A stretch of DNA of 64,000 nucleotides from contig RDEW01000006.1 of NCBI GenBank assembly GCA_011109175.1, forward strand, positions 1,113,989 through 1,177,988, given 5' to 3'. Within the stretch, counting starts at the first letter, position 1; every line of letters starts with the position of its first letter. The stretch is from Dicyema japonicum (lineage: Eukaryota > Dicyemida > Rhombozoa > Dicyemidae). The notes under the pieces were generated by a model, which did not search any database, was not told where the DNA came from, and was given only the letters and a program-made list of their open reading frames with translations. This document shows positions 1 through 64,000 of the stretch, piece by piece. The translations under genes were made by a program, and so were the position numbers.

Positions 1-218
1 AGTGGTGACTTTTTGAGGACATTGTATTTATAATGTAAAACAGATTAAATAGTAATGAACAGCCCACAATAGTATAGCTCTAATCAAGTATCAAGATAAC
101 TATTATAAAATCATAAACCACCCTAAGTATTAGCCCACGTGCATGGGGAACCCCTAACAGTAACATTAATATATTAAGTAACGTGAAAATGTGTTAAATA
201 GAATTAGTGAATTACTGA

Positions 219-1798
219 TTATTTAGTTATCGAGGACATGAATTTGTCAGATGAAATTGACTTTGGTCTTTCAATTGGGAATCCAAATGCTCTAGACCAC
301 ACCAATTGTGCCATAACACCCATAGCACGTGACACACCAAACAGAACTGTATAAAAGTAATTTTCAGTCATTCCAAAATGTTGTAACAAACATCCACTAT
401 GGGAGTCCACATTGGGGTATGGATTGCTCACTTTCCCAGTCTCCAACAAAATCCCGGGTACAACACGGTGCAGCTGGGCTACTAAGTCGATCAACGAGTC
501 ATTCTTAATATTCGCCTTAGCAAAATCTTGGAAAGCAGTGAATCTGGGATCTGTTTTCCTAAGGACTGCGTGGCCATATCCAGGAACCACCTAAGGATCT
601 AATCACCCATATACCTGTCCCTTAGCAAGAGTGTTCCTTATAAACTGACTCAATTCGTTGTCAGAAACACACTCCTTATCCAGTTCAGCCCTCACTCTAA
701 AGAGATAAGACAACACCTCCTGCAAATAAAACCACTAACTACCTGACAAGCCATTCCATGCAAGGGACCAGCCAAACCATTCATAGAAGCTCCAAAACAC
801 AGAAAAGGGTCAGACAGGGCACTCCCCACAAGATGGCATGTATGTGCACTTACATTGCCTCCCTCGTGATCACTAAATAATTAATTTAAATAAACCAGTG
901 CAATGTGAGGTACAGTCTCAACATGTCTACGAATGACTGATTGGAGTACCCCATCATATCCGCAAAGTTGCCTGTCCAGTCTCCGTTTTTCCGTTTCTGG
1001 TCAACGGAGGAGCCATCTCTATACAGATTCCTGTAGATAATAGCTGCCACTGTGGGTGCCTTGGCGACGACGCTAATGGTGTCCTCTAATACGTACTAAA
1101 CCTCATATCAGTGAAATAACCTTCCAGTATTCCGTTTTCGGAATCCCCCTCATGTAAGCTTGAGCGAATTCACTCTGTTCACTCAAGGCAGTCATTGCTG
1201 CACTGAACTGAGCCATTGGATGCACCGACGATGGCATGGCCTTCAGCATTTTTACGACAAAGTCTGGGACCTCGCATTTGTCCACTAATTCCTTAAAATA
1301 ATCTTGATTTAGTAAAACCATGGAGAGGCTATCCACTTGGGACCGTGTAGGGATCTTTCCAGTAGCCAGAAGCCAAAAGATACCCTCTGGTTGTACTTGT
1401 GTTCCGTTTGCACTGGTTGGTAGAAATTTGAGGACCTCATTAATGCTATAGCCTCGAAATCTGATCCCCTCGTTCGGGTCGAGCACTGAGGTCTCACAGA
1501 TTAGACCCAAAATCCCTTTCATTCCGCCATAAACCTTGGATTGTCAGTTTCAAGCCTACTTGGTCCACAGTTACCTTCCCCACTTCCGTGTTCCCGTACT
1601 CCTTCCTAAATTTGGCTACCCTTTCCTTCTCAGATTGGATGGAGATGGCCATAGTGTCTCTGAACTCCTAAGAATTATAAAATTGATGACTTCACAGACT
1701 GAAGAAAGATTCCTGACTCCAAACTGTGCACATTTCAGCTAAAACTGATCATTTAACCTCACTCTAAAAGATGGAGCAATTCTTGATACAACGAGCAT
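219..1798 (-). CDS. CS: Citrate synthase, mitochondrial (8 exons)
   Basis: Condenses acetyl-CoA with oxaloacetate in the mitochondrial matrix, the entry step of the TCA cycle. The gene is split by seven GT-AG introns: 1739-1762 (24 bp), 1668-1690 (23), 1535-1559 (25), 1096-1120 (25), 873-895 (23), 720-742 (23) and 591-614 (24). Splicing leaves 1413 nt, exactly 471 codons (470 aa), close to animal citrate synthases. The start at 1798 gives a basic, Ser/Arg-containing N-terminus ([14 protein letters not shown]) fitting a mitochondrial targeting peptide. Visible signatures are [23 protein letters not shown], the His region [23 protein letters not shown], and PNVDSHSG with the expected catalytic Asp. 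The stop lies at 219-221. No frameshift or missing catalytic residue was seen, so the gene looks functional. Identification and exon structure are both very secure. Confidence 0.96.
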
Positions 1799-2206
1799 AG
1801 GCATAATTCGTGCTGTTTTGATTAATTACAAATTTGTTAAGATATTTTTATATAAATATTAATAAAAATATTAATTTATTATTTTATTTGATAGTTTTCA
1901 CCATAAATTAATTTTTACCTCTAAAATACGTCATCAATTAATTTTCCTCACATTATGATCCCCTATTGTTATAATATTCAATAAATTTGTCAAATAAAGC
2001 TTACTTTTCTGTTTTAATTCTTTTAGTCAATGTATTTAAGTTATATTTTATTTCTGTAATTTTTGTGTTGTATAATAGTCGTTAGGTAGTTTATTAATCA
2101 GTCATTAAGTTTTTGTGGTTATCTTTATTCTACTAACTGATAAATAAAATAATAGTAACATAACCCATAGAACACTGATAAATAAAATAATAGTAACCTA
2201 CTAGTT
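1799..2206. other. AT-rich intergenic stretch
   Basis: AT-rich DNA upstream of the citrate synthase start. It should contain that gene's promoter, but I see no convincing motif or coding exon. A short direct repeat of about 28 bp (CTGATAAATAAAATAATAGTAAC...) occurs at about 2138 and 2176. Confidence 0.5.
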
Positions 2207-3760
2207 CAGGGGTCGGCAACTGTGGCTCTTGTGTAGACGACATCATCACAGGATCAATACGTTCAGGCAGCCACGGAAAGAGTACAACGTCGCCTGAAAA
2301 GTTTACTTGTTGCTCCTGGACGAAAATCGACTGACAATTAGCCATGAGAAATCCTTATTCACACAAGAAAATGTCAAATAGAAGTGGTTTGGTATATAGT
2401 AGAGATGGAAATCCAGATTCACATAGCCAAGTTGTTGCAAATGGAACCAGAACTACCTGTGCTTTTTATGCAAGGGTCGGAAAACCAAATTGCAAATCGC
2501 ACCAAAAAAACTCCAAAGAATTTGAGTCGTATAACATTTTCATTGTAAATGAGTGCATTTCAATCAAATTTTCTTTAATCTCTTTTCTATCCTCCATCTT
2601 TTCTATTTTGAAAGCGAGTGGGTTAACAATCCAGGTATCAGAATCTTTAATATATCCGATTGAGAAATAGTCAACAAATAATAGTTTCTAACATTCAGAA
2701 TGACTGCTGATTTTTTTAATATTTTTATATAAAGTTGAGTTGAATTCAATAGCAATTTCCAAAATTATTGTCTTAATACGTCGAGTCGACAATAACAGTT
2801 TATTCCTGAAGGCACGTAGATTGTCAGAACCATTTATAATGCTCATCCATTTCCCTTGAATTGAAAGATTCAAATGGTTAAGATGATTAAATATGTCAGC
2901 CAATTATGCCACAAAAATTAGAGATTTGAAACAATCAAATAGTTCAGAGTTTTTTTCAAATAAAAATTGTTCGATTTCACGTCTGAGAATAAAAAATCTT
3001 GTTAAAAACAGCCATCTAGCATCAGTATGATACAAGAGAACAGTGGCGTCAGCATCATAATCAGTACACAATGCTTTGAACAATCTATGATTCAAAGTCC
3101 TTCCTCGAATAAAATTTACCATTTTGACACACGAATTCAAGACATCTTTTAACTTCATAGGCAGAGACTTAGATACGAGTGCATGTCGATGAAGGATACA
3201 GTGAGTGAATGTTACATCTGGAACATGTTTTCTTAAAAGGGCTGCAAACTCCGACCTGTTCCCCAGCATAATTGAAACATCGTCCGTGCAAATTGACTTG
3301 ATAATTTCCAATGAACTATCGTGTTCATTAAAGAAAGTCTCGATTATTAGAAAAACATTTTTTGCACAGCCTTCTGTTTCGAGAGGTTTACAAAAAAGAA
3401 ACTCTTCGGCAATTAATTTTTCTTGTACATAACGAACGAAGTAAATTAGTTGACTGCAATTATCAACACCGGTAGATTCATCCAACTGGATTGAAATCTT
3501 GATGCAAGAATTCTTATATCCGAAACAACTTGTTTAAGAACATCATCGGTGATACAATTAATTCGATCCCGGATATAACTATTAGATAAAAGAATCTGCT
3601 GCAGTTTTTGAGAGCGTCTGGACCCAGAACTGTTTTCACAATTTCCAATGCACACGGCTTAATAAGAGTCTCCGCAATAGTATGTTGCTTCTTTGATTTC
3701 GCAGCTTCATAGTCATGTTTTGTTCGCTCATATATATTAGTTTGTTGTGTTTGATTGCCA
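2207..3760 (-). mobile_element. hAT transposon remnant (ZBED5/Buster-like transposase)
   Basis: The minus strand encodes pieces of a hAT-superfamily transposase of the ZBED5-like type. Seen in order are KKQHTIAETLIKPC, DESTGVDNCSQLIYFVRYV, the RNase H-like core region ICTDDVSIMLGNRSEF, THCILHRHALVSKSLP, YHTDARWL and HLNHLNLSIQGK. Frame changes near 3500-3600 and 2900 break the ORF; around 3500 the switch looks like a one-base shift rather than an intron. The left end, CAGGGGTCGGCAAC near 2207, resembles a hAT terminal repeat. The C-terminal dimerisation region is degraded and no matching far terminus was found, so the element is dead. Its right side runs directly into a cathepsin-like exon. 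Family assignment is confident; the ends are not. Confidence 0.8.
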
Positions 3761-3779
3761 AATGCGACTCCAGCGTATC

Positions 3780-4260
3780 CAACTAAATGCATCAAACACT
3801 CGATAACTGCTCCAAATAAATAGCGTATCCTAAGTCCATGTTCATTTGATTTTATGTCAGTTACACGATTTCGTATTACCCAATTAAAAGATGAAGGATA
3901 TCTTTTTCCATTTGCAGGCGTTGTATAATCTTCAAGTAATTCATCTTCGTATGTATTCTGAGTATTATATAAATCAAATTTGTTTGGTTTGATAAATTCT
4001 CTTCTTGTCTACAAAATATATTGTGAATTAACCATGTCAGCAAACTGATTAATTCCCAGTTCATAGGTAAATTTTCCTTGATTAAAAAGTAAATTGTGTT
4101 TTTCAATAATTCTTAAGTTTTCAGTGAAAATAGCCTTTCTAACTTGGAATATGATTTATCTGTAAAAAGTTAAAATAAATTTAACTATATTTTTCCATGT
4201 AATTATTCCATTGGATTTTATAATATTCGTCGACTTTAATCGAATGATTGTTTGATTCGT
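3780..4260 (-). pseudogene. Cathepsin L-like cysteine protease fragment
   Basis: The minus strand encodes an I29 inhibitor propeptide and the start of a papain-like domain. A first piece reads KVDEYYKIQWNNYMEKY. Then come RKAIFTENLRIIEKHN and YELGINQFADM, which match the ERFNIN and GNFD propeptide motifs, and after a 24-bp intron (4009-4032) TRREFIKPNKFDLYN. The mature region starts YPSSFNWVIRNRVTDIK. Where an active protease has CGSCWAF the sequence reads HGLRIRYLFGAV, so the catalytic Cys is absent. Downstream the reading runs into the hAT transposase; upstream there is a frame problem near 4115-4160 and a LINE beyond 4577. I infer a host gene broken by insertions, or a captured fragment. 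Secreted or lysosomal protease ancestry is clear; activity is not expected. Confidence 0.7.
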
Positions 4261-4576
4261 ATTTGAAATGAATTTTAGATGAAATAAAATAATTTAAAAA
4301 TAAACGTAAAACAAGGACAATTAGGCCGATCATTTTAATTAATTCTGTCTATTTTTTATTTAAATGTTTTTCAAATATTAATATATAATATATTTTACGA
4401 ATATTAATATATTTATAACTATGGAGCATCCAAGGCGACAAGAGAGGAAAGTGAGTAACCATATTTTCAAATTGTAGAAAGGATTTTCCTGCTGAAAAAG
4501 TGTCTCGATGTTCGGTCAAAAGGTTTGTTGATACCAAAAGATGCAACAATTGTTCTTTTCGGAGGTTCATTGATAT

Positions 4577-7573
4577 TAAATATTATTATTACAGCACTTA
4601 TCGCCTTGCCATAATAGTTATAGCAAAGCATGTGCAATACAAGAACAATGTTATTAGTTAGCCTCTTCCATCCTCCACGGTTACACGCAGTCGATCTCAG
4701 CATGTCCAGATCGTCTCCCGTCTTTAGGCATTTCTTCATTCTTTGGAGGTCTTTGTGCAGCATGATAGGTAGGGTCATCCTTGGTCTGCCACGGAAGCAT
4801 TTGCCCTCGAACATGAAATGGTCCTCCATCGCCACATTAGCCGGGGCAGCAAGATCCATGCGTAGTACGTGACCAAACAGTCTCCACCGGGCGTCAGTGA
4901 TTTCCAGGCTTAGAGGCCTACTCTTGCATTTTTTGTAAATACCGGTATTCGAGATTCTGGCTGGCCACTGCATGCCAAATAATACTCTAAGCTGTTTTCT
5001 GTGGAACCCATCGAGAGCCATTGATTCCGCACCTGTACAGGCCCAAGTACCAGCATTGTATGTCAGTATCGGTTTCACAAATGCATTGTACATGCGTATC
5101 CGCAGATTGACATCTAGTCCTTTCAGCCATCCCTTTTTGAGTTTTCGCATTGCTACTCCTGCAAGTGTTTTCCTTTTGATGATGTCTTCTGTGTCCCCCA
5201 GTAGGGATCCAAGCTTATTAACATGTCGCCAACGTTCATTAAGGATGTTGTCCATTCTTTTGATTTCCGTGATTTCCGTTTTGGCCCGGTTAACGATGAG
5301 GAACCATTCCCCCAGTTTGTCCGGTGCATTTTCCAGCAGATGTGTGAGAGCTTCTGTATCCTCGGATATAAAATCCACATCATCCGCGTATACGACTTCG
5401 TTTATTTTTCCTTCATAGCAAGTTCTTAGATCCTTTAGTGCAGCTTCGAGATATATCACAAATAGTAAGGGGGAGAGGGAGTCTCCCTGAGGAGTGCCGA
5501 TTGTAGTTTTGAATGGTCGGGATAGAGTTCTCCCAATTCGGACTGACAGTTCAGTACTTGAGAGAAGTACTCTGATTATCCGTAGCAATGATTGGTCCAC
5601 AAATTGATGAAGGACAACCATTAGCTTGTGTCGGCTAATGGTGTCGAAAGCTCTTGACATATCGATCCCAGGATGGTCGTGGCATTTTTGTATCTTTGAG
5701 CCGTTGCACACCGCCACCTGTGGCTCCACAGAATGTCCGCTGTCGACCTTCCTTCACGAAATCCACTATGGCATGCTGATAGGTAATTTCCTGCAGGATG
5801 TTTTAAGCGGTCCAAAGCAACAGATGCAAGAACTTTTCGTAATGTGTTTAACAATATGACTGGGCGTAGGCTTTCTAGTGGTCCCTTTGGTTTGTTAGGC
5901 TTTTGTATAGGTATCAATGTCCCTTTCCCCAGTGGTAGGACAGAGTTGGATGTAAACATTCCATTTAACAATGTCGCAATGGTTTCGAATAGACGCATAG
6001 GTCCATATTTCAGCAGTTCGGGAGGGATGTTGTCTGGTCCAGCGCTCCTGTGATTCTTTAGCTTACTGCACGCACTCTGAACTTCCTTAGATGTGATAAT
6101 TGTTTCCAGCATCCGCGGTTCTCCGATGAAAGGGGCCAGTTCTTGGCCGTTCGCATTGAACAGTTTTTCAAAATGGGCAGCAATCAATTCGATCTGTTCG
6201 TCTGGTTTTAAGATAAGTTTCCCCTTCCCATCCATAACATGTACTGTCGCTTTTTTCTTTCCTCGCATTAGTCGGACTGCAGCGAACATTTGTGCATTGT
6301 CCTTTAGTTGCTCCAGCTCTCTAAGATGTGATAGGAAGACATCCTTCGAGTGTTCATTATTAAGCTTCATGATTCTTCTCTTGATAATATTTCGTTCAGT
6401 TCGTAGTTTGTTTTTGATATGTATATCCGTCGTGTTTAGACTCTGTATCCATATTTCTCGTTGTTGTTTTGCCAGTAATAAGGAGTCTGGATGGCCAAGT
6501 GACATATTTCCGGTTGTCTGCCGTCTCACTCCAAGGTGGGTGTTTGCGGCAAGGCAAATAATGCTTTTGGTCTGATCCCATAGGTCTTGTATAGTCATAT
6601 TAGCTGGTAATGTATATAGGTGGTTCTCTATATGTTTTTGGTAGTTTGTCACCAGCAGCGGCTGAGACCAGAGCTTCTCAGTCATATATACATGGGTATG
6701 GTAAGGTGGTAGCGTTTTGCTTAGACTCAGGTTCTTCCTGCCAATGTAGTATTTCTTCAAGGAGAACTTGCCAATAACCATTTTATGGTCACTATTTATC
6801 ATCGACCCTCCATAAGAACGGGCATCATTCAGTAGGTGTTTGTCCTTGGTCCGACAAATGATGTAATCAATTTGATTATAAATATTGACACTTTTGTTTT
6901 CCGAGTTCGTTCTATGGCCAGTCCATGTGCTCCTGTGGCGAGCTGGGTGCATAAAGGCAGTGTTTCCTATGAAAAGATCATTCGCTTGACAGAAATTGGC
7001 CAGTAGTGTTCCCGGGGTGTTTCTCCACCCCCGTCCATGCCTGCCGATGAACGATTCCTCTCCACTGCGTCGCATCCCAACTTTAGCGTTAAAGTCCCCG
7101 GCAATAAATATCAACGACGAAGATTCGTATTCCGAGTACGTCCTCAATAGTTGACAGTAGAAGTCATCCAGTTCCTCAGGATTTTTCAAAAATCTGCCAC
7201 TATGTGGAGCATACACGTTAATGACTGTCATGTAGCTTTTGGAAGGGCACATGTCATTCATCCTAATTTGCAGAACACTAATCCTGTCGTTGACTTTCCA
7301 AAATTGATGTATCCGTGGTACAAGATGTTCATGGACTGCGAAACCTTGTCCGTAATGTTTAGACTCACTAGGGAAGAGAATAAGTTTATAGGTTCCATAG
7401 TGTTCACAGCATCCATCAGAGACCTTCGTTTCTTGCAGACATCCGATAGAGACGCGGTACTTGTCTAAATCATCGCACAGTGTTTTCCTCATCCATGTCT
7501 TCGAGATCCCCCTGACATTAAACGAGAGTAGGTTGAGGCCATCCCATTGAATCTTGTATTTTTCAGACTGCAT
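4577..7573 (-). mobile_element. LINE-A: near-intact APE-type non-LTR retrotransposon
   Basis: One long reading encodes an apurinic-type endonuclease and a reverse transcriptase. The endonuclease shows LLSFNVRGIS, CLQETKVSDG, INVYAPHSG, FIAGDFNAKVG and INSDHKMVIG. The RT shows FRPVILLNT-type finger sequence (LRPVILLNTL), GFREGRSTAD, MSRAFDTISR, GTPQGDSLSPLLF and the catalytic box VVYADDVDF; the C-terminal region ends ARWRLFGHVLRMD. The frame is broken once, near 5665-5672, where CTGGG should carry one more G; otherwise it is open for about 1000 codons. The 3' end is a TAA/ATT repeat tail near 4577-4590, shared with a second copy at 45714. Clade is uncertain (RTE/Jockey-like). It is the most complete retroelement here. 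Confidence 0.9.
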
Positions 7574-8316
7574 TAAAGAGCCACGTCACTAACTCAACCA
7601 CTCAATATATTAAATATGTCATAAATAAATTGAGTCAGTTTGATAGATGTGTTGTAGTCGAATGAAAAATACGAAATCATGTTGGATTCGGCAAATGACA
7701 GGTACGGGTTTGACAAAAATAGTAGAATTCTGTAACAATCTTCGAGACAACAGACAAAGTGGAAATAGAACGATTAGAAGAATGATCAGAAGGGTGGCGG
7801 TTAGGCTTAATTAGGAATGATTGTGGATTTCTTCCAGAGCATAGATCCGTGAATAATTAATTTTTCGATTAAATCGGTTAAAGGAAAAAACTAATTAGGT
7901 ACTAGATTTATAAGATGATGTACAGACAACCCCTTTTGTATTAGAGTTGGCAAAAGGTTAAGTAATTAGGGATTTTGGAATAATGAAAAGATTGATTTCT
8001 GAGCATGCGGTCTGATTAGAGCGGAAGTCCTTTGGGGTGGCTTATCTACATATAATGACCACAAAAACCTTAGAAATCGTCCTAGATACGAGATAACTGG
8101 AGAGCCATCCAGGATTTTCGTCTACGTCCAATAGGATATCCTCTATGTCGATATGGATCACTTTGTTAGAAACTTTTTTTTGCCCTTTAACCAGATCATC
8201 ATGGGTGATAATAAATAGACACCAATAGTCAGTGCTAATCTCTGCATCCTCAAATTATTACATTTAAAGTTTTATTTTTTAAAATACTAAATGGATGTGA
8301 TATGGGATGTTTGGTC
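7574..8316. other. LINE 5' flank and unassigned intergenic DNA
   Basis: Upstream of the LINE-A endonuclease. The first part may be LINE 5' UTR. I see no coding exon, RNA gene or repeat structure that I can defend in the remainder. Confidence 0.3.
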
Positions 8317-8757
8317 TTGGGGGTCATGGGCATATCGTGCCCTTCTGGCTGAACGTTACGTATGATGACATCGGATCTTGAAATTATCAGAGAAGCTAAA
8401 TTCTTGTCAAACAGATCCCACCCGTAAGGCGATGAGTCCTTCTAGCACGACACAGTAGTTGAAAGGGATCTTCCTACCATCTCCCTGACCAAATACTCTG
8501 GTGTAGATTACATTATGAAAACTATTCCGACGAAGAATGAAGTGATATCCGCGACAGTAGGACGTGTGATGAAAATGGAAGATGGTGGACCTACTTCTCT
8601 ACCTCTCTTCTGAAACGGAACCCTGCGATGTACTATTGGAGATAGATTTGGTCGGTTAAGCAGATGTTCTCCTTTGTGTTCCTCCCTTGGGTTAATAAAT
8701 TTTGACAGTTTGTGCTGGGCTTACCAAAAATAACAACAATGGGCATTATTATTAAAA
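8317..8757 (+). repeat. SINE family 1, copy 1 (internal B box deleted)
   Basis: About 440 bp that match 29889-30352 over the full length. The copy begins GGGTCATGGGCATATCGTG and ends near CCAAAAATAACAACAATG followed by ATTATTATTAAAAA. Relative to copy 2 it lacks about 27 bp at 8378, which removes the tRNA-like B box GGATTCGAATCC. The trinucleotide tail resembles the LINE tails in this window. I infer a tRNA-derived SINE, here without its internal promoter. Confidence 0.65.
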
Positions 8758-9091
8758 AGCACTTTCACATAACTAAAGAACGTTATATCAACTAAGGTCC
8801 CGTTTGTGCCACACGTTTCGTAATTTGTTTCACGTCTCCGTCGCCCTCTGCTTTGGGCATCTGTTCGTAGATAGGTTTTCTGCAGATTTAAGTTTTCTTC
8901 CAATTCCATAGAGATTCTTGTTTAGAGCCACAGGGTGGGAAGCCGATGAGGACACCCTGTACTGCTCTTCACTATGGCATCTGCTCATGAGAAGTTTTGA
9001 AGAAATCTAAAAAGGATTTTTATAGAGTGAGGTGTTTGGTAGGTTGTCTAGGAATTTTCTTTATTATTGAAATATAATTGCTTTAATAAAC

Positions 9092-9476
9092 TTGAAATTG
9101 TATCCGATTACTCTGCTTCATGGATGGGTTTTCTGCATTAAACTCTTCTTTATTTTTATAGTGCACAGTGCATATCTAACAAACACCGATGTACTCAAAC
9201 AGGTGGAGACGGACATTTCGCTAAAAAGAAGAATCGTAAAACACATATTGGCGTTCTTTGGGCATGTTGTCTGCTCTGACTCCCTGGAAAGAACCATTAT
9301 GCTGAACAATATTACTGGGAAGAGAAGACCTGGTCGACCGAGGACTCGGTGGCTATCCACAGTAAAGACGTAACGGGAATGCCTATATCAAGGCTACTCC
9401 AAATTGCGACGGATCGGGGAGAGTGGAGGAAACTTGTTCATGAGATCTCTAAGGGTCGGACACGATTTACTTAGAT
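9092..9476 (+). mobile_element. LINE 3' coding fragment (post-RT domain)
   Basis: Encodes the C-terminal tail of an endonuclease-reverse transcriptase: ILAFFGHVVCSDSLERTIML, then GKRRPGRPRTRWL, then RGEWRKLVHEISKGRTRFT and a stop at about 9474. The FGHV...GRPRTRW pattern is typical of this domain in many animal LINEs. One frame change near 9370 is needed. The copy is 5'-truncated and abuts a hAT remnant. Confidence 0.75.
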
Positions 9477-9479
9477 AAC

Positions 9480-10816
9480 ACAACATACAATAATTCTGTG
9501 AGCAGATGCATCAAAGTATTTCTGATGACATTGAAACCACTTTGGTTCGGCGAATAAAAAAATCTGTGTTTTTTGCGCTTCAAGTGGATGAAAGCTGAGT
9601 CCTTGTTTTCGTTCGATATATGAATGATGAATCCATTGTTGAAGATTTTCTTTGCTGCAAAGAGTTGCTCGGAACAACAAAGAGATATGACATCTTCAAT
9701 CTTATAAATTCATATTTGAGGATACAAGTTGGATTGGAATGCATGTGTGGGTATCTTCACTGATGGTGCTCCAGCAATGACTGGGCAATTTAAAGGGTTT
9801 GTTTCTATTGCGAAAAATAAGAATCCGAACATTATTTACACGCATTGTTTTTTTCATCGCGAGGCATTGGTCGTAAAAACTATTGGGCATCAAAATGAGG
9901 CCGTTGAAGTTGCGACAGTTCTCGAAAAGTTGTGAAAATGCATTCAGTTTTGATTTTGCATACTGAAGTAGGATGGCTCTCAAAGGGAAACATGTTAATT
10001 CGTTTCTATGAACTAAGACAAGAATTGTTGGCTTTTTGTATACAAGAGAAGTTGGATGACTTTATTGAATGCCTCAATTATGAATGTTGGTGTTGCAAAT
10101 TAGCATACCTCGACGATATTTTTTATGAACTCAATGTTCTCAATAGCAGCATGAAAGGAAAAAATGAAAATCTATTGAGTTACGCGGACAAAATAGCTGC
10201 TTTTCTGAAAAACTACAAATATGAAAACGACATGGAATCTTGGAAATGTTTCCTCATGTGCAAGAAAGAAATTTACAAAGAAATTGTTCCAAAAATTGTA
10301 GATCATTTGGACTATTTACATGTACGAATAATTATTTTCCATCCATATCAGTTGAACTCTATGATTGGGTGGGGAATCCTTTTGCTGAGTACGAAATTAC
10401 TGGAAACGTGCTATCATTAAAAGAGGAAAAACTTGCGTTTTCAATTGACATAATGTTAAAAATGGAATATTTACAGCTTGATATTGATTCGTTTTGGCTG
10501 ATTGCAAAAAAAGAATATCCTATTCTGGCAAACAAAGCTTTAAGAGTTTTGGTCCAGTTTTCAACGACTTATCTCTGTGAAAGTAGATTTTCTGCATTAA
10601 CAAACATAAAACATAAAAATGCGCGAATTTACTGTATGTGAAAGAAGACCTGTGTTTATCCCTGTCAAAGACACGGCCAAATATTAAAGAGCTATGCAAG
10701 AGACATCAGCCCCAACCATCTCACTAACTAGCATTTTTTTATATTAGTAAAATACTGATAATTGTTAAAAACTAAATAAGGGTTCCGTGCTCTCAAAAAA
10801 ATTGGGAACCACTAAT
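9480..10816 (+). mobile_element. hAT transposon remnant, second copy
   Basis: A ZBED5-like transposase on the plus strand in at least four frames. Visible pieces are LQVDES with VFVRYMN near 9580-9625, GIFTDGAPAMTGQFKGF, THCFFHREALVVKT, HTEVGWLSKGN, KLAYLDDIFYELNVLN and the C-terminal hAT dimerisation stretch FWLIAKKEYPILANKALRVL with STTYLCESRFSALTNIK. Compared with the copy at 2207-3760 the C-terminus is better preserved. The right end TTGGGAACCACT near 10803-10814 is the inverse of the common hAT terminus AGTGGTTCCCAA. Multiple frame breaks and an in-frame TGA show it is inactive. Confidence 0.85.
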
Positions 10817-10819
10817 CTA

Positions 10820-10990
10820 GGCTGTAGGCTTGGAGAGGAACTGCAGAGCTCTCATTTCCAGATGGATTCCAATTGGGAGGATCTTTGATTTTCAATGTAG
10901 ATGATCAATAGGGGTTGATCTGAGACATCCAGTGATTGTTCTGAGCGCGGTGATACAGGAGATTTTTCAAAGAAATAAGAAGATACTAAA
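10820..10990 (-). mobile_element. LINE 3' fragment (Jockey-like)
   Basis: Non-coding-looking remnant. Its segment GTAGGCTTGGAGAGGAACTG matches, inverted, the LINE 3' end at about 32440-32500, and its TGATTTTCAATGTAGATGAT part resembles 12940-12965. I infer the C-terminal or 3' UTR tail of a Jockey-like LINE on the minus strand. Confidence 0.45.
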
Positions 10991-11086
10991 TTTGGCTCAA
11001 ATTAAATTTTAGAATATTTTAAAGTTAAATAATGAAAATGTTTTTTTAATTTTCAATAAAACATTTTTGTTTCTTTGTGGTCATTA

Positions 11087-11632
11087 ATGAGCTATGAATT
11101 TTTCGGAATTTTAAATAACCTTAGTAACGAAGAATTAAATTTAATACACGAGGACGAGTCCTTTGCCAGTGGAATAGCTCTAAAACTACCACGGGTACAA
11201 TAAAGAGTAAAATCTGATAGACTGCCGAACTAATGTCTGAATACAACAGAGTAAAGTCAGAATGCGTTCAAATAGCCTCCACAACTTTGAAAATGAAGGA
11301 GGAATACGAACGACTGAAGGAATCGATTAAAAGGGAACGTTTTGAGTTGGTCTCTCTATTGGAAGAATTCAAGCGATTGACTGTGAAAGGTGGTTTTGAT
11401 GATACAAAAAGGCTCAAATGACTCAAATTCAGCGGATTCAATTGGAGTCCAACTTCAGATTGCTGCTGTCTCAGAGGAAGAAAGGACGGAAGGGCTGGTA
11501 AATGACTTTTTTGACAGAAAACTACAAATTGATGAATTCCTGCAGAAATTCCAATCTCAGAGACAATATTATTATCAGCTCTTCTTTATGGATAAAAAAT
11601 TCAGAGATTCGACTAACTTTAATAAATTTTAA
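11087..11632 (+). CDS. VPS37: VPS37-like ESCRT-I subunit (Mod_r domain)
   Basis: ESCRT-I sorts ubiquitinated cargo into multivesicular bodies on endosomes; VPS37 is its Mod_r-domain subunit. Two introns, 11195-11220 (26 bp) and 11390-11411 (22 bp), give 498 coding nt (165 aa), exactly in frame. The N-terminus has NNLSNEELNLIHEDESF, a Mod_r-like start. A coiled region follows (KMKEEYERLKESIKRERFEL), and the C-terminus has EGLVNDFFDRKLQIDEFLQK and FQSQRQYYYQLFFMDKKF, matching the conserved 'F..g.i.ld.FL..y...R' signature. It is short but complete for a minimal VPS37. No regulatory motif is evident. Fold-level identification is good; which paralogue (A-D) cannot be told. Confidence 0.85.
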
Positions 11633-11639
11633 TATTTTT

Positions 11640-11885
11640 GAATTAATTTTTAATTTCATTAGTCAAGGACATGTTAGGAAGATTGGTAGATAATATATAG
11701 ACAATAATGTCCTCTCAAATATAACCTATGGTACCCTTCTTAAGGAATTTTGGAAATATTGGAAACCCAAAGTTTCGATTACGGACGCATACAATTTCTG
11801 GGTTCAAATTCCGTCTGGTGAAAATTGGGGGAATCAAGTTATGGGGGATTAAACATGTATTATGTTGTACCTAGCATATTCTAAC
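11640..11885. other. Intergenic stretch
   Basis: Downstream of VPS37. AT-rich at first, then an unassigned segment; no coding or RNA feature recognised. Confidence 0.3.
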
Positions 11886-11889
11886 AAAT

Positions 11890-12060
11890 TTTAGGAGGCG
11901 ATGGGGAGAAGCCCGATGGGATGCCATTGCTTCCATACTCCTAAGGTAAATCAATGGTTTTTGATGCCACGTGTGTGGACACTTTCTGGGGCCAGATCGC
12001 TGACGTGACACATTCACCTGGAGACGCGGCAGACTAGGTGGAGTTAGGAAAAATCAGAAA
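11890..12060 (+). mobile_element. Fragment of a PHD/restriction-endonuclease-type LINE
   Basis: In mixed frames the plus strand reads GDGEKPDGMPLLPYS, DATCVDTFWGQIADVTHS and GKIRKYKLL. These correspond to the C-terminal domain better seen at 34690-35490 (GDGKRPDGMTLFPFTSG, WDATCIDTFS, LKIKKYS). It is a short, decayed copy of that element. Confidence 0.7.
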
Positions 12061-12589
12061 GTACAAATTACTCAAATAAAAATACCATTTCGTGCTTATT
12101 GCGATGGAGACTTCCGGGGTCGTGTGAGAGATGACGGTCGCCTTCTATCCAATATCGGAGTAAGGATCGCTTCGAGGAGAACCCTACGAAGAACATTGGT
12201 TTAGACAGAGGCTCTAAATAGTAGTGATCAGAAGGAACGCATTCCTGGCCTTTTAACTAAGGGACTTTATTGTTTACAATTCTTAAAAAGTAACTTTGTG
12301 CTATTTTGGATAAATTTAAGTATTGTTTAAAAAATAAAGAAAATAGCCTTTTATATAATTTGTCAATTTTGACACAAGTCATATGCCAGGATGCCCTTAA
12401 ATACTTGCTTTCTCCCACTCTATTCCTTATGAGATTCTCCACAAGTCAAGGACTGGACATTTCATTATCTTTCCTTTGGTAGTCTATTAGTTGGAAGGAT
12501 TCGTCTCCGTGATAGTGGGAGTTGGATGCACCATTGTTAACTTCCATCTCGGGCTATCCATGGGTTGCTAAAATCTTAGAAGTTGTACG

Positions 12590-13175
12590 TATATTTATTC
12601 TTCTATTACCCTCAGTCTTTTAGAGTTAAGGCAGGATATATCAGTAATTGAAAGGAGACCAAGATGTGTCTTGAGGTCGTCTAGAAGACAGTGACATGTA
12701 GTCTTGTAGAATCGTATGATGACCACAGATGAGGTGAACTCAATGGACACGAACTTTGCCTCCATCAATGACCTCAAGAAACTTTACAAACTAAGTCTTT
12801 TTATGGAATTAGTATAAATCGTGGATCGTTTTGATGCTTGGCTTCGTTTCGGGGATGGTTTGAAGAATTCAAAATTTACCCGGAGTTTTACATATGCTAG
12901 GGATCGTAGTTGAAGTAGCCTTTGACTGGGAGAATTTTTGATTCTTAATGTAGATGGTCAATTTGAGATGTTTTAGAGAGAATTGTTCTTAGGTTCGTTA
13001 TTGATAAACAGGAACCTTGGGAAAAAGCATAATTCATAATTGTGATAAATTGCTTGTAGATAGTTAAGATCCCCTTGCTTCTGGTTAGTCGGTAAGCTTG
13101 ATGGATGTGTTTAATAAGTCGGAGAAAGAGAACATAATCTTGAGTAAATCCATTAGGTAGGTGTGTAGACATAAT
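12590..13175 (-). mobile_element. LINE C-terminal remnant (Jockey-like)
   Basis: The minus strand reads AYRLTRSKGILTIYKQFITI followed by MNYAFSQGSCLSITNLRTIL, the region after the RT palm in Jockey/CR1-type proteins (usually 'iYkqfvrP.mtYaspaW'). Stops and frame changes run through the rest, including ESKILPVKGYF in another frame. Inactive. Confidence 0.6.
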
Positions 13176-13282
13176 AGATGGGCAGAGTAGCCATAAAAGA
13201 CAAGTGAAATAAACATAAATCTACAATAAAGACACCACGTGACAAATCGTTAAATGAAAAACCAATGATTAGAAAATGTTAA

Positions 13283-13858
13283 TTAAGAAAATTGAATATA
13301 TTTGAGGATAGAAGAATTATTTTTTGCTCCAATAATAAATTCGTTCAAGGATATTTCTCCGTCACCGTTATCATCTAATTTTTTGAAAATGTCCTTAGCA
13401 ATTTCTATGGGGGTCTTATCATCATCAGTGTCTCCTGTCAATTCATAAACCGCCTGAAATGGTAAGAACACGGATATTACAGTGACAATGGTTATCATTT
13501 CATTTTCCGTGATGAATCCGTCATTATCAATGTCGTGAAGACCGAAAGCCCACCTGAGTTTCTTATCAACGTCATCACAACGAGACATGTACATAGCAAT
13601 AGTAAATTCCTTAAAGTCAATAAAACCGTCGTTGTTTTTGTCAATGTGATTAAATAAATATTTTGAAAATTTAGTTGGATCTCCATTCGGGAAGAAGACT
13701 CTATACATTGTGTTGAATCCCTCAGAAGTCAGTTTTCCACTGGGACAGTTTTCAAGGAATGCTTGGTGGAATACCTGTAATTCCTTCTTTGAAAAGGAAG
13801 TGAACTCTTCCAGTTCTCGTTTCATGGAGTAAGTTAATTTAGTATTATTATTTCCCAT
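13283..13858 (-). CDS. Neuronal calcium sensor family EF-hand protein
   Basis: A small calcium sensor of the NCS/recoverin/visinin family. It begins MGNNNTKL, so Gly2 is a likely N-myristoylation site for membrane targeting. The order is EFTSFSKKELQVFHQAFL, a degenerate first EF-hand containing CPSGKL as in the family, then loops DKNNDGFIDFKEF, DIDNDGFITENEM and DDNGDGEISLNEF. The reading is open throughout as 191 codons, but it contains a 27-bp GT-AG intron at 13454-13480 that is a multiple of three and has no stop. Removing it turns an odd insertion into ITIVTAVYELTGDT, the family's usual helix, giving 182 aa. The stop is at 13283. Subfamily (NCS-1, hippocalcin or VILIP) is not decided. Confidence 0.93.
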   Translation of the reverse strand: MGNNNTKLTYSMKRELEEFTSFSKKELQVFHQAFLENCPSGKLTSEGFNTMYRVFFPNGDPTKFSKYLFNHIDKNNDGFIDFKEFTIAMYMSRCDDVDKKLRWAFGLHDIDNDGFITENEMITIVTVISVFLPFQAVYELTGDTDDDKTPIEIAKDIFKKLDDNGDGEISLNEFIIGAKNNSSILKYIQFS

Positions 13859-13859
13859 T

Positions 13860-14126
13860 AAAATTGTAATTTACTTGTTATTTTAAATCAGTATAATTAA
13901 ACATGTTGTTCACAATTTGCGATTATTACATCATTCAATTAGGTTGTATTATCATTTACCTCATTTTCATAATTCACATCAACTATTATATCATCATATA
14001 CCAGAGATTGTCAAGAGACAATTTCTAGTGTCCCGCCAGGCAAATACAAATTTAAATAAATGGTTTCTAGCAAATAGACATTTTACTTCCAAGCATCCCG
14101 ACTATTCCAAAAATCTGTGGATTATT
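13860..14126. other. Intergenic, upstream of calcium sensor
   Basis: AT-rich DNA between the calcium-sensor start and the 3' end of a minus-strand LINE. No exon was recognised. It is the likely promoter side of the calcium-sensor gene. Confidence 0.3.
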
Positions 14127-15540
14127 TTATGCATTATTTTGTTCTGATCCAATTAACCTTTTTGCAGTCTCCTCGATTGCGGACAGTTTCAATGAGGAGG
14201 ATCGTGAGATCTGCATTGCCCATGAAGGACTTGCATACGTCATCGTTGGTCGGATAAATTGTTCATAAAACGTGGCAAGGCCACCAGTTTGGTCTCTAAG
14301 TGTTTTTGAGAGCACTTTTAAAATTCACATTTTCTTCAGAGCAGAAGTTACTTTGTTTTCAACATGTCGGGTGAAGGTGAGTCCCTGATCAAAGGTTACT
14401 CCAGAATCTTCGGTGTTTTGTTAATAGGAACAGCTTCGTTCTTCATAAAGACTTTTGGTTCCTCCAGAGTAGTTGGTCCGGTTCTGTGTCTCCCACAAGA
14501 CCACCGCTCCGTCATTCTGAAAGCCTTCTTTTGAACGTCCTCAATTTTCTTAGTGTTCGTCTATGATAAAGAAGGTCCCCACGAAGCACACGCGTACGAG
14601 AAGCATGGTTCGATGTATTGCTTGTAAATGTTCATCAAGACTGGGTGGGTACATGTCTTTCATATTCCAGATAAACATTTTAATACATTGATCCTCTTCT
14701 CGCACTTCAGAACAATGTTTGCCACGTGTGGTGACAAACATAGGTGTGTATTCAGTGTCACGCCCAGGATCTTCTGACATTTGGTGAAGGGGATTTCAAA
14801 GTTGTCCAATTTTAACTTGACAGTCATCTTCCCCAACCTTTTGTCCGAAGTAAACATAGACGTGACCGACTTTCTGGAATTTATCGTGAGTCGATTCTTC
14901 ATTACCCAGGCGTTGAGTCGGTCCAGGTTAATTTGTAATTTTTCTGTAGCATTTTGGATATCCCGATCACGCGAGGCCAAAACAATGTCGTCCGCATATG
15001 TGAGTAGAACATCGTTATTGGATTCCGGTGTCGGGAGGTCTGCCAGGTATAAATTGAATAAGGCGGGGGATAAAGGAGATCCTTGGGGGACACCGTTTGG
15101 GAGAAGACGTGAGACTGATTTCAGTCCTCCGAGGCATACACGTCCCCTTCGTCCACTTAAGAAATTTGTTATCCAAATTTTAAACTTCCCCGGGATCTCG
15201 GACTGGAAAATTTTCTTTGATAATATTTTTCTCGAAATAGAATCAAAGGCCTTGTTAATGGAACATAAGACTGTCTTCAAATGCCTTGGTTTGTTTGAAA
15301 ATCCATCTCTAATGAAGTTGGTTAATTTCTGTAGGTACGTTGATGTAGAACAATCGCTCTTGAATCCGTGTTGAAAATCCTTTTCTGGTAAGAAAGCCTT
15401 GATTCTCCCAAGCACAAGCCTTTCCAGGATTTTCGATATGGAACATAACAATGACACAGGTCTAAATGATGCCGGATCTTCCTTAGGTTTTCCAGGTTTC
15501 AGTATAGGTCGGAAGTTGGCTTGCTTCCATAACAACGGTA
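14127..15540 (-). mobile_element. LINE X, 5'-truncated Jockey-like element
   Basis: The minus strand encodes an RT starting at the fingers: LLWKQANFRPILKPGKPKED, FRPVSLLCSISKILERLV, GFKSDCSTSTYLQKLTNF, KAFDSISRKIL, LPNGVPQGSPLSPALFNLYL and catalytic LLTYADDIVLASRD. The post-RT region at 14127-14315 reads GGLATFYEQFIRPTMTYASP. The frame is open from 15535 to 14660 and broken afterwards. The copy begins inside RT (5' truncation) immediately beside the palm of another LINE at 15541, so part of the RT core appears twice in a row. Conserved QGSPLS and YADD suggest recent activity of the family. Confidence 0.85.
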
Positions 15541-18150
15541 TTACATTACAATCAGAGGGTTTATGTAGAAATTAAAGAGTTGGAGTGATAGTGGGGAGCC
15601 TTTAGGGACTCCATTTGGGAAATAGCGAGATCTTGATTTGATGTTGTTGCAGAGTACTTGTGCTCGTCTTCCATTTAGGAAGTTTCCAAGCCAAAGTTTC
15701 AGGTTCGGATGGATGTTGGTTTCAAATATTTTTGTTAGGAGTTTCCTAGGGACTGAGTCGAACGCTTTTGTGATGTCCACGGATATAAGTACTGTCCTCT
15801 GATGGGGTTTGGGGGAGTTAAATCCTTTCGCAATGAATTGTGTGAGGGTTGTAAGGTGTGTTGTGGTCGAATGGTTATCCCGGAATCTGCTGGGTCGGAG
15901 GTATTGATTGAGTCTTGTATTTTTTCCAAAACAAGCCTTTCAAGGATCCTTGAGACCGGACATAGAATAGATATTGGGCGATAGAAGATGGTTGGGTTTT
16001 CGGATAGGTCTGATTAGAGACTTCTTTCATATTTCAGGGATTGTATTTGTGTTAATGGATAGGTTGAAGATATAGACTAATAGTTCCAGGGTCGGTGGCC
16101 TAGGTGCTTCAGTTCACATGTGGTTATGTTTTCTGGTCCTTTGGCCTCTGAGTTGTTGGCTTGGATATGGATCTGCGAACATCTTGACTAGTAAATAGAT
16201 CCAGTTATCGGAGCGTTTCGGTTCAATCTTTTTCAGGAATACTTGTGTCTTTTGAAAACTTCTTGTAAGAGATAGACGTGTAGTATTTTATCAGAGTGTC
16301 TGGTTTTATGTAGACTTCGACTTTTCTCTCTGGGGGGATCTTTTGATGTTCTTGATCCACTTCCACACTCTCTGCATTGGGGGGTTTTTGCAGAGAACCT
16401 TCGATAGTCTCGTCCATCTATTTGCATTTTCTGCCTTTATGTTATAGTCGATCTCTCTGTTCAATTTCGTATTTTTCTGATGTTCTCTTCTGTTGGCGAT
16501 TTTACCATCTTTAGATTATTTCGTTCACTGATCAGATGTTTCGTCGTTGTGTTGAAACGTTTTGATAACGTAGGTTGTCTCCCATAGGAATGTACTTCTT
16601 TTTCGCAGCGTTTTGGTGGAGTTGAACCATTTCACTAATTGTTACGGAGGGAGTGGGGAAATTTAATAGTCCAATACAATTATCGACGTATTCCTTGAAT
16701 CCTTTCCAATTCGCAAGGCTGTAGTTAGTTATCGTTGGGATTGTCCTTTTATCCGTGACCTTGTTTTGACCTCCAAAAATATTGGATTGTGGTCACTCTG
16801 GTGTCATACTTCACTGACCAATCAATAAGAGGGGCTAAGGACGGTGATGACAGTGAGATGTCGATAGAAGAAGGTTTATCGTTACGTCGAGTAGGTGTTC
16901 TTGTATGAGATGCAAGATCGTTGAGTATACATAGGCTGTGTAGGTCCTCAATTATCATCTTCCCTCTTTTGTCGTAGGTTTGTCCTGTCAGCCACAGTGG
17001 GTGCTTCGCATTGAAGTCACCACAGATAATCACATCCTTCAGTGATGCGAGAGGAGTGAGTCTCAACGGTGGGAGATATGCGTTGACAATTATTATTGAT
17101 AGTCTTGGGAATCGTACTTTGGTAACCAAAAGTTCAAGATTTCCATATCCTTTAAGCATAGTGTAAGCACTGTTACTTATGTCCTCAAACGGAATGCCGT
17201 TGCGGATAACTGTGAGAAGACCCCCACCAATTCTGGTTGTAGGAAAAAAAGTCAAGCGGAAAAAAAGTCAAGTTGTCTTTTTTAGTTTATATCGCATTTT
17301 TGTGATACTACTAGCATCTTTTAATTTTTAAAAATTTTTTCAATACTTGACTTTTTTTCCATTTTTGAAAATTTTTCCCTTATAAATTTTCAAAATTTAA
17401 AGTCCGTAATTTCGTTAACGGACTTGACTTTTTTCCGTTTATAAATTAAGATTTTTATTCATGATCGTTTCATTTTAAAGTAAGCGAATTTAGAATAACA
17501 AATTATTTAAATAGTTAATTTTGGCTAATGTTAATGAATTAAAATGTCCCGCCACAACTAAAACTACACGTGGTGGAAATAAATTCTAAAAATAAAACAG
17601 ATTTTTTCTACTTTTAAAATTTTTAAAATGTTATAAACATATGATTTTTATTTAACGAGAATCAAGGAAAAATTTTCAAAAATGGAAAAAAAGTCAAGTA
17701 TTGAAAAAAATTTTAAAAATTAAAAGATGCTAGTAGTATCACAAAAATTGCGATATAAACTAAAAAAAAGACAACTTGACTTTTTTTCCGCTTACGGACT
17801 TGATTTTTTTCCGCTTGACTTTTTTTCCATTTGACTTTTTTTCCGCTCTCCCAATTCTGTCACGGTGAATTACTGTGAATCCCGGAAATACTTTGGAAAA
17901 AGTTTAGACTCTTGAGTTAGCAACAGATCGATGTGATTTTCTTTCACAAATGTCCGAAGTTCGAGTATCTTGTTCTTGATTCCATTTATGTTGAGTTGGA
18001 CTATTCTGGCTGGTCCAGGGTTTGCCTCAACGTCTCCGCAGCGGCGCAGGCCTTCCTTATTGGTCCACCCGTGAAGATAGGGGAAAGTGTGGTTCTTTTT
18101 TTCCAAATGCCACCACGTCGTCGGCAAGCCACATGACATTATCACCATCG
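15541..18150 (-). mobile_element. LINE Y with 2A-like leader, interrupted by a TIR element
   Basis: Minus-strand LINE read from 18148. A leader (MSCGLPTTWWHLEKKNH...) leads to GDVEANPGP at 18011-18037, a canonical 2A-like motif, followed at once by the endonuclease start ARIVQLNINGIKNKILELR and LLTQESKL. A 615-bp TIR element (17236-17850) splits the endonuclease. It resumes with RIGGGLLTVIRNGI, IIVNAYLPPLRL and CGDFNAKHPLW. RT pieces follow: MDITKAFDSVPRKLLTKIF, FPNGVPKGSPLSLQLFNFYI, ending at 15541 where LINE X begins. The part containing YADD is missing. Several frame breaks show the copy is dead. The 2A is expected to separate leader and endonuclease by ribosome skipping, or to act as a signal-linked switch. 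Confidence 0.85.
17236..17850. mobile_element. 615-bp non-autonomous TIR element (MITE) with 9-bp target duplication
   Basis: Flanked on both sides by CCAATTCTG (17227-17235 and 17851-17859), a 9-bp duplication of the LINE endonuclease target. The arms are inverted repeats of about 130 bp (17245-17375 against 17665-17790), both containing GCATCTTTTAATTTTTAAAA-type sequence. The ends carry tandem GGAAAAAAAGTCAAG units: two on the left, four on the right in inverse form. There is no ORF of note in the unique centre, 17380-17660. A 9-bp duplication is typical of Mutator-like elements and 8-9 bp of Merlin; the superfamily is not settled from the ends alone. Confidence 0.88.
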
Positions 18151-18159
18151 ATTTTTACT

Positions 18160-18400
18160 AGGGAGTTTTTAAACTTTCCAGAAAGATATGAAAAGCAGGT
18201 ATTCCAACCTCCAAATATTTGGTTTTAAGTATAGAATCTGATTGGATTTCCAACAGTTCCATTTTTTAGCTTTCATCTGCACTGGAGACATTAAAAGAGA
18301 ATGGTGTGTGAATAATGGAAATTGTTGTTCAAAAGACGATAAATCATTAAATATTTCTTGAAATTCCCTTAACAACGATTCTAGTCTTTCATAATGGGAA
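18160..18400 (-). mobile_element. hAT transposase fragment, third copy
   Basis: The minus strand reads HYERLESLLREFQEIFNDLS, then in shifting frames QMELLEIQSDSILKTKYLEV and IPAFHIFLES. This matches the part of ZBED5-like transposases just before the dimerisation domain, usually 'QMELIEIQCDSILK.KF'. It is short and frameshifted. Confidence 0.6.
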
Positions 18401-19435
18401 AATTCATTACAGTATGTGCATCAACAGCTCTGTGCACGTAGGAAAATAAACTAAATCTTCATTTAATAGCTGAGACTTCCATAATTTATTTTTGAAATAA
18501 AACACGTGATATCATCTGACTATCTCTCTCATCCTGAGAGGGAATAGCCACTCATTCAGGCGGCCGCTGTATGACCTTTTTGATTATCCTACAAAAATAA
18601 ACTTCTCAAAAAGTTAAATCTTTGTAACGTAACTTATTAATTTAGAATTTCGAGATAACCAAAAAGAAAGACAGAAAACATCAAATAGTCAGGTGATCCC
18701 AGTTTCAGTAATCAACTGCGCCATCCAACGTCTTTGATCTCCCATCGTTCCCATTACCGTACGAAAGAGTCTTCGCTCATTCCTGTAGAGGAATCCGATT
18801 AGAGAAGATAACTTTTCAACCAATAGGTTTTCTTTTGGATAAGGAACTCTTTTTTTTGTTCATATATATTTAACTAGATACCCGTGCACGCTCCGCTTGA
18901 GGGCCTGTCGCGAGTTTCGATTATTTGACAAACGACGCTGAGTCTCTTCTGGGAACTATTCCAATAGTAATGAGCGTGCACAGGTGTCTAGTTTTGATTT
19001 AAAGTGCTTAAAAGACTTAAGTATTTTATTATTGTATTTGTAAGAAGAGTGTTTAAATAAGCAGTTTAAAAAAGTTTTGATTTTTACCCATGTGGGGTGT
19101 CTCCCATTGTCCCCCATCTCCGGGATCTCTGGGATATTGTATTAGTGCCTAGAAATGATTAAAGTTGAAAGTTTTAAAATTAGCATTGAAGGTCACGTCA
19201 CTTGACATGAGTGATATTGATCGAAATTTTCTCAGTCTTCATATCTGATTCACTCACTTTTGTTTTTATTTATTCAAAACTTTTTTAAAATTAAAATCCG
19301 TCCATTTATCCGCGAGTTATCATGCCACATATAGCACTTAGTTATTTAGTTAGTGAAAGCACATCCGCGTTACCAGTAGACAGTGTTTATTGTTTCGCTT
19401 GTGTTTTTCGACTATTATTGCCGTTAGCCTTCTCC
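18401..19435. other. Intergenic region with a foldback repeat
   Basis: No coding exon recognised. It contains a shared LINE/SINE 3'-tail motif (CAGGTGATCCCAG near 18690) and the foldback element at 18874-18991, listed separately. Confidence 0.35.
18874..18991. repeat. 118-bp foldback element with 20-bp inverted ends
   Basis: CTAGATACCCGTGCACGCTC at 18874-18893 is the inverse of GAGCGTGCACAGGTGTCTAG at 18972-18991 with two mismatches. The interior is unique. It could be a tiny MITE or a hairpin remnant. No second copy was noticed in this window. Confidence 0.55.
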
Positions 19436-19439
19436 AACT

Positions 19440-20040
19440 CTTTCATTGTCGTGCTCGCCTCCTGATTTCGTCCAGATCGTCTGCATCCATCAATCGGCCC
19501 CAGATCACAGCATAATCCTCCGCAGGTGTCTTGGGAAAACAACTTCTTAGACATCTTCTGAATGTAGAAGATTAAGTATGGCCGAAAAAATTCTTCTACG
19601 GCGGCATTGGATGGTGTTTTTTCACCCGTCCGTAGAATATGTTCAAAAAGGCGCCAGTATGTTCAGACTTATTGGTCCACAATTAGTCAGTCTGTATAAT
19701 TATTGTTTGAGATTTTCTTTTGCCAAGAATATCCAAGGAGTTTTCTTAGTTGGCCACTGAAACAAATCGAGTTGCTCCATGTCTTTCTTTGATGTTCGCC
19801 AAGTACCTGCGTTGTGCATGAAAACTGGTAGGACAAACCTATTATATAAGCGTAACCGCATATTATTAGGAATTTGAATTTTTAGTGCTATTGTGGCCAA
19901 TATCTTTCGTCGTGTGATATCTTCTGAATGGGAAAGTAAAGATCCGAGATTTCGGATGTTCCTCCACTTTTCAACGCGGATCTGCGTTCTTTCAATATTG
20001 GCTATTTCAGTTTTGTCTTCATTGAGCTTTAATAAGCATA
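19440..20040 (-). mobile_element. LINE-A-type C-terminal fragment
   Basis: The minus strand encodes the post-RT region of a LINE-A relative: IERTQIRVEKWRNI and DITRRKILATI in one frame, then MATIALKIQIPNNMRLRLYN, RFVLPVFMHNAGTW and KDMEQLD. LINE-A has the parallel LRIRMYNAFVKPILTYNAGT. It is broken by frame changes and lacks the palm. Confidence 0.7.
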
Positions 20041-20289
20041 TATATAGATTAGTGTAAAAATATTAGATTTTATTAAGAATTTGCGTTTAATCTTAATTCC
20101 GAAAAATTTTTTCATGTCTGCAAGCAACACTCTGACGGCCCTCGGAAAAGCAGTTATGAAGCGCTAATCTCAGAAGGTCTGCGCTCCAGTATCTTATTCT
20201 CTTTGGGGATCATGTGACACGCGTACTTAGGGAACATCAAATAGATACAAAGTCATTTACACTCAGGTTTACTAATTTGCTGGAGGTGG

Positions 20290-20500
20290 TTTTTCATGAG
20301 TGTTCTTTGGAGGTCAGTGAAGGTTCTTCGATGTGTCTGCGGTTAGTTAATTCGAGTAATAGGGAAGGTTGAGTAGTTTGAGTCGGTGGCCACCTAAGAT
20401 ATCGTAATCTCCTCATTTTAAGATGGTCACCTAACGTCTGGATCTTCGACTCCCAATGTAAGTAGTCAAATGATTTTAAACAGCCCATCATAGTTTTCAA
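20290..20500 (-). mobile_element. LINE 3' coding remnant
   Basis: The minus strand reads LHWESKIQTLGDHLKMRRLR with YLRWPP and LELTNRRHIEEPSLTSKEHS. The 'LR.R.LRYLGH..R...RR..G.P' pattern is that of LINE C-terminal regions, here degraded. Weak evidence. Confidence 0.4.
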
Positions 20501-21201
20501 TGTTGAATTTTGATCTTCTGTAGTTTTTGTAGGATGGAGAGTAATGTGATGGAGCAGTTGTCCGTTAAATATTTCTTATTTAAATTATTCCAAATTATGT
20601 AGTCATTTCATCTAATTAGAATAAAAAATGAATCAACTAAATTCCACGTGTTTTGCATCACTACAGTTTTTTCAATACGACTGACTAATTCAACCTAGGA
20701 ACCCACAAACAGACACCTAGTACGTCGGATCAATAATCCAAAGGGTCACCTTGTGAGACTGAATGGGTTCAAGAGTATTTTGATAGCCATCTTCAGAGGT
20801 CTATTCAAACTCCCTAGTTTAATGAATTGTTATCGAATTTAAATTAAGCAATTAGGGAAAATAAATTAGTATGGTTTAGAGGCTAAAAATAAGTTTTTGA
20901 GGTTATAGTTTTTGACAATGAGATAACAAATTTGTTTCAAATATCTTGCATTCGTTAATTTTGCTTTGAACGCCATTGACCTTTAAGCTGTCAGTAAAAG
21001 AGCTAAGCCATAAATCAATGACTAATCCCTCAATTTGACAGAAAACCATAATCGAATTTGATTAACTCCACATGTATTGAATTTATGTTAACGTGTAAGG
21101 TTATTTGCATTGTAATGCGCAGAATCGCAATTATACTTAATAAGTCCGGTAATGGCGGTTGGAATCATTTACGTTGTTTCATCGTCGTTACTATTTCCAA
21201 C
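20501..21201. other. Unresolved 5' side of the MAP3K-like gene
   Basis: The downstream gene's frame stays open upstream to 21058, so more coding sequence may lie here. I could not place further exons confidently. The remainder is AT-rich. Confidence 0.3.
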
Positions 21202-23261
21202 ATGATTACAAAAAAGTTTATTCACGACCTCCAAAGAAAGTTACAAGCTAAACTAGAAAATGGAGTATAAAGATTGGTGACTTTTAGAAACAAAATGAGG
21301 TGATCGACGAGATTAAGACATTTGATGACGAGAGGATTATTACTAACATCGAGATCGTGAGAATTGGAGTGTTTGCTCTTTGCGAGTTGAGTTTGTTTTT
21401 ACTTGACTAGACGGAATTTGAAAGGAGATTTAGCAAACGCTGAAAATTTATGTTTTAATGTTTTATTTCTTTAAAATTTAGGCTCTTCGCACGTGTTCTC
21501 CAAATGAGAAGAGTGACATATTTATTCTGCTTGGGAGAGGAAAAAAGCATAAGTTCCTAGACTCGGGTTCTCTGGAAGATGCAAGAAAATGCAAAGAATA
21601 GTATTAATTTGGCAAACTTGTAGCTACGATATGGCTCGCATATTAAGTCGGAACCCCCATGAATTTGTGAGCATCATAAACCTACTTACTCTGTATTATA
21701 CGCTTGGAGAAAACTTTAATACTGCTAAGATAAAGGGATACAGTTTTCCTTGTGTGTTTATTTAGTCGACTTGTTGAAGCTTAGGGTTTCAAGTCCTCAT
21801 AACAATCCGTTTTGGGTGAATAGTACCCTAGTAGTACTCCATTGTATGTTAAACAAATTCGCTCTTATGATCTCTTCGATGGAGGAGATTAGCAGATCAA
21901 AGCCTTCTCAGAGGTTTTGGTTTTCTATATTCAAAGAGAATGGAGGGAAATATGATGGCTGCTGACCGTTTAATTTTTAATAGATCTGTAGTCCTCTTAT
22001 TTATTTTTAGTTCCAGGAAATCCTTGAAAATTACCTCAAACCAAATATTCACGAATTATCCCTATTTGTAGCTTTATGTTTTATTTTCAGGCTTTGACTA
22101 TGGGGACTTTATGTAGAATCACTCCTTCCATTGAGGACAACCACCTGGTATTTCCTTTGCATTATTTAGAATATTACATACGAGGGAACTAACAGTTTGG
22201 AAATCCTTACGAGGCCTCGCTTTCAGTATTATTTATCACCTTATTAGTTTTATTGACCCAAATAAGATTGAGATTATCTCCAATAACTCAAATATAACCA
22301 TACAGTTCGTGAATTACGAAAAAACACGAAAGTAATCTTTTATCACTACTTAGTGTTCTTCAATGGATACAAAAATACGCTGGACAGACTGTAAAGTTAC
22401 GTCCCTTGACAGACTCAGTGGTCCTCCCTCCCATTGACTTCTCTCAAGTTGGGAGTGGAACTAGTTTTAATGTGACTTCGGCAACTTTTCAAAATTTCAA
22501 AGTGAGAATTGTCCCATATAGAAAATCGTTAGATTGAGCTTATTTCTTTAGTGTGGCTGATAAGCTCGTTTCCTCGATTGATGCTATAGACGAGAGTATG
22601 ATTCGACATCCTGTACTCTTCAGACACCAGGAGGTTATACAACATGATTTATTCTTAATTTTTGTTGTTGACTATTTTAATGGTTTTTTTCGTTTTAATA
22701 CAAGTTCTGTCTCTGAGAGATCTCATCCTCAGTGAAGAACCAATTGTTGACAGCCACATCGTGGAATGGGTTCATCAGTTGTTGGACGGTCTGGTTTACA
22801 TGGTTTTTTTATTTTTTTACTTCCAGCATGATCTGAGAATCATACATGGTTTTATTTGCGGGAGAACAGTCTATGTGTCTTCTCTAAAAGTGAAGATCGA
22901 GATTTGCGATTTTTTCACAACAGCCAATCTCATTTCGGGAGAGAAAGTTGATGATCTAATAGAAATTGCACCAGAAATTATTAAACATGGCTCATGTGGA
23001 GTTTGTTTGAGGTATTGTATTATGAAAAATTTATAGAGCGACATTTGGGGTCTTGGTGCCGTCACGTGTGAGTTAATAACACGGCAACCTTTTGATTACG
23101 CCAATATTAGAACAGAATCAGGGATAGTGCCCACATCGACTTTTTGGGATTTTATTTTGAGGTAACTCACTCCCCTGTTTGATATTAGATGTTGTAGGGA
23201 AGAACCTAGTATGAGGACATCCTTAATGGATTTGAAGTTTCATCATTTTTTGATGAACTGA
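21202..23261 (+). CDS. MAP3K-like protein with C-terminal, apparently inactive kinase domain
   Basis: Sixteen introns fit: 21265-21287, 21371-21410 (40 bp), 21460-21481, 21601-21623, 21743-21765, 21914-21938, 21988-22010, 22068-22090, 22148-22169, 22226-22247, 22332-22353, 22528-22551, 22683-22704, 22803-22826, 23012-23038, 23162-23188. The spliced reading from Met 21202 is 556 codons in exact frame; the true start may be further upstream. An unrecognised N-terminal region of about 300 residues precedes a kinase fold: VGSGTSFNV (Gly loop), LFLIFVVDYF (hinge), WVHQLLDGLVYMHDLRIIHG, ICDFF, IAPEII, SDIWGLGAVTCEL and REEPSMRTSLMDLKFHHFL (subdomain XI, just before the stop). HRD is replaced by HGF and DFG by DFF, and the beta-3 Lys position reads Arg. 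I infer a pseudokinase related to STE11/MAP3K kinases, perhaps a scaffold. Confidence 0.82.
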
Positions 23262-23311
23262 CTCACCGTAAATTAAATAAATTCATAATTCTGTTTATTT
23301 ATAGAATATTT

Positions 23312-24380
23312 TTAATTTTTATTAAAAAAGGGTCTAAAAGAGGTTAACTTTGTCAATTCTCTTAATTCCACTGCATCGACTGTAGGTACTCTAGATCTCT
23401 GTACATTTAGTTTCTTTATAATCATCTTAAGGTCCTTGCTAAAAACCGTAGTTAGAGTGACTCTCGGCCTTCTTCTAATGGGGTCTGTTCTCATTGTTGA
23501 AGTATTGTTCCATTACTATATTTGCAAGGCATCAATGTTCATACGCAGTACGTGCTCAAAGAGTATCCACCTCATTCAATGATTTCCATGCCTAATGGTA
23601 CTCATTTGGTTCACGTCTTTCATTCGAAATTTTATTTGGCCAATCCATCTTTTGAAGCTCTGCCTCAATAGTCCCCATGTTCCCGAACTATACATCAGTA
23701 CCGGTTTTGTGTTGCATTATATATTACAAAATTCGTTTTCAAGAATTTTCTCAACGTTTTCCATTTTCTTATACATTGCTGCACTATGACCCTCATGTGC
23801 ATCATGTCTTCACTATCTCCAATCAAAGATCCAAATTTTTTTTCAACCATCTTCAAGATACTCAGGTTCTTTTGTAATTGTTATAAACTCTGTCTTGGTT
23901 GACGTCCCAAAACTAGTCTTTTAACTTATTGGGGATTGTGGCCGATAACCGCTCCAATTCACAGCCATTTTCACAAAAATGTCGTCAGCATAAACTATTT
24001 CCATTGGCATATGTCCTTCGCATCTTTACTTGAGAGATCTCAGAGCTGCCTCAAGGTATACAATAAAAAGGAAAAGTGACATCGAGTGGTATTCAAATGG
24101 TTGTCCTAAAAGGAGTAAATGTCTTGTTCACAACTGGACAGTACATTCAGTATCAGAATGTAGAAAGCGAATTATTCTTGTGCAGTCTTCATCAAGGAAA
24201 CATCCAGTAATCTTCTGTCGACAATGTCAAAGATCCTAGACATATCAAGTAACAAGCTTTTGAATTCAATTTTGTATCGTTGACACAGGGCACAAATCAA
24301 TCTATAAAACCAGACAGCATCCTTAGTAGAGCGTGAAATTAAAATCCGATCGCTTCAAAAGATAATGAGTCGAAGGTTAT
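23312..24380 (-). mobile_element. LINE-A-type fragment downstream of the kinase gene
   Basis: The minus strand shows scattered LINE-A C-terminal pieces: MRTDPIRRRPRVTLTTVF near 23460, parallel to RGRPRMTLPIMLHKDL of LINE-A, and further degraded RT text up to 24350. An ATT-repeat tail at 24374-24388 marks another element boundary. No intact domain remains. Confidence 0.55.
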
Positions 24381-24389
24381 TATTATTAT

Positions 24390-25100
24390 TTAAGCCAAAG
24401 AAACACCGTCTTAACCAATAACTAATATTCAGGTGATCGTCCACAGGTAAATTGCTGCTTTTATCTTTTTTGTAATTTTTGTTGTCCGTTTCAGAGATAT
24501 CGAGGAATTTCGGGATTCAATAATATTGTGGAAAATACTGTTGAAGTAACGGAGTCAGACGGTCAAAACAACACTGAAATATTTAGTAAAGGTTTTTTCT
24601 TTAATTTTACAAAAGATTATTTCAAATTTATTTTTCCGAGGGTCGATGTGAATAATCCAATAAAAGAATGAATAGGAAGATGCGAGTGTATCGATCAAAA
24701 TATGAATAAAACATTGGAGATATTGTATTCAATTTATACTTAAAAGGTTAGTATTCAGAAAGATTATGGGACTAATCCTTATGGACTAATTCTTGTCAAC
24801 GTTCAACTTAGTGATGGTTCAGTGACGAAAGTCCATTCTAGACGGCTTAAAAATAGTTAACTATGATTAGTTTTTATATCTGAAAAATTGATTAATTTTA
24901 TTTTTTGACAATGAATGATCAAGTTTCACCTAAGACTCGGTGCGATTGTTTAACCTTATAAAGATGGATTTGTTCTTTTTTATAGAAGTTTGAGTTCGAA
25001 TATTACATAAAATTTTTAAGATGGACAATTTTACCGTGAGGAAGAACGAGTTAATAATTAAATAATATTTTTTGTTAGTAGACAAAAGGTTAAATTAAAG
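24390..25100 (+). other. Unassigned region with exon-like stretches
   Basis: The start carries a shared retroelement tail (GAAACACCGTCTTAACC, then CAGGTGATCG). Beyond it, plus-strand readings such as RYRGISGFNNIVENTVEVTE (from 24496) and GLILVNVQLSDGSVTK with VHSRRLKN (to about 24860) look coding. The last resembles the tail of an LTR-element integrase. I cannot assign a gene; treat as possible element debris or unplaced exons. Confidence 0.25.
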
Positions 25101-26290
25101 CTAAAGGCCAACCTTGAACCTGACTAGTTCAATACAAGTTCGGGCATCAGTTAAACTGTCATGTCCTCTACTATCTGCTGTGATATGACCAAACAACCAT
25201 TTTGTATCATTTTATTCAAGTAGGTAAGAGCCAAATACCTGAGGGAATTCCTACAAGAAGGTCCCGATTTGTGTGGAAATAGAGCAGAAGTGTCCACCAC
25301 GGTTTCGTGTACAAGCTAAATTTTCAAAAACCATTTACTTTAATGGCAACAAAGTCATTATGCATACTGTGCCCAACTAGAATTGAATTACTACAAAGAA
25401 GATTCAAATCATATTCTGAACATCTTTGAATGTCGTCCTTGTTTCCTTTAATATCTCTTCTGTGATCCCACTGAATCTAATACTAAACAAACCACGTGAC
25501 TTTGTATTATAATCTATTATTTTCCCCACAGGAAGCACATAGGAATCATAAACCAACTGGAGGTTGTGGTCCACTAAGGTTAGCCTCCCTAATTCAATTC
25601 CATTTGTTGTGTAAATCATTTCACAGTCAATCCCATAAATTCCACATTTACAACTTCCTCCACGACAATCTGAGGAAGTCACATAGCCAGTTGTCTCCGC
25701 ACCCTGGTACACGTGGTACTAAATGTAAAAGAAATCAAACTAATGCTGATGAACAAGGGATAGCCCATCTCAAACTGGAGTTGCAACATGAATAATTTGG
25801 ATAGATACTTCTGTTGTACTTGTAAGGATGATAATGACACATGGGTGTGCGTGGCTCAGTCTTATAGTGTTCATCTATATAAAAACTGTCTCCACAGCGA
25901 CGACACAAACCCATTCCATTCGCATTCTTAACTGAAATTATTAAAAAACTACCTTGTGGACAATATTTGCAGTTCATGAACATCACAGTCTCAGGATCAT
26001 TTATGCGGAAAGTTGGATAACCAAATATCATTAGACGATCGAATGATAAAACGTGAATACTTAACTTGTCTCTAAGCAGTCTCCCTAAGAAATCCTAAAA
26101 TAAGAAGACAGTCAATAAATTCCACATTTTTAACATCTTCGTTATTGAGATTGTAGGTGTTTCTAACAGACATGTGATTTTCGGTCGAGTCAACGCATTT
26201 CACTTTTATTATTGTGGTTTTGATAATTTTTACGTTTGACTTATCAAAATGGGCATAGACCACAGACAATTTGATTTTCGATGGAATCAC
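25101..26290 (-). CDS. REXO1-type RNA 3'-exonuclease (DEDDh)
   Basis: 3'-to-5' RNA exonuclease of the REX1/RNase T family, expected in nuclear RNA processing. Six introns fit: 26095-26125 (31 bp), 25932-25952 (21), 25720-25741 (22), 25477-25500 (24), 25316-25338 (23) and 25178-25197 (20). Before the nuclease domain is a zinc-binding stretch, [13 protein letters not shown] with CHYHPYKYN and YSCCNSS. Catalytic motifs are [11 protein letters not shown] (D, E), [11 protein letters not shown] (D) and [12 protein letters not shown] (H, D), a complete DEDDh set, with [10 protein letters not shown] between. One frame break at 25398-25405 is repaired by a single extra T in ATGATTTGAAT and may be a sequencing error. 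Protein ends FKVGL at 25101. The start at 26290 is the first Met of the upstream open frame. Confidence 0.88.
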
Positions 26291-26465
26291 AGTTTAAGAG
26301 ATATTATGATATTGGTTTGGAAATATTAACTTTTGGTTACGGAAACCATCAAAATAGCAAAAAATAAACTATCATCAAATTAGAAAATAATAAAATTCAA
26401 TGTTTGATTTTTATTAGTCAATTATATGAGGTTGAGGTTTATTTCAAACGATTAACAAAATAGTC
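26291..26465. other. Short intergenic stretch
   Basis: AT-rich DNA upstream of the exonuclease gene; nothing recognised. Confidence 0.3.
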
Positions 26466-26469
26466 AATT

Positions 26470-26790
26470 ATAACCACAATGAAATTTACTTATTTGGCAT
26501 CGAGGGTGCATTGGAAACAACCGTTGGGTGGATTTGAAAAATTTACTCATCAAAAATTTCTTCAATAATGAATACAATCACGATTGGAGATTGTAACGCA
26601 AAACATACTGAATATGGTTAAATCAAATAGGAATTGAAATTCTTTTTGGAAAAACTCATTCACATTCATCAACAGATTGGAGATATCTGATTATTATGTC
26701 AAAATGTGTGACTATGCGATTGGCCTTATTTGGAAAGTGATATAAAAAGTGATCATCTCTAACAAACTATGGGTTACCGACATGTCCTGT
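26470..26790 (+). mobile_element. LINE endonuclease remnant
   Basis: The plus strand reads TIGDCNAKHTEYG near 26580, the decayed 'GDFNAKH..WG' box of an APE endonuclease, then GKTHSHSSTDW-like text where such proteins have a TH....S.D motif. Stops interrupt all frames. Confidence 0.55.
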
Positions 26791-27149
26791 CTATTCATGA
26801 ATTATCTTTTGGATACCAGGAATTTTGATAGCAGTGACGGCACGACGGAATGAGGCTTTGGTCATCTGAAGACCTGACTTCTTTGTCCGCTGGAGATTTA
26901 TGGCTTCGTCTTAACAAATTCAATTATCTCACTTATGAACCGGATTTTGTATGTAAGATTTCTCGATATACTCCACCACGTCCTGTTCTCTGCCATTCTG
27001 ATCGCTTTCAATAAGCAGTGAGGCCGAGTGCGATCGAGTTTGTCCTCAGGACGTTGGCTGCCAAGATTTCCTCTCGATATAATTTTTAGGACATTTTAAA
27101 ACCGAAATAGTACAATTGGGACATCTTAGAAAAAATTAATTAATTTATT

Positions 27150-27470
27150 AACCCTGGATACACCGAGAAAGAAGTTAAAGTAACCAACTAATTAAGTGTA
27201 TCCAGTTTCCACTTCTACAGAGTCCATCCGGAATCTAAAGGGTAAAAGACTTCCATAGTTGCAGTTGTGGAAACCCCTCCAGTGGAGTGGGGGAGAGCAA
27301 ATGATCCTTTTTCATGCCGGCCTGGCACTGGGCGTCACCTAGACAGGTGGATCACATGACGCCACTCTAATGAGAAGAGAGAGGAGGAACAGACAAGCAA
27401 GCAGAAAACTTGAACCAATTAACCACGCAGCACCACATGGCGCCACGCGGATATAGGCCAATCTCAAATA
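27150..27470 (-). repeat. SINE family 3, copy A
   Basis: Inverse copy of 35565-35870. In minus orientation it contains GTGGCGCCATGTGGTGCTGC, TGGTTAATTGGTTCAAG (A-box-like), GAGTGGCGTCATGTGATCCA, GCCGGCATGAAAAAGGATCA and a tail TTTCTCGGTGTATCCAGGGTT. The tail resembles the 3' ends of LINEs in the window. About 300 bp, non-coding. A Tc1 element lies immediately to its right. Confidence 0.65.
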
Positions 27471-27473
27471 ATA

Positions 27474-28729
27474 CACTTAATCCCTTAATTGTTGACCCAA
27501 TTCCCATTAATGTTGACCCAATTCCATTAATGTTGACCCAATTCACACAAATGTTGACCTAATTCCCATAAATGATGTCCAAGTTATATATATAAATAAT
27601 ACACGAATAAATCTATATTTTAATTTCCCCTATTATGGTATCAACTAATACAGATATGAGAAGTCGCAAGGTTTTTATGAACGAAAGTCTATTTAATCAA
27701 ATTAAAAGACTTTACAAAGTTAAAACAAAAAAAGAGTTGATTGAGATCACTTCGATCAGTAAAAAGAGTTTGAACAGGTGTATACAAAAGATTGAAAGCT
27801 GTGGACTCGAGGATCCTTCTTTCGGTGATCTTTACAAGACAGTAGGCCGAAAAAAGAAAGATAAAGAAATGTTGAATGTCGAAATGAGATCTATTTTTGG
27901 AAATGACAACTCGCTGACACAAGTTGGTCTTCAAGAAAAACTTTCAGTGAATCTTTCTAAGTCTCAAATTTCAAGAGATTTAAAGGAGGCCTGCATCACA
28001 AGAAAAAGACTCAAGAAAAGGTCCGAAGTTAGATTGAGTACAGAAAATTTAGCAGAAAGGGAAGTATTTTCATCAAGAATGTTAGGGTCTATAAATAGGC
28101 CGTTATTATTTTTGGATGAAACCGGGTTTAATTTGCATACATCAATTAATTATGGGTATTCCCCAATTAATACTGAAGCAGTTTTGTACCAGACTAAGTC
28201 TAAAGGGAGAAACATCTCAATGTGTTCGGTTATTTCCATAAATGGGAATGAGCATAATATGATATTCGAGGGATCTTTTAATCGGGAATCATTTTTAACT
28301 TTTCTAAATCAATGTGATGAAAAGGGGATATTTACAAATTCTCCTGTTGTTGTGATGGATAATGTTAGATTTCATCATTGTGATGAAATCAAAGACTTCT
28401 TTATTAGGAAAAGTGTTACAACAGTTTATTTACCCCCTTATTCACCTGACCTGAACCCAATTGAAAACTTTTTTTCTCGTGTGAAATCTCGTCTAAATGT
28501 AATTAGACCAAAAGCAACTGTAAGAGAGAATTGCTAACAAATATCGAATTTGTTATGAGTGGTCTCGAAACCGAGGATTTGTCCTCATATTACAACAGTT
28601 TTTGGGAAAGGGTAAATGGAATTAATAACAGATTAATTGAATAAAATACTTTTTTCCTAAATTATTTATTAGTATAATATATATAACTTGGACATATGGG
28701 AATTGGGTCATCATTTATGGGATTGAGTG
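27474..28729 (+). mobile_element. Tc1/mariner transposon with TA target duplication
   Basis: TA dinucleotides at 27472-27473 and 28730-28731 flank inverted ends: the left end starts CACTTAATCCCTTAATTG and the right end, read inversely, CACTCAATCCCATAAATG, both continuing into TGACCCAATTCCCAT. The left arm holds extra tandem copies of an approximately 21-bp unit (TGTTGACCCAATTCCCATTA) absent from the right arm. A second inner match, ATGTCCAAGTTATATATAT, is shared by both arms. The 1256-bp element carries one transposase gene and looks recently inserted. Confidence 0.9.
27635..28644 (+). CDS. Tc1-like DD34E transposase (2-bp frameshift near the C-terminus)
   Basis: Cut-and-paste transposase. 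The N-terminal third is basic with helix-turn-helix-like stretches (KSLNRCIQKIES; KLSVNLSKSQISRDL). The catalytic triad is visible: LLFLDETGFNLH (D), VVVMDNVRFHHC (D) and PYSPDLNPIENFF (E), with 34 residues between the second Asp and the Glu, the Tc1 spacing. The open frame stops at 28537 after KATVREN. Removing two bases of a GAGAGA run near 28524-28529 restores VRELLTNIEF and carries the frame to a stop at 28642-28644. I infer a slippage insertion that truncates an otherwise complete protein of about 335 aa. Confidence 0.9.
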
Positions 28730-28856
28730 TAAGAAAAAATAAGACAATTATATTTTTTCAAATTATTTTGTATTTTTGTGTTTAACTATAAACAAAATAT
28801 CACAAATACTTAATCTAATTATTCTCAAAAATAACCTAATGATGAGGAGACACCCG
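28730..28856. other. AT-rich flank of the Tc1 element
   Basis: Contains the right TA of the Tc1 insertion and AT-rich DNA; no feature recognised. Confidence 0.3.
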
Positions 28857-29220
28857 CCACAACGGTTTGGGCGGATGCAGTGGTATCCTGGTAAATGCGG
28901 CATAGGTGATAGAGTAAGTCTGCTTTCTTTAAGCAAAATCAAGTAAATGTTCTTTTGTCTATGAAAGACCGCAGTTCAAAGATTTTGCTTTTGATTCCGT
29001 TGATGTTTAAAAATTGAAAGTTGGCGGCTGGATTAAGTTCTATATCACTGGCGAGAATTATTAGAATCACAGTCATTCGAGGCAGATTAAGAAGGGGAAA
29101 AGGCCGTCGTCCGAAGAATCCTTTGTCAACTGGGGTAGCTAACGGTCCTTTTTCGCGGTGCATTAGGTGCACCCTGAGCGCCTCCAGAACTTTCATAACT
29201 GGTAGACCACATGATGCCAC
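28857..29220 (-). mobile_element. 5' end of a 2A-type LINE (decayed)
   Basis: From 29220 the minus strand reads MASCGLPVMKVLEALRVHLM, the same MxSCGLP-type leader as LINE Y, then ASDIELNPAANFQFLNINGI. The position of NPGP is occupied by NPAA, so the 2A motif has decayed. It then runs into the endonuclease start KSKIFELRSFIDK. Only the first part of the endonuclease remains. Confidence 0.75.
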
Positions 29221-29885
29221 GTTTTATATTACAATAAAATCTTTCTATAGTCTTAGTGCAAGATTAATCATAAGAATTTTTGTAATTTAAAATGTTTTTC
29301 TCAAAATAAATATTTATTTAAATTAAATATTTCAAATTTTGCATGTCTGCATGTATTCTTATGTTGGTTTGTCCGTCTTGATTGACTGTTGATGTAACAG
29401 TTAGCTTTATGCGGAAACATTATTTTTGGTTTTAACGCAATTTTCTTTGAATGCTGTAGTTCTTGCCAAATACAGTTAATTAGTCTTTAATTGTTCTAAA
29501 TTGACTTTGTGATGGTCTAGGTTAGTGATTAGGATGTCACACTTGATTCGATTACCCCCATTGGTTGCTTGATCGAAGATTCCTCTGCTTCCTATCTCCC
29601 TTATTCCACTAGGCTTTTTAATTCTGATCCTCCTGCTTTAGATAACCTCAATTGCCAGAATAAAACGAAAATAATAATTTGCTCCATTACTGTACTGAGG
29701 GTTTCCCACAACTATTAAGACTGAATGTGTCTTCCTTTGGTTGTGGATGCGATTATGTGATATTGTGAGGTCTGGACATATTTGATTAATTGCTAACTAT
29801 TAAATTGATTAATTGTTAACTATTAAATTGAGATAAAATTATTTTAAGAAAATTTTGCCCTATGTCAATCAGTCAATAATTGTTT
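29221..29885. other. Intergenic stretch
   Basis: Mostly AT-rich; no convincing coding exon or repeat copy found. Confidence 0.3.
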
Positions 29886-29888
29886 GTA

Positions 29889-30352
29889 CTTAGGGTCATG
29901 GGTATATCGTGCCTTCTGGCTGAACTTTACGTATGATGACATCGGATCTTAAGGTCGTGGATTCGAATCCGAAAGATAGAATTATCAGAGAAGGTCAATT
30001 CCTGTCAAACAGATCCCACCCGTGAGGCGATGAGTCCTTCTAGCACGACACAGTAGTTGAAAGGGATCTTCCTACCATCTCCCTTACCGAATACTCTGGT
30101 GAAGATTACATTATGAAAACCATTCCGACGATGAATGAAGTAATGTCCACGACAGTAGGACGTGTGATGAAAATGGAAGATAATGGACCTACTTCTCCAC
30201 TTCTTTTCTGAATCGGAACCCTGCAATGTACTATTGGAGATAGATTTGGTCGGCTAAGCAGATGTTCTCCCTTGTGTTCCTCCCTTGGTTAATAAATTTT
30301 GACTGTTTGTGCTGGGCTTACCAAAATTTGTAAGCCTGGGGTTAACAATAAT
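29889..30352 (+). repeat. SINE family 1, copy 2 (tRNA-like B box intact)
   Basis: Matches 8317-8757 over about 440 bp. It contains GGATTCGAATCC at 29959-29970, a near-perfect RNA polymerase III B box, within GTCGTGGATTCGAATCCGA, which looks like a tRNA T arm. The 5' part (GGGTCATGGGTATATCGTG) would be the tRNA-derived head. The 3' end reads CTTACCAAAATTTGTAAGCC. Confidence 0.7.
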
Positions 30353-30389
30353 GGGCATGTCGTCTTCAAATCGAAGACGTTTTTATACC

Positions 30390-30720
30390 TGATGTCAAAT
30401 ATGGGAGATGTGAAATTACATCCTGGCATAAATTGCAGTACACAATGATTTGAAACGTTTCGGCTCAGGTAAGTTTTTTTTTGTTAGACCATATCTGCTT
30501 AAGTTTGTTTAGGGCGATTGGTGATAGCCTTTTTCCGTTTTTCAGTTCCTCGTCGTTTGGAATTCCAGCCGCCTGCGACAAAAATTAGTCTGCACAAACA
30601 GAGTTTAGAATATATTTAAAACAGACTCTGATCAAAATCATCAAGTTCATCTATTGAAGTTGTTACTCTTCTTGATGCTTATTTGCAAAATTGAAAGTTG
30701 GTGGCCTGGATTAAGGGGGT
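30390..30720. other. Debris of 2A-type LINE starts, both orientations
   Basis: The plus strand at 30400-30435 reads MGDVKLHPGINCS, a decayed GDVE.NPGP. The minus strand near 30680-30710 reads LNPGHQLSILQIS, parallel to LNPAANFQFLNI of the copy at 28857. Between them, minus-strand text near 30515-30600 resembles R4-like LINE sequence. All is degraded. Confidence 0.4.
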
Positions 30721-31095
30721 ACGAGAAAGGAGCACCGGGAAAGAATGAGGATTTTGGCGGAACGCATCGGGATCACGTGATAGTTAGTTTTGATTTTACC
30801 GTGGTCTTGGGTGTTAAAAAATAATCTTTTTACTGGTGAGCATATACATTAATGGAAGACTTTTTATATGATTTAATATGATAGTGATTCTGTTTTGGTT
30901 GAGGTAATGACGTCCTTGTCTAGAAAGGACACTCACACAAGAAAAAGAAAAAAAAAGAAGTGAAGATCATTCCTTGGTTCTACGATTAGTTAAAATTAAT
31001 TGTTCTTTACTTAAATAAAGTGTGTGTCCTGCCTATGCGGAGCTATAAAATACTATGGCTCTCGTGAAAAGGCTTTATTATTATTATTAATGACG
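30721..31095. other. LINE 3' UTR debris and AT-rich DNA
   Basis: The segment 30960-31090 (TTGTTCTTTACTTAAATAAAG ... GGCTCTCGTGAAAAGGCTTT then ATT repeats) resembles the LINE-A 3' end and has related sequence at 40060-40140 and 54930-54970. No gene recognised. Confidence 0.4.
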
Positions 31096-31099
31096 TCCC

Positions 31100-31840
31100 T
31101 CATTATGTCTAATACACACCCTAGAGAACTCGTGCTAGTTACATTCAATGTGAAGGAAATTGTCACCTTAGTACAAAGGACAAACTGACGGAGGACCTTA
31201 GTCATTATGAAGTTTCTGTAGCCTGCCTTCAAGATACAAAAATAAAAAAAAGAGTTAAAGTCCTGGGAGCATACAGAGTTATACTGGTAGAACCAGAACG
31301 CAGACACTGTACAGGGATTTGCTATTCATCGCTGTTATGCCAATACGATTCACAGATGTTGGAGTGTAAGTGACAGGATCTCGGTCATTCAACTGAAGTT
31401 GGGCAAAACGTTGACTACGGTTATTAACACATAGCAATGAAGTGTCCAGATGAAGTTGAATACTTCTACACTGACCCGAGATGACCATGGACGATATTCG
31501 TGCTTCCCCCTCATTTTTCTTGACGGTGACTGGGACGCAAATTTTGGAACACGTAGTACGGACGAAAACTACATCGGAACCCATAGTAAAGGGAAGAGAA
31601 ATTCTAATGGTACTGTATTCGCAGGTTTCTGCTGTGCATTTGACCTCTTTCTGTGCAATACGGCATTCAAACAAGGAACATGACAACATGAGTCAAATAG
31701 ATAAAAAATCTGAATAGAGAGATAGTTCCGATTTACAATCAAATTGATTATATACGGTGTAAGCGTGATTTCAACTGCATGCTTATGGACTCGCGATCTT
31801 ATGGAGGGTTCACGGCAAATTCGTCTAATTAACAATTCGT
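31100..31840 (+). mobile_element. LINE-A-type endonuclease fragment
   Basis: Frameshifted APE endonuclease: LVTFNVKG, ACLQDTKIKKRVKVLGAYRV, then FLDGDWDANFGTRSTDENYI, GTHSKGKRNSNGTVFAGFC, LFLCNTAFKQGT, NQIDYI and DSRSYGGF. LINE-A has the same order (FIAGDFNAKVGMRRSGEESF, GTLLANFCQANDLFIGNTAF, YNQIDYIICR, DARSYGGSMI), so this is a diverged relative. It ends at a dispersed repeat at 31845. Confidence 0.75.
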
Positions 31841-31844
31841 CTTG

Positions 31845-31967
31845 TTTTGGTTGTCAAATTACATATGAGCCCAATGTAGTAATTATAAGGATAAAGTATG
31901 TTCATTTATGACTGAACATGTTAAGAGTTCAATATTGTATTTTCTAGACTGTCCTCTTTTTGGCTCC
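31845..31967 (+). repeat. Dispersed direct repeat, copy 1
   Basis: About 123 bp nearly identical to 41084-41215, from TTTTGGTTGTCAAATT to TTCTAGACTGTCCTCTTTTT. Copy 2 has an extra segment of about 14 bp near its start. Both copies sit next to LINE fragments. Non-coding; nature unknown. Confidence 0.7.
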
Positions 31968-32530
31968 CTTACTCACGGAAGCTGCGACCCGTAGTCGCGG
32001 AACAGGATTCCTTCAAGTCTGGAAGGAGGACAGATTTGTCTCCTACCTTATTCAACTTGCATCTAAGTGATATTCCAACCAATTCTAAGACACTTCTCAT
32101 GCAGATGACCTGATTATCGCTTCTGAAGACAATGACGTTAACGAAGCAACGAAGAATTTTCAGAACCACTTGAACTCTCTTGAAGACTGGCTTGGAGCTA
32201 ATCGCCTCTCCGTCAAAATCCACCACACTATTCACATTGTAATGCTTCCAACTAAATTTTCAGCCGATTTTAACAATTCATGGACAAACACTCCTTGTTA
32301 CGAAATATCCCTAAATACTTGGAATCATTTCGACCATCCAATGACTTCTCAAAACATGTAAAAGAATAATGCACTAAAACCTCTCGCAATACTTTTTTGG
32401 ATAAAGCAAAGAGGCCCTAGGGAATCAAACATCCTTCCAACTGGAGACCATTTGGAAATGAGAGCTCTGTAGTTCTTTTCCCAAGCCTACAACCCAGACC
32501 CTGTCACTCTCCATGCAAAATCAAAACAAA
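31968..32530 (+). mobile_element. Jockey-like LINE RT 3' fragment
   Basis: The plus strand reads FKSGRRTDLSPTLFNLHLSD, then in another frame ADDLIIASEDNDVNEATKNF, QNHLNSLEDWLGANRLSVK and LPTKFSADFNN. The HADD box stands for YADD. Its 3' end, CCCAAGCCTACAACCCAGAC, reappears as the tail of SINE family 2 at about 36755, and inverted at 10830. A sister copy is at 42490. Confidence 0.7.
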
Positions 32531-33435
32531 ATAAAAATTATAATGACAACCAGTGACCTGTCTCTTTCCAACCACATGTTTAGTCTGTCAATCAAAGTTT
32601 GTAAGCTTCTTGGTACACAATCCATTTAAGCAAAGTCCAGACTCAATCCGAGGTAGGAACATAAGAATGAGTCGACCAAACACTGCAACTTGCGGGGAAT
32701 GACAATTTTTTCAACAAGAAAAGCCTATTCTCCATGACAAAATTGGTAGGCTATTTCAAACCTATTCCCCGAAACCCTGATTGGGAGCAAACCTTGAGAC
32801 CTGACAATATTGTCTTTAGCCATCTAAGGTCCTTCATAGATTTGGGATAATCAGAATCGTGGAAAAAAAACTTTCTTGGGGACAAAAATGTTATTTTTCA
32901 TTAGGAAAAGGAGATATGATTTTCAAGAGGTTTAAGTTTTTCCGTAATGACCGAAACGAATCGACCTTTTTCCTCATAAACTTTTCAAACTCATAGTGGG
33001 CATATATAACTCAAATATCCTTGCACCAGGAAGCAAATAGAAAATGAAAACGCTAAACGTCTGAAAAAATTCCCTACGGAAATAAGGTTGATACTTCTGT
33101 CTGGTTTGTTGAATGCATATAAAAGAGCAATCAAGACACAGTGAAACTACTGATAAGACAGCATCAATATGGAATATTGGCCTGTTTTGTGACGGAGTTC
33201 AAGGTTGTGGCCAAATAGGAGGCAATTGATTCAATAGATGTCCCCTTCGATGAGCTTTGCTTCTATTATTTTCAGTAGATTGTTGCGGACTCCAAACGAC
33301 CCTTCAAGCACGTCTGAATTTAGAATGATGTGATATTGTGCTGGCGATGATGAGAGGTAACTCCCATTGGTGCTAAATGCCTGCGATAGCCTTGTAATAA
33401 TTTACTAATTTCCATAAAGAATAAAGTCAAAATAA
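32531..33435. other. Intergenic region downstream of UBXN4-like gene
   Basis: Mostly non-coding. On the minus strand near 33200-33400 there are open readings (MEISKLLQGYRRHLAPMG; SDVLEGSFGVRNNLLKIIE in another frame) that look protein-like, but I could not recognise or join them. Confidence 0.25.
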
Positions 33436-34640
33436 TTAATAATATTGTGTAGAATTTCCATTCCATTTAGGTTCAGTCTCTCTATCATTATTATTGGAAG
33501 TAGTAAACATTCCACTCACTATAGAATACACATAATTGGGGACATAAAACAACCAATCAATACAAATTCTACCAAATTTGTACATCCTCACAATTGCACC
33601 TTCCTATAATAAATACACAACATTACTGGTTGTGGAGAATGTACAGTAGACACATGCATTACAATAGAACAGGCCTTTATTACATCATCAAATGATCTTT
33701 CTTCTAGTTTTGTTATTTTAAGAGATATTGGATGACCCACATTAATCACAACATTACCACCAAACTCCTATCTTATTATTTAAATTAATACAGCTTCTAT
33801 TAAACTGTAAGCTTGACTCAGTTTGTCCTTTCTACTAAATTCATGTCTTAGACTTCTTCCATCAGGTAGTCTGAACATCACGTTTATTATGTCCCCCTCT
33901 TAAAAACTACATTATCGCCCTCTTTTCGTGGAATAATTGTCTCCTTCTCTTTCAGTCTTTTTGTAACACGTAACTCCTTTTCTTTTCTAACTAAATCTTC
34001 TAATCTCCTCCTATATTCATCTTCTTCAGCTTTTTCTCTCTTCAATTGCTCTATTCTATACTTTTCCGCCTTCTCTTCTAATTCTTTTCTAATATTTGAC
34101 TGTTCAATGCCATCCTTCCGTCTTCTCAACTCATTTTCACCTTCACTAACTCCGCTAATATTAATTAAAAAATAACCTTATTTTAGGTTGAGAAGAAACT
34201 GTTAATGTAAACCTGGTCGAGAAAAAGGTCTAATAATAAAAAAATCAGTAATACTCTAAAGATTCTAACAATAGAACGCATAAATGAGGAAGAGTCACCC
34301 ACGTGATCAACTATTTGACCGACTGATACCCCATCCTTATCAACAAATTGTAAACTGGGGACCTTACAACTAGAAAGATGGTTTATAAAAGAAGGCAATG
34401 AATCCCTAATAATAAAGTGAATTGATTACATAGAGTATTTAACAATAAGTGACCTATTTGCTTCAGTAATAGTATATACTCCCTGTTGGTTAAGCATATC
34501 AATAATAGACAGTGAAAAGTCAGTGTCATCTGTAGTAATATTGTAAATATACCTGATATAAATATAATTAGTAATGAATTATTAGATTTTATATATTCTA
34601 AAGCATTTTCAATTGTTCCACAATAAAACACTCCTGACAT
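33436..34640 (-). CDS. UBXN4-like UBX-domain protein, ER-associated
   Basis: Order from 34640: a thioredoxin-like UAS-type domain (MSGVFYCGTIENALEYIKSN; VYTITEANRSLIVKYSM; CKVPSLQFVDKDGVSVGQIV), a charged coiled coil (KELEEKAEKYRIEQLKREKA), a UBX-like domain (NVMFRLPDGRSLRHEFSRKD) and a C-terminal hydrophobic hairpin-like segment (RICIDWLFYVPNYVYSIVSG). This is the layout of UBXN4/erasin, a p97 cofactor in ER-associated degradation. Six introns fit: 34530-34552, 34406-34429, 34230-34254, 34155-34176, 33768-33791, 33604-33626. One frame break near 33880-33892 is cured by one extra G in a G5 run. The FPR motif that binds p97 is not visible; the loop reads KLEERSF, so p97 binding may be altered. 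Stop at 33436. Confidence 0.75.
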
Positions 34641-34689
34641 ATTAATTTTTTAATTTATTTTAATAAAATAAATTAATGATCAATTTACA

Positions 34690-35490
34690 AAATGAATTTA
34701 ATTTTTTAATTACAGGAAAGAAATTGGGATGACATTGTCTGCTCCAAAATTTTGAAAGACCTTAAGAAAGAAGCAAATCAACATCGTCTGGCTTGTTTGG
34801 TGTCAGCTTCAAGTCGAGGGAGTGGAGCATGGCTTGGTGCAATACCTTGCCCAAACCTCGGGACCTTTTTGGACGACGATTCTTTGAGGATTGGAATCGG
34901 ACAAAGGCTGGGACTAGACGTTTGCCAGGAGCACCGATGCCGATGCGGGAAAACAGTCGATGTGAAAGGATTGCACCCGTTGTCCTGCAGAAGAAGCGCC
35001 GGAAGGGGACCACGTCATGCCGCTCTGAATGATGTGATCGTCAGAGCTCTGAAGGCTTCAGGCTTCCCAGCACAGCTTGAACCAGTGGGTCTTGATCGAG
35101 GAGATGGGAAGAGACCTGACGGGATGACCCTTTTCCCCTTCACGTCTGGAAGATCTTTGGTCTGGGACGCAACTTGCATAGACACGTTCTCAAGCACGAA
35201 CATTTTTAAATCGGTTCAGACACCTGGAGCAGCTGCTTCGACCGCGGAAAACTTAAAAATCAAGAAATATTCTTGCCTCGGGGATCGCTATTGATTTACT
35301 CCTGTTGCGACCGAATCATCGGGAGCCGTTGGTCCAATGACGGCTGAATTCTTGCAAGAACTCGGAGGATTGCTTGCCAGAAAGAAAAGGGATCAACGAG
35401 AAGGGTTATGGCTAAGACAAAAGATTGGAATAGCCATACTCCGAGGGAACTCGTTCGCAATCCACGCAGCAGGCTTCCTCAACTGACATT
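34690..35490 (+). mobile_element. C-terminal part of a restriction-endonuclease-like LINE
   Basis: The plus strand encodes RNWDDIVCSKILKDLKKEAN, a region RIGIGQRLGLDVC, a zinc-knuckle-like CRCGKTVDVKGLHPLSC, then RRSAGRGPRHAALNDVIVRA, EPVGLDRGDGKRPDGMTLF and LVWDATCIDTFS, followed after a stop by SGAVGPMTAEFLQELGG and GNSFAIHAAG. The C.C...H....C cluster followed by RPD and a later D suggests the PD-(D/E)XK-type endonuclease of R2-like elements; that reading is inference. The RT is missing (5' truncation). One in-frame TGA near 35292. Sister copies at 11890 and 53240. Confidence 0.75.
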
Positions 35491-35564
35491 TGTTTAATTG
35501 TTAAAAAAAATTTTTATTTAAAAAAAAATTACAGGAATCATAAGAATAAAATTGATTATCATAT

Positions 35565-35870
35565 CGCCGAGTGGCGTCATGTGATGCAACGTGGCTAATT
35601 GGTTTAAGTTTTCTGTTTGTTTTGCCTGTTCCTCCTATTTCCTTTCTAGTAGAGTGGCGTCATGTGATCCACCTTTCTCAGGTGGCGCCCAGTGACAGGC
35701 TGGCACGAAAAAGGACATTTGCTCTCCTCACTCCATTAGAGAGGGTTTCCCAACTGCAAGTAATGGACGTCTACGCTGGTTTCTGTAGGAGTGGAAACTG
35801 GCTACACTTAACTTGTTTACTTTTAACTTCTCTCTTTGTGTATCTGGGGTTAATAAATTAAAAATAAAAA
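35565..35870 (+). repeat. SINE family 3, copy B
   Basis: Plus-orientation match of 27150-27470: GAGTGGCGTCATGTGATGCA, GTGGCTAATTGGTTTAAG (A-box-like), GAGTGGCGTCATGTGATCCA, GGCTGGCACGAAAAAGGACA and a tail TCTCTTTGTGTATCTGGGGT with TAATAAATTAAAA. A partial repeat of the same head (CAGTGGTACCATATTGTGCC) follows at 35885-35960. Non-coding, about 300 bp. Confidence 0.65.
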
Positions 35871-35960
35871 TTTGCGATTTTGGCCCAGTGGTACCATATT
35901 GTGCCAGGTGGCTAGTTGATTGAAGATTTCTCTTTCTTTCTGGTGGCGTCATCCACCTTA

Positions 35961-36264
35961 CTAAAGAGACGCCTAATTTATCCACCAAAGACTTGACTGA
36001 TAAATGTGAATAGCCATATTAACGAAAGGAATGACTGTAATAAACTCATATCCCCCAATATTTATAAATAGGTTAGTTTTAAAATTTTCCATGAATAACT
36101 GTGTCAAGGGAGAATTTTCTGTCGAAATAATTCATGAAAGTTATAAATCTTCAATGGTTCCGGTAACAAAAAACGAGAATTTAGAGGGAGAAGGAAACAT
36201 ACTTTGTATCAAAACTAATTTCATAAATTTGTAAAAACCCCAAATCGTGACAGTTAGAGAGATA
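35961..36264. other. Intergenic with an uninterpreted reading
   Basis: A plus-strand reading at 36031-36234 (MNNCVKGEFSVEIIHESYKS...) is open for 67 codons but matches nothing I know and could not be joined convincingly to the next exon. Confidence 0.2.
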
Positions 36265-36494
36265 ATGCATATCACGTCCTTATTGATGTATGTTAAAACT
36301 CATTTGTTAGCCATAAAATGAGGGATTTTGTGGGTAATTTTGTGGTCCTCAATGAAGACATCTGCCAATGCAGCGAGATTCCACTTGAAGACTTCATAAA
36401 CATGCATGAGCTTCAACGTATCACACCTCTATTGTTCGTGCTCTCCTTGACAACTGTGGTAATCTGGTCTCTTACTCTGACCATTCTTGTTTAG
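36265..36494 (+). CDS. Possible small membrane protein, one 23-bp intron
   Basis: Hypothetical. Splicing 36288-36310 (23 bp, GT-AG) joins MHITSLLI to HKMRDFVGNFVVLNEDICQC and continues to ITPLLFVLSLTTVVIWSLTL, a likely transmembrane helix, then stop at 36492-36494. 68 aa. The intron matches the size and form of confirmed introns, which is the main support. No family was recognised; it could also be the last exons of a longer gene. Confidence 0.3.
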
Positions 36495-36599
36495 GGATAT
36501 TTTCTTAAGCTCACTCACAGATATAGCAGTACATAGCTCCACCAAGTATGGCCAGCAATACCAGGGTATTCTGGGTAGCCTGCTACGTACCTGCAAGAC

Positions 36600-36830
36600 T
36601 ACATGTAGCATTGTGGTTAATCCTGTCGCTCGAGTCACAATTATATGTGGGTTTGATTATCATATATTAACGTTTTGACCTTTCCAGAGGTTAAACAAGG
36701 ATTGCCAGTACTCTGAGGGTGATTGTTCGAATCTAAATCATGCTTACCTCTCCCAAACCTACACTACAAACCATCAATGTCATTCTCTTTGCAAAACCCT
36801 CAACAAAAGAAAAATTACACTGTTCGTCTA
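36600..36830 (+). repeat. SINE family 2, copy 1 (tRNA A box, LINE-derived tail)
   Basis: TAGCATTGTGGTTAA at 36606-36620 is a good tRNA A box, followed by GTGGGTTTGATTATC (B-box-like) about 28 bp later and TGTTCGAATCTAAATC further on. The first 140 bp match 42939-43084. The 3' part (CCCAAACCTACACTACAAACC ... GCAAAACCCTCAACAAAAG) resembles the LINE 3' end at 32480-32530. I infer a tRNA-derived SINE mobilised by that LINE. Confidence 0.7.
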
Positions 36831-36992
36831 CAATGCCATAAATGACTGATCTATGGGAGCGACGACATACGTCCTATTAAATAGGCCTTGTTCTCCTAAA
36901 AGTCAGTACTTAACTAAAAGAGAGAGACAGAAGTTAAGAGAATTTTTTAATGTGAGATGAAATAAAATTAGGATGCCTAGTGAAGGTAATTA
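36831..36992. other. Short intergenic stretch
   Basis: Between SINE 2 and the homeobox gene's stop codon; would include the 3' UTR. Nothing else seen. Confidence 0.3.
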
Positions 36993-37701
36993 TCAATAAA
37001 ATTCCTTTCGTTTATACTTTCTCTGGTAATTTTGAGGGAGAGACCTTCGACGAGCATTGATGAACCAGTTATTGATTTGCACGTGTGTTAGATTTGTTTT
37101 GTAAACCATTTCAGCCTTTTCTTGTTCAGTTGGATAAGGGTTCTGTTATAAGTGTGAAACAAACCATAGCATTCTCATATAACCATTTTCGTAATATATT
37201 TGTTGATTTGATTGATAAACATCTTTTTTCTAATTTGTCTGTAATTTCTGAATCCTAATTAAATTAATAAAATACTTTAAATGTTTCATTTTTTAATATT
37301 TGCACTAATATTTATTATTTATTAATACTTTTAATCTTTTCTATATTTGATTTTAATTCGTATTTGTAGTAATTAGAATACGTGTCTTTAAACTTATTAA
37401 TATAATCATTCATCAGTTTAAACTCCAACAATTGACTCCACAGTGATTCGATCGCACACTTTATCTACCATTACATATTAATAAATACCACTTCTTCCAC
37501 TTCCTTACTCCCTTCTTTTTTGTTTTTAAAGCTTTCTAACATACAAATTTGAATTTCTGAGATATCATCCATCACTAAAGTCCCCCTTGTTATTAAATTT
37601 AGTTTTTCATAAATTTTATTAATAACTTTGAATAAAAAATGACTAATTTATATATAAAACTACTTTTTAATTTCCATTTTAATTAAATCTTTAGAACTCA
37701 T
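36993..37701 (-). CDS. MEIS/PREP-class TALE homeobox protein (6 exons)
   Basis: Transcription factor with MEINOX and TALE homeodomain. Five introns, 37643-37663 (21 bp), 37465-37488 (24), 37305-37328 (24), 37255-37275 (21) and 37143-37164 (22), give 597 nt, exactly 198 codons plus stop. The N-terminus has [20 protein letters not shown], parallel to the MEIS/PREP 'HPLFPLLALIFEKCELAT' box, then [20 protein letters not shown], the second MEINOX half. The homeodomain contains [20 protein letters not shown], with the TALE loop extension, and [15 protein letters not shown], the recognition helix; Ile at position 50 excludes PBC-class. It ends within 15 residues of the homeodomain. At 198 aa it is far shorter than usual MEIS or PREP proteins because linkers are lost. 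MEIS against PREP cannot be decided. Confidence 0.93.
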
Positions 37702-37735
37702 TACGAAATATACGTTTAAATTATATTTAAAGGTA

Positions 37736-37830
37736 TAAATTAAACAGCAGTTAATCCTTACTTTGAATATAAGAGTACTTACATGTTCTTTAATATTCAC
37801 TATAAAAGGTTGTTCAATAAATTATAATTT
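37736..37830. repeat. 95-bp direct repeat, left copy (contains TATAAAAGG)
   Basis: Starts TAAATTAAACAGCAGTTAAT and ends TTGTTCAATAAATTATAATTT. It matches 39851-39943 with about three substitutions and a 2-bp indel. It lies 35 bp upstream of the homeobox start codon and includes CTATAAAAGG in the plus orientation. It brackets the R4-like element with its partner. Confidence 0.9.
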
Positions 37831-39850
37831 TTGATGCATTGCATGAGTATTTTCATAAGGTGATTGTCGATGTTGTTAATGGAAAATGTATTCCAGGGGA
37901 TTGGTCATACTGGGATAACGCATCGTTTACCAAAAAGGAATATTGTGAGGCATCAAAGATTTACGACCAACTACATGCATGCCGAACTTATATAAACTGA
38001 TAACAAAATGTGTCAATAAGAAACTAAGTGATTTTGTTGACACATTCCAAATAATCTCAGATATCCAACTAGGAACGAAGTGTCAGGGTGCTAATAAATC
38101 AGTGTATTAACCAAGAATTTGACAACTCTTTATATTCAGCATGGATAGACGTCCAAAAAGCGTTTGACAGCCGTGAATTCCTATTTAAAACTCAACAATG
38201 CACATTAGCCAGTCTAGTCTATCGATGATTACCTATGCCACTAACAATTTGCTTTTTATGGATGATCTAAAAATATTTGCCCAGAAAGAGGCCACGATTA
38301 TTAAGATGATGCACGACATTGAATTATTTTTTGAATCAGCAGGACTCAATAAAAACATTAAGTCGGCTACTAATGTTGAATGTTTATCAAAGGAAGCAAA
38401 ATATTTGGATGGAACTGAAGGCTATCGATACCTTGGAGTGTTGGAGGATAAATGGAGTAACACTCTAAAACAGGAAATTTTAGAAAAGATTGCCGATGAA
38501 GTTATAAAAAGAATTAAAGGTTTGGCAAGCACAAAGTTGAATGCAGTAAATATGTTCAAAGCAATTAACGAATCCGCACTGTCACTTTACAACTATTATA
38601 TTGGACTAATCAACATTGAACCACATGAGTTTGAGGATTTTGATGTTGACGTTTGACGTATTATTTATGAGATAAAACTTCATTTAAAGCCTGCAAATAA
38701 AAAGAGGCTTTATTTATAAAGAGATAAACTTGGGAGAGGACTCACTTCAATCGTGTTCAAAAGTGGATGCATGTTGTTCCAATTCCTCCATGATTTGGAA
38801 GGAAAATCTAATGTATGTCTGAGGAAAGCTGAATTCTGCGGATTGTCAATTTAAAGAAAACACATATGCCCACGATCGCCGGGATAATTCCTCTGCAATG
38901 GATGTACGGAAACTTAAACCAAGTTCAAATTGAATAGTTATTGATGAAAATTAACAGTAAATCTCTTCATTCTATGTTATTCAAAAAAGACCCGACTGTT
39001 GACATTGCATCATCTTCGGGATGGCTACGAGGGAGACCAAAAATTTGTTCTTTGAAGAAAAAGGATCGAATTGCAATCATTGTAAATCTTCCAAACAAAG
39101 CAGTCGATCATTTGGCAACGAGATGCAATAAGGTGTTAAATAGTGATTACATACGACGTCACAATGAGGTGGTGAGATGATTCATTTAAACCTGTGTCGT
39201 AAATATGGAATCACATATTCAAAGAAACTGAAGACTCACGCAGTCCAATCAATAGTAACAACTGAGAATGTTGAGATCCGAGTCGATACAACGCAATTGA
39301 CGGATGTCAAAGTACAACATAACAAGCCGGACATATTTGTTTGATAAAAGGACAAGTGAGATTACTTTAGTGGAGGTTGGAATCACTTCTCAGGAGATGC
39401 TGAAGGTGGTTGAGGTAGAAAAACTTCATAAATACGACCTCCTCGTTGGAGAGTTGTCTCAAATATACAACGCGAAAATTATTCCTATTGTTTTGACTTG
39501 GGAGGGAATTGTAAGTTCTACAAGTCATATATGGATGTTTTGGACGTGGATATAATTCCGAGATTAAATCTATTGTGTTAAACAAAACTCTTGAAAGAAT
39601 GTTAGTGGAGCAGCGAAATGGGATGAACTTTCAAGAGAGTGATGTCATTCATTTCCTACAACGAAAGTCTCTACAACAATTTGAGGATGACGGAATCGTG
39701 CCCATAGAACAACAATGCTGGAGTGAAGATCATATTGGTGATGGTGACCAAGAGATTGCAGTTAAGGAATGGCTCAAACGAAAGAAATTAAATTAATACA
39801 GCCAATCAATTTTAAATATTTAATTCTGACTTTTGGTTTTTGTTTAATTG
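37831..39850 (+). mobile_element. R4-like LINE with restriction-type endonuclease, 5'-truncated
   Basis: Plus-strand RT and endonuclease. In broken frames: TTCMPNLYKLITKCVNKKLS, AWIDVQKAFDS, then open sequence with the catalytic variant NLLFMDDLKIFAQKEATIIK, LDGTEGYRYLGVLEDKWSN and NAVNMFKAINESALSLYNYY. The 3' domain has CNKVLNSDYIRRHNEVV, NKPDIFVFDKRTSEITLVEV (PD...E, endonuclease-like) and LVGELSQIYNAKIIPIVLTW, ending ...WLKRKKLN at about 39796. LFMDD instead of YADD is usual in R4/Dong-type elements. The copy is truncated at its 5' end and has several frame breaks. It is bounded by the 93-95-bp direct repeats. Confidence 0.82.
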
Positions 39851-39943
39851 TAAATTAAACAGCAATTAATCCTTACTTTGAATATGAGTACTTACATGTT
39901 CTTTAATATTCATTATAAAAGGTTGTTCAATAAATTATAATTT
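39851..39943. repeat. 93-bp direct repeat, right copy
   Basis: Partner of 37736-37830, right after the 3' UTR of the R4-like element. Either a long target-site duplication or a terminal repeat of the element. Confidence 0.9.
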
Positions 39944-40299
39944 ATTTTCCCATACTTTTAAATTAGTTTATACTTTCACAATATTCATCAGTCTCATTGC
40001 CGAACAGGATTGTCTATAAAGGACTTCTGCTTCCTTGGTTCCTCTTCGAATATTTAATACTACTGGTCTTTGCTTAAAAATAAAGTGTGTATCCTGTCTG
40101 GGATGAGCGATATGACTCTTCTTAAAGAACAGTATTATTATGAGTCGTGTAGAAGATCAGTTTTTCGGTGAAGTATTCAATAGCGTCAAACCTAGAGTAT
40201 CAGCGGAATGTACAACTGTGAGATTAGAACAAAACTTATAAAGAGGGTAGTTTTAAATCCATTTTCATAGTTTTCACAGTCCATTTTAAAAAAGAATTA
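39944..40299. other. LINE 3' UTR-like debris
   Basis: Around 40060-40140, AAAATAAAGTGTGTATCCTG with ATTATTATGAG resembles the LINE-A-type 3' end seen at 30990-31090. No gene recognised. Confidence 0.35.
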
Positions 40300-40640
40300 A
40301 TTTTATTTAACCAGAAATACACCGTCAGAGACAACGAAAAAATTTAGGTTATCCTGGCCTCCCTCAGCAATCTTCGCATGCTCTGAATTGAAGGAAGTGC
40401 CGTCCAGGGGAACTCCTCTGGATAATTGTTAACTAATGGTCCTTTTTGGATTTAATTTAAGATTATATCTGGCGCAACCAGAGATGGTGAACCAATGAAT
40501 TACGCTAACAATTCAAGCTTCCTAGAGACAAAAGAGAAGAGGAAAAACAAATACAAAATCTTCAATTCACGTAGCCACATAGCACCGCACTAACTTTGTC
40601 GCAACGTAACATAGTTGCCAATAACTTTATAAAAATTGTA
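40300..40640 (-). repeat. Short retroelement with shared 3' tail (SINE 3-like)
   Basis: In minus orientation it ends GGCCAGGATAACCTAAATTT then TGTCTCTGACGGTGTATTTC and TGGTTAAATAAA, the shared 3'-tail motif. Its GAAGTGCCGTCCAGGGGAAC segment is repeated at 45437-45455, and ACGTAGCCACATAGCACCGC recalls the SINE 3 head. Non-coding. Confidence 0.5.
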
Positions 40641-40859
40641 AGATTATTAAGTGTTGGCTTTAAAAACTATTAATGTGATAATAATGGAACAATAATAGTC
40701 AATTAACGCTCTTTGAAGCTGCCCCACTTACACTTTCAGGCTGTTCGAGTAAATAATTTGGGGAGTCATGGGTTGAGTTTTTTTTCAATTTGTTCATTCA
40801 TATTTTCAAGCAACCTCAATAGCCTTCGTAAATCATTCCAACATCAATATTAGTTTCCT
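40641..40859. other. Intergenic stretch
   Basis: No feature recognised. Confidence 0.3.
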
Positions 40860-41080
40860 ACAAACCCATTTTTATGTCGATAGGGGTTACTCTTAGCCTC
40901 TTACTCATCGTTGTTTGGAATTCCCACTTTATCTTTTTTTGGCGATTGTTAGGATGTGATTCCCACTTCTATTGGAGTTATTGTATTCTTCATATTATCA
41001 AACACAACTATGTCGGGTTTATTATTTTGTACCTTTGTGTCCAAGGCTATTGTTGCATCCACTCGAATTTTCATTTTTTT
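40860..41080 (-). mobile_element. R4-like LINE endonuclease fragment
   Basis: The minus strand reads KIRVDATIALDTKVQNNKPD, IVVFDNMKNTITPIEVGITS. The R4-like copy at 39290-39400 has VDTTQLTDVKVQHNKPDIFV and SEITLVEVGITS, so this is the same domain from a related element, on the other strand. Confidence 0.75.
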
Positions 41081-41083
41081 ATG

Positions 41084-41215
41084 TTTTGGTTGTCAAATTT
41101 GGAAGGTTTTATGAGCCCAATGTAGTAATTATAAGGATAAAGTATGTTCATTTATGACTGAACATGTTAAGAGTTCAATATTGTATTTTCTAGACTGTCC
41201 TCTTTTTAACCCCAT
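41084..41215 (+). repeat. Dispersed direct repeat, copy 2
   Basis: Nearly identical to 31845-31967, with an additional GGAAGGTTTT segment near the start. It separates two pieces of R4-like LINE. Confidence 0.7.
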
Positions 41216-41549
41216 CAAATATTTACTTAAACACTTTGTTTTTCAATACGATGCTTGTTTATCCTCTAACACATCAAGGAATCTACATCCATATTCCGTC
41301 AAGAAAATTACCTTCAGATCCCAAGGTGAGCACATTCGTAGCAGATTTGACTTTTTGTTCAAGTCAAAAAAGAAAAAGAATTAATCTCCTACATCATAAT
41401 CGTTGTGTTTGCTTCTCGAAGGAATAATTTTAGATCGTCCATAACAGGAGGTGGTTGGTTAAATAACTATGAGATCTTTGGTCGTGGTTGTCAATAACCA
41501 CTTTGAGGTATTTCGTATCCTGCTATGAAGGTCTATTACAAGCACGAAA
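41216..41549. other. Unassigned stretch
   Basis: Plus-strand readings of 60-75 codons are present but contain nothing recognisable. Probably element debris. Confidence 0.25.
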
Positions 41550-42488
41550 ATCTGCGGTGACAGAGTCATGATGCAGTATCCTTCTCTTTACCTTGATTTC
41601 CCCAATTTCTTTGTGATTAAAATTCAGTAAAGGAGTCTAGAGTTATTGAGTACTAAAATTATTCCAGTCAGTCTATCCAAGCAGTGGCCAAATTATTCAC
41701 GTTCTGCTGGTTGATGCATTGGTTTAATAGTGCCTGCTCCTTAGCCTCTTGGTACATTCTTCTTGTTCCCAATTGATTGTCACTGATGGTATGCCTCAAT
41801 ATACTCTGATAATTTTCTGTTCAAACACTTTGTAACCAACTTGTATAAACTACACGTAATTGGTCTTAAGTCCTTTGGGAAATACGTCTTTCTTTGGGAT
41901 GAGATGTGTAATTCCAGCGTAGAACCACTCATCTGGAATATACTTTCTGTCATTAACTTGGAGACCTCTTCACAGAGGTGGTCATGAATTTATGTGAATT
42001 TTTGAGGAAGAAGTTATACACCCAATCACATCTACTAATTCTTCAGTTCGGGAGCTGTTTAATTAGGGTACTTTCTTTACTAAAGTCTACAAATGTATTT
42101 TCTTCCCGATCACTTTTTTTTCATCAAAAATTTGTTCACATTTTCGCCTATTTTTTCCATAATAAAAGACACTCGCTTTTGTTGAACAAAAATTGAGCAT
42201 TCATTTGCTCCTTGTTTAAGCCACGATAACAATATCTTCGATTGAGTTCAAAACACCAATTATGTTTTTTGAATTCCTTTCTAGATTCATGGATTCGAAG
42301 TCTTTTCTCACAATCTTTATGCCATCCTGAATACAAGCACTGATTCTCCAGAATTCACCTTTATTTGACTTTCAATATCCACATTAGCAAAGCATATCCC
42401 TCGTTTCATCATATCTTTCGTTCCTTCTCTTTTCGGTAAGCTCTGTTATTTGTTCAAACTGCCTCTTCAATTTTGTAAGTTTGGCTTT
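41550..42488 (-). mobile_element. R4-like LINE, N-terminal and RT finger remnant
   Basis: In minus orientation: MKAKLTKLKRQFEQITELTE and KRRNERYDETRDML near 42480-42380, KDCEKRLRIHESRKEFKKHN, NKEQMNAQFLFN, then near 41930-41850 GITHLIPKKDVFPKGL. The last is the 'G.T.LIPK....P..YRPITCL' region of R4-like RTs. Frame changes throughout. Confidence 0.6.
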
Positions 42489-42489
42489 C

Positions 42490-42800
42490 ATATTGTTTGA
42501 CCTGATTATCGCCTCTAAAGACAGTGACGTTAAGAATCAACGAAGGATGTCCAGAACCACTTGAACTCTCTTGAAGGGTGGCTTAGATTAAATCATTTTC
42601 TCCTCCATTTAAATCCACCGTCACTGTATTCACATTGTAACAACGCCAACTAAATTATCATCCAATTTGAACATTCATGGACAATCACTTCCAATTAAAA
42701 GCATCCCAAAAATACTTGGAGTCATTTTCGACAAACTACTGACTTTTTCGAAACATGTGGGGGAACAATATAGAAAGGTCGAAAGGTCTTTCCATCATAA
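42490..42800 (+). mobile_element. Jockey-like LINE RT fragment, sister of 31968-32530
   Basis: The plus strand reads DDLIIASKDSDVKNQRR, PTKLSSNLNIHGQSLPIK and IPKILGVIFDKLLTFSKHVG, the 'K.LGV.fD..LtfskHv' box after the palm. Nucleotide similarity to 32110-32350 is obvious (GACCTGATTATCGC, AACCACTTGAACTCTCTTGA). Confidence 0.7.
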
Positions 42801-42938
42801 CAATTAATTCTAACCACAATTAACTATAACTAATTCTATTGACAAAAAATATCCAAAACAACTCGCTCGGAAGAATTACTGGATGTCTCAAATCACCCCC
42901 TATTGATCACTGGGAATCAAAAATCTCTTACGATAAGA

Positions 42939-43084
42939 TAGCATAGTGGTTAATCCATTCGTTCGAGTCACAATTATCTGTGGGTTTTATTATCACACAT
43001 TAACGTTTTGACCTTCCCAGAGGTTAAACAAGGATTGCCAGTACCCTGAGGGTAGTTGTTCAAATCTAAATCATCCTTACATGT
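42939..43084 (+). repeat. SINE family 2, copy 2
   Basis: TAGCATAGTGGTTAA at 42939-42953 is an excellent tRNA A box; TGTGGGTTTTATTATC stands at the B-box position. The copy matches 36605-36748 until the tail, which is absent here. Confidence 0.72.
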
Positions 43085-43364
43085 AATATCCTAGACCATA
43101 ATTTCTCAGCTTTTTAACGTCAGGTCCAAATCGATAATTTACCCGTCCCTTCTGGGCTGCAAAAAAATAATTCAAAAAGTTAATTAATTTGTCATAACAC
43201 GGAATAAAGGAGGCACACGTAGATCGCAACAACTGACTTAGGTGACTATCAGTCAATTTATGTGATATTTATTCTTTATGTGAATTATTTTACTGAATAT
43301 TGATTCACATAAATATGTCATTCAAACATTGAATCGTGTTTATAAGCAATAAACAAAATTCAGG
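43085..43364. other. Intergenic stretch
   Basis: AT-rich; nothing recognised apart from the LINE tail beginning at 43358. Confidence 0.3.
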
Positions 43365-45410
43365 TGATCCCGGCCTCCCTCAACAGTCTTCATATCTTTT
43401 CTCGGTGTTCCGACTGCGTTCCTGTGCATTTCCGATATGGACGGGGTCCGCATACTTGAGTCCTTCGCAGGAGCACTGTTCCAGTCGTTTCTATCATATT
43501 TTCAAGGTTTCTGGGCAGGATTTCCACACGGGAAGATTTCCTTAATAGGTTTGCTGCCTTCACTTGAATGTTGCAGATCTTGTCCAAATTCGTTGCAACA
43601 AAGTTAGATCACCAGACATTAAATGCATATCTTATTGTAGACTAGATGAACTGTTTGTATATGACATCCAGTCCTCTTTTTGTCTCAGGTTTCCAAGAAC
43701 GCCTTCAGGAAGTTGATTTTCCTTGTACAAGTCAGTAACATATTTTCGACATGGTCTGTTAAGGTTATGAAGGTGTCAAAGGTAACTCCTAGGATTTTCT
43801 AGAATTTGTTTGCGGGATATTCTTCCCATCCAGTGTGACATCAATTGATACTTTCCCTAGTTTTCTGTTCGAATAGGGTCAACATCTAGGAAGGAATGTC
43901 GTGTGAGTATCATAATCATCCTTTCTAAGATTTTTGTCTGGACGCACAAGAGCGACAAAGGCTTGTAAGAAGCCGGGACCTCCCTTGGTTTCCAAGACTT
44001 CAGAATTGGATGAATATTCGAAAGTTTTCATATAGCTGGAATACAGTAAAGTTGATTGAGTAGTTGAAGATGTATGTTAGTGCTGATACGCCCAATGTGC
44101 CCATCTTTTTCAACAGAATAACTGGGATCCCGTTCGGTCCACAGGAATATGTGTTCTTTGTTCGATAGATCTCCAAAGCGACATCTCCCGGTAGAAATAC
44201 ATTGTTGGAAGCTTCCTTTTTGGTTTCGGTTTTTTGTGTGGAGGAATATTCATCCTTTTGGAAAGGTTTGTGGCTTATTCTCACACAATGTTTGATAAAT
44301 TTATTCAGATCCATCTCCTGTTCACGGTCTCCCTCTATTTTATTTTCGGCGTTTTTGACATTTTGCAGCATCCTACAAATGTTGGTAAGTTAACTATTTT
44401 TTCATAGCATTAGAAATTCGGCCCAGTTTTGTTTGTTGGAGAAGTTTTGACTTTTCCATGTTCAGTGCACTGATTCTGTTAGTATCATATTTTGTTAGGT
44501 GCTTTTTACGTTTGAGACAATTTCTATTTTTTATTAGTTTGATTATGCTAGCAACATACTTCTTGGTGAGTTTTAAGATTCCTTTTCTGACAATTGCTCT
44601 ATCAATTGAAATTATTCGGATGGAAATTCAATAAGGACGAATCCACGTATCTTCTGAATCCTCTCCAGTCAGCATTAATATAGTCATAAAAATGACGTGT
44701 TTTGACCGCGTCATTGGTGTACAATTGATCTTAGTCAGAATGGGATTATGGTCGTTTCGTAGATCACAGTGTACCCATCAGCATATAAGCGGAGCAAGCC
44801 ATGGTGAACATGATGTAATATCGGGCGATGTAAGCGAATCTTTGCTATTATACGGGGTTCGAGTATTCCTATTTGGGTCGTTCATAATGGACAGATTTTC
44901 TAATTGGGGAATAATATTAAACCCCATTGTGTCTGGAGGTTGTTTCTCATTCCACGAAGGGTGCTTGGCATCAAAATCCCGAACACCAACAAGTTTTCCA
45001 TCATATCTAGGGCAGACAAATCCATAGAAAACCCATTGCACAGGAACCTGGAGGGGGAACATAGACGTTGGCGATAATAATAGCTCCGAGAGAGGTCTGT
45101 ACCGAAATCCTAATAACTTCTGTGTTTGCGTCTTCTATCAGATTCCTGAATATGGAGAAGTGTTTATCGAACATAATGCCTTTCCTGACAAGGTCAATAG
45201 TCCCCCAATACATTGAAACCGATAAATTTAGGAGTAGTGGAATTCCCAGAAAGTTTAATCTCTTGTAAATGGCAGATATCAATTTTATTCCTCTCCAAAT
45301 ACAATCTCAGTTCGGATGCCTTGCCTCTGACTCCGTTAATGTTCAGGCTAAGTATCTTTAAAAACTTTGGTCCCGGATTCATTTCAACATCTCCTAACAT
45401 GACGAGTCTC
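43365..45410 (-). mobile_element. 2A-type Jockey-like LINE, broken but near full length
   Basis: Minus strand from 45400: MLGDVEMNPGPKFLKILSLN, with DVEMNPGP at 45368-45391, leads into the endonuclease (NINGVRGKASELRLYLERN; CHLQEIKLSG; IIIANVYVPP; RDFDAKHPSWNE; RNTRTP). RT fingers follow (FLPGDVALEIYRTKN; YSCGPNGIPVILLKK) at 44000-44371, where the usual 'PGPDGIP' is CGPNGIP. The palm is mostly lost between 44000 and 43590. The C-terminal QVKAANLLRKSSRVEILPRN, then NLENMIETTG, leads to the 3' end TGAGGGAGGCCGGGATCACC at about 43363-43382. The tail is shared with other elements in the window. Multiple frame breaks; inactive. Confidence 0.82.
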
Positions 45411-45713
45411 CACCGAAAAAGTGCACGGATGTGTAGGAAGTGCCGTCCAGGAAAACTCTCTGGATGGTTGTATCCAAAAAGGACTTTTTGGATACAATTT
45501 TGACTTGTATCTGAATAATCGATAAATATTAATAATTATAATCAATAAATTAATCAATACTAAATGTTGTTAATTTGTTATACTAAGTTCGATAAAACGA
45601 TAGTTTTCCCTTGTTAATTTGTTATTCCCAGTGTTGCTCAAGGAGGCTGGGATCACCTGACGGCCCCACTCTCTTTTGTTTTGTTGGTGATTCTTGGTTC
45701 TATATATTAATAT
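45411..45713. other. 5' UTR of the 2A LINE and a facing 3' tail
   Basis: The 45430-45500 segment (GGAAGTGCCGTCCAGG) repeats near 40390. At 45645-45715 a plus-orientation retroelement tail (GGCTGGGATCACCTGA ... GGTTCTATATATTAATATT) meets the minus-orientation LINE-A tail head-on. Confidence 0.45.
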
Positions 45714-46450
45714 TATTATTAAGGCACTTTCACGAAAGCCATAATGTTTATAGCCCCATGTGCAACACTCATAGAAACAATATTTATAGTTAATCTCTTT
45801 TATCTACCTCTGTCAAATGCTAGTGATCTCAATTCGTCCAGATCGTCCTTTGTCTTTAGATTTTTTCTCACACGATTTAGATCTTTGTTTAAGGCAGTCG
45901 GAAGTGTCGATCTAGGTCGTCCTCGGAAGGGTTTGCCGCAACTGTCAAAGTAATCTTCCATCGCTTTGTTAGCGGGTGCGTCTGGGTTCATTCTTAGTAC
46001 ATGCCGAAATAGCCTCCACCGGGAATCTATCACATCCTTGCTGATGTATGAACACACACTTGTTATAAATACCAGTGGTTGATATTCTACGTGGCCACTC
46101 CATTCCGAGTAAGCTTCTTAGTTGCCTTCTATGGAACGAATCCAGTTTCAATAGTTTGTTGAAGGAACTTTCCCATGTCCCAGCGTTGTACAGTAGGATC
46201 TGTTTCACAAACGCGTTGTAAAGCCTGCATGTAATGTTCAATTCCAAGTCCTTTGGCTCTTAAACCATCCTTTCCTCAGTTTAGCAATTTGCCGCATTTG
46301 CCCAGTTGTTTTCCTCCTTAGTGGCATCTTCAGCGTCTCATAGTAGAGAAGCCGAGCTAATTAGTACATCTTCATCTTTCATGAGTAATATCGTCTTCTC
46401 TTGATTTCAGTAATTTCAGTTTTGTTTTACATTTATGCTGAGAAAACCAT
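45714..46450 (-). mobile_element. LINE-A copy 2, C-terminal part
   Basis: Minus strand: MELNITCRLYNAFVKQILLY, NAGTWESSFNKLLKLDSFHR, RQLRSLLGMEWPRRISTTGI, then SRWRLFRHVLRMNPDAPANK, GRPRSTLPTALNKDLNRVRK. LINE-A (4577-7573) has the same succession (RQLRVLFGMQWPARISNTGI; ARWRLFGHVLRMDLAAPANV). The 3' UTR and ATT-repeat tail at 45714-45730 are shared with it. The RT palm is missing. Confidence 0.85.
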
Positions 46451-46615
46451 CTAGATCGTCCTCAAGCTCAAACCAAGTTTTAAGAGGTTTAGGATTAGAT
46501 TGAATGTTCTTTATTGAGAGGTAGGATTTAGATTGAATGTTTTCCACAAGAAAGTATTGCACATTATGAGATTTTGGCTTTATCCTTGTCTAAAATATCT
46601 TCAAAGGTAAGTTTA

Positions 46616-46804
46616 TCACATGTCTAAACTTAATGATTTTGGTAATTCTGGCAAAGTAGGGAAATCCATGACATACAGATCTATAGGGTTATTATATATT
46701 CTACAGGGACCCTCGACATTATGAAACTCATGGTTCCTCAAAAACCACATGAAAATATCCCCTGGTAAGTCGAGCACTGCGATTATCTCCTCTACAGAAA
46801 ACAT
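46616..46804 (-). CDS. Hypothetical 62-aa reading, unrecognised
   Basis: MFSVEEIIAVLDLPGDIFMW ... YVMDFPTLPELPKSL. It looks protein-like but matches no family known to me. It lies between LINE fragments of opposite orientation and could be element-derived or an exon of a gene split by micro-introns. Low confidence. Confidence 0.2.
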   Translation of the reverse strand: MFSVEEIIAVLDLPGDIFMWFLRNHEFHNVEGPCRIYNNPIDLYVMDFPTLPELPKSLSLDM

Positions 46805-46809
46805 TAATC

Positions 46810-47280
46810 TTTCGATCCTAAATTAACTTGGAATGGAGAGCTTATCCCAGTTAATAGGAACCCATCAATCTTTAAAGTTACATATGACGTTCACACATCA
46901 TGTGGACATAATAATTTCAAGAGTTCAATAAAAGATGGGGATCCTCAAGACCTTTGCTTTGCTTTCCAATATCTTCGCTTTCCAATCTAAAATTATTATA
47001 CAAACAGTATATTCTACCGACAATGAAACATGCATGTACGGCGTACACCCTTGTCAATATCCACGCAGAACAAATTAGAGGTCATACAAAACCAATGCAT
47101 CCGGATCCTTCTTAAATGTGGACAGAACGACGCCTAAATGAGGAACACATTAGATCTCAAAAAAAGTTAGAGAGTTTTCAACCATAGAAGGTATCAATGC
47201 TGCAAGTAGAGAATTAACAAATCTACTGCAGTCATATCTTCATCTGTATTCACGAAAGGTTTTCTCAAAAAAATCATTAT
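46810..47280 (+). mobile_element. Jockey-like LINE C-terminal fragment
   Basis: Plus strand: LNWNGELIPVNRNPSIFKVT with YDVHTSCGHNN (the region after the palm, usually 'LNG..I....tpKiLGVtfD'), then NIHAEQIRGHTKPMHPDPS in another frame. It precedes another LINE at 47284. Confidence 0.6.
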
Positions 47281-47283
47281 TTT

Positions 47284-48728
47284 GTGTCGCCAATTATTAT
47301 GAGGCTTATTCGGGAGAGGAATTGCCTAAGGGCAAAGCAAAGACGTTGTGCTGACAAAATAGACGGGGAATTCATATCAGCCAGAATCAGGATGATGAAG
47401 GAAGCAATCAGCAATATATGGAAGGAGGAGACTGACCGTATATGGAAAGCTGAGGCTGCAAAAATTGATATGAAGAATCCCTCTTTTTGGAAATGCTATC
47501 AGAAGATAATGTGTCTGAAGTCGGGTGCAGAAAAAATTATACTGGATAAACCAGACGGGGGAGTATGCATAACGAAGGAAACACCTTCGATATTCAGGGA
47601 TCAGCTCCAAAAAATTCAGGGTGTGGATCCGTGGAGTTTGATCCCTGATGACAAAAAGAAGGTGTCTGCCGATATATTTAAACACTCCGACGAGGAACTA
47701 CTTATTGCTGATAGCACTGTCAGCATCTTTGAAGTGATGACAGCTATCAGGGAATGCAAGGTCAATGCTCCAGGATGTGACCACATATCAATGAAACTTA
47801 TCTAAGAGGGTCCGGATATTTTGTTTGACTATCTGCGATGTCTTTATGATGGGTGTTTACGACTTGGCCACTTGCCTTTAATATGGAAGAAAGCTGTTGT
47901 GAGGATGATTCCAAAACCAGGGAAGCCAAAGAGAGATCCGGCAAGCTACAGACCAATTATTTTAGTATGTTCTTTCGCGAAAGTGATTGAACGTATCATT
48001 TTCAAAAGGCTAAGCAGACATATAGAAGAAAACGACTTTCTGATTCCGGAGCAGTGGGGTTTTCGTCCCGGAAGAGGCTGTACAGACTGTTTCTTTCTAC
48101 TGAATTCTGAAATCATGAAAGCAAAGGATTCCAAGAGACAAATAAACTTACTATGTCTTGATATCTCGAAAGCATTCGACAGTGTATGCCATGAAGCGTT
48201 GTTAAAGCAGCTTGTATCAGCATGTGTTCCAAGATAAAACTCTCTGCTGAAAAATCTTGCGCACTCAGAATAAGCAGTTTGAAAAAGCACCTGAAACAAG
48301 AATACACACTGGGAGTAAACAATTCACACAGTCTGCGCTACCTAAGGGTCGACTATGGACACGCAGGAGATTACATGGACGACATAAAGGGGAGGAGAAA
48401 GAGAGCCTTTCAGTCGCTCCTATGTACACGGAAGTTACACGTTAGCCGTGACACTTACCTGTTTATCTTCAAGGGAGTTATTCTCCCTAGCCTACTTTAT
48501 GGGTGCGAGGAATGGTTCTTCTCTCCGAAGAGGGACAAGATCTTATCCCCCCTAGAGAAGACTAGAAGAGCTGCAATTAAGCTCTCCTTAAACAAGAAAC
48601 TGAAAGACTGTCTAAACGAGGACGAAAACAAGCTTTTGGAACCGATTAGCAAGATTGTGGAGGATCGGATCAATGGTTTCAGGAGGAGATCAAAGGTCCA
48701 GGACACATATATAAAGCTGAGAGAATAA
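47284..48728 (+). mobile_element. LINE Z copy 1, RT palm deleted
   Basis: Plus-strand Jockey-like protein: LIRERNCLRAKQRRCADKID, KNPSFWKCYQKIMCLKSGAE, KPDGGVCITKE, then after one stop (47803) LPLIWKKAVVRMIPKPGKPK, YRPIILVCSFAKVIERIIFK, GFRPGRGCTDCFFLLN and LCLDISKAFDSVCHEAL. At about 48232 the reading jumps straight to the post-palm region (KIKLSAEKSCALRISSL; YGCEEWFFSPKRDKILSPLE). The QGSPLS and YADD blocks are absent, so some 500 bp have been deleted. Catalytically dead, although the rest is well kept. Confidence 0.85.
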
Positions 48729-48929
48729 AGATTAAAAAGCTGGAAGAAACGTTCCGAAAAAGATTAACACTAAAAAAAAGGAGGAAGGGTCCAGGTGTGG
48801 AGTCCAAGCCTTATGGTAGGACTCAGATGTAATACCCTCCAGAAATCTCCTTAACTCTTTTGTCAATAAATTCGATCTGTTCTCAAAAAAGTTTTTACGG
48901 AAACCATAAAAAATCAACACTCCACATAT

Positions 48930-50254
48930 AATCATGGATCTAATTCGAGAAAGAAATTGCTTAAGAGTAAGACTAAGACGCTGTGTTGATTGGATGGACA
49001 GAATGGCACTCAGAAATAATTACATTGACTAAAAAAGCCATAAAAGAGAGATGGAAGTGGATAAGGAACACAAGTGGAGGGGTGAGGCAACCAAATTAAG
49101 CTACAAGAGGCTCACAGGCCGCAAGACAGACACTAGGAAGATTGCTTTGGATAATCCAGATGGAGGCACGTATTCCATGGAGGATGTACCTGCATTATTC
49201 AAGAATTAACTGGAAAATATTCAAGGCATCAACGATCCCATTAATTCCGAATGATCAGATGGATGCCTCATTGGAACTCTCTTACTATTGCCTGGATGGT
49301 CTCGGAGAAGCTGAGGAGGAAATTACCTTGGATTATTTTAAGAGGCCGTTTCAGCAAATAGAAGAGAGATATTTCCTCCTCGCAGAATAATGGGATTCCG
49401 TCCAGGAAAATCCTGCGTCGATTGTGTTCACCTTATGTACATGGATGTGTTGAGAAGGATAAGAAGGAAGAGACAGATGAACCTAGTGTGCCTGGATATT
49501 TCCAAGGCCTTTGATAGTGCGTGGCATGAAGCCCTCTTATCAAGGCTGGTGTCAGCGGATATTACAAGATACCTGTTTGTATGGCTGAGGAATTTCCTAA
49601 CTGGGAGGATATCTCAAGTGTGTATTGGAGGATTCGTATCAGAAGATTTTTCATTTTTTAGAGGCGTCCTGCAGGACTCTGTCTTAAGCCCGCTACTGTT
49701 CAATATTCCATTGACAGGCTTCCCGATCCCACCTGATCGGAATTCAAAACTACTTATATACGCGGATGATATCTTAATAATGAGCATGTCTGGCAAGTCA
49801 ACCCTATCTGATAGGAGGCTCAAGAAATATATTGCGTTTACTCCACTACCTGGGTGTTACAATTGATCATGAAGGCTCATTCCTTGAGGATATTAAACTA
49901 AGAAGAAAAATAGCGCTACAAGCACTTTGTATGCGAACACTTTGTGTCGACACAGAAAAGTTCTTATTCATAATCTTAGGAATAATCCAGACCAGCTTGA
50001 TATATGGTTGTGAGTCGTGCTATCTGTCTACAAAGAAGGACAGGATACTATCATCAATGGAAAAGTCAAGAAGGGATACAATAATGTTGGTATTCGGGAA
50101 AAGGTTACACGACAACATCAGCATGGATGATGAGATACTTATCCCAATAGGATAGATAGTGGAGAACAGGATTCGCGATTTCCGTGAGAGAACGCTAGTA
50201 ATTGAGGAGATGGGAAACATGCGAAGTATTCAGGCCATAAAGGCAGGACTATGA
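48930..50254 (+). mobile_element. LINE Z copy 2, tandem to copy 1
   Basis: Same family: MDLIRERNCLRVRLRRCVDW, LDNPDGGTYSMEDVPALFKN, then MGFRPGKSCVDCVHLMYMDV, LVCLDISKAFDSAWHEALLS, QDSVLSPLLFN (QGS altered to QDS), KLLIYADDILIMSMS and, after a frame change at about 49830, LLHYLGVTIDHEGSFLEDIK and YGCESCYLSTKKDRILSSME. A fingers-region deletion lies near 49200-49390. This copy keeps the palm that copy 1 lost; they stand head to tail with about 200 bp between. Confidence 0.85.
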
Positions 50255-50574
50255 TAAACCCCTCTATCTAACCACTAGTTCAGTTTCTAATAAAGTTATG
50301 TTATTTTTTTACCTCAAGTTGACCATAAATGGTTATGAAAGAGTAACAAATCGCTTGCAAGAATACGGTTGAAATGTTTGGTGTAACGTTAAACACCATC
50401 AGACAACAAGTGAACAATGTGCTAAAGTACTAAGTTGGTCTAATTACTTGTGACTATGGTAGGTGGCTGAATATGTTGAATACATATTAACAGATTATTG
50501 AAAAGTTTAATTTACAAAGGGCTGTCCATCTTAATGAATTAATTATGGAACCCAAAGATCATCAAGAAAGATAT
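50255..50574. other. Intergenic stretch
   Basis: No coding exon recognised. The element tail beginning at 50575 is described separately. Confidence 0.3.
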
Positions 50575-50900
50575 TAAAACAAATAAGTGATCCCAGCTTC
50601 CATTATTCCCAGACTCGTAGTCTTGCAATGTCCCAACTTTAGAACGGTAGAGCCAACGCAAATCCTTACAACATTTTTTTTAAAACCGATCCAAGTTCCT
50701 CTATGTGAGCATCACTCAATAGGTTTTTTCGGTTTTTTGCAGAAACACAGGAAACCGGGCGCAAAAACAAAGTAGTTATCCGTCTGATTGAATTTAGTTT
50801 GTCGAGTTCGAGCGGGAATGTCGCAAACTTCCATGGGAGACAGGTATATTCGATTGTTGGGACAATGACCTGGCTATAGGGTATAGAAACAGGATTTATT
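50575..50900 (-). mobile_element. LINE C-terminal fragment with shared 3' tail
   Basis: In minus orientation: PYSQVIVPTIEYTCLPWKFA, FPLELDKLNSIRRI, ending in the tail ATGGAAGCTGGGATCACTTA. The 'iyr.viipti.Yac..W' stretch is the post-RT region of a Jockey-like LINE. Short and stop-containing. Confidence 0.55.
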
Positions 50901-50904
50901 TATT

Positions 50905-51180
50905 TAATAACCCCGAGAAGGGAACACCAAGAAAGAATGCAACTAATTAAGTGATCCCGGTATACCTCAAAAAGATCGAGAGGTTTTTCTTTTGTTCCTC
51001 CAGAGTACCCACGGATTTCTTGTGTCGACGACGATCATCTTTCATTAAAATTTGAAGAGGGGTGGGTTTTTTTTTCAATATACGTGTATTTGAGGCTTCT
51101 AGTCTTGAATGGAAGAAACGACTTGTTTCGTGACCACACAGAATAGATCCTTCAGATATTTGTGAGAAAGTGTGATTTAA
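50905..51180 (-). mobile_element. Second truncated retroelement 3' end
   Basis: The tail ACCGGGATCACTTAATTAG followed (minus) by TTCTTTCTTGGTGTTCCCTT at 50920-50965, with degraded LINE-like sequence upstream to 51180. The same tail arrangement occurs at 55560-55605. Confidence 0.45.
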
Positions 51181-51211
51181 TAGAATACAAGTTCTTTAAT
51201 GCAGTCCCAAG

Positions 51212-51466
51212 ATGCTTAAGGTGGATCGTTATTATCCCATCTGGGCAACATGCACTAGTTGTGCATAGTGAAACAATGTAATCAGTCATATTATCTGGAG
51301 TGAAGAAGATAATTGGACTGAGGGGTTTAAATTAAAGTACTTTACCGTACGGAGAGATCCAAGTCTTTGTGACTCATGTCGACGTAGTGTTTTAGTAAAT
51401 TATAAGGTAGGGACTGGCCGATCCACTGCTGTCATTCTCGTTGATAAGACTGTTTATACTTGGTAG
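51212..51466 (+). CDS. Unresolved zinc-ribbon-like reading, possible 18-bp intron
   Basis: MLKVDRYYPIWATCTSCA reads into a stop, but removing 18 bp at 51268-51285 (GT...AG) joins it to HIIWSEEDNWTEGFKLKYFT, RRDPSLCDSCRRSVLVNYKV and GTGRSTAVILVDKTVYTW before a stop at 51464-51466. Two CxxC pairs suggest metal binding. 18 bp would be shorter than every other intron here, so the stop may simply mark a pseudogene. No family recognised. Confidence 0.25.
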
Positions 51467-51837
51467 CGGTTTCCGGAAGGTGGACGTGAATTTTCATGAC
51501 ATAACGTCAAACGAGACGACTCAACTTGCCAATAATTCGAATTAATTGCGATATTGTAAAATTGAGGAAGTGTAAAGACGATTAAGAGTCATCAAATTGT
51601 TATGATAAATTATTAGTAATAGACTAAAATTCTAATTAATAAGAACAGTCCTGGTGATCCGGCATTCTTTCAAAGGAAATGCATTATTAATTTGTATAAA
51701 TAGATACTACAATAATTAAAGAATTTATAATATATATATATTTAGAATTAATTAAATAAGTAATAAAAATTCTTTTAGGATGGAAAACCTAACGATAAAT
51801 ATTTATAGAAACGCTCGCTATTTCGATCGTTTTTGTT
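51467..51837. other. Intergenic, upstream of ANP32-like gene
   Basis: Contains a retroelement tail motif near 51645-51670 (CTGGTGATCCGGCATTC) and AT-rich DNA with TATATATATATA at 51730-51745, which may lie in the ANP32-like promoter. Confidence 0.35.
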
Positions 51838-52545
51838 ATGGAGTCGGTTATTCAGTCTGCCATTGGAGGAGATAAACCCGAAGCCGTATAGAGTTTTTTG
51901 ACCTCATAGTTGGAATATCTAAATCTTGATGGTATTGAAATCACATTCAAACAGTTAAGCAGCTACACATTTCCGGAACTTAAGACACTTAGCATTTCTA
52001 TGTGCGGTTTAACCTCACTGAGTGGATTTCCAAACTATCCCAAGTTGGAGAAACTGACGCTCACTTCTAACGATCTATCCGACGGACTCGAATATGTCGT
52101 GCAGTCGTGTCCTTCTCTTATATATCTGGACCTGAGCAGCACTTTGTACACTCCTGAGAGTCTCTCCCTCTGGTGCCCGAATTATTGATTGTAGGCAAAT
52201 ATTAAATCCTTGATTGGATTACAGTTAACGTTGACTCCGGCTTCTAAGATAGAGAACTATGTAGCTTCCACATTCAAGGCTTTTCCTCAATTAAAAGTGG
52301 TAGATAACCTGAATGTTGAGGGAGAAGCTATCTATTTTGGTATTTGTATTTGTTTATCAACAGAGGATGTCATCAATTTCGACGAGGAGGACTTTGAGGA
52401 TGAGGAAGATGCTGACTTTGATGATGAGGACGATGATGTGTTTTCTGATGAATCTGATTGTTCTAACAGTGGAGAGAGTGAGGAGCAGGAAAAGAGACAC
52501 AATAATTCCAATCCTGAGTCTAATAAGAGACCCAGGAATGATTAG
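51838..52545 (+). CDS. ANP32-like acidic leucine-rich nuclear phosphoprotein
   Basis: ANP32 proteins are nuclear histone chaperones and phosphatase regulators. The start MESVIQSAIGGDKPEA is joined by an intron at 51886-51909 (24 bp) to LEYLNLDGIEITFKQLSSYT. LRRs follow: FPELKTLSISMCGLTSL, YPKLEKLTLTSNDLSDGLEY, CPSLIYLDLSST. The cap region reads ENYVASTFKAFPQLKVVDNL, parallel to the ANP32 'yRe.vF.LlPqLtyLDG' cap. A 24-bp intron at 52340-52363 is in frame and stop-free. The C-terminus is very acidic (FDEEDFEDEEDADFDDEDDD) and ends KRPRND, as in ANP32. A further intron at about 52173-52194 (22 bp) is likely, but its junction leaves the frame off by one, so either the boundary is elsewhere or a base is missing. 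Confidence 0.85.
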
Positions 52546-53238
52546 TGTGTTTTACTGTAGATTGTTGTTCTGTCTTTAATTCTTTGTTGATTTTATAGAC
52601 TTTCTTTTATTCTAGTTTACTTTATTGTACCTACTATCTGTTTAATTGATCTCCTACACTTTAATACCATCAAAATAGTTACAAGGTCCACGGTTATACT
52701 AATTGTGTGTTTCCTACTAATTCAACAGTGACTTTGTTCATTACTTGATTACACGACCTATTGGACTTGGCACAATCGCACTCGTCGATTGTCCGTTGCT
52801 TGAATGCCTTTTTCTGGCTATGGTATTTGTCCAGGAAACGAATGGACGCCACAAGGCGCAATAAATGCATGTCTCAAGTACTGGTTCTCGGATGAATTAG
52901 ATTTTTATAGCCCCGAGAGACTTCTCAGCTAATTCATCTCACTTTCACATCTTGTCATCACATTTTCAACAAAGAATGTCAAAAAATCAGCCACAAACCT
53001 TTTTGTCTACTAAAGGGAAATGAAGTTGTTTTCCTTATTCGACTACCCGTCTTCCCAATCTTTTTTTAGATGAAAAGAGTTGTGACAGACTTTTTTAGAT
53101 CATATGAAGGTTCTTTATTAGCCGTTGAGACTTAGGTCATTTTTTTTCTTTTTGTTATGTAATTAATTTCACGTGGTGGTCTTGTGGTGCGTAATTATAT
53201 TTTCATGGAGCGTTGTTCATATAATGGAGCAACACATA
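52546..53238. other. Intergenic region
   Basis: A plus-strand reading near 52810-52930 (GNEWTPQGAINACLKYWFSD) looks protein-like but could not be assigned. Otherwise AT-rich with no recognised feature. Confidence 0.25.
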
Positions 53239-53239
53239 T

Positions 53240-54842
53240 TATACCCAAGAGACTGGACACTACATGCTCTTAATGTGGTTATGCCAATGCACGCAAATGT
53301 GGACTTTTCTGCTCGTCTTGCGGTGACTTTTTCCACCTCGGATGCATAAAGATGTCTCAGCGGGCTGCATGATCGCTCTGCCTGTGGAACTGCAGTGTCT
53401 GCATGGGCACTGGTCGGAAAACCCAGAAGATCATTTCGAACGAGCACGTCGAACCGAATGAGCCTCTAGACTTCAATGATATGGACAACCTCTTGCTCTT
53501 CTTGTCAGATCTAAGGAAGGCCAGGAAGATTCCAATCAGGATCCCAAGACCCGTCCGGATCCCCGCAGCTACATCCCTGGCCTCTGTAATTGACGATGTT
53601 CTCACTTCCGACGACCAGGAGGCCTGGCTACAACTTCTCAGTTTCGCCCCGATGGCACTTGAGATTCCATTTATCGACTCAAAAGGATATCAACGGAACA
53701 CAGGAGAAAGTATGACACCTGGGAACTCTCTTGCCTCAAAAATGAAGAAGAACATCCAGGTTTTCTATGCACATTCTCTCACCAAGACGGAAGTCATGAA
53801 ACCCAAACATTCTGATTCCAATCCTCCGGTTTCTTTGAATGGCCCGGACAAACTTGGAGAGAGGGTAAATCGTAAACTATTTGAAGGCGAGCGGCGTTGA
53901 GCGTCGTTGCCAGCGACGATACAGTCATGGTTGCGACGCCTGAGAAACATCCATGTCTTCCGGCAGATTACCGCCCATTAGTGCTTTCGGGAAATTTGTC
54001 AAGGACGACCGTCTCAAGTGGAAGCCTTTTGGTCCAAGATATCCTACGTTTTCCAACCGGACTTTCTTGGGAAAAGTCTTCGATGAAGCTCGTCGCGAAT
54101 GGTGTGAAACTGGTTTTGATACGCCGAACGATTCTTCGAGGCAACGTGACTGGGATGAGATCTACTTCAAGAATACCTTCGACATGCTAAAGTCTGAAGC
54201 CAACCATCTCCTCTTTCCGCTGCCAACCATGGGAACGGAGCGTGGCTGGATGCACTCCCGAGTTCCTCCCTGGGGACCCTTTTGGGCGATGACTGTATTC
54301 GGATTAGGATCACACAACGCCTGGGAGTTGATGTTTGCGTCAAACACCAATGTCCTTGTGGAGTGATCGTCGATTCCAAAGGGCTGCATTCGCTCTCGTA
54401 CAAAAGGAGTGCGGGCAGAGCACCCCGCCATGCTGCTATGAACAACATTGTCATGCGTGCTCTTGAAGCTGTAGGCTTTCCGGCAGTACTGGAGCCCGTG
54501 GGATTGGACCGCGGAGACTGGAAAAGACCGGATGGGTTAACTATCTTTCCGTTCACTGAGGGAAAATCGCTCGTATGAAACTGCACTGTTGTGGATTCTT
54601 TCTCGAACTCGATGATACTCATTTAAGCGCAGTCTGCTGGATCGGCAGCTGATCTGGTCGAGAAAATCAAGATTAAAAAATATGGCAGAATTGGAGGCCT
54701 CTACCGTTTTGTACCGGTGGCAATCGAGACGTCTGGTGCGGCGGGAAGTATCACAGCCTCTTTCCTGAAAGAAATCATGATCGAATCTCGCTTCTGTACA
54801 TTACGGTTGAATGCTCCATGCATCTACGATGTTTTTTCTTGA
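53240..54842 (+). mobile_element. PHD-finger retroelement lacking its reverse transcriptase
   Basis: Three parts remain. A PHD-like finger (CGYANARKCGLFCSSCGDFF, HLGCIKM, WNCSVCMG) lies at 53262-53415 with two stops. An N-terminal region follows at 53403-53900: MDNLLLFLSDLRKARKIPIR, IPRPVRIPAATSLASVIDDV and SLASKMKKNIQVF, then in another frame SVVASDDTVMVATPEKHP. The RT is gone, and at about 53950 the sequence passes to the C-terminal domain: RQRDWDEIYFKNTFDMLKSE, ITQRLGVDVCVKHQCPCG, GLHSLSYKRSAGRAPRHAAM, EPVGLDRGDWKRPDGLTIFP and KIKIKKYGRIGG. It parallels the copy at 34690. I infer an internally deleted, non-autonomous derivative. Confidence 0.78.
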
Positions 54843-55763
54843 CGAGTGTGAACATTTCACTGCGGATAGTCTTTTAAGGAAATGCACTCAATAAAAAGAA
54901 AAAAAACAAGTGACGACATTTTGTGGTTTTCCTTCTAAGATTAGTTATCATAACTGTTCTTTACTTAAAATGTGTGTCATGGTATTTATATTTGTTCCAC
55001 TAAATAGGATAACGATTAACAATGATAAAATGAGGTTATTAAATGAAAATTGTAATTTCTTAAGTGCTTGTAAAGTAGTTAAATGCTTGTAGTTAAATAA
55101 GTGTTTGCAGTAGTTAAATTGATTAAGTTTGTCGATTATTATATTTGTGGGCAGTATTTCATAATTAGTTCATTGATTAACATTAAGACAGATTATCTCC
55201 TTACAACATTTCTATATTTGGACTTGATTCTCTTCAAAATGACTGTTTATTATTAAAACTCAGACTTTATCAAAATAATAAACTAAACATAATCAGGTCA
55301 ATTAGAAATTTTATTATATCCGCGTTGTTAGTCTATAATAGACACTATTTGTGTAATGGATTATGTATAATTTAAAATGTATAGGGTTGCACAAATTGTC
55401 TATGTCAAAATCGGCGGGATGGGCATCTTTAACCGCTCTCCATATAACGAACTTGTAGTCTTTTCGCATCTTAAGTGATTTTTGAGATATTTGATAAAAA
55501 TATCGTAGAGGGGGCTGTGTAGTAAGACTCATAAACTCAGAATTAGGACCGATTATTATCTAACCCGAAAAAGGGAACACCAGGAAAGAAGGAATTAAGT
55601 GATCCCGGTAGACCCGAATTAGGATAGATTATGTTGTCAGCTTCTTTGATATGCATTCGATTGTAAAAAAGTTAAATAACAAAAAAAATATTATTTAAAT
55701 TAAAATCAATTTAAATAATAATTATAATATTGATGTGGATTATACCCAAAGAAATAACAAAAA
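54843..55763. other. Intergenic with retroelement tail
   Basis: 54880-54970 resembles the LINE-type 3' UTR at 30940-31030. A minus-strand reading at 55314-55532 (MRKDYKFVIWRAVKDAHPAD) is open but unrecognised. 55560-55605 carries the shared tail GGGAACACCAGGAAAGAAGG with GTGATCCCGGTAGACC. The last 150 bp are AT-rich and should contain the TBC1D9-like promoter. Confidence 0.35.
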
Positions 55764-58700
55764 ATGACAAAAGATGGTAATTATATAATAATATGAAAGG
55801 GAAATTGAGAGAGCCAACATGTTCTTTTCACTACAAATATACCACAATTACTTTATTAATGACAGAAAAGTATATTTTAATAAAATTTGAGAAATCCCGA
55901 ATTGTTTTAATACTCAAACATAAAAAATATAGTATTTATTTTATTTATTCAGTTATTTTCACTGACACGTTCGAGGAAAGTCTAATAATGTGGACTTGGA
56001 TAGAAAATAACCTTCTCCCTACTATTTGTATGTGACTCCTATATTCTAGTTTCCATGGACGAGGAGAATGACATTCTTCCGTTCATCAGTGACAAAATAC
56101 TCTCAATCCTCGAACAACCCTTACCTTTGGAGACAGTAAACACTGACCTTGTGTGTGGTATTAATTATTTTTATGGAGAATTTCCCTGTTTTTACTGGTA
56201 TGACGCAATTCCCATATCTGGGACAGCCTTCATTTGGCTGACTCATTTATCATTCGATTCAAACAAACACCACGTGAAAATAAACTGGTCTTCGTTGTTG
56301 GTTGGTAACGTGGGATGAATTTTTAGGATACAATGCCTCTCCAACACGTCTTCTCCGTTGATGTTGTGACATTTGTAACCCAAAACAGACTTGTTTGTAT
56401 GTGGATGTAATGTAGCACCGTTTTTCAGTGATAAACAATTCCAAAGAGTTTGAAAATATAACGGGAATGATGATAAAACGGAGTAGTGACTCACAAATGG
56501 ATAAGTATTTACTTTATTCATCACAGATACTCCATTCCTATCAAAAGGAGATTATCAGCCATCAAAATATGGGACAGGACAAGGTATATCCCCTCTTATT
56601 TCACACAGAAAGACATTCCATATTTCACAGACGGAGGAACTTAAGAGCTTCACTCCCACCTGTCTATTCGTCCCCTATCTTGAAAAGTCTGTGACTGGCC
56701 ATCTTTTCCTTTCTGACAACTTTTTTTGTTTCACCAGCAAGGTGATTCTTATTTTTATGTAGACTGAAGGACTTGCCTCCTTGGCTATCCCTTTCTACGA
56801 AATTGTCTCTATTTCGTCGGTCTCCCACGAAAAGATTTCCATAATCACACGTGATGAGGTTAACTCTGGATTAACGTTAAGAACACTTATCAATTCACAG
56901 CCATATCTAGCTTGGAATTCGAGGAATCTGTTAGAGTTTTAAATTTGACTTTAAATTTGCATTCTTCCAAACCACCCTGTCTTCACCACCAAGGTCATGT
57001 GGGAATATTATTTTAGACATGGAAACCGCTTTCTGTGCTCTACATCTAAGACAGAACGATTTTAATGAAAGAATGGTAGACAGACTTGCTGAGTGTAACT
57101 GGGAGATGCTTCTTCTTAAAACAGGATGTGGTCCTTGTATGTACAGAATCTCAAAGACAATAGAATATTCCTACTCAGGCATCGTTGAAGGGTACCGTCA
57201 GGATATATGTGTACTCAGGTGCAGTTTATCTGGTTTTTCTACATTTTACTTAAGCGGGATCAACAACCGGACTACTATAGAAGGATTCTCTCTCAGTCAT
57301 GTAATGAAACCATTGCCGATGAGATTGAGAAGGATCTTTATAGGTATTACACTTTTAAACTCAGATCTTTGCCTGAACATCCAGTATTCCGTACAGATAA
57401 GGGAGTCAGGGCCCTTCGTAGACTTTTGACAGCATATGCTATACATAACCCGTCTGTAGGGTACTGCCAGGCCATGAACATTGTTGGGTGTGTCCTTCTG
57501 GTATACTGTGACGAAGAAATCGCTTTTTGGATATTTGTACAGATTTGTGAAGTTCTCTTACCTGATTACTATGATAAAAACGTATTTGGCGCACGTGTGG
57601 ATATACAAGTGTTACGGATGCTCAACAAAAAGTACCTCCCATCAGCTTATGCACTTCATAACATGGGAAGTGATCTTTTCACAGGGATATGTCTCTCTTG
57701 GTTCCTTACCATTTTTATAAACGTGATGCCATTCAACTGTGCTGCCAGAATCATTGATTGCTTCATTTGTGAGGGACCTCCCGTTTGTGTGGTTTGATAT
57801 GATAGATCCTCTTCCGTGTGGCCCTCACCATGTTCAGTCACTGCACCGACGGAATTAATAACGCTAACGAGTATTTTGAGGTCGTCACTGTAATCAACAA
57901 TTATCTTAATCGGATTGTCTACCGGCAAAACAGTATGTGCAACAAAACAGATCCCATTAGAATTGACGACCTTCTCAATAAATCTCACTCTCTTTTTGGT
58001 GGCATTACAATAGGGGAGATTGATTCTCTCCGGACACGCGTTCGTTTATCTATAATGCAGGTTGGTGAGTGGACAATTGTCTAGGACAACGCCAAACGTA
58101 ATATTGACGACGTGATTGGAAGTGCATCTGTGATGAGTCTGCTCTCCCCTTCAGAACTGACACAATTATTTTATGTTTTTAAAGCCAACTTTTTTGGAGA
58201 TCAGTGGACTGACTCTCAGAATCTCTTTGAATTTGAGGACGCAATTTTTGATCCTGCTGACTACTACCGAATAAGATTTGACCAATATTCTCTCCTAATG
58301 AAGAGTCTCACTCCTTATCGTCTTTCCGATGATCTCATACTGAGGATATTTAAAGTTTACGGAAATTTTATATTCCATAGCTGTTGGACAAGTCCTCTTC
58401 CAGTACAATATCTTTTCTTGATTTTTCCTGGCTGATTGGCTTACTCCATAAAGGAGACACATCCAGCATATTAGTTTTACTGTATTTGGCACATCTTTAT
58501 TCCCTTGAAGGTGAGGAATTGAGTTATTCTTAGAATCATCAGATCCCCAGGAAGCTTCCCAACTTCACAAAGGTTGAGGTTACTGTTATTTCCAGATATG
58601 TACCAAATTGTCGTGCAATTTCAAAACAGAATAACTTTTAGTGAATTTCCAAACATCGACTCTGTAATCTGGTTTTTATTATTTAGACTCGATTGCTCAA

Positions 58701-58953
58701 AATGATTCAAAATCTTTACGAGTTAGGGGACGATCAGTTAGCCTCCTCTATTCAAACAGCCTTAGCTTCTATTACAAAGATTGGATGTTGTGCTTTGAGC
58801 TTTGAGAATGAGTCATCTAATGGGAAAAACTTTTATGTTTCCCTCCCTCAGTTTTTAGGTGCCATGATTCATCAATCCTATATTTCATCATTCTTTGAGG
58901 ACAATCGGTGTTCCTTTTTTGATTTAGTGGGTCATATAACAACACAATCATAA
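55764..58953 (+). CDS. TBC1D8/TBC1D9-like Rab GTPase-activating protein
   Basis: Order: a first GRAM region (WTWIENNLLPT; MDEENDILPFISDKILSILE; GTAFIWLTHLSFDS), a second GRAM (VTGHLFLSDNFFCFTSKTEG; LASLAIPFYEIVSISSV), the TBC domain (GPCMYRISKTIEYSYSGIV; EIEKDLYRYY; VGYCQAMNIVGCVLLVY; LLPDYYD; FTGICLSWFLTIFINVMP) and an EF-hand-like C-terminus (LDKSSSSTISFLDF). This is the TBC1D8/9 layout; such proteins stimulate Rab GTP hydrolysis on membranes. Thirteen introns fit: 55777-55799, 56028-56049, 56301-56326, 56397-56428, 56662-56687, 56742-56762, 56994-57016, 57783-57805, 58061-58084, 58355-58380, 58511-58533, 58573-58595, 58664-58686. Junctions near 56850-56960 and 57190-57260 are unresolved; the second covers the GIP..R (catalytic Arg) motif, so catalytic competence is undecided. 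Confidence 0.88.
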
Positions 58954-59190
58954 CTATATTTCTTTTATTATAATTTATTAAATATATGGAGAGTTTAAAT
59001 ATTAAAAATAAGCTCAATCTAAGGGTCCATTTATGCAATAGTTCTGTTATAGTTAGTCAAACAATACATTTGTGATTTGATCTGTGTTTTTAATTCCTAC
59101 AGCCAAATCCCACAATTTGTGCATATAATTTGATAATTGTCCACTTACTGGATTATTTGTGTCTGCATCATTGGGTGTTGTATTCAAATA

Positions 59191-59631
59191 TTAATTAAAT
59201 AATACAGATTGAGTGAACATTTTGATTTTGTTTACTGTAAAGTCCTTCCAATTCCCGTTAGGTTGAAATAAAATAAACCGCATCTGTAAAACATTCTCCA
59301 ATTTGACATCAAACTCGGTTAGCTCAAATGAGTTTTCAGATTCATTTTCAAATTCTGTATGATTCATTAGTTCTTTTCTAGTTACTACAGTAATCCAATT
59401 CCTTAAACAATAAACTAAGTACAACCTAGTATCTCCTGTCTTGTAAATAACCTGAATAGTGATCTGGTGAGTGTAATAGTTATCAAACGTAATCCTTGTT
59501 ATCTACTATAATGTTAACCGACTTGCATTTAAATTTGATTTAAAGTAAATATTGATAACACGACATCCAGAATTGAAGCAATCCTCATATAATAGCACTT
59601 TTCCAATGGATTTAACAACAATATCAATCAT
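59191..59631 (-). CDS. NICN1: Nicolin-1-like protein
   Basis: Nicolin-1 is associated with the tubulin polyglutamylase complex. With one 24-bp intron (59495-59518) the gene gives 417 nt, 138 aa plus stop. The reading is MIDIVVKSIGKVLLYEDCF ... RITFDNYYTHQITIQVIYK, LYLVYCLRNWITVV, LQMRFILFQPNGNWKDFTV and NKIKMF. The ITF.NYYT, CLR(N/D) and LR.ILRQPSP.W..FTVEEL.I blocks of nicolin-1 are all recognisable. It is shorter than animal nicolin-1 (about 213 aa) and lacks the C-terminal third. The start at 59631 faces EFCAB7 with 39 bp between start codons. TBC1D9 ends 237 bp away on the other side. Confidence 0.82.
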
Positions 59632-59670
59632 TGCTTGGAAACTATAAAATAATGTTGCCAGGTTATTTAA
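59632..59670. promoter_or_regulatory. 39-bp space between divergent start codons
   Basis: The NICN1-like ATG (complement of 59629-59631) and the EFCAB7-like ATG (59671) are separated by only 39 bp. Both 5' UTRs and any shared promoter must lie here or within the opposite gene. No TATA motif is obvious. Confidence 0.6.
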
Positions 59671-61647
59671 ATGACATCAATTGAGTCTAAATTATATGAA
59701 AATTGTAAAGCCTCATTCTACAATTATTATTTGGGATTAAATTATTTGATTAATTCAGAGGAAGAATTCATGACTTGTATTTTAATTATTTATAATTAGT
59801 ACTACAAATGGCAGGACTAAATCCTCCAAGTCACAAAGTCAAACTGCTATGGAAAGAAAACAAAGGTAAGCAGGCTTTGATAAACAGATTCCTTCACTTT
59901 CAACCGTTTCTGTCAGGCCTCATCACAATTCCAACAAATTGACAAAAAATCCTTGCTCGAAAAGTTTAAAAAATTGGACAAAAATGATAATGGATATTTA
60001 AACAAGAATGACATTCTAAAAATGCTCAGTCAGGTAATTTATGTGTGAAATTTAGTATAACCAAGGAAGACGATGTGATGACGTACAAGTCCTTCTAAAT
60101 GAGATGTACTTTGAAAATGATAGATTTTACTATGAAAAAGTTATTTTTTGAGTAAAACCAGTTTTGTGATGATTTTGAGCTCGCAACTGAAAAGTTATTA
60201 AATTTAATGAAAAATGAACTGGATAGTTCACAAAAAGGTAAAATGATGTAATATTAAGAAAAATCTCCAAAGGGAATCCTGAAAGCAACTAAAGTAGAAA
60301 AACCAATAAAAACGTTAAAGAAAGAAATATTTCAGTACAATTTAGGGACTCTTAACATAATTAATAAAATAAACAGTACAATATTCAGGACATATGATTT
60401 TAAAGTAAATAATTAATTTCATAGAAATATCACTATACTTCACTTAATGGTTGTTTCTACTATGACGCAAGTGATGTTATGTGGTCACACGTGTACGAAC
60501 TTAAAGTCACCCATAAATGTTCTCCTATTATTTACATCAGTCCAAGTTTGTATTTTAATAATTCAGTTCAACGGAGTAATTTTATTTTTACATTCTTACT
60601 TGACCAGTTTGGACATTTAGCAGGAGTATCGTCCTTAAAGGACCAAAATGGAGTAAATATGTTTATAAAATTAGGTATACATCACCAATCTAAAGTTACA
60701 ACCGGGAACCTACACGTTGGTACCATACGCAATCAATTCTCCTATATCAGTCAAAAAAGACTACAAATCAACCATCCTAGTTAGAAAGGACAAGAGTGGA
60801 CAGTTCAGACTTTCAGAAAGATGCTTGTATTTGTTATTATCATTTAAAGGACTGCAGTTACGAAAGCATTTGAAATTTTAGATTTAAATAATGATGGGTT
60901 CTTGGATTTATTAGAATTTAATTTTTACTACTTATTAACAACAGGGGAGACCATTAACCAAGAAATATGGTTACAACTTAAAAGTAATTTATTTTTGTTG
61001 AAATTCAGCAAAGGGGTTTGCAACAGATTCAGGTGTAAGCTTACACGACTTGATAAATCTGATGGAGTTGGAATTGAAAGCAAATTCAGGACAAGTCCAC
61101 GATATCTGGACTACTTTGATTCTTCTTGGGTTCGACAGTTCACTTAATTGTGTTAAAGTAATGAATTTGTCAAATCCAGAATATTCCCTTTGAGATGACT
61201 TGTTTTAATAAAAACAAAAAGTTAACTTTTGAAGTGAAGGCTCTAAGAAACACAAACTCAGAGCTCATAAAAATATTTAGAAATTCACAATCTCAGAACG
61301 TATAACCGTTTTCTCTATTCAGGTTCAAAAAAGGACTATTCCAGTTCTATCTGACTTTTCATCATATTCGATAAATACTGACTTGTTTGTGCTTATTATT
61401 TACGACAATCAGGTAATAATCATGGTTTATGGTAGTTGGACAAACAAGTAGAAATTGAATACAATGTCTCAGATAGTCATAATCTCCAATCAATCAACTC
61501 TAAATTTTCTGGAAATTTCAAATTGATGCCAAAATCTAAATCTGTTTAATATTTTTAATATTTTAGAATTCATTTGGGTACATAAGTTGTGATAATGTCT
61601 CAGAATATAAATTTACTTCAAACGAAATTATTAGAATCACTGAATAA
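59671..61647 (+). CDS. EFCAB7: EFCAB7-like EF-hand ciliary protein (14 exons)
   Basis: EFCAB7 is an EF-hand scaffold at the ciliary base that acts with IQCE in Hedgehog signalling. Thirteen introns fit: 59777-59799, 59866-59887, 60034-60055, 60140-60161, 60238-60258, 60405-60424 (20 bp), 60720-60750 (31), 60827-60849, 60984-61008, 61158-61179, 61300-61322, 61413-61435, 61544-61566. They leave 1677 nt, exactly 559 codons; human EFCAB7 is about 630 aa. Landmarks are LYENCKASFYNYYLGLNYL, LLQMAGLNPPSHKVKLLW, KFKKLDKNDNGYLNKND (EF-hand), LNGCFYYDASDVMWSHVYEL, SPIIYISPSLYF, LDLNNDGFLDLLEFNFYYLL (EF-hand), VHDIWTTLILLGFDSSLNCV and NIPFEMTCFNKNKKL. A stop-free 21-bp GT-AG stretch near 60675-60695 might be another intron. 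Confidence 0.9.
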
Positions 61648-62368
61648 TTTTACTTAATATATTTAATTGTTCACTTTTCATTAACAATTACAAAATCTCC
61701 AACTGTCCGTTTAAAGATTTTTCACTGAATTCCATGTTAGGAAGGCTTGTCCCACTGTGGACCAGATAGTGTCAGGGATAGGATGAGACTAATATATGAG
61801 GGTGATCAGACTACCTTCATGAAAGCAATTTTTCCGTTCAAAGCGGTGCACTCATAAGTTTTTGAATTTCTGGGTCGAAGAGATAGTACAGTCTTGACCC
61901 GTATAACAACGTGATGCCGTGGTACGAGTACAATATTTTCTTAAGAAAGTATTGTTCTGCTCGATGGTAGCAATCTAAATCTCCTTGTGGAGGTCAGTGT
62001 GAAAAAATAACGGTTTTTTATTTTGTGTATGACATTTATATGACACGACGAGGAGGTTGATCACATCGTCATAAGAAATTGAGTAAAAATTAGTAAAGAC
62101 AATAAGCAAAACTCGCTTCTCTTGCAGTAGTTCATTGTGGGTATTACAGTTATTAAAAATCTCATTCAGCATCAGTTGTACCAACAATTTCACTATTATC
62201 AAAACTCTCTTAAGATCGAAACTTTAAATCCGATAATACCGATTCCTGCCTATCTTTGCAAGTCAGATTTGTGAGAATGAATAAGTTGTGGTAGCTAGAG
62301 TAAGCTGGTTTATCTGTGTATGACAATCCAATTAATAAAACTAAGAAACCACGAGTATTAAAAATCAA
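61648..62368. other. Convergent intergenic region
   Basis: Between the stop codons of EFCAB7 (+) and the LEM gene (-), so both 3' UTRs are here. No transposon copy or coding exon recognised. Confidence 0.4.
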
Positions 62369-62874
62369 CTAATCAATGACGTATTGTTTGTTGTCCTCCA
62401 TTAGAAGGTATAAAAGAGTTAAAACAAAGACAACAACAAAGAACAGTCGAATCTATAATTATAAAAAAAACAAACAATCCATCTCATGTATCGATATGAC
62501 TGTTTTGGAGGGGCTACCACAAAGTTCTTATAGTTGTGAATCGTTGGTCTGGCACTCACTCCATACGCTCTTGAAGTATTGGTGTACACTCCACTAGGGC
62601 GTGTAGAATTCATTGTGGAGGATAGACATGGAAGATCGTTGAACTGATCACTATCGCAGTCGCTGTCATCTGTCGGTAAATCGCAAGTGGAATTTTCTTG
62701 TAGTTTTTGTAGTCGCATTTTGTACACTTTTCTGGTACTATCTGAAGAGGTATTTATAAAAAGAATACCTGTGAGAGGACCTACACTGATGTTGTGACTA
62801 CGAAGAGATGACCGTAACTCAACATCAGTTAAATCGCTAATTTCTTGACTAAGGTTTGAAAATCGGCTCATCAC
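62369..62874 (-). CDS. LEM-domain inner nuclear membrane protein (emerin-like)
   Basis: LEM proteins tie the inner nuclear membrane to chromatin through BAF. Two introns: 62742-62768 (27 bp, in frame and stop-free) and 62453-62475 (23 bp). Spliced length is 456 nt, 151 aa plus stop. The LEM domain is at residues about 10-48: LTDVELRSSLRSHNISVGPL, joined by the first intron to TDSTRKVYKMRLQKLQ; the GP.....TR..Y..KL signature is complete. A Ser/Thr/Asp-rich linker follows, and the second intron creates a C-terminal membrane helix, IIRLFFVVVFVLTLLYLLM, with a short tail EDNKQYVID. This N-terminal LEM, linker, single C-terminal TM layout is that of emerin. Its start is 39 bp from the stop of the upstream polycystin gene, same strand. 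Confidence 0.9.
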
Positions 62875-62913
62875 ACAATAAGACGGCGGGTAATATTTAA
62901 AAAAATTAAAAAA

Positions 62914-64000
62914 TTAATTTTTAAAATTAATATTATTAATCTTATTTAAGTAATAGGACATTTCTACATTAGTATCAAATTTAATGATCTCTAAAACCTC
63001 ATCCAAAAAGTGGGCATATTTCTGTTTGTGTGAATAACCGAAAACCTGTTCTTGACTTGGGTATATTTCCATTTCATTTTCAGTTTTTCCTAACATTGTT
63101 TTGATTTTCCTCCACAAAAAGTTAATAATTTCATTTCCTCCATTTCTTCTTCCTTTGCCTTTGCGTAAGAATCATTGATTATGGAGACAAACATACTCAA
63201 CAGTATAAAGATGCAGATTATTGCGAAGAGGAAGAACCCAGGCAAGGCGAGACGAGAGTTTGCTGTGACTAACTCGGAAAACTTGAACTTTCCTAGTTTT
63301 TAAACAATTCCGATTACCGAGAATCATATTCAGGGAAGATTCCAACGAGTAAAGCAAGGTGGAATAATTTTGAAGATGGGAGTTGAAAGCTAGAAAGAAA
63401 TAGGCACAAAATGCGAAAAATATGATAAAAAACAAAATAGAGAAGAAAACTATTGATTTGGAAGTCTGACGAAGAGATTTGATAAAAATAGTAATAAATG
63501 AGCTCTTTTTAAATAATTTGATAAATTTTATGGTAGAAAAAAAGACATTCAATCCAATCGCCCAAATGAGAAAATCGTTAGCATATGCCAATTTCTAAAG
63601 TCAATAATGGCCAGCACCTGGAAATTCAAATAAACATCTCCCTTCTCTTCATTAAATTTATCAAGCAGGACTTTAGTCTTTATTAGTTTGTAAGCATAAA
63701 ATCCAATAATAATAAATGAAAATGACATTATCATTAATTCTACTAAATTCCAAAATTTTGTAAAATATTGTAATTTTTCGTGGAATAAAGTGAAGAGCTG
63801 TAATGAAAATATAAAATAACTTGAATAATAAAGTGAATAACCACAAATAACACAAAAATGCTTTCAAATACAAATTGTCTAATATTTTCAATGTCCAAAT
63901 AACCTAATAATTTGATTGGATTGACATAAATATATGTACTAATTTGTCCAGCCAAATTCCACTCAAATAATAGGGATGTAAATGCAAAAATATTTATTTC
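62914..64000 (-). CDS. Polycystin-2-like (TRPP) cation channel, C-terminal part
   Basis: Partial; continues beyond the right edge. Reading from 64000: QISTYIYVNPIKLLGYLDIE and IRQFVFESIFVLFVVIHFII (TM), then after intron 63798-63820 KLQYFTKFWNLVELMIMSFS, after intron 63595-63617 LAYANDFLIWAIGLNVFFST and IKFIKLFKKSSFIT, VFFSILFFIIFFAFCAYFFL, and after intron 63293-63317 the pore region MILGKFKFSELV and the last TM FFLFAIICIFILLSMFVSII with NDSY. The NDxY end and LGxF pore match polycystin-2. The filter reads LGK where PKD2 has LGD. A frame break at 63130-63138 is cured by one more A (GGAAATGAAA). Cytoplasmic tail: NEIINFLWRKIKTMLGKTEN to NINFKN. Confidence 0.85.

Follow-up and report, generated by a model that had tools for sequence, protein, structure and literature searches.

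We identified 81 GT-AG introns of 20–27 nt (median 23 nt) in 12 host-type genes of Dicyema japonicum within the window (i.e., the whole 64,000-nt stretch that was analysed), and, judged on sequence, these short introns are confirmed as real. They are probably true U2-type spliceosomal introns shrunk to ~ 23 nt, and an essentially conventional spliceosome would remove them through recognition of weak cues and sequential binding. A sequence-only reading of this DNA had proposed GT-AG introns in many unrelated genes, mostly of 22–25 bp and in frame, and our set (67 of the 81 introns with 22–25 nt) bears this out. Its range of 20–40 bp was too wide for the window, and its claim that such introns occur throughout was too strong, because U2AF2 holds one 68-nt intron. 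Introns of this size are already known in dicyemids (accessible parts of PMC2222250, PMC6543705 and PMC6736024; PMC2483917 for weak 5′ sites), and the tiny introns and weak 5′ sites described here match the published ones; that reading, too, saw the short introns as fitting the group.

The intron set of the window

The 81 introns, found with a purpose-written gene finder, are distributed over the following genes:

219..1804, minus strand: citrate synthase (CS) gene, 463 aa, 8 introns of 23–27 nt (Pfam PF00285, E 2.6e-92)
11233..11632, plus strand: VPS37/Mod(r)-type gene, 1 intron of 22 nt (score 5.8; Pfam Mod_r, E 2.5e-11)
13283..13858, minus strand: EF-hand protein, 1 intron of 27 nt (gene finder, Pfam)
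21202..23076, plus strand: MAP3K-like gene, 15 introns of 22–25 nt (Pfam Pkinase, 9.3e-9; MAP3K_TRAF_bd, 1e-7), two predictions in the looser run
25101..26173, minus strand: exonuclease-like gene, 7 introns of 21–25 nt (RNase_T match just below cut-off)
33436..34640, minus strand: UBX region in two predicted pieces, 6 introns of 22–25 nt (UBX match below cut-off, in the lower piece only)
36993..37572, minus strand: TALE homeobox gene (MEIS/PREP type), 4 introns of 21–24 nt (score 5.4; Homeobox_KN, E 2.7e-20)
52231..52545, plus strand: acidic C-terminal fragment, ANP32-like on visual inspection, 1 intron of 24 nt (without Pfam match)
55733..58953, plus strand: GRAM-TBC (TBC1D8/9-like) gene, 914 aa, 21 introns of 20–26 nt (RabGAP-TBC, E 1.6e-42; GRAM, 1.1e-10)
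59191..59631, minus strand: NICN1-like gene (so named in the sequence-only reading), 2 introns of 24 nt (weak prediction, score 2.5; no Pfam match)
59671..61647, plus strand: EFCAB7-like EF-hand gene, 14 introns of 20–25 nt (gene finder, Pfam), split in two with 12 introns in the looser run
62369..62871, minus strand: LEM-domain gene, 1 intron of 23 nt (LEM, E 1.8e-10)

This set combines a stricter listing (gene score > 5), in which 84 window introns minus 10 in five retroelement-like or nameless-ORF predictions left 74, with 7 introns from a looser prediction run (the low-scoring VPS37, homeobox and NICN1-like genes); further small intron-bearing predictions of the looser run (e.g., a PKD-channel piece) lie outside it. 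Training the finder from long ORFs initially gave few introns with scattered lengths, probably because retroelement codon usage was learned, and retraining with a 20–28 nt length prior and softer penalties recovered citrate synthase, after which training was good. In the first models, a cluster of 50–56 nt introns arose in part from the length prior. With this prior extended to 199 nt, introns of at most 28 nt made up 360 of the 390 found, 8 had 29–60 nt and 22 had 61–199 nt, several of these last being probably false. A test for a Paramecium-style shortage of 3n introns free of stops was abandoned because the finder is blind to many of them; an in-frame stop is present in 99% of 70 3n introns of a site-free set (predicted without splice-site weights) and in 69% of 111 in the trained set.

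Controls and homology of the predicted introns

The apparent introns could be an artefact of a frame-joining gene finder, given that its iteratively trained length distribution may reinforce itself and that it did bridge frame breaks in retroelement-like ORFs. We regard this as extremely unlikely, since the reversed-sequence control is nearly empty, the length peak survives a flat-length run and the segments are missing from homologues. Indeed, 284 kb of the genome yielded 85 genes with 411 introns, whereas the same stretch reversed yielded 1 gene with 2 introns (a complement-only control equals the reversed sequence on the other strand and adds no information). The run without length preference or splice-site weights (12–90 nt) gave 186 introns and kept the 22–25 nt peak, its own reversed control giving 1 gene and 1 intron.

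When the CS, RBBP4, PLRG1 and beta-TrCP genes were compared with solved proteins, 22 of the 27 junctions within the alignments were gapless and 5 had a gap nearby; LIS1 was also compared, but kept out of these counts because the alignments shown were to a repetitive WD40 protein. Freed of its 8 introns, the CS product aligns with a solved citrate synthase over residues 7–458 (E 1.8e-172), with one single-residue gap that falls at none of the 8 junctions, all of which are gapless (identical positions are given out of 11):

1739..1762, minus strand: CS intron of 24 nt, 1/11 identical, poorly conserved N-terminal part
1668..1690, minus strand: CS intron of 23 nt, 2/11 identical, poorly conserved N-terminal part
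1535..1559, minus strand: CS intron of 25 nt, 7/11 identical
1292..1318, minus strand: CS intron of 27 nt, 3/11 identical, 3n length with no in-frame stop, missing from the homologue
1096..1120, minus strand: CS intron of 25 nt, 5/11 identical
873..895, minus strand: CS intron of 23 nt, 9/11 identical
720..742, minus strand: CS intron of 23 nt, 7/11 identical
591..614, minus strand: CS intron of 24 nt, 8/11 identical

The GT-AG ends, which the gene-finder model imposes, together with homologues that lack the segments, would place these introns in the U2-type (major) class.

Branch-like motif and probable cues for recognition

That such introns leave no room for a normal branch-site-to-acceptor spacing or polypyrimidine tract, as had been proposed, is not borne out in that form. 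The motif TNAY with its A at −8/−7 (7–8 nt from the 3′ end) occurs in 156 of 351 introns versus 53.5 expected from mononucleotide shuffles (maximum of 77 among 500; dinucleotide-shuffle mean of 55.6), and the introns are U-rich on both sides of this putative branch A. In the site-free set, the motif was found in 94 of 242 introns (shuffle 32.1, maximum 47). It is carried by 45% of introns (40% in the site-free set) compared with 6.5% of exonic decoys; it is also present in 11 of the 22 homology-checked introns, and the remaining 195 of the 351 introns are without it at −8/−7. Among 179 introns with a single TNAY in their last 13 bases, the A lies at base 16.2 ± 1.9 and at 8.3 ± 1.8 from the 3′ end, and extra intron length is split between loop and tail (slopes of 0.59 and 0.41). 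These observations point to the TNAY A as a putative branch point, which would lie ~ 16 nt downstream of the 5′ splice site. A branch-like motif, which emerges here from motif statistics, is absent from the accessible dicyemid intron literature, and the accessible text of PMC2483917 (2008) reports no branch signature for introns from a single Dicyema species. T amounts to 45–47% and A to 22–23% upstream of the branch region, and T content separates introns from decoys with an AUC of 0.86–0.91; these statistics rest on gene-finder predictions made here, and T-richness may be inflated because the introns were picked partly for their non-coding look.

The donor past GT holds about 0.56 bits only (at +3 to +6), and this, like the very narrow length distribution, would fit a ruler by which any exonic GT..AG pair 21–27 nt apart is spliced with little sequence need. 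Right-length exonic decoys are also slightly rarer (0.92–0.93) than those at other spacings (0.95–0.99): exonic GT..AG pairs at 22, 23 and 25 nt number 494 versus 532.4 expected (ratio 0.93, z −2.2), and those at all non-3n lengths of 20–26 nt number 802 versus 872.1 (0.92, z −2.9). However, this depletion is slight and points to no more than weak selection against decoys. In addition, 1072 exonic decoys stand against 339 introns of 21–27 nt in the same 49 genes, and sequence, composition and length features split the two with a cross-validated AUC of 0.93–0.97. Spacing alone does not define the introns, and a pure ruler is very unlikely.

The weak donor also bears on U1. U6 or protein contacts could choose the 5′ end, with U1 kept mainly for the rarer longer introns; +5G is indeed not preferred over decoys (AUC 0.48–0.49) despite intact U1 and U6 pairing sequences, and at least 5 of 7 U1 matches are seen in 4/22 longer versus 13/360 short introns (p 0.012 by Fisher test, the lowest among five tests). 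Yet this p value fails correction for five tests, the 22 longer introns are the AT-rich part of 29 and may include several false ones, and introns match U1 better than decoys do (2.5 versus 1.6 of 7; AUC 0.70–0.73, or 0.64–0.65 with wobble). Such a reduced role for U1 appears unlikely.

Splicing parts and a proposed mechanism

Judged by sequence matches, the genome retains most of the splicing components that we looked for. U1 has 11 copies, all under gathering score, with an intact 5′ end (ACUUACCUGG in 10 of 11), U2 gave 22 matches above cut-off and U6 gave 9, with ACAGAGA intact in both of the 2 copies read; of the major snRNAs of U2-type splicing, the genome thus has U1, U2 and U6. In the window, Rfam models gave no match at gathering score. 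U2AF2 shows tandem RRMs (E 1e-62) and a UHM (E 2.1e-33), exons of SF1 and U2AF1 are 50–58% and 49–66% identical to human, respectively, SMU1 is 56–69% identical, and SLU7 and PRP18 were both found, so that their loss through short branch-acceptor spacing, as listed for Stentor, was rejected. The question of how U1, SF1 and U2AF recognise such introns, raised by the sequence-only reading, is thus answered in part: the SF1, U2AF1 and U2AF2 genes exist, and for recognition itself we infer the scheme given below, the accessible literature agreeing with that reading that a mechanism is not established.

SPF45 was not securely found with full-length human RBM17 as query, which gave no N-terminal match, one UHM that is part of a PUF60-like gene and, on a different contig, one G-patch exon. 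The first match had been read as SPF45, and this was rejected on the RRM-RRM-UHM layout of the gene, which we take to be PUF60-like (in Pfam, RRMs only, the third below cut-off). These pieces, together with the retention of U2AF1 and of U2AF2 with its conserved tandem RRMs, argue against removal of the same introns without U2AF, SPF45/RBM17 replacing the U2AF heterodimer. Such replacement is quite unlikely, although the 6–7 nt that follow a branch A at −7/−8 are too little for a canonical U2AF65 site, and a human precedent exists in a subset of short introns with truncated pyrimidine tracts (accessible text of PMC8363638). The human SPF45-dependent introns resemble ours in the truncated tract before the acceptor, but they are longer (56-nt model intron), whereas here U2AF is kept and SPF45 is uncertain.

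For a conventional spliceosome acting on shrunken U2-type introns, the intron would run from a 5′ GTW through a U-rich stretch to a TNAY branch A near base 16, and would end in a short U-rich tail followed by YAG. Recognition would be the sum of weak cues on one compact unit (U-richness, narrowly placed branch A, YAG, W at +3, G at exon −1 and tight length) and not strong U1 pairing. U1, SF1/U2 and U2AF would most likely bind in turn, because the three can hardly fit side by side on 23 nt in human geometry; U2AF65 may contact the U-rich stretch upstream of branch A or leave early, and SMU1 may aid activation across the short distance from 5′ splice site to branch; in human extract, a short distance of this kind makes Smu1 and RED indispensable (accessible text of PMC6692369). 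Possible, though less likely, is the more specific reading that this animal, in which U2AF (with its tandem RNA-binding domains), SF1, SLU7, PRP18 and SMU1 are conserved, has almost every intron spliced on a ~ 16-nt loop and a 6–7 nt tail: U2AF's U-rich contact would be shifted upstream of the branch point, the two intron ends would therefore be recognised sequentially and not simultaneously, and the unchanged U1 5′ end would no longer dictate the 5′ splice site.

Among known systems, dicyemids (Dicyema acuticephalum, D. japonicum and Dicyema sp.) are similar in their very short introns of narrow length, typically 22–30 nt as here; the accessible texts give a mean of 26.2 nt (n = 16, genomic versus cDNA clones; PMC2222250), a median of 27 nt with about two thirds below 30 nt (PMC6543705), and a 5′ boundary of 0.5 bits (PMC2483917), close to the value found here. 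Our introns differ in their mode of 23 nt and in the branch-like signal. The assembly used comprises 64.67 Mb in 191 contigs, and the accessible text of PMC6736024 gives a D. japonicum genome of 67.5 Mb with 36.7% GC. Stentor coeruleus, as far as the accessible part of PMC9505925 describes it, has 15–16 nt introns with a near-fixed branch A (10th base, 5-nt tail) and a weak branch consensus, and shares A/U-rich introns, major snRNAs, U2AF1, U2AF2 and SF1; in contrast, introns here have mostly 20–28 nt, with the A at about base 16 and a tail of mostly 6–7 nt, and SLU7 and PRP18 are found, both being N/A in the Stentor table. Paramecium also has tiny introns (20–35 nt; accessible text of PMC2222250). 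SMU1 is conserved in ciliates, as here, but RBM17, which is reported to be conserved in ciliates as well (accessible text of PMC12862383), was not securely found here.

In human extract, ~ 50 nt are needed between the 5′ splice site and the branch site, splicing being abolished at 46 nt (accessible text of PMC6692369), and an animal that seemingly copes routinely with ~ 16 nt would be a natural test of which spliceosome contacts are dispensable. With the parts inventory, three points become testable: which site U2AF binds if the space past the branch is too small for a tract, why the U1 5′ end is conserved despite the donor mismatch at +5, and what keeps SLU7 and PRP18 in place although, in yeast, both are dispensable at short branch-acceptor spacing (accessible text of PMC10711555).

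Short introns and their gene models

Tiny introns have already been published for dicyemids (excerpts of PMC2222250, PMC6543705 and PMC6736024), the last giving D. japonicum 67.5 Mb, 36.7% GC and a mean intron of 38.2 bp; the assembly used here comprises 64.67 Mb in 191 contigs, and GC runs from 31 to 42% along the window (2-kb steps), a size and base composition compatible with a dicyemid. The window holds 81 introns across 12 host-type genes, 67 of them 22–25 nt long; Pfam matches are above the cut-off for eight of these genes, just under it for two (exonuclease-like and UBX) and lacking for two (ANP32-like and NICN1-like). The gene model, run per strand, combined codon log-odds with GT..AG introns and carried the codon phase across them, and was trained on 284 kb (the window itself, 10-kb stretches around 20 of the ~70 places with WD40 matches, and six of eight further loci). 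Within these 284 kb, 85 genes scored above 7, of which 69 bore introns (411 introns, mode 23 nt), and the reversed-sequence control gave only one gene with two introns; the complement-only control is the opposite strand of the reversed one, i.e., the same sequence. When splice-site weights and length preference were dropped and 12–90 nt allowed, 186 introns were called, still peaking at 22–25 nt, with one intron in the corresponding reversed control.

Junctions were checked by aligning four intron-bearing predicted genes to solved proteins, namely citrate synthase (E 1.8e-172), RBBP4 (E 4.8e-170), PLRG1 (E 6.1e-181) and beta-TrCP (E 1.6e-130). Their 32 introns include 27 within the alignments, and 22 of the 27 show no gap up to 5 residues from the junction; these 22 measure 21–27 nt (nine are multiples of three), with G at +5 in four and T in 13. 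In the five introns with a nearby gap, the splice site may have been wrongly chosen. Two mutually diverged RBBP4-type genes occur on separate contigs, in stretches L041 (4588-6051) and L049 (4030-5573, by eye only).

Amid the intron-dense host genes of the window lie long ORFs or fragments that, by eye, resemble non-LTR retroelement endonuclease and reverse transcriptase; two further predictions are listed with them:

Neighbouring elements in the window
4467-7573, minus strand, retroelement-like ORF/fragment (by eye)
14396-15674, minus strand, retroelement-like ORF/fragment (by eye)
47299-48728, plus strand, retroelement-like ORF/fragment (by eye)
49051-50155, plus strand, retroelement-like ORF/fragment (by eye)
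53403-54842, plus strand, retroelement-like ORF/fragment (by eye)
27635-28537, plus strand, DDE_3 transposase, unbroken 300-aa ORF (Pfam E 6e-33)
63090-63327, minus strand, polycystin-type channel gene piece (PKD_channel E 7.4e-7)

The transposase ORF was split by introns in a looser gene-model run and whole in a stricter one, and the channel piece has one predicted 25-nt intron outside the count of 81.

Short introns are the rule, yet other kinds exist, since U2AF2 holds a 68-nt intron whose removal yields GQDQVKELLISFG, where the solved protein has DDQVKELLTSFG. Among longer introns, the AT-rich subset (22 of 29 called) displayed U1-like donors in 4/22 cases vs 13/360 short introns (p 0.012 uncorrected, best of five tests), which is only a lead that such introns carry somewhat more U1-like donors. 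Stretch L040 contains two adjoining WD40 genes (3654-4806, SNRNP40-like by eye, and 6679-7818), each with one 51-nt intron of similar sequence amid introns of 21–27 nt.

Splice-site and branch letters

Past the GT, the donor carries ~0.56 bits over +3 to +6 (n = 369 introns, genes scoring at least 15), a value near the published figure of 0.5 bits for the 5′ boundaries of dicyemid introns (excerpt of PMC2483917), and 88% have A or T at +3. The frequency of +5G did not exceed that of exonic decoys, i.e., GT..AG pairs of intron-like spacing (AUC 0.48–0.49), and the whole U1 match was higher in introns than in decoys (AUC 0.70–0.73).

The excerpted text of PMC2483917 reports no branch signature for the one dicyemid species concerned, whereas here TNAY with its A at −8/−7 is enriched, in 156/351 introns of 20–28 nt vs 53.5 in shuffles, and in 94/242 vs 32.1 among introns called without splice-site weights. 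In 179 introns with a single motif in the last 13 bases, the mean position of the motif A is base 16.2 and its mean distance to the 3′ end 8.3, and added intron length divides between both sides of this A. The T:A ratio is 2:1 upstream of this A and 3:1 in the short tail; in most animals, U-rich motifs gather near the acceptor (same excerpt).

Decoys were counted in the exons of 49 genes (21,004 codons), with expectations from synonymous shuffles. GT..AG pairs at 22, 23 or 25 nt numbered 494 vs 532.4 expected (0.93, z −2.2), those at non-3n lengths of 20–26 numbered 802 vs 872.1 (0.92, z −2.9), and other spacings gave ratios of 0.95–0.99. Because such decoys outnumber the 213 introns of 22, 23 or 25 nt in the same genes and their depletion is small, GT..AG spacing alone is insufficient to define introns, and decoys are only slightly selected against. 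A combination of donor, branch and acceptor letters reached a cross-validated AUC of 0.97 (342 introns vs 1072 decoys), and 0.91 in introns called without splice-site weights (n = 236).

Spliceosome parts and the compressed intron

The inventory covered U1, U2, U6 and the proteins named below. U1 has 11 copies (stretches L009-L019), each under the Rfam gathering score (45.7–69 vs 69.5 bits), with the 5′ end ACUUACCUGG in ten; the odd copy, in L011, deviates at the 5′ end and also in the 3′ part. U2 gave 27 matches (22 above cut-off), with GTGTAGTA in all seven loci, from a set of 12, that were read in sense orientation, and U6 gave ten (nine above cut-off), with ACAGAGA in both copies inspected. 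U2AF2 is present (tandem RRMs E 1e-62, UHM E 2.1e-33), as are U2AF1, SF1, SMU1, SLU7 and PRP18, each as exon matches only. Another gene in the genome is one we take to be PUF60-like, and the genome search gave no secure match to SPF45/RBM17. Beside the main SLU7 gene on contig C68, partial matches at C31:16119-16319 and C43:29445-29573 (the latter below cut-off) may represent duplicates, pseudogenes or leftover haplotypes. Neither an inventory of the dicyemid spliceosome nor a positive report of a branch site turned up in a partial literature search, with Ogino et al. 2010 outside its scope.

If the TNAY motif is the branch site, the distance from the 5′ splice site would be ~16 nt, whereas human extract does not splice at 46 nt and Smu1/RED are essential in it at short distances (excerpt of PMC6692369). 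A comparable layout is described in Stentor, where base 10 of 15 is the branch A; the table in the excerpt of PMC9505925 lists neither SLU7 nor PRP18, both of which are retained here. Yeast can dispense with both when branch-acceptor spacing is short (excerpt of PMC10711555), whereas this animal keeps them. Factors would bind the tiny intron in sequence, and the U2AF contact would sit upstream. The parts found in the genome argue for a conventional U2-type spliceosome acting on a compressed intron.
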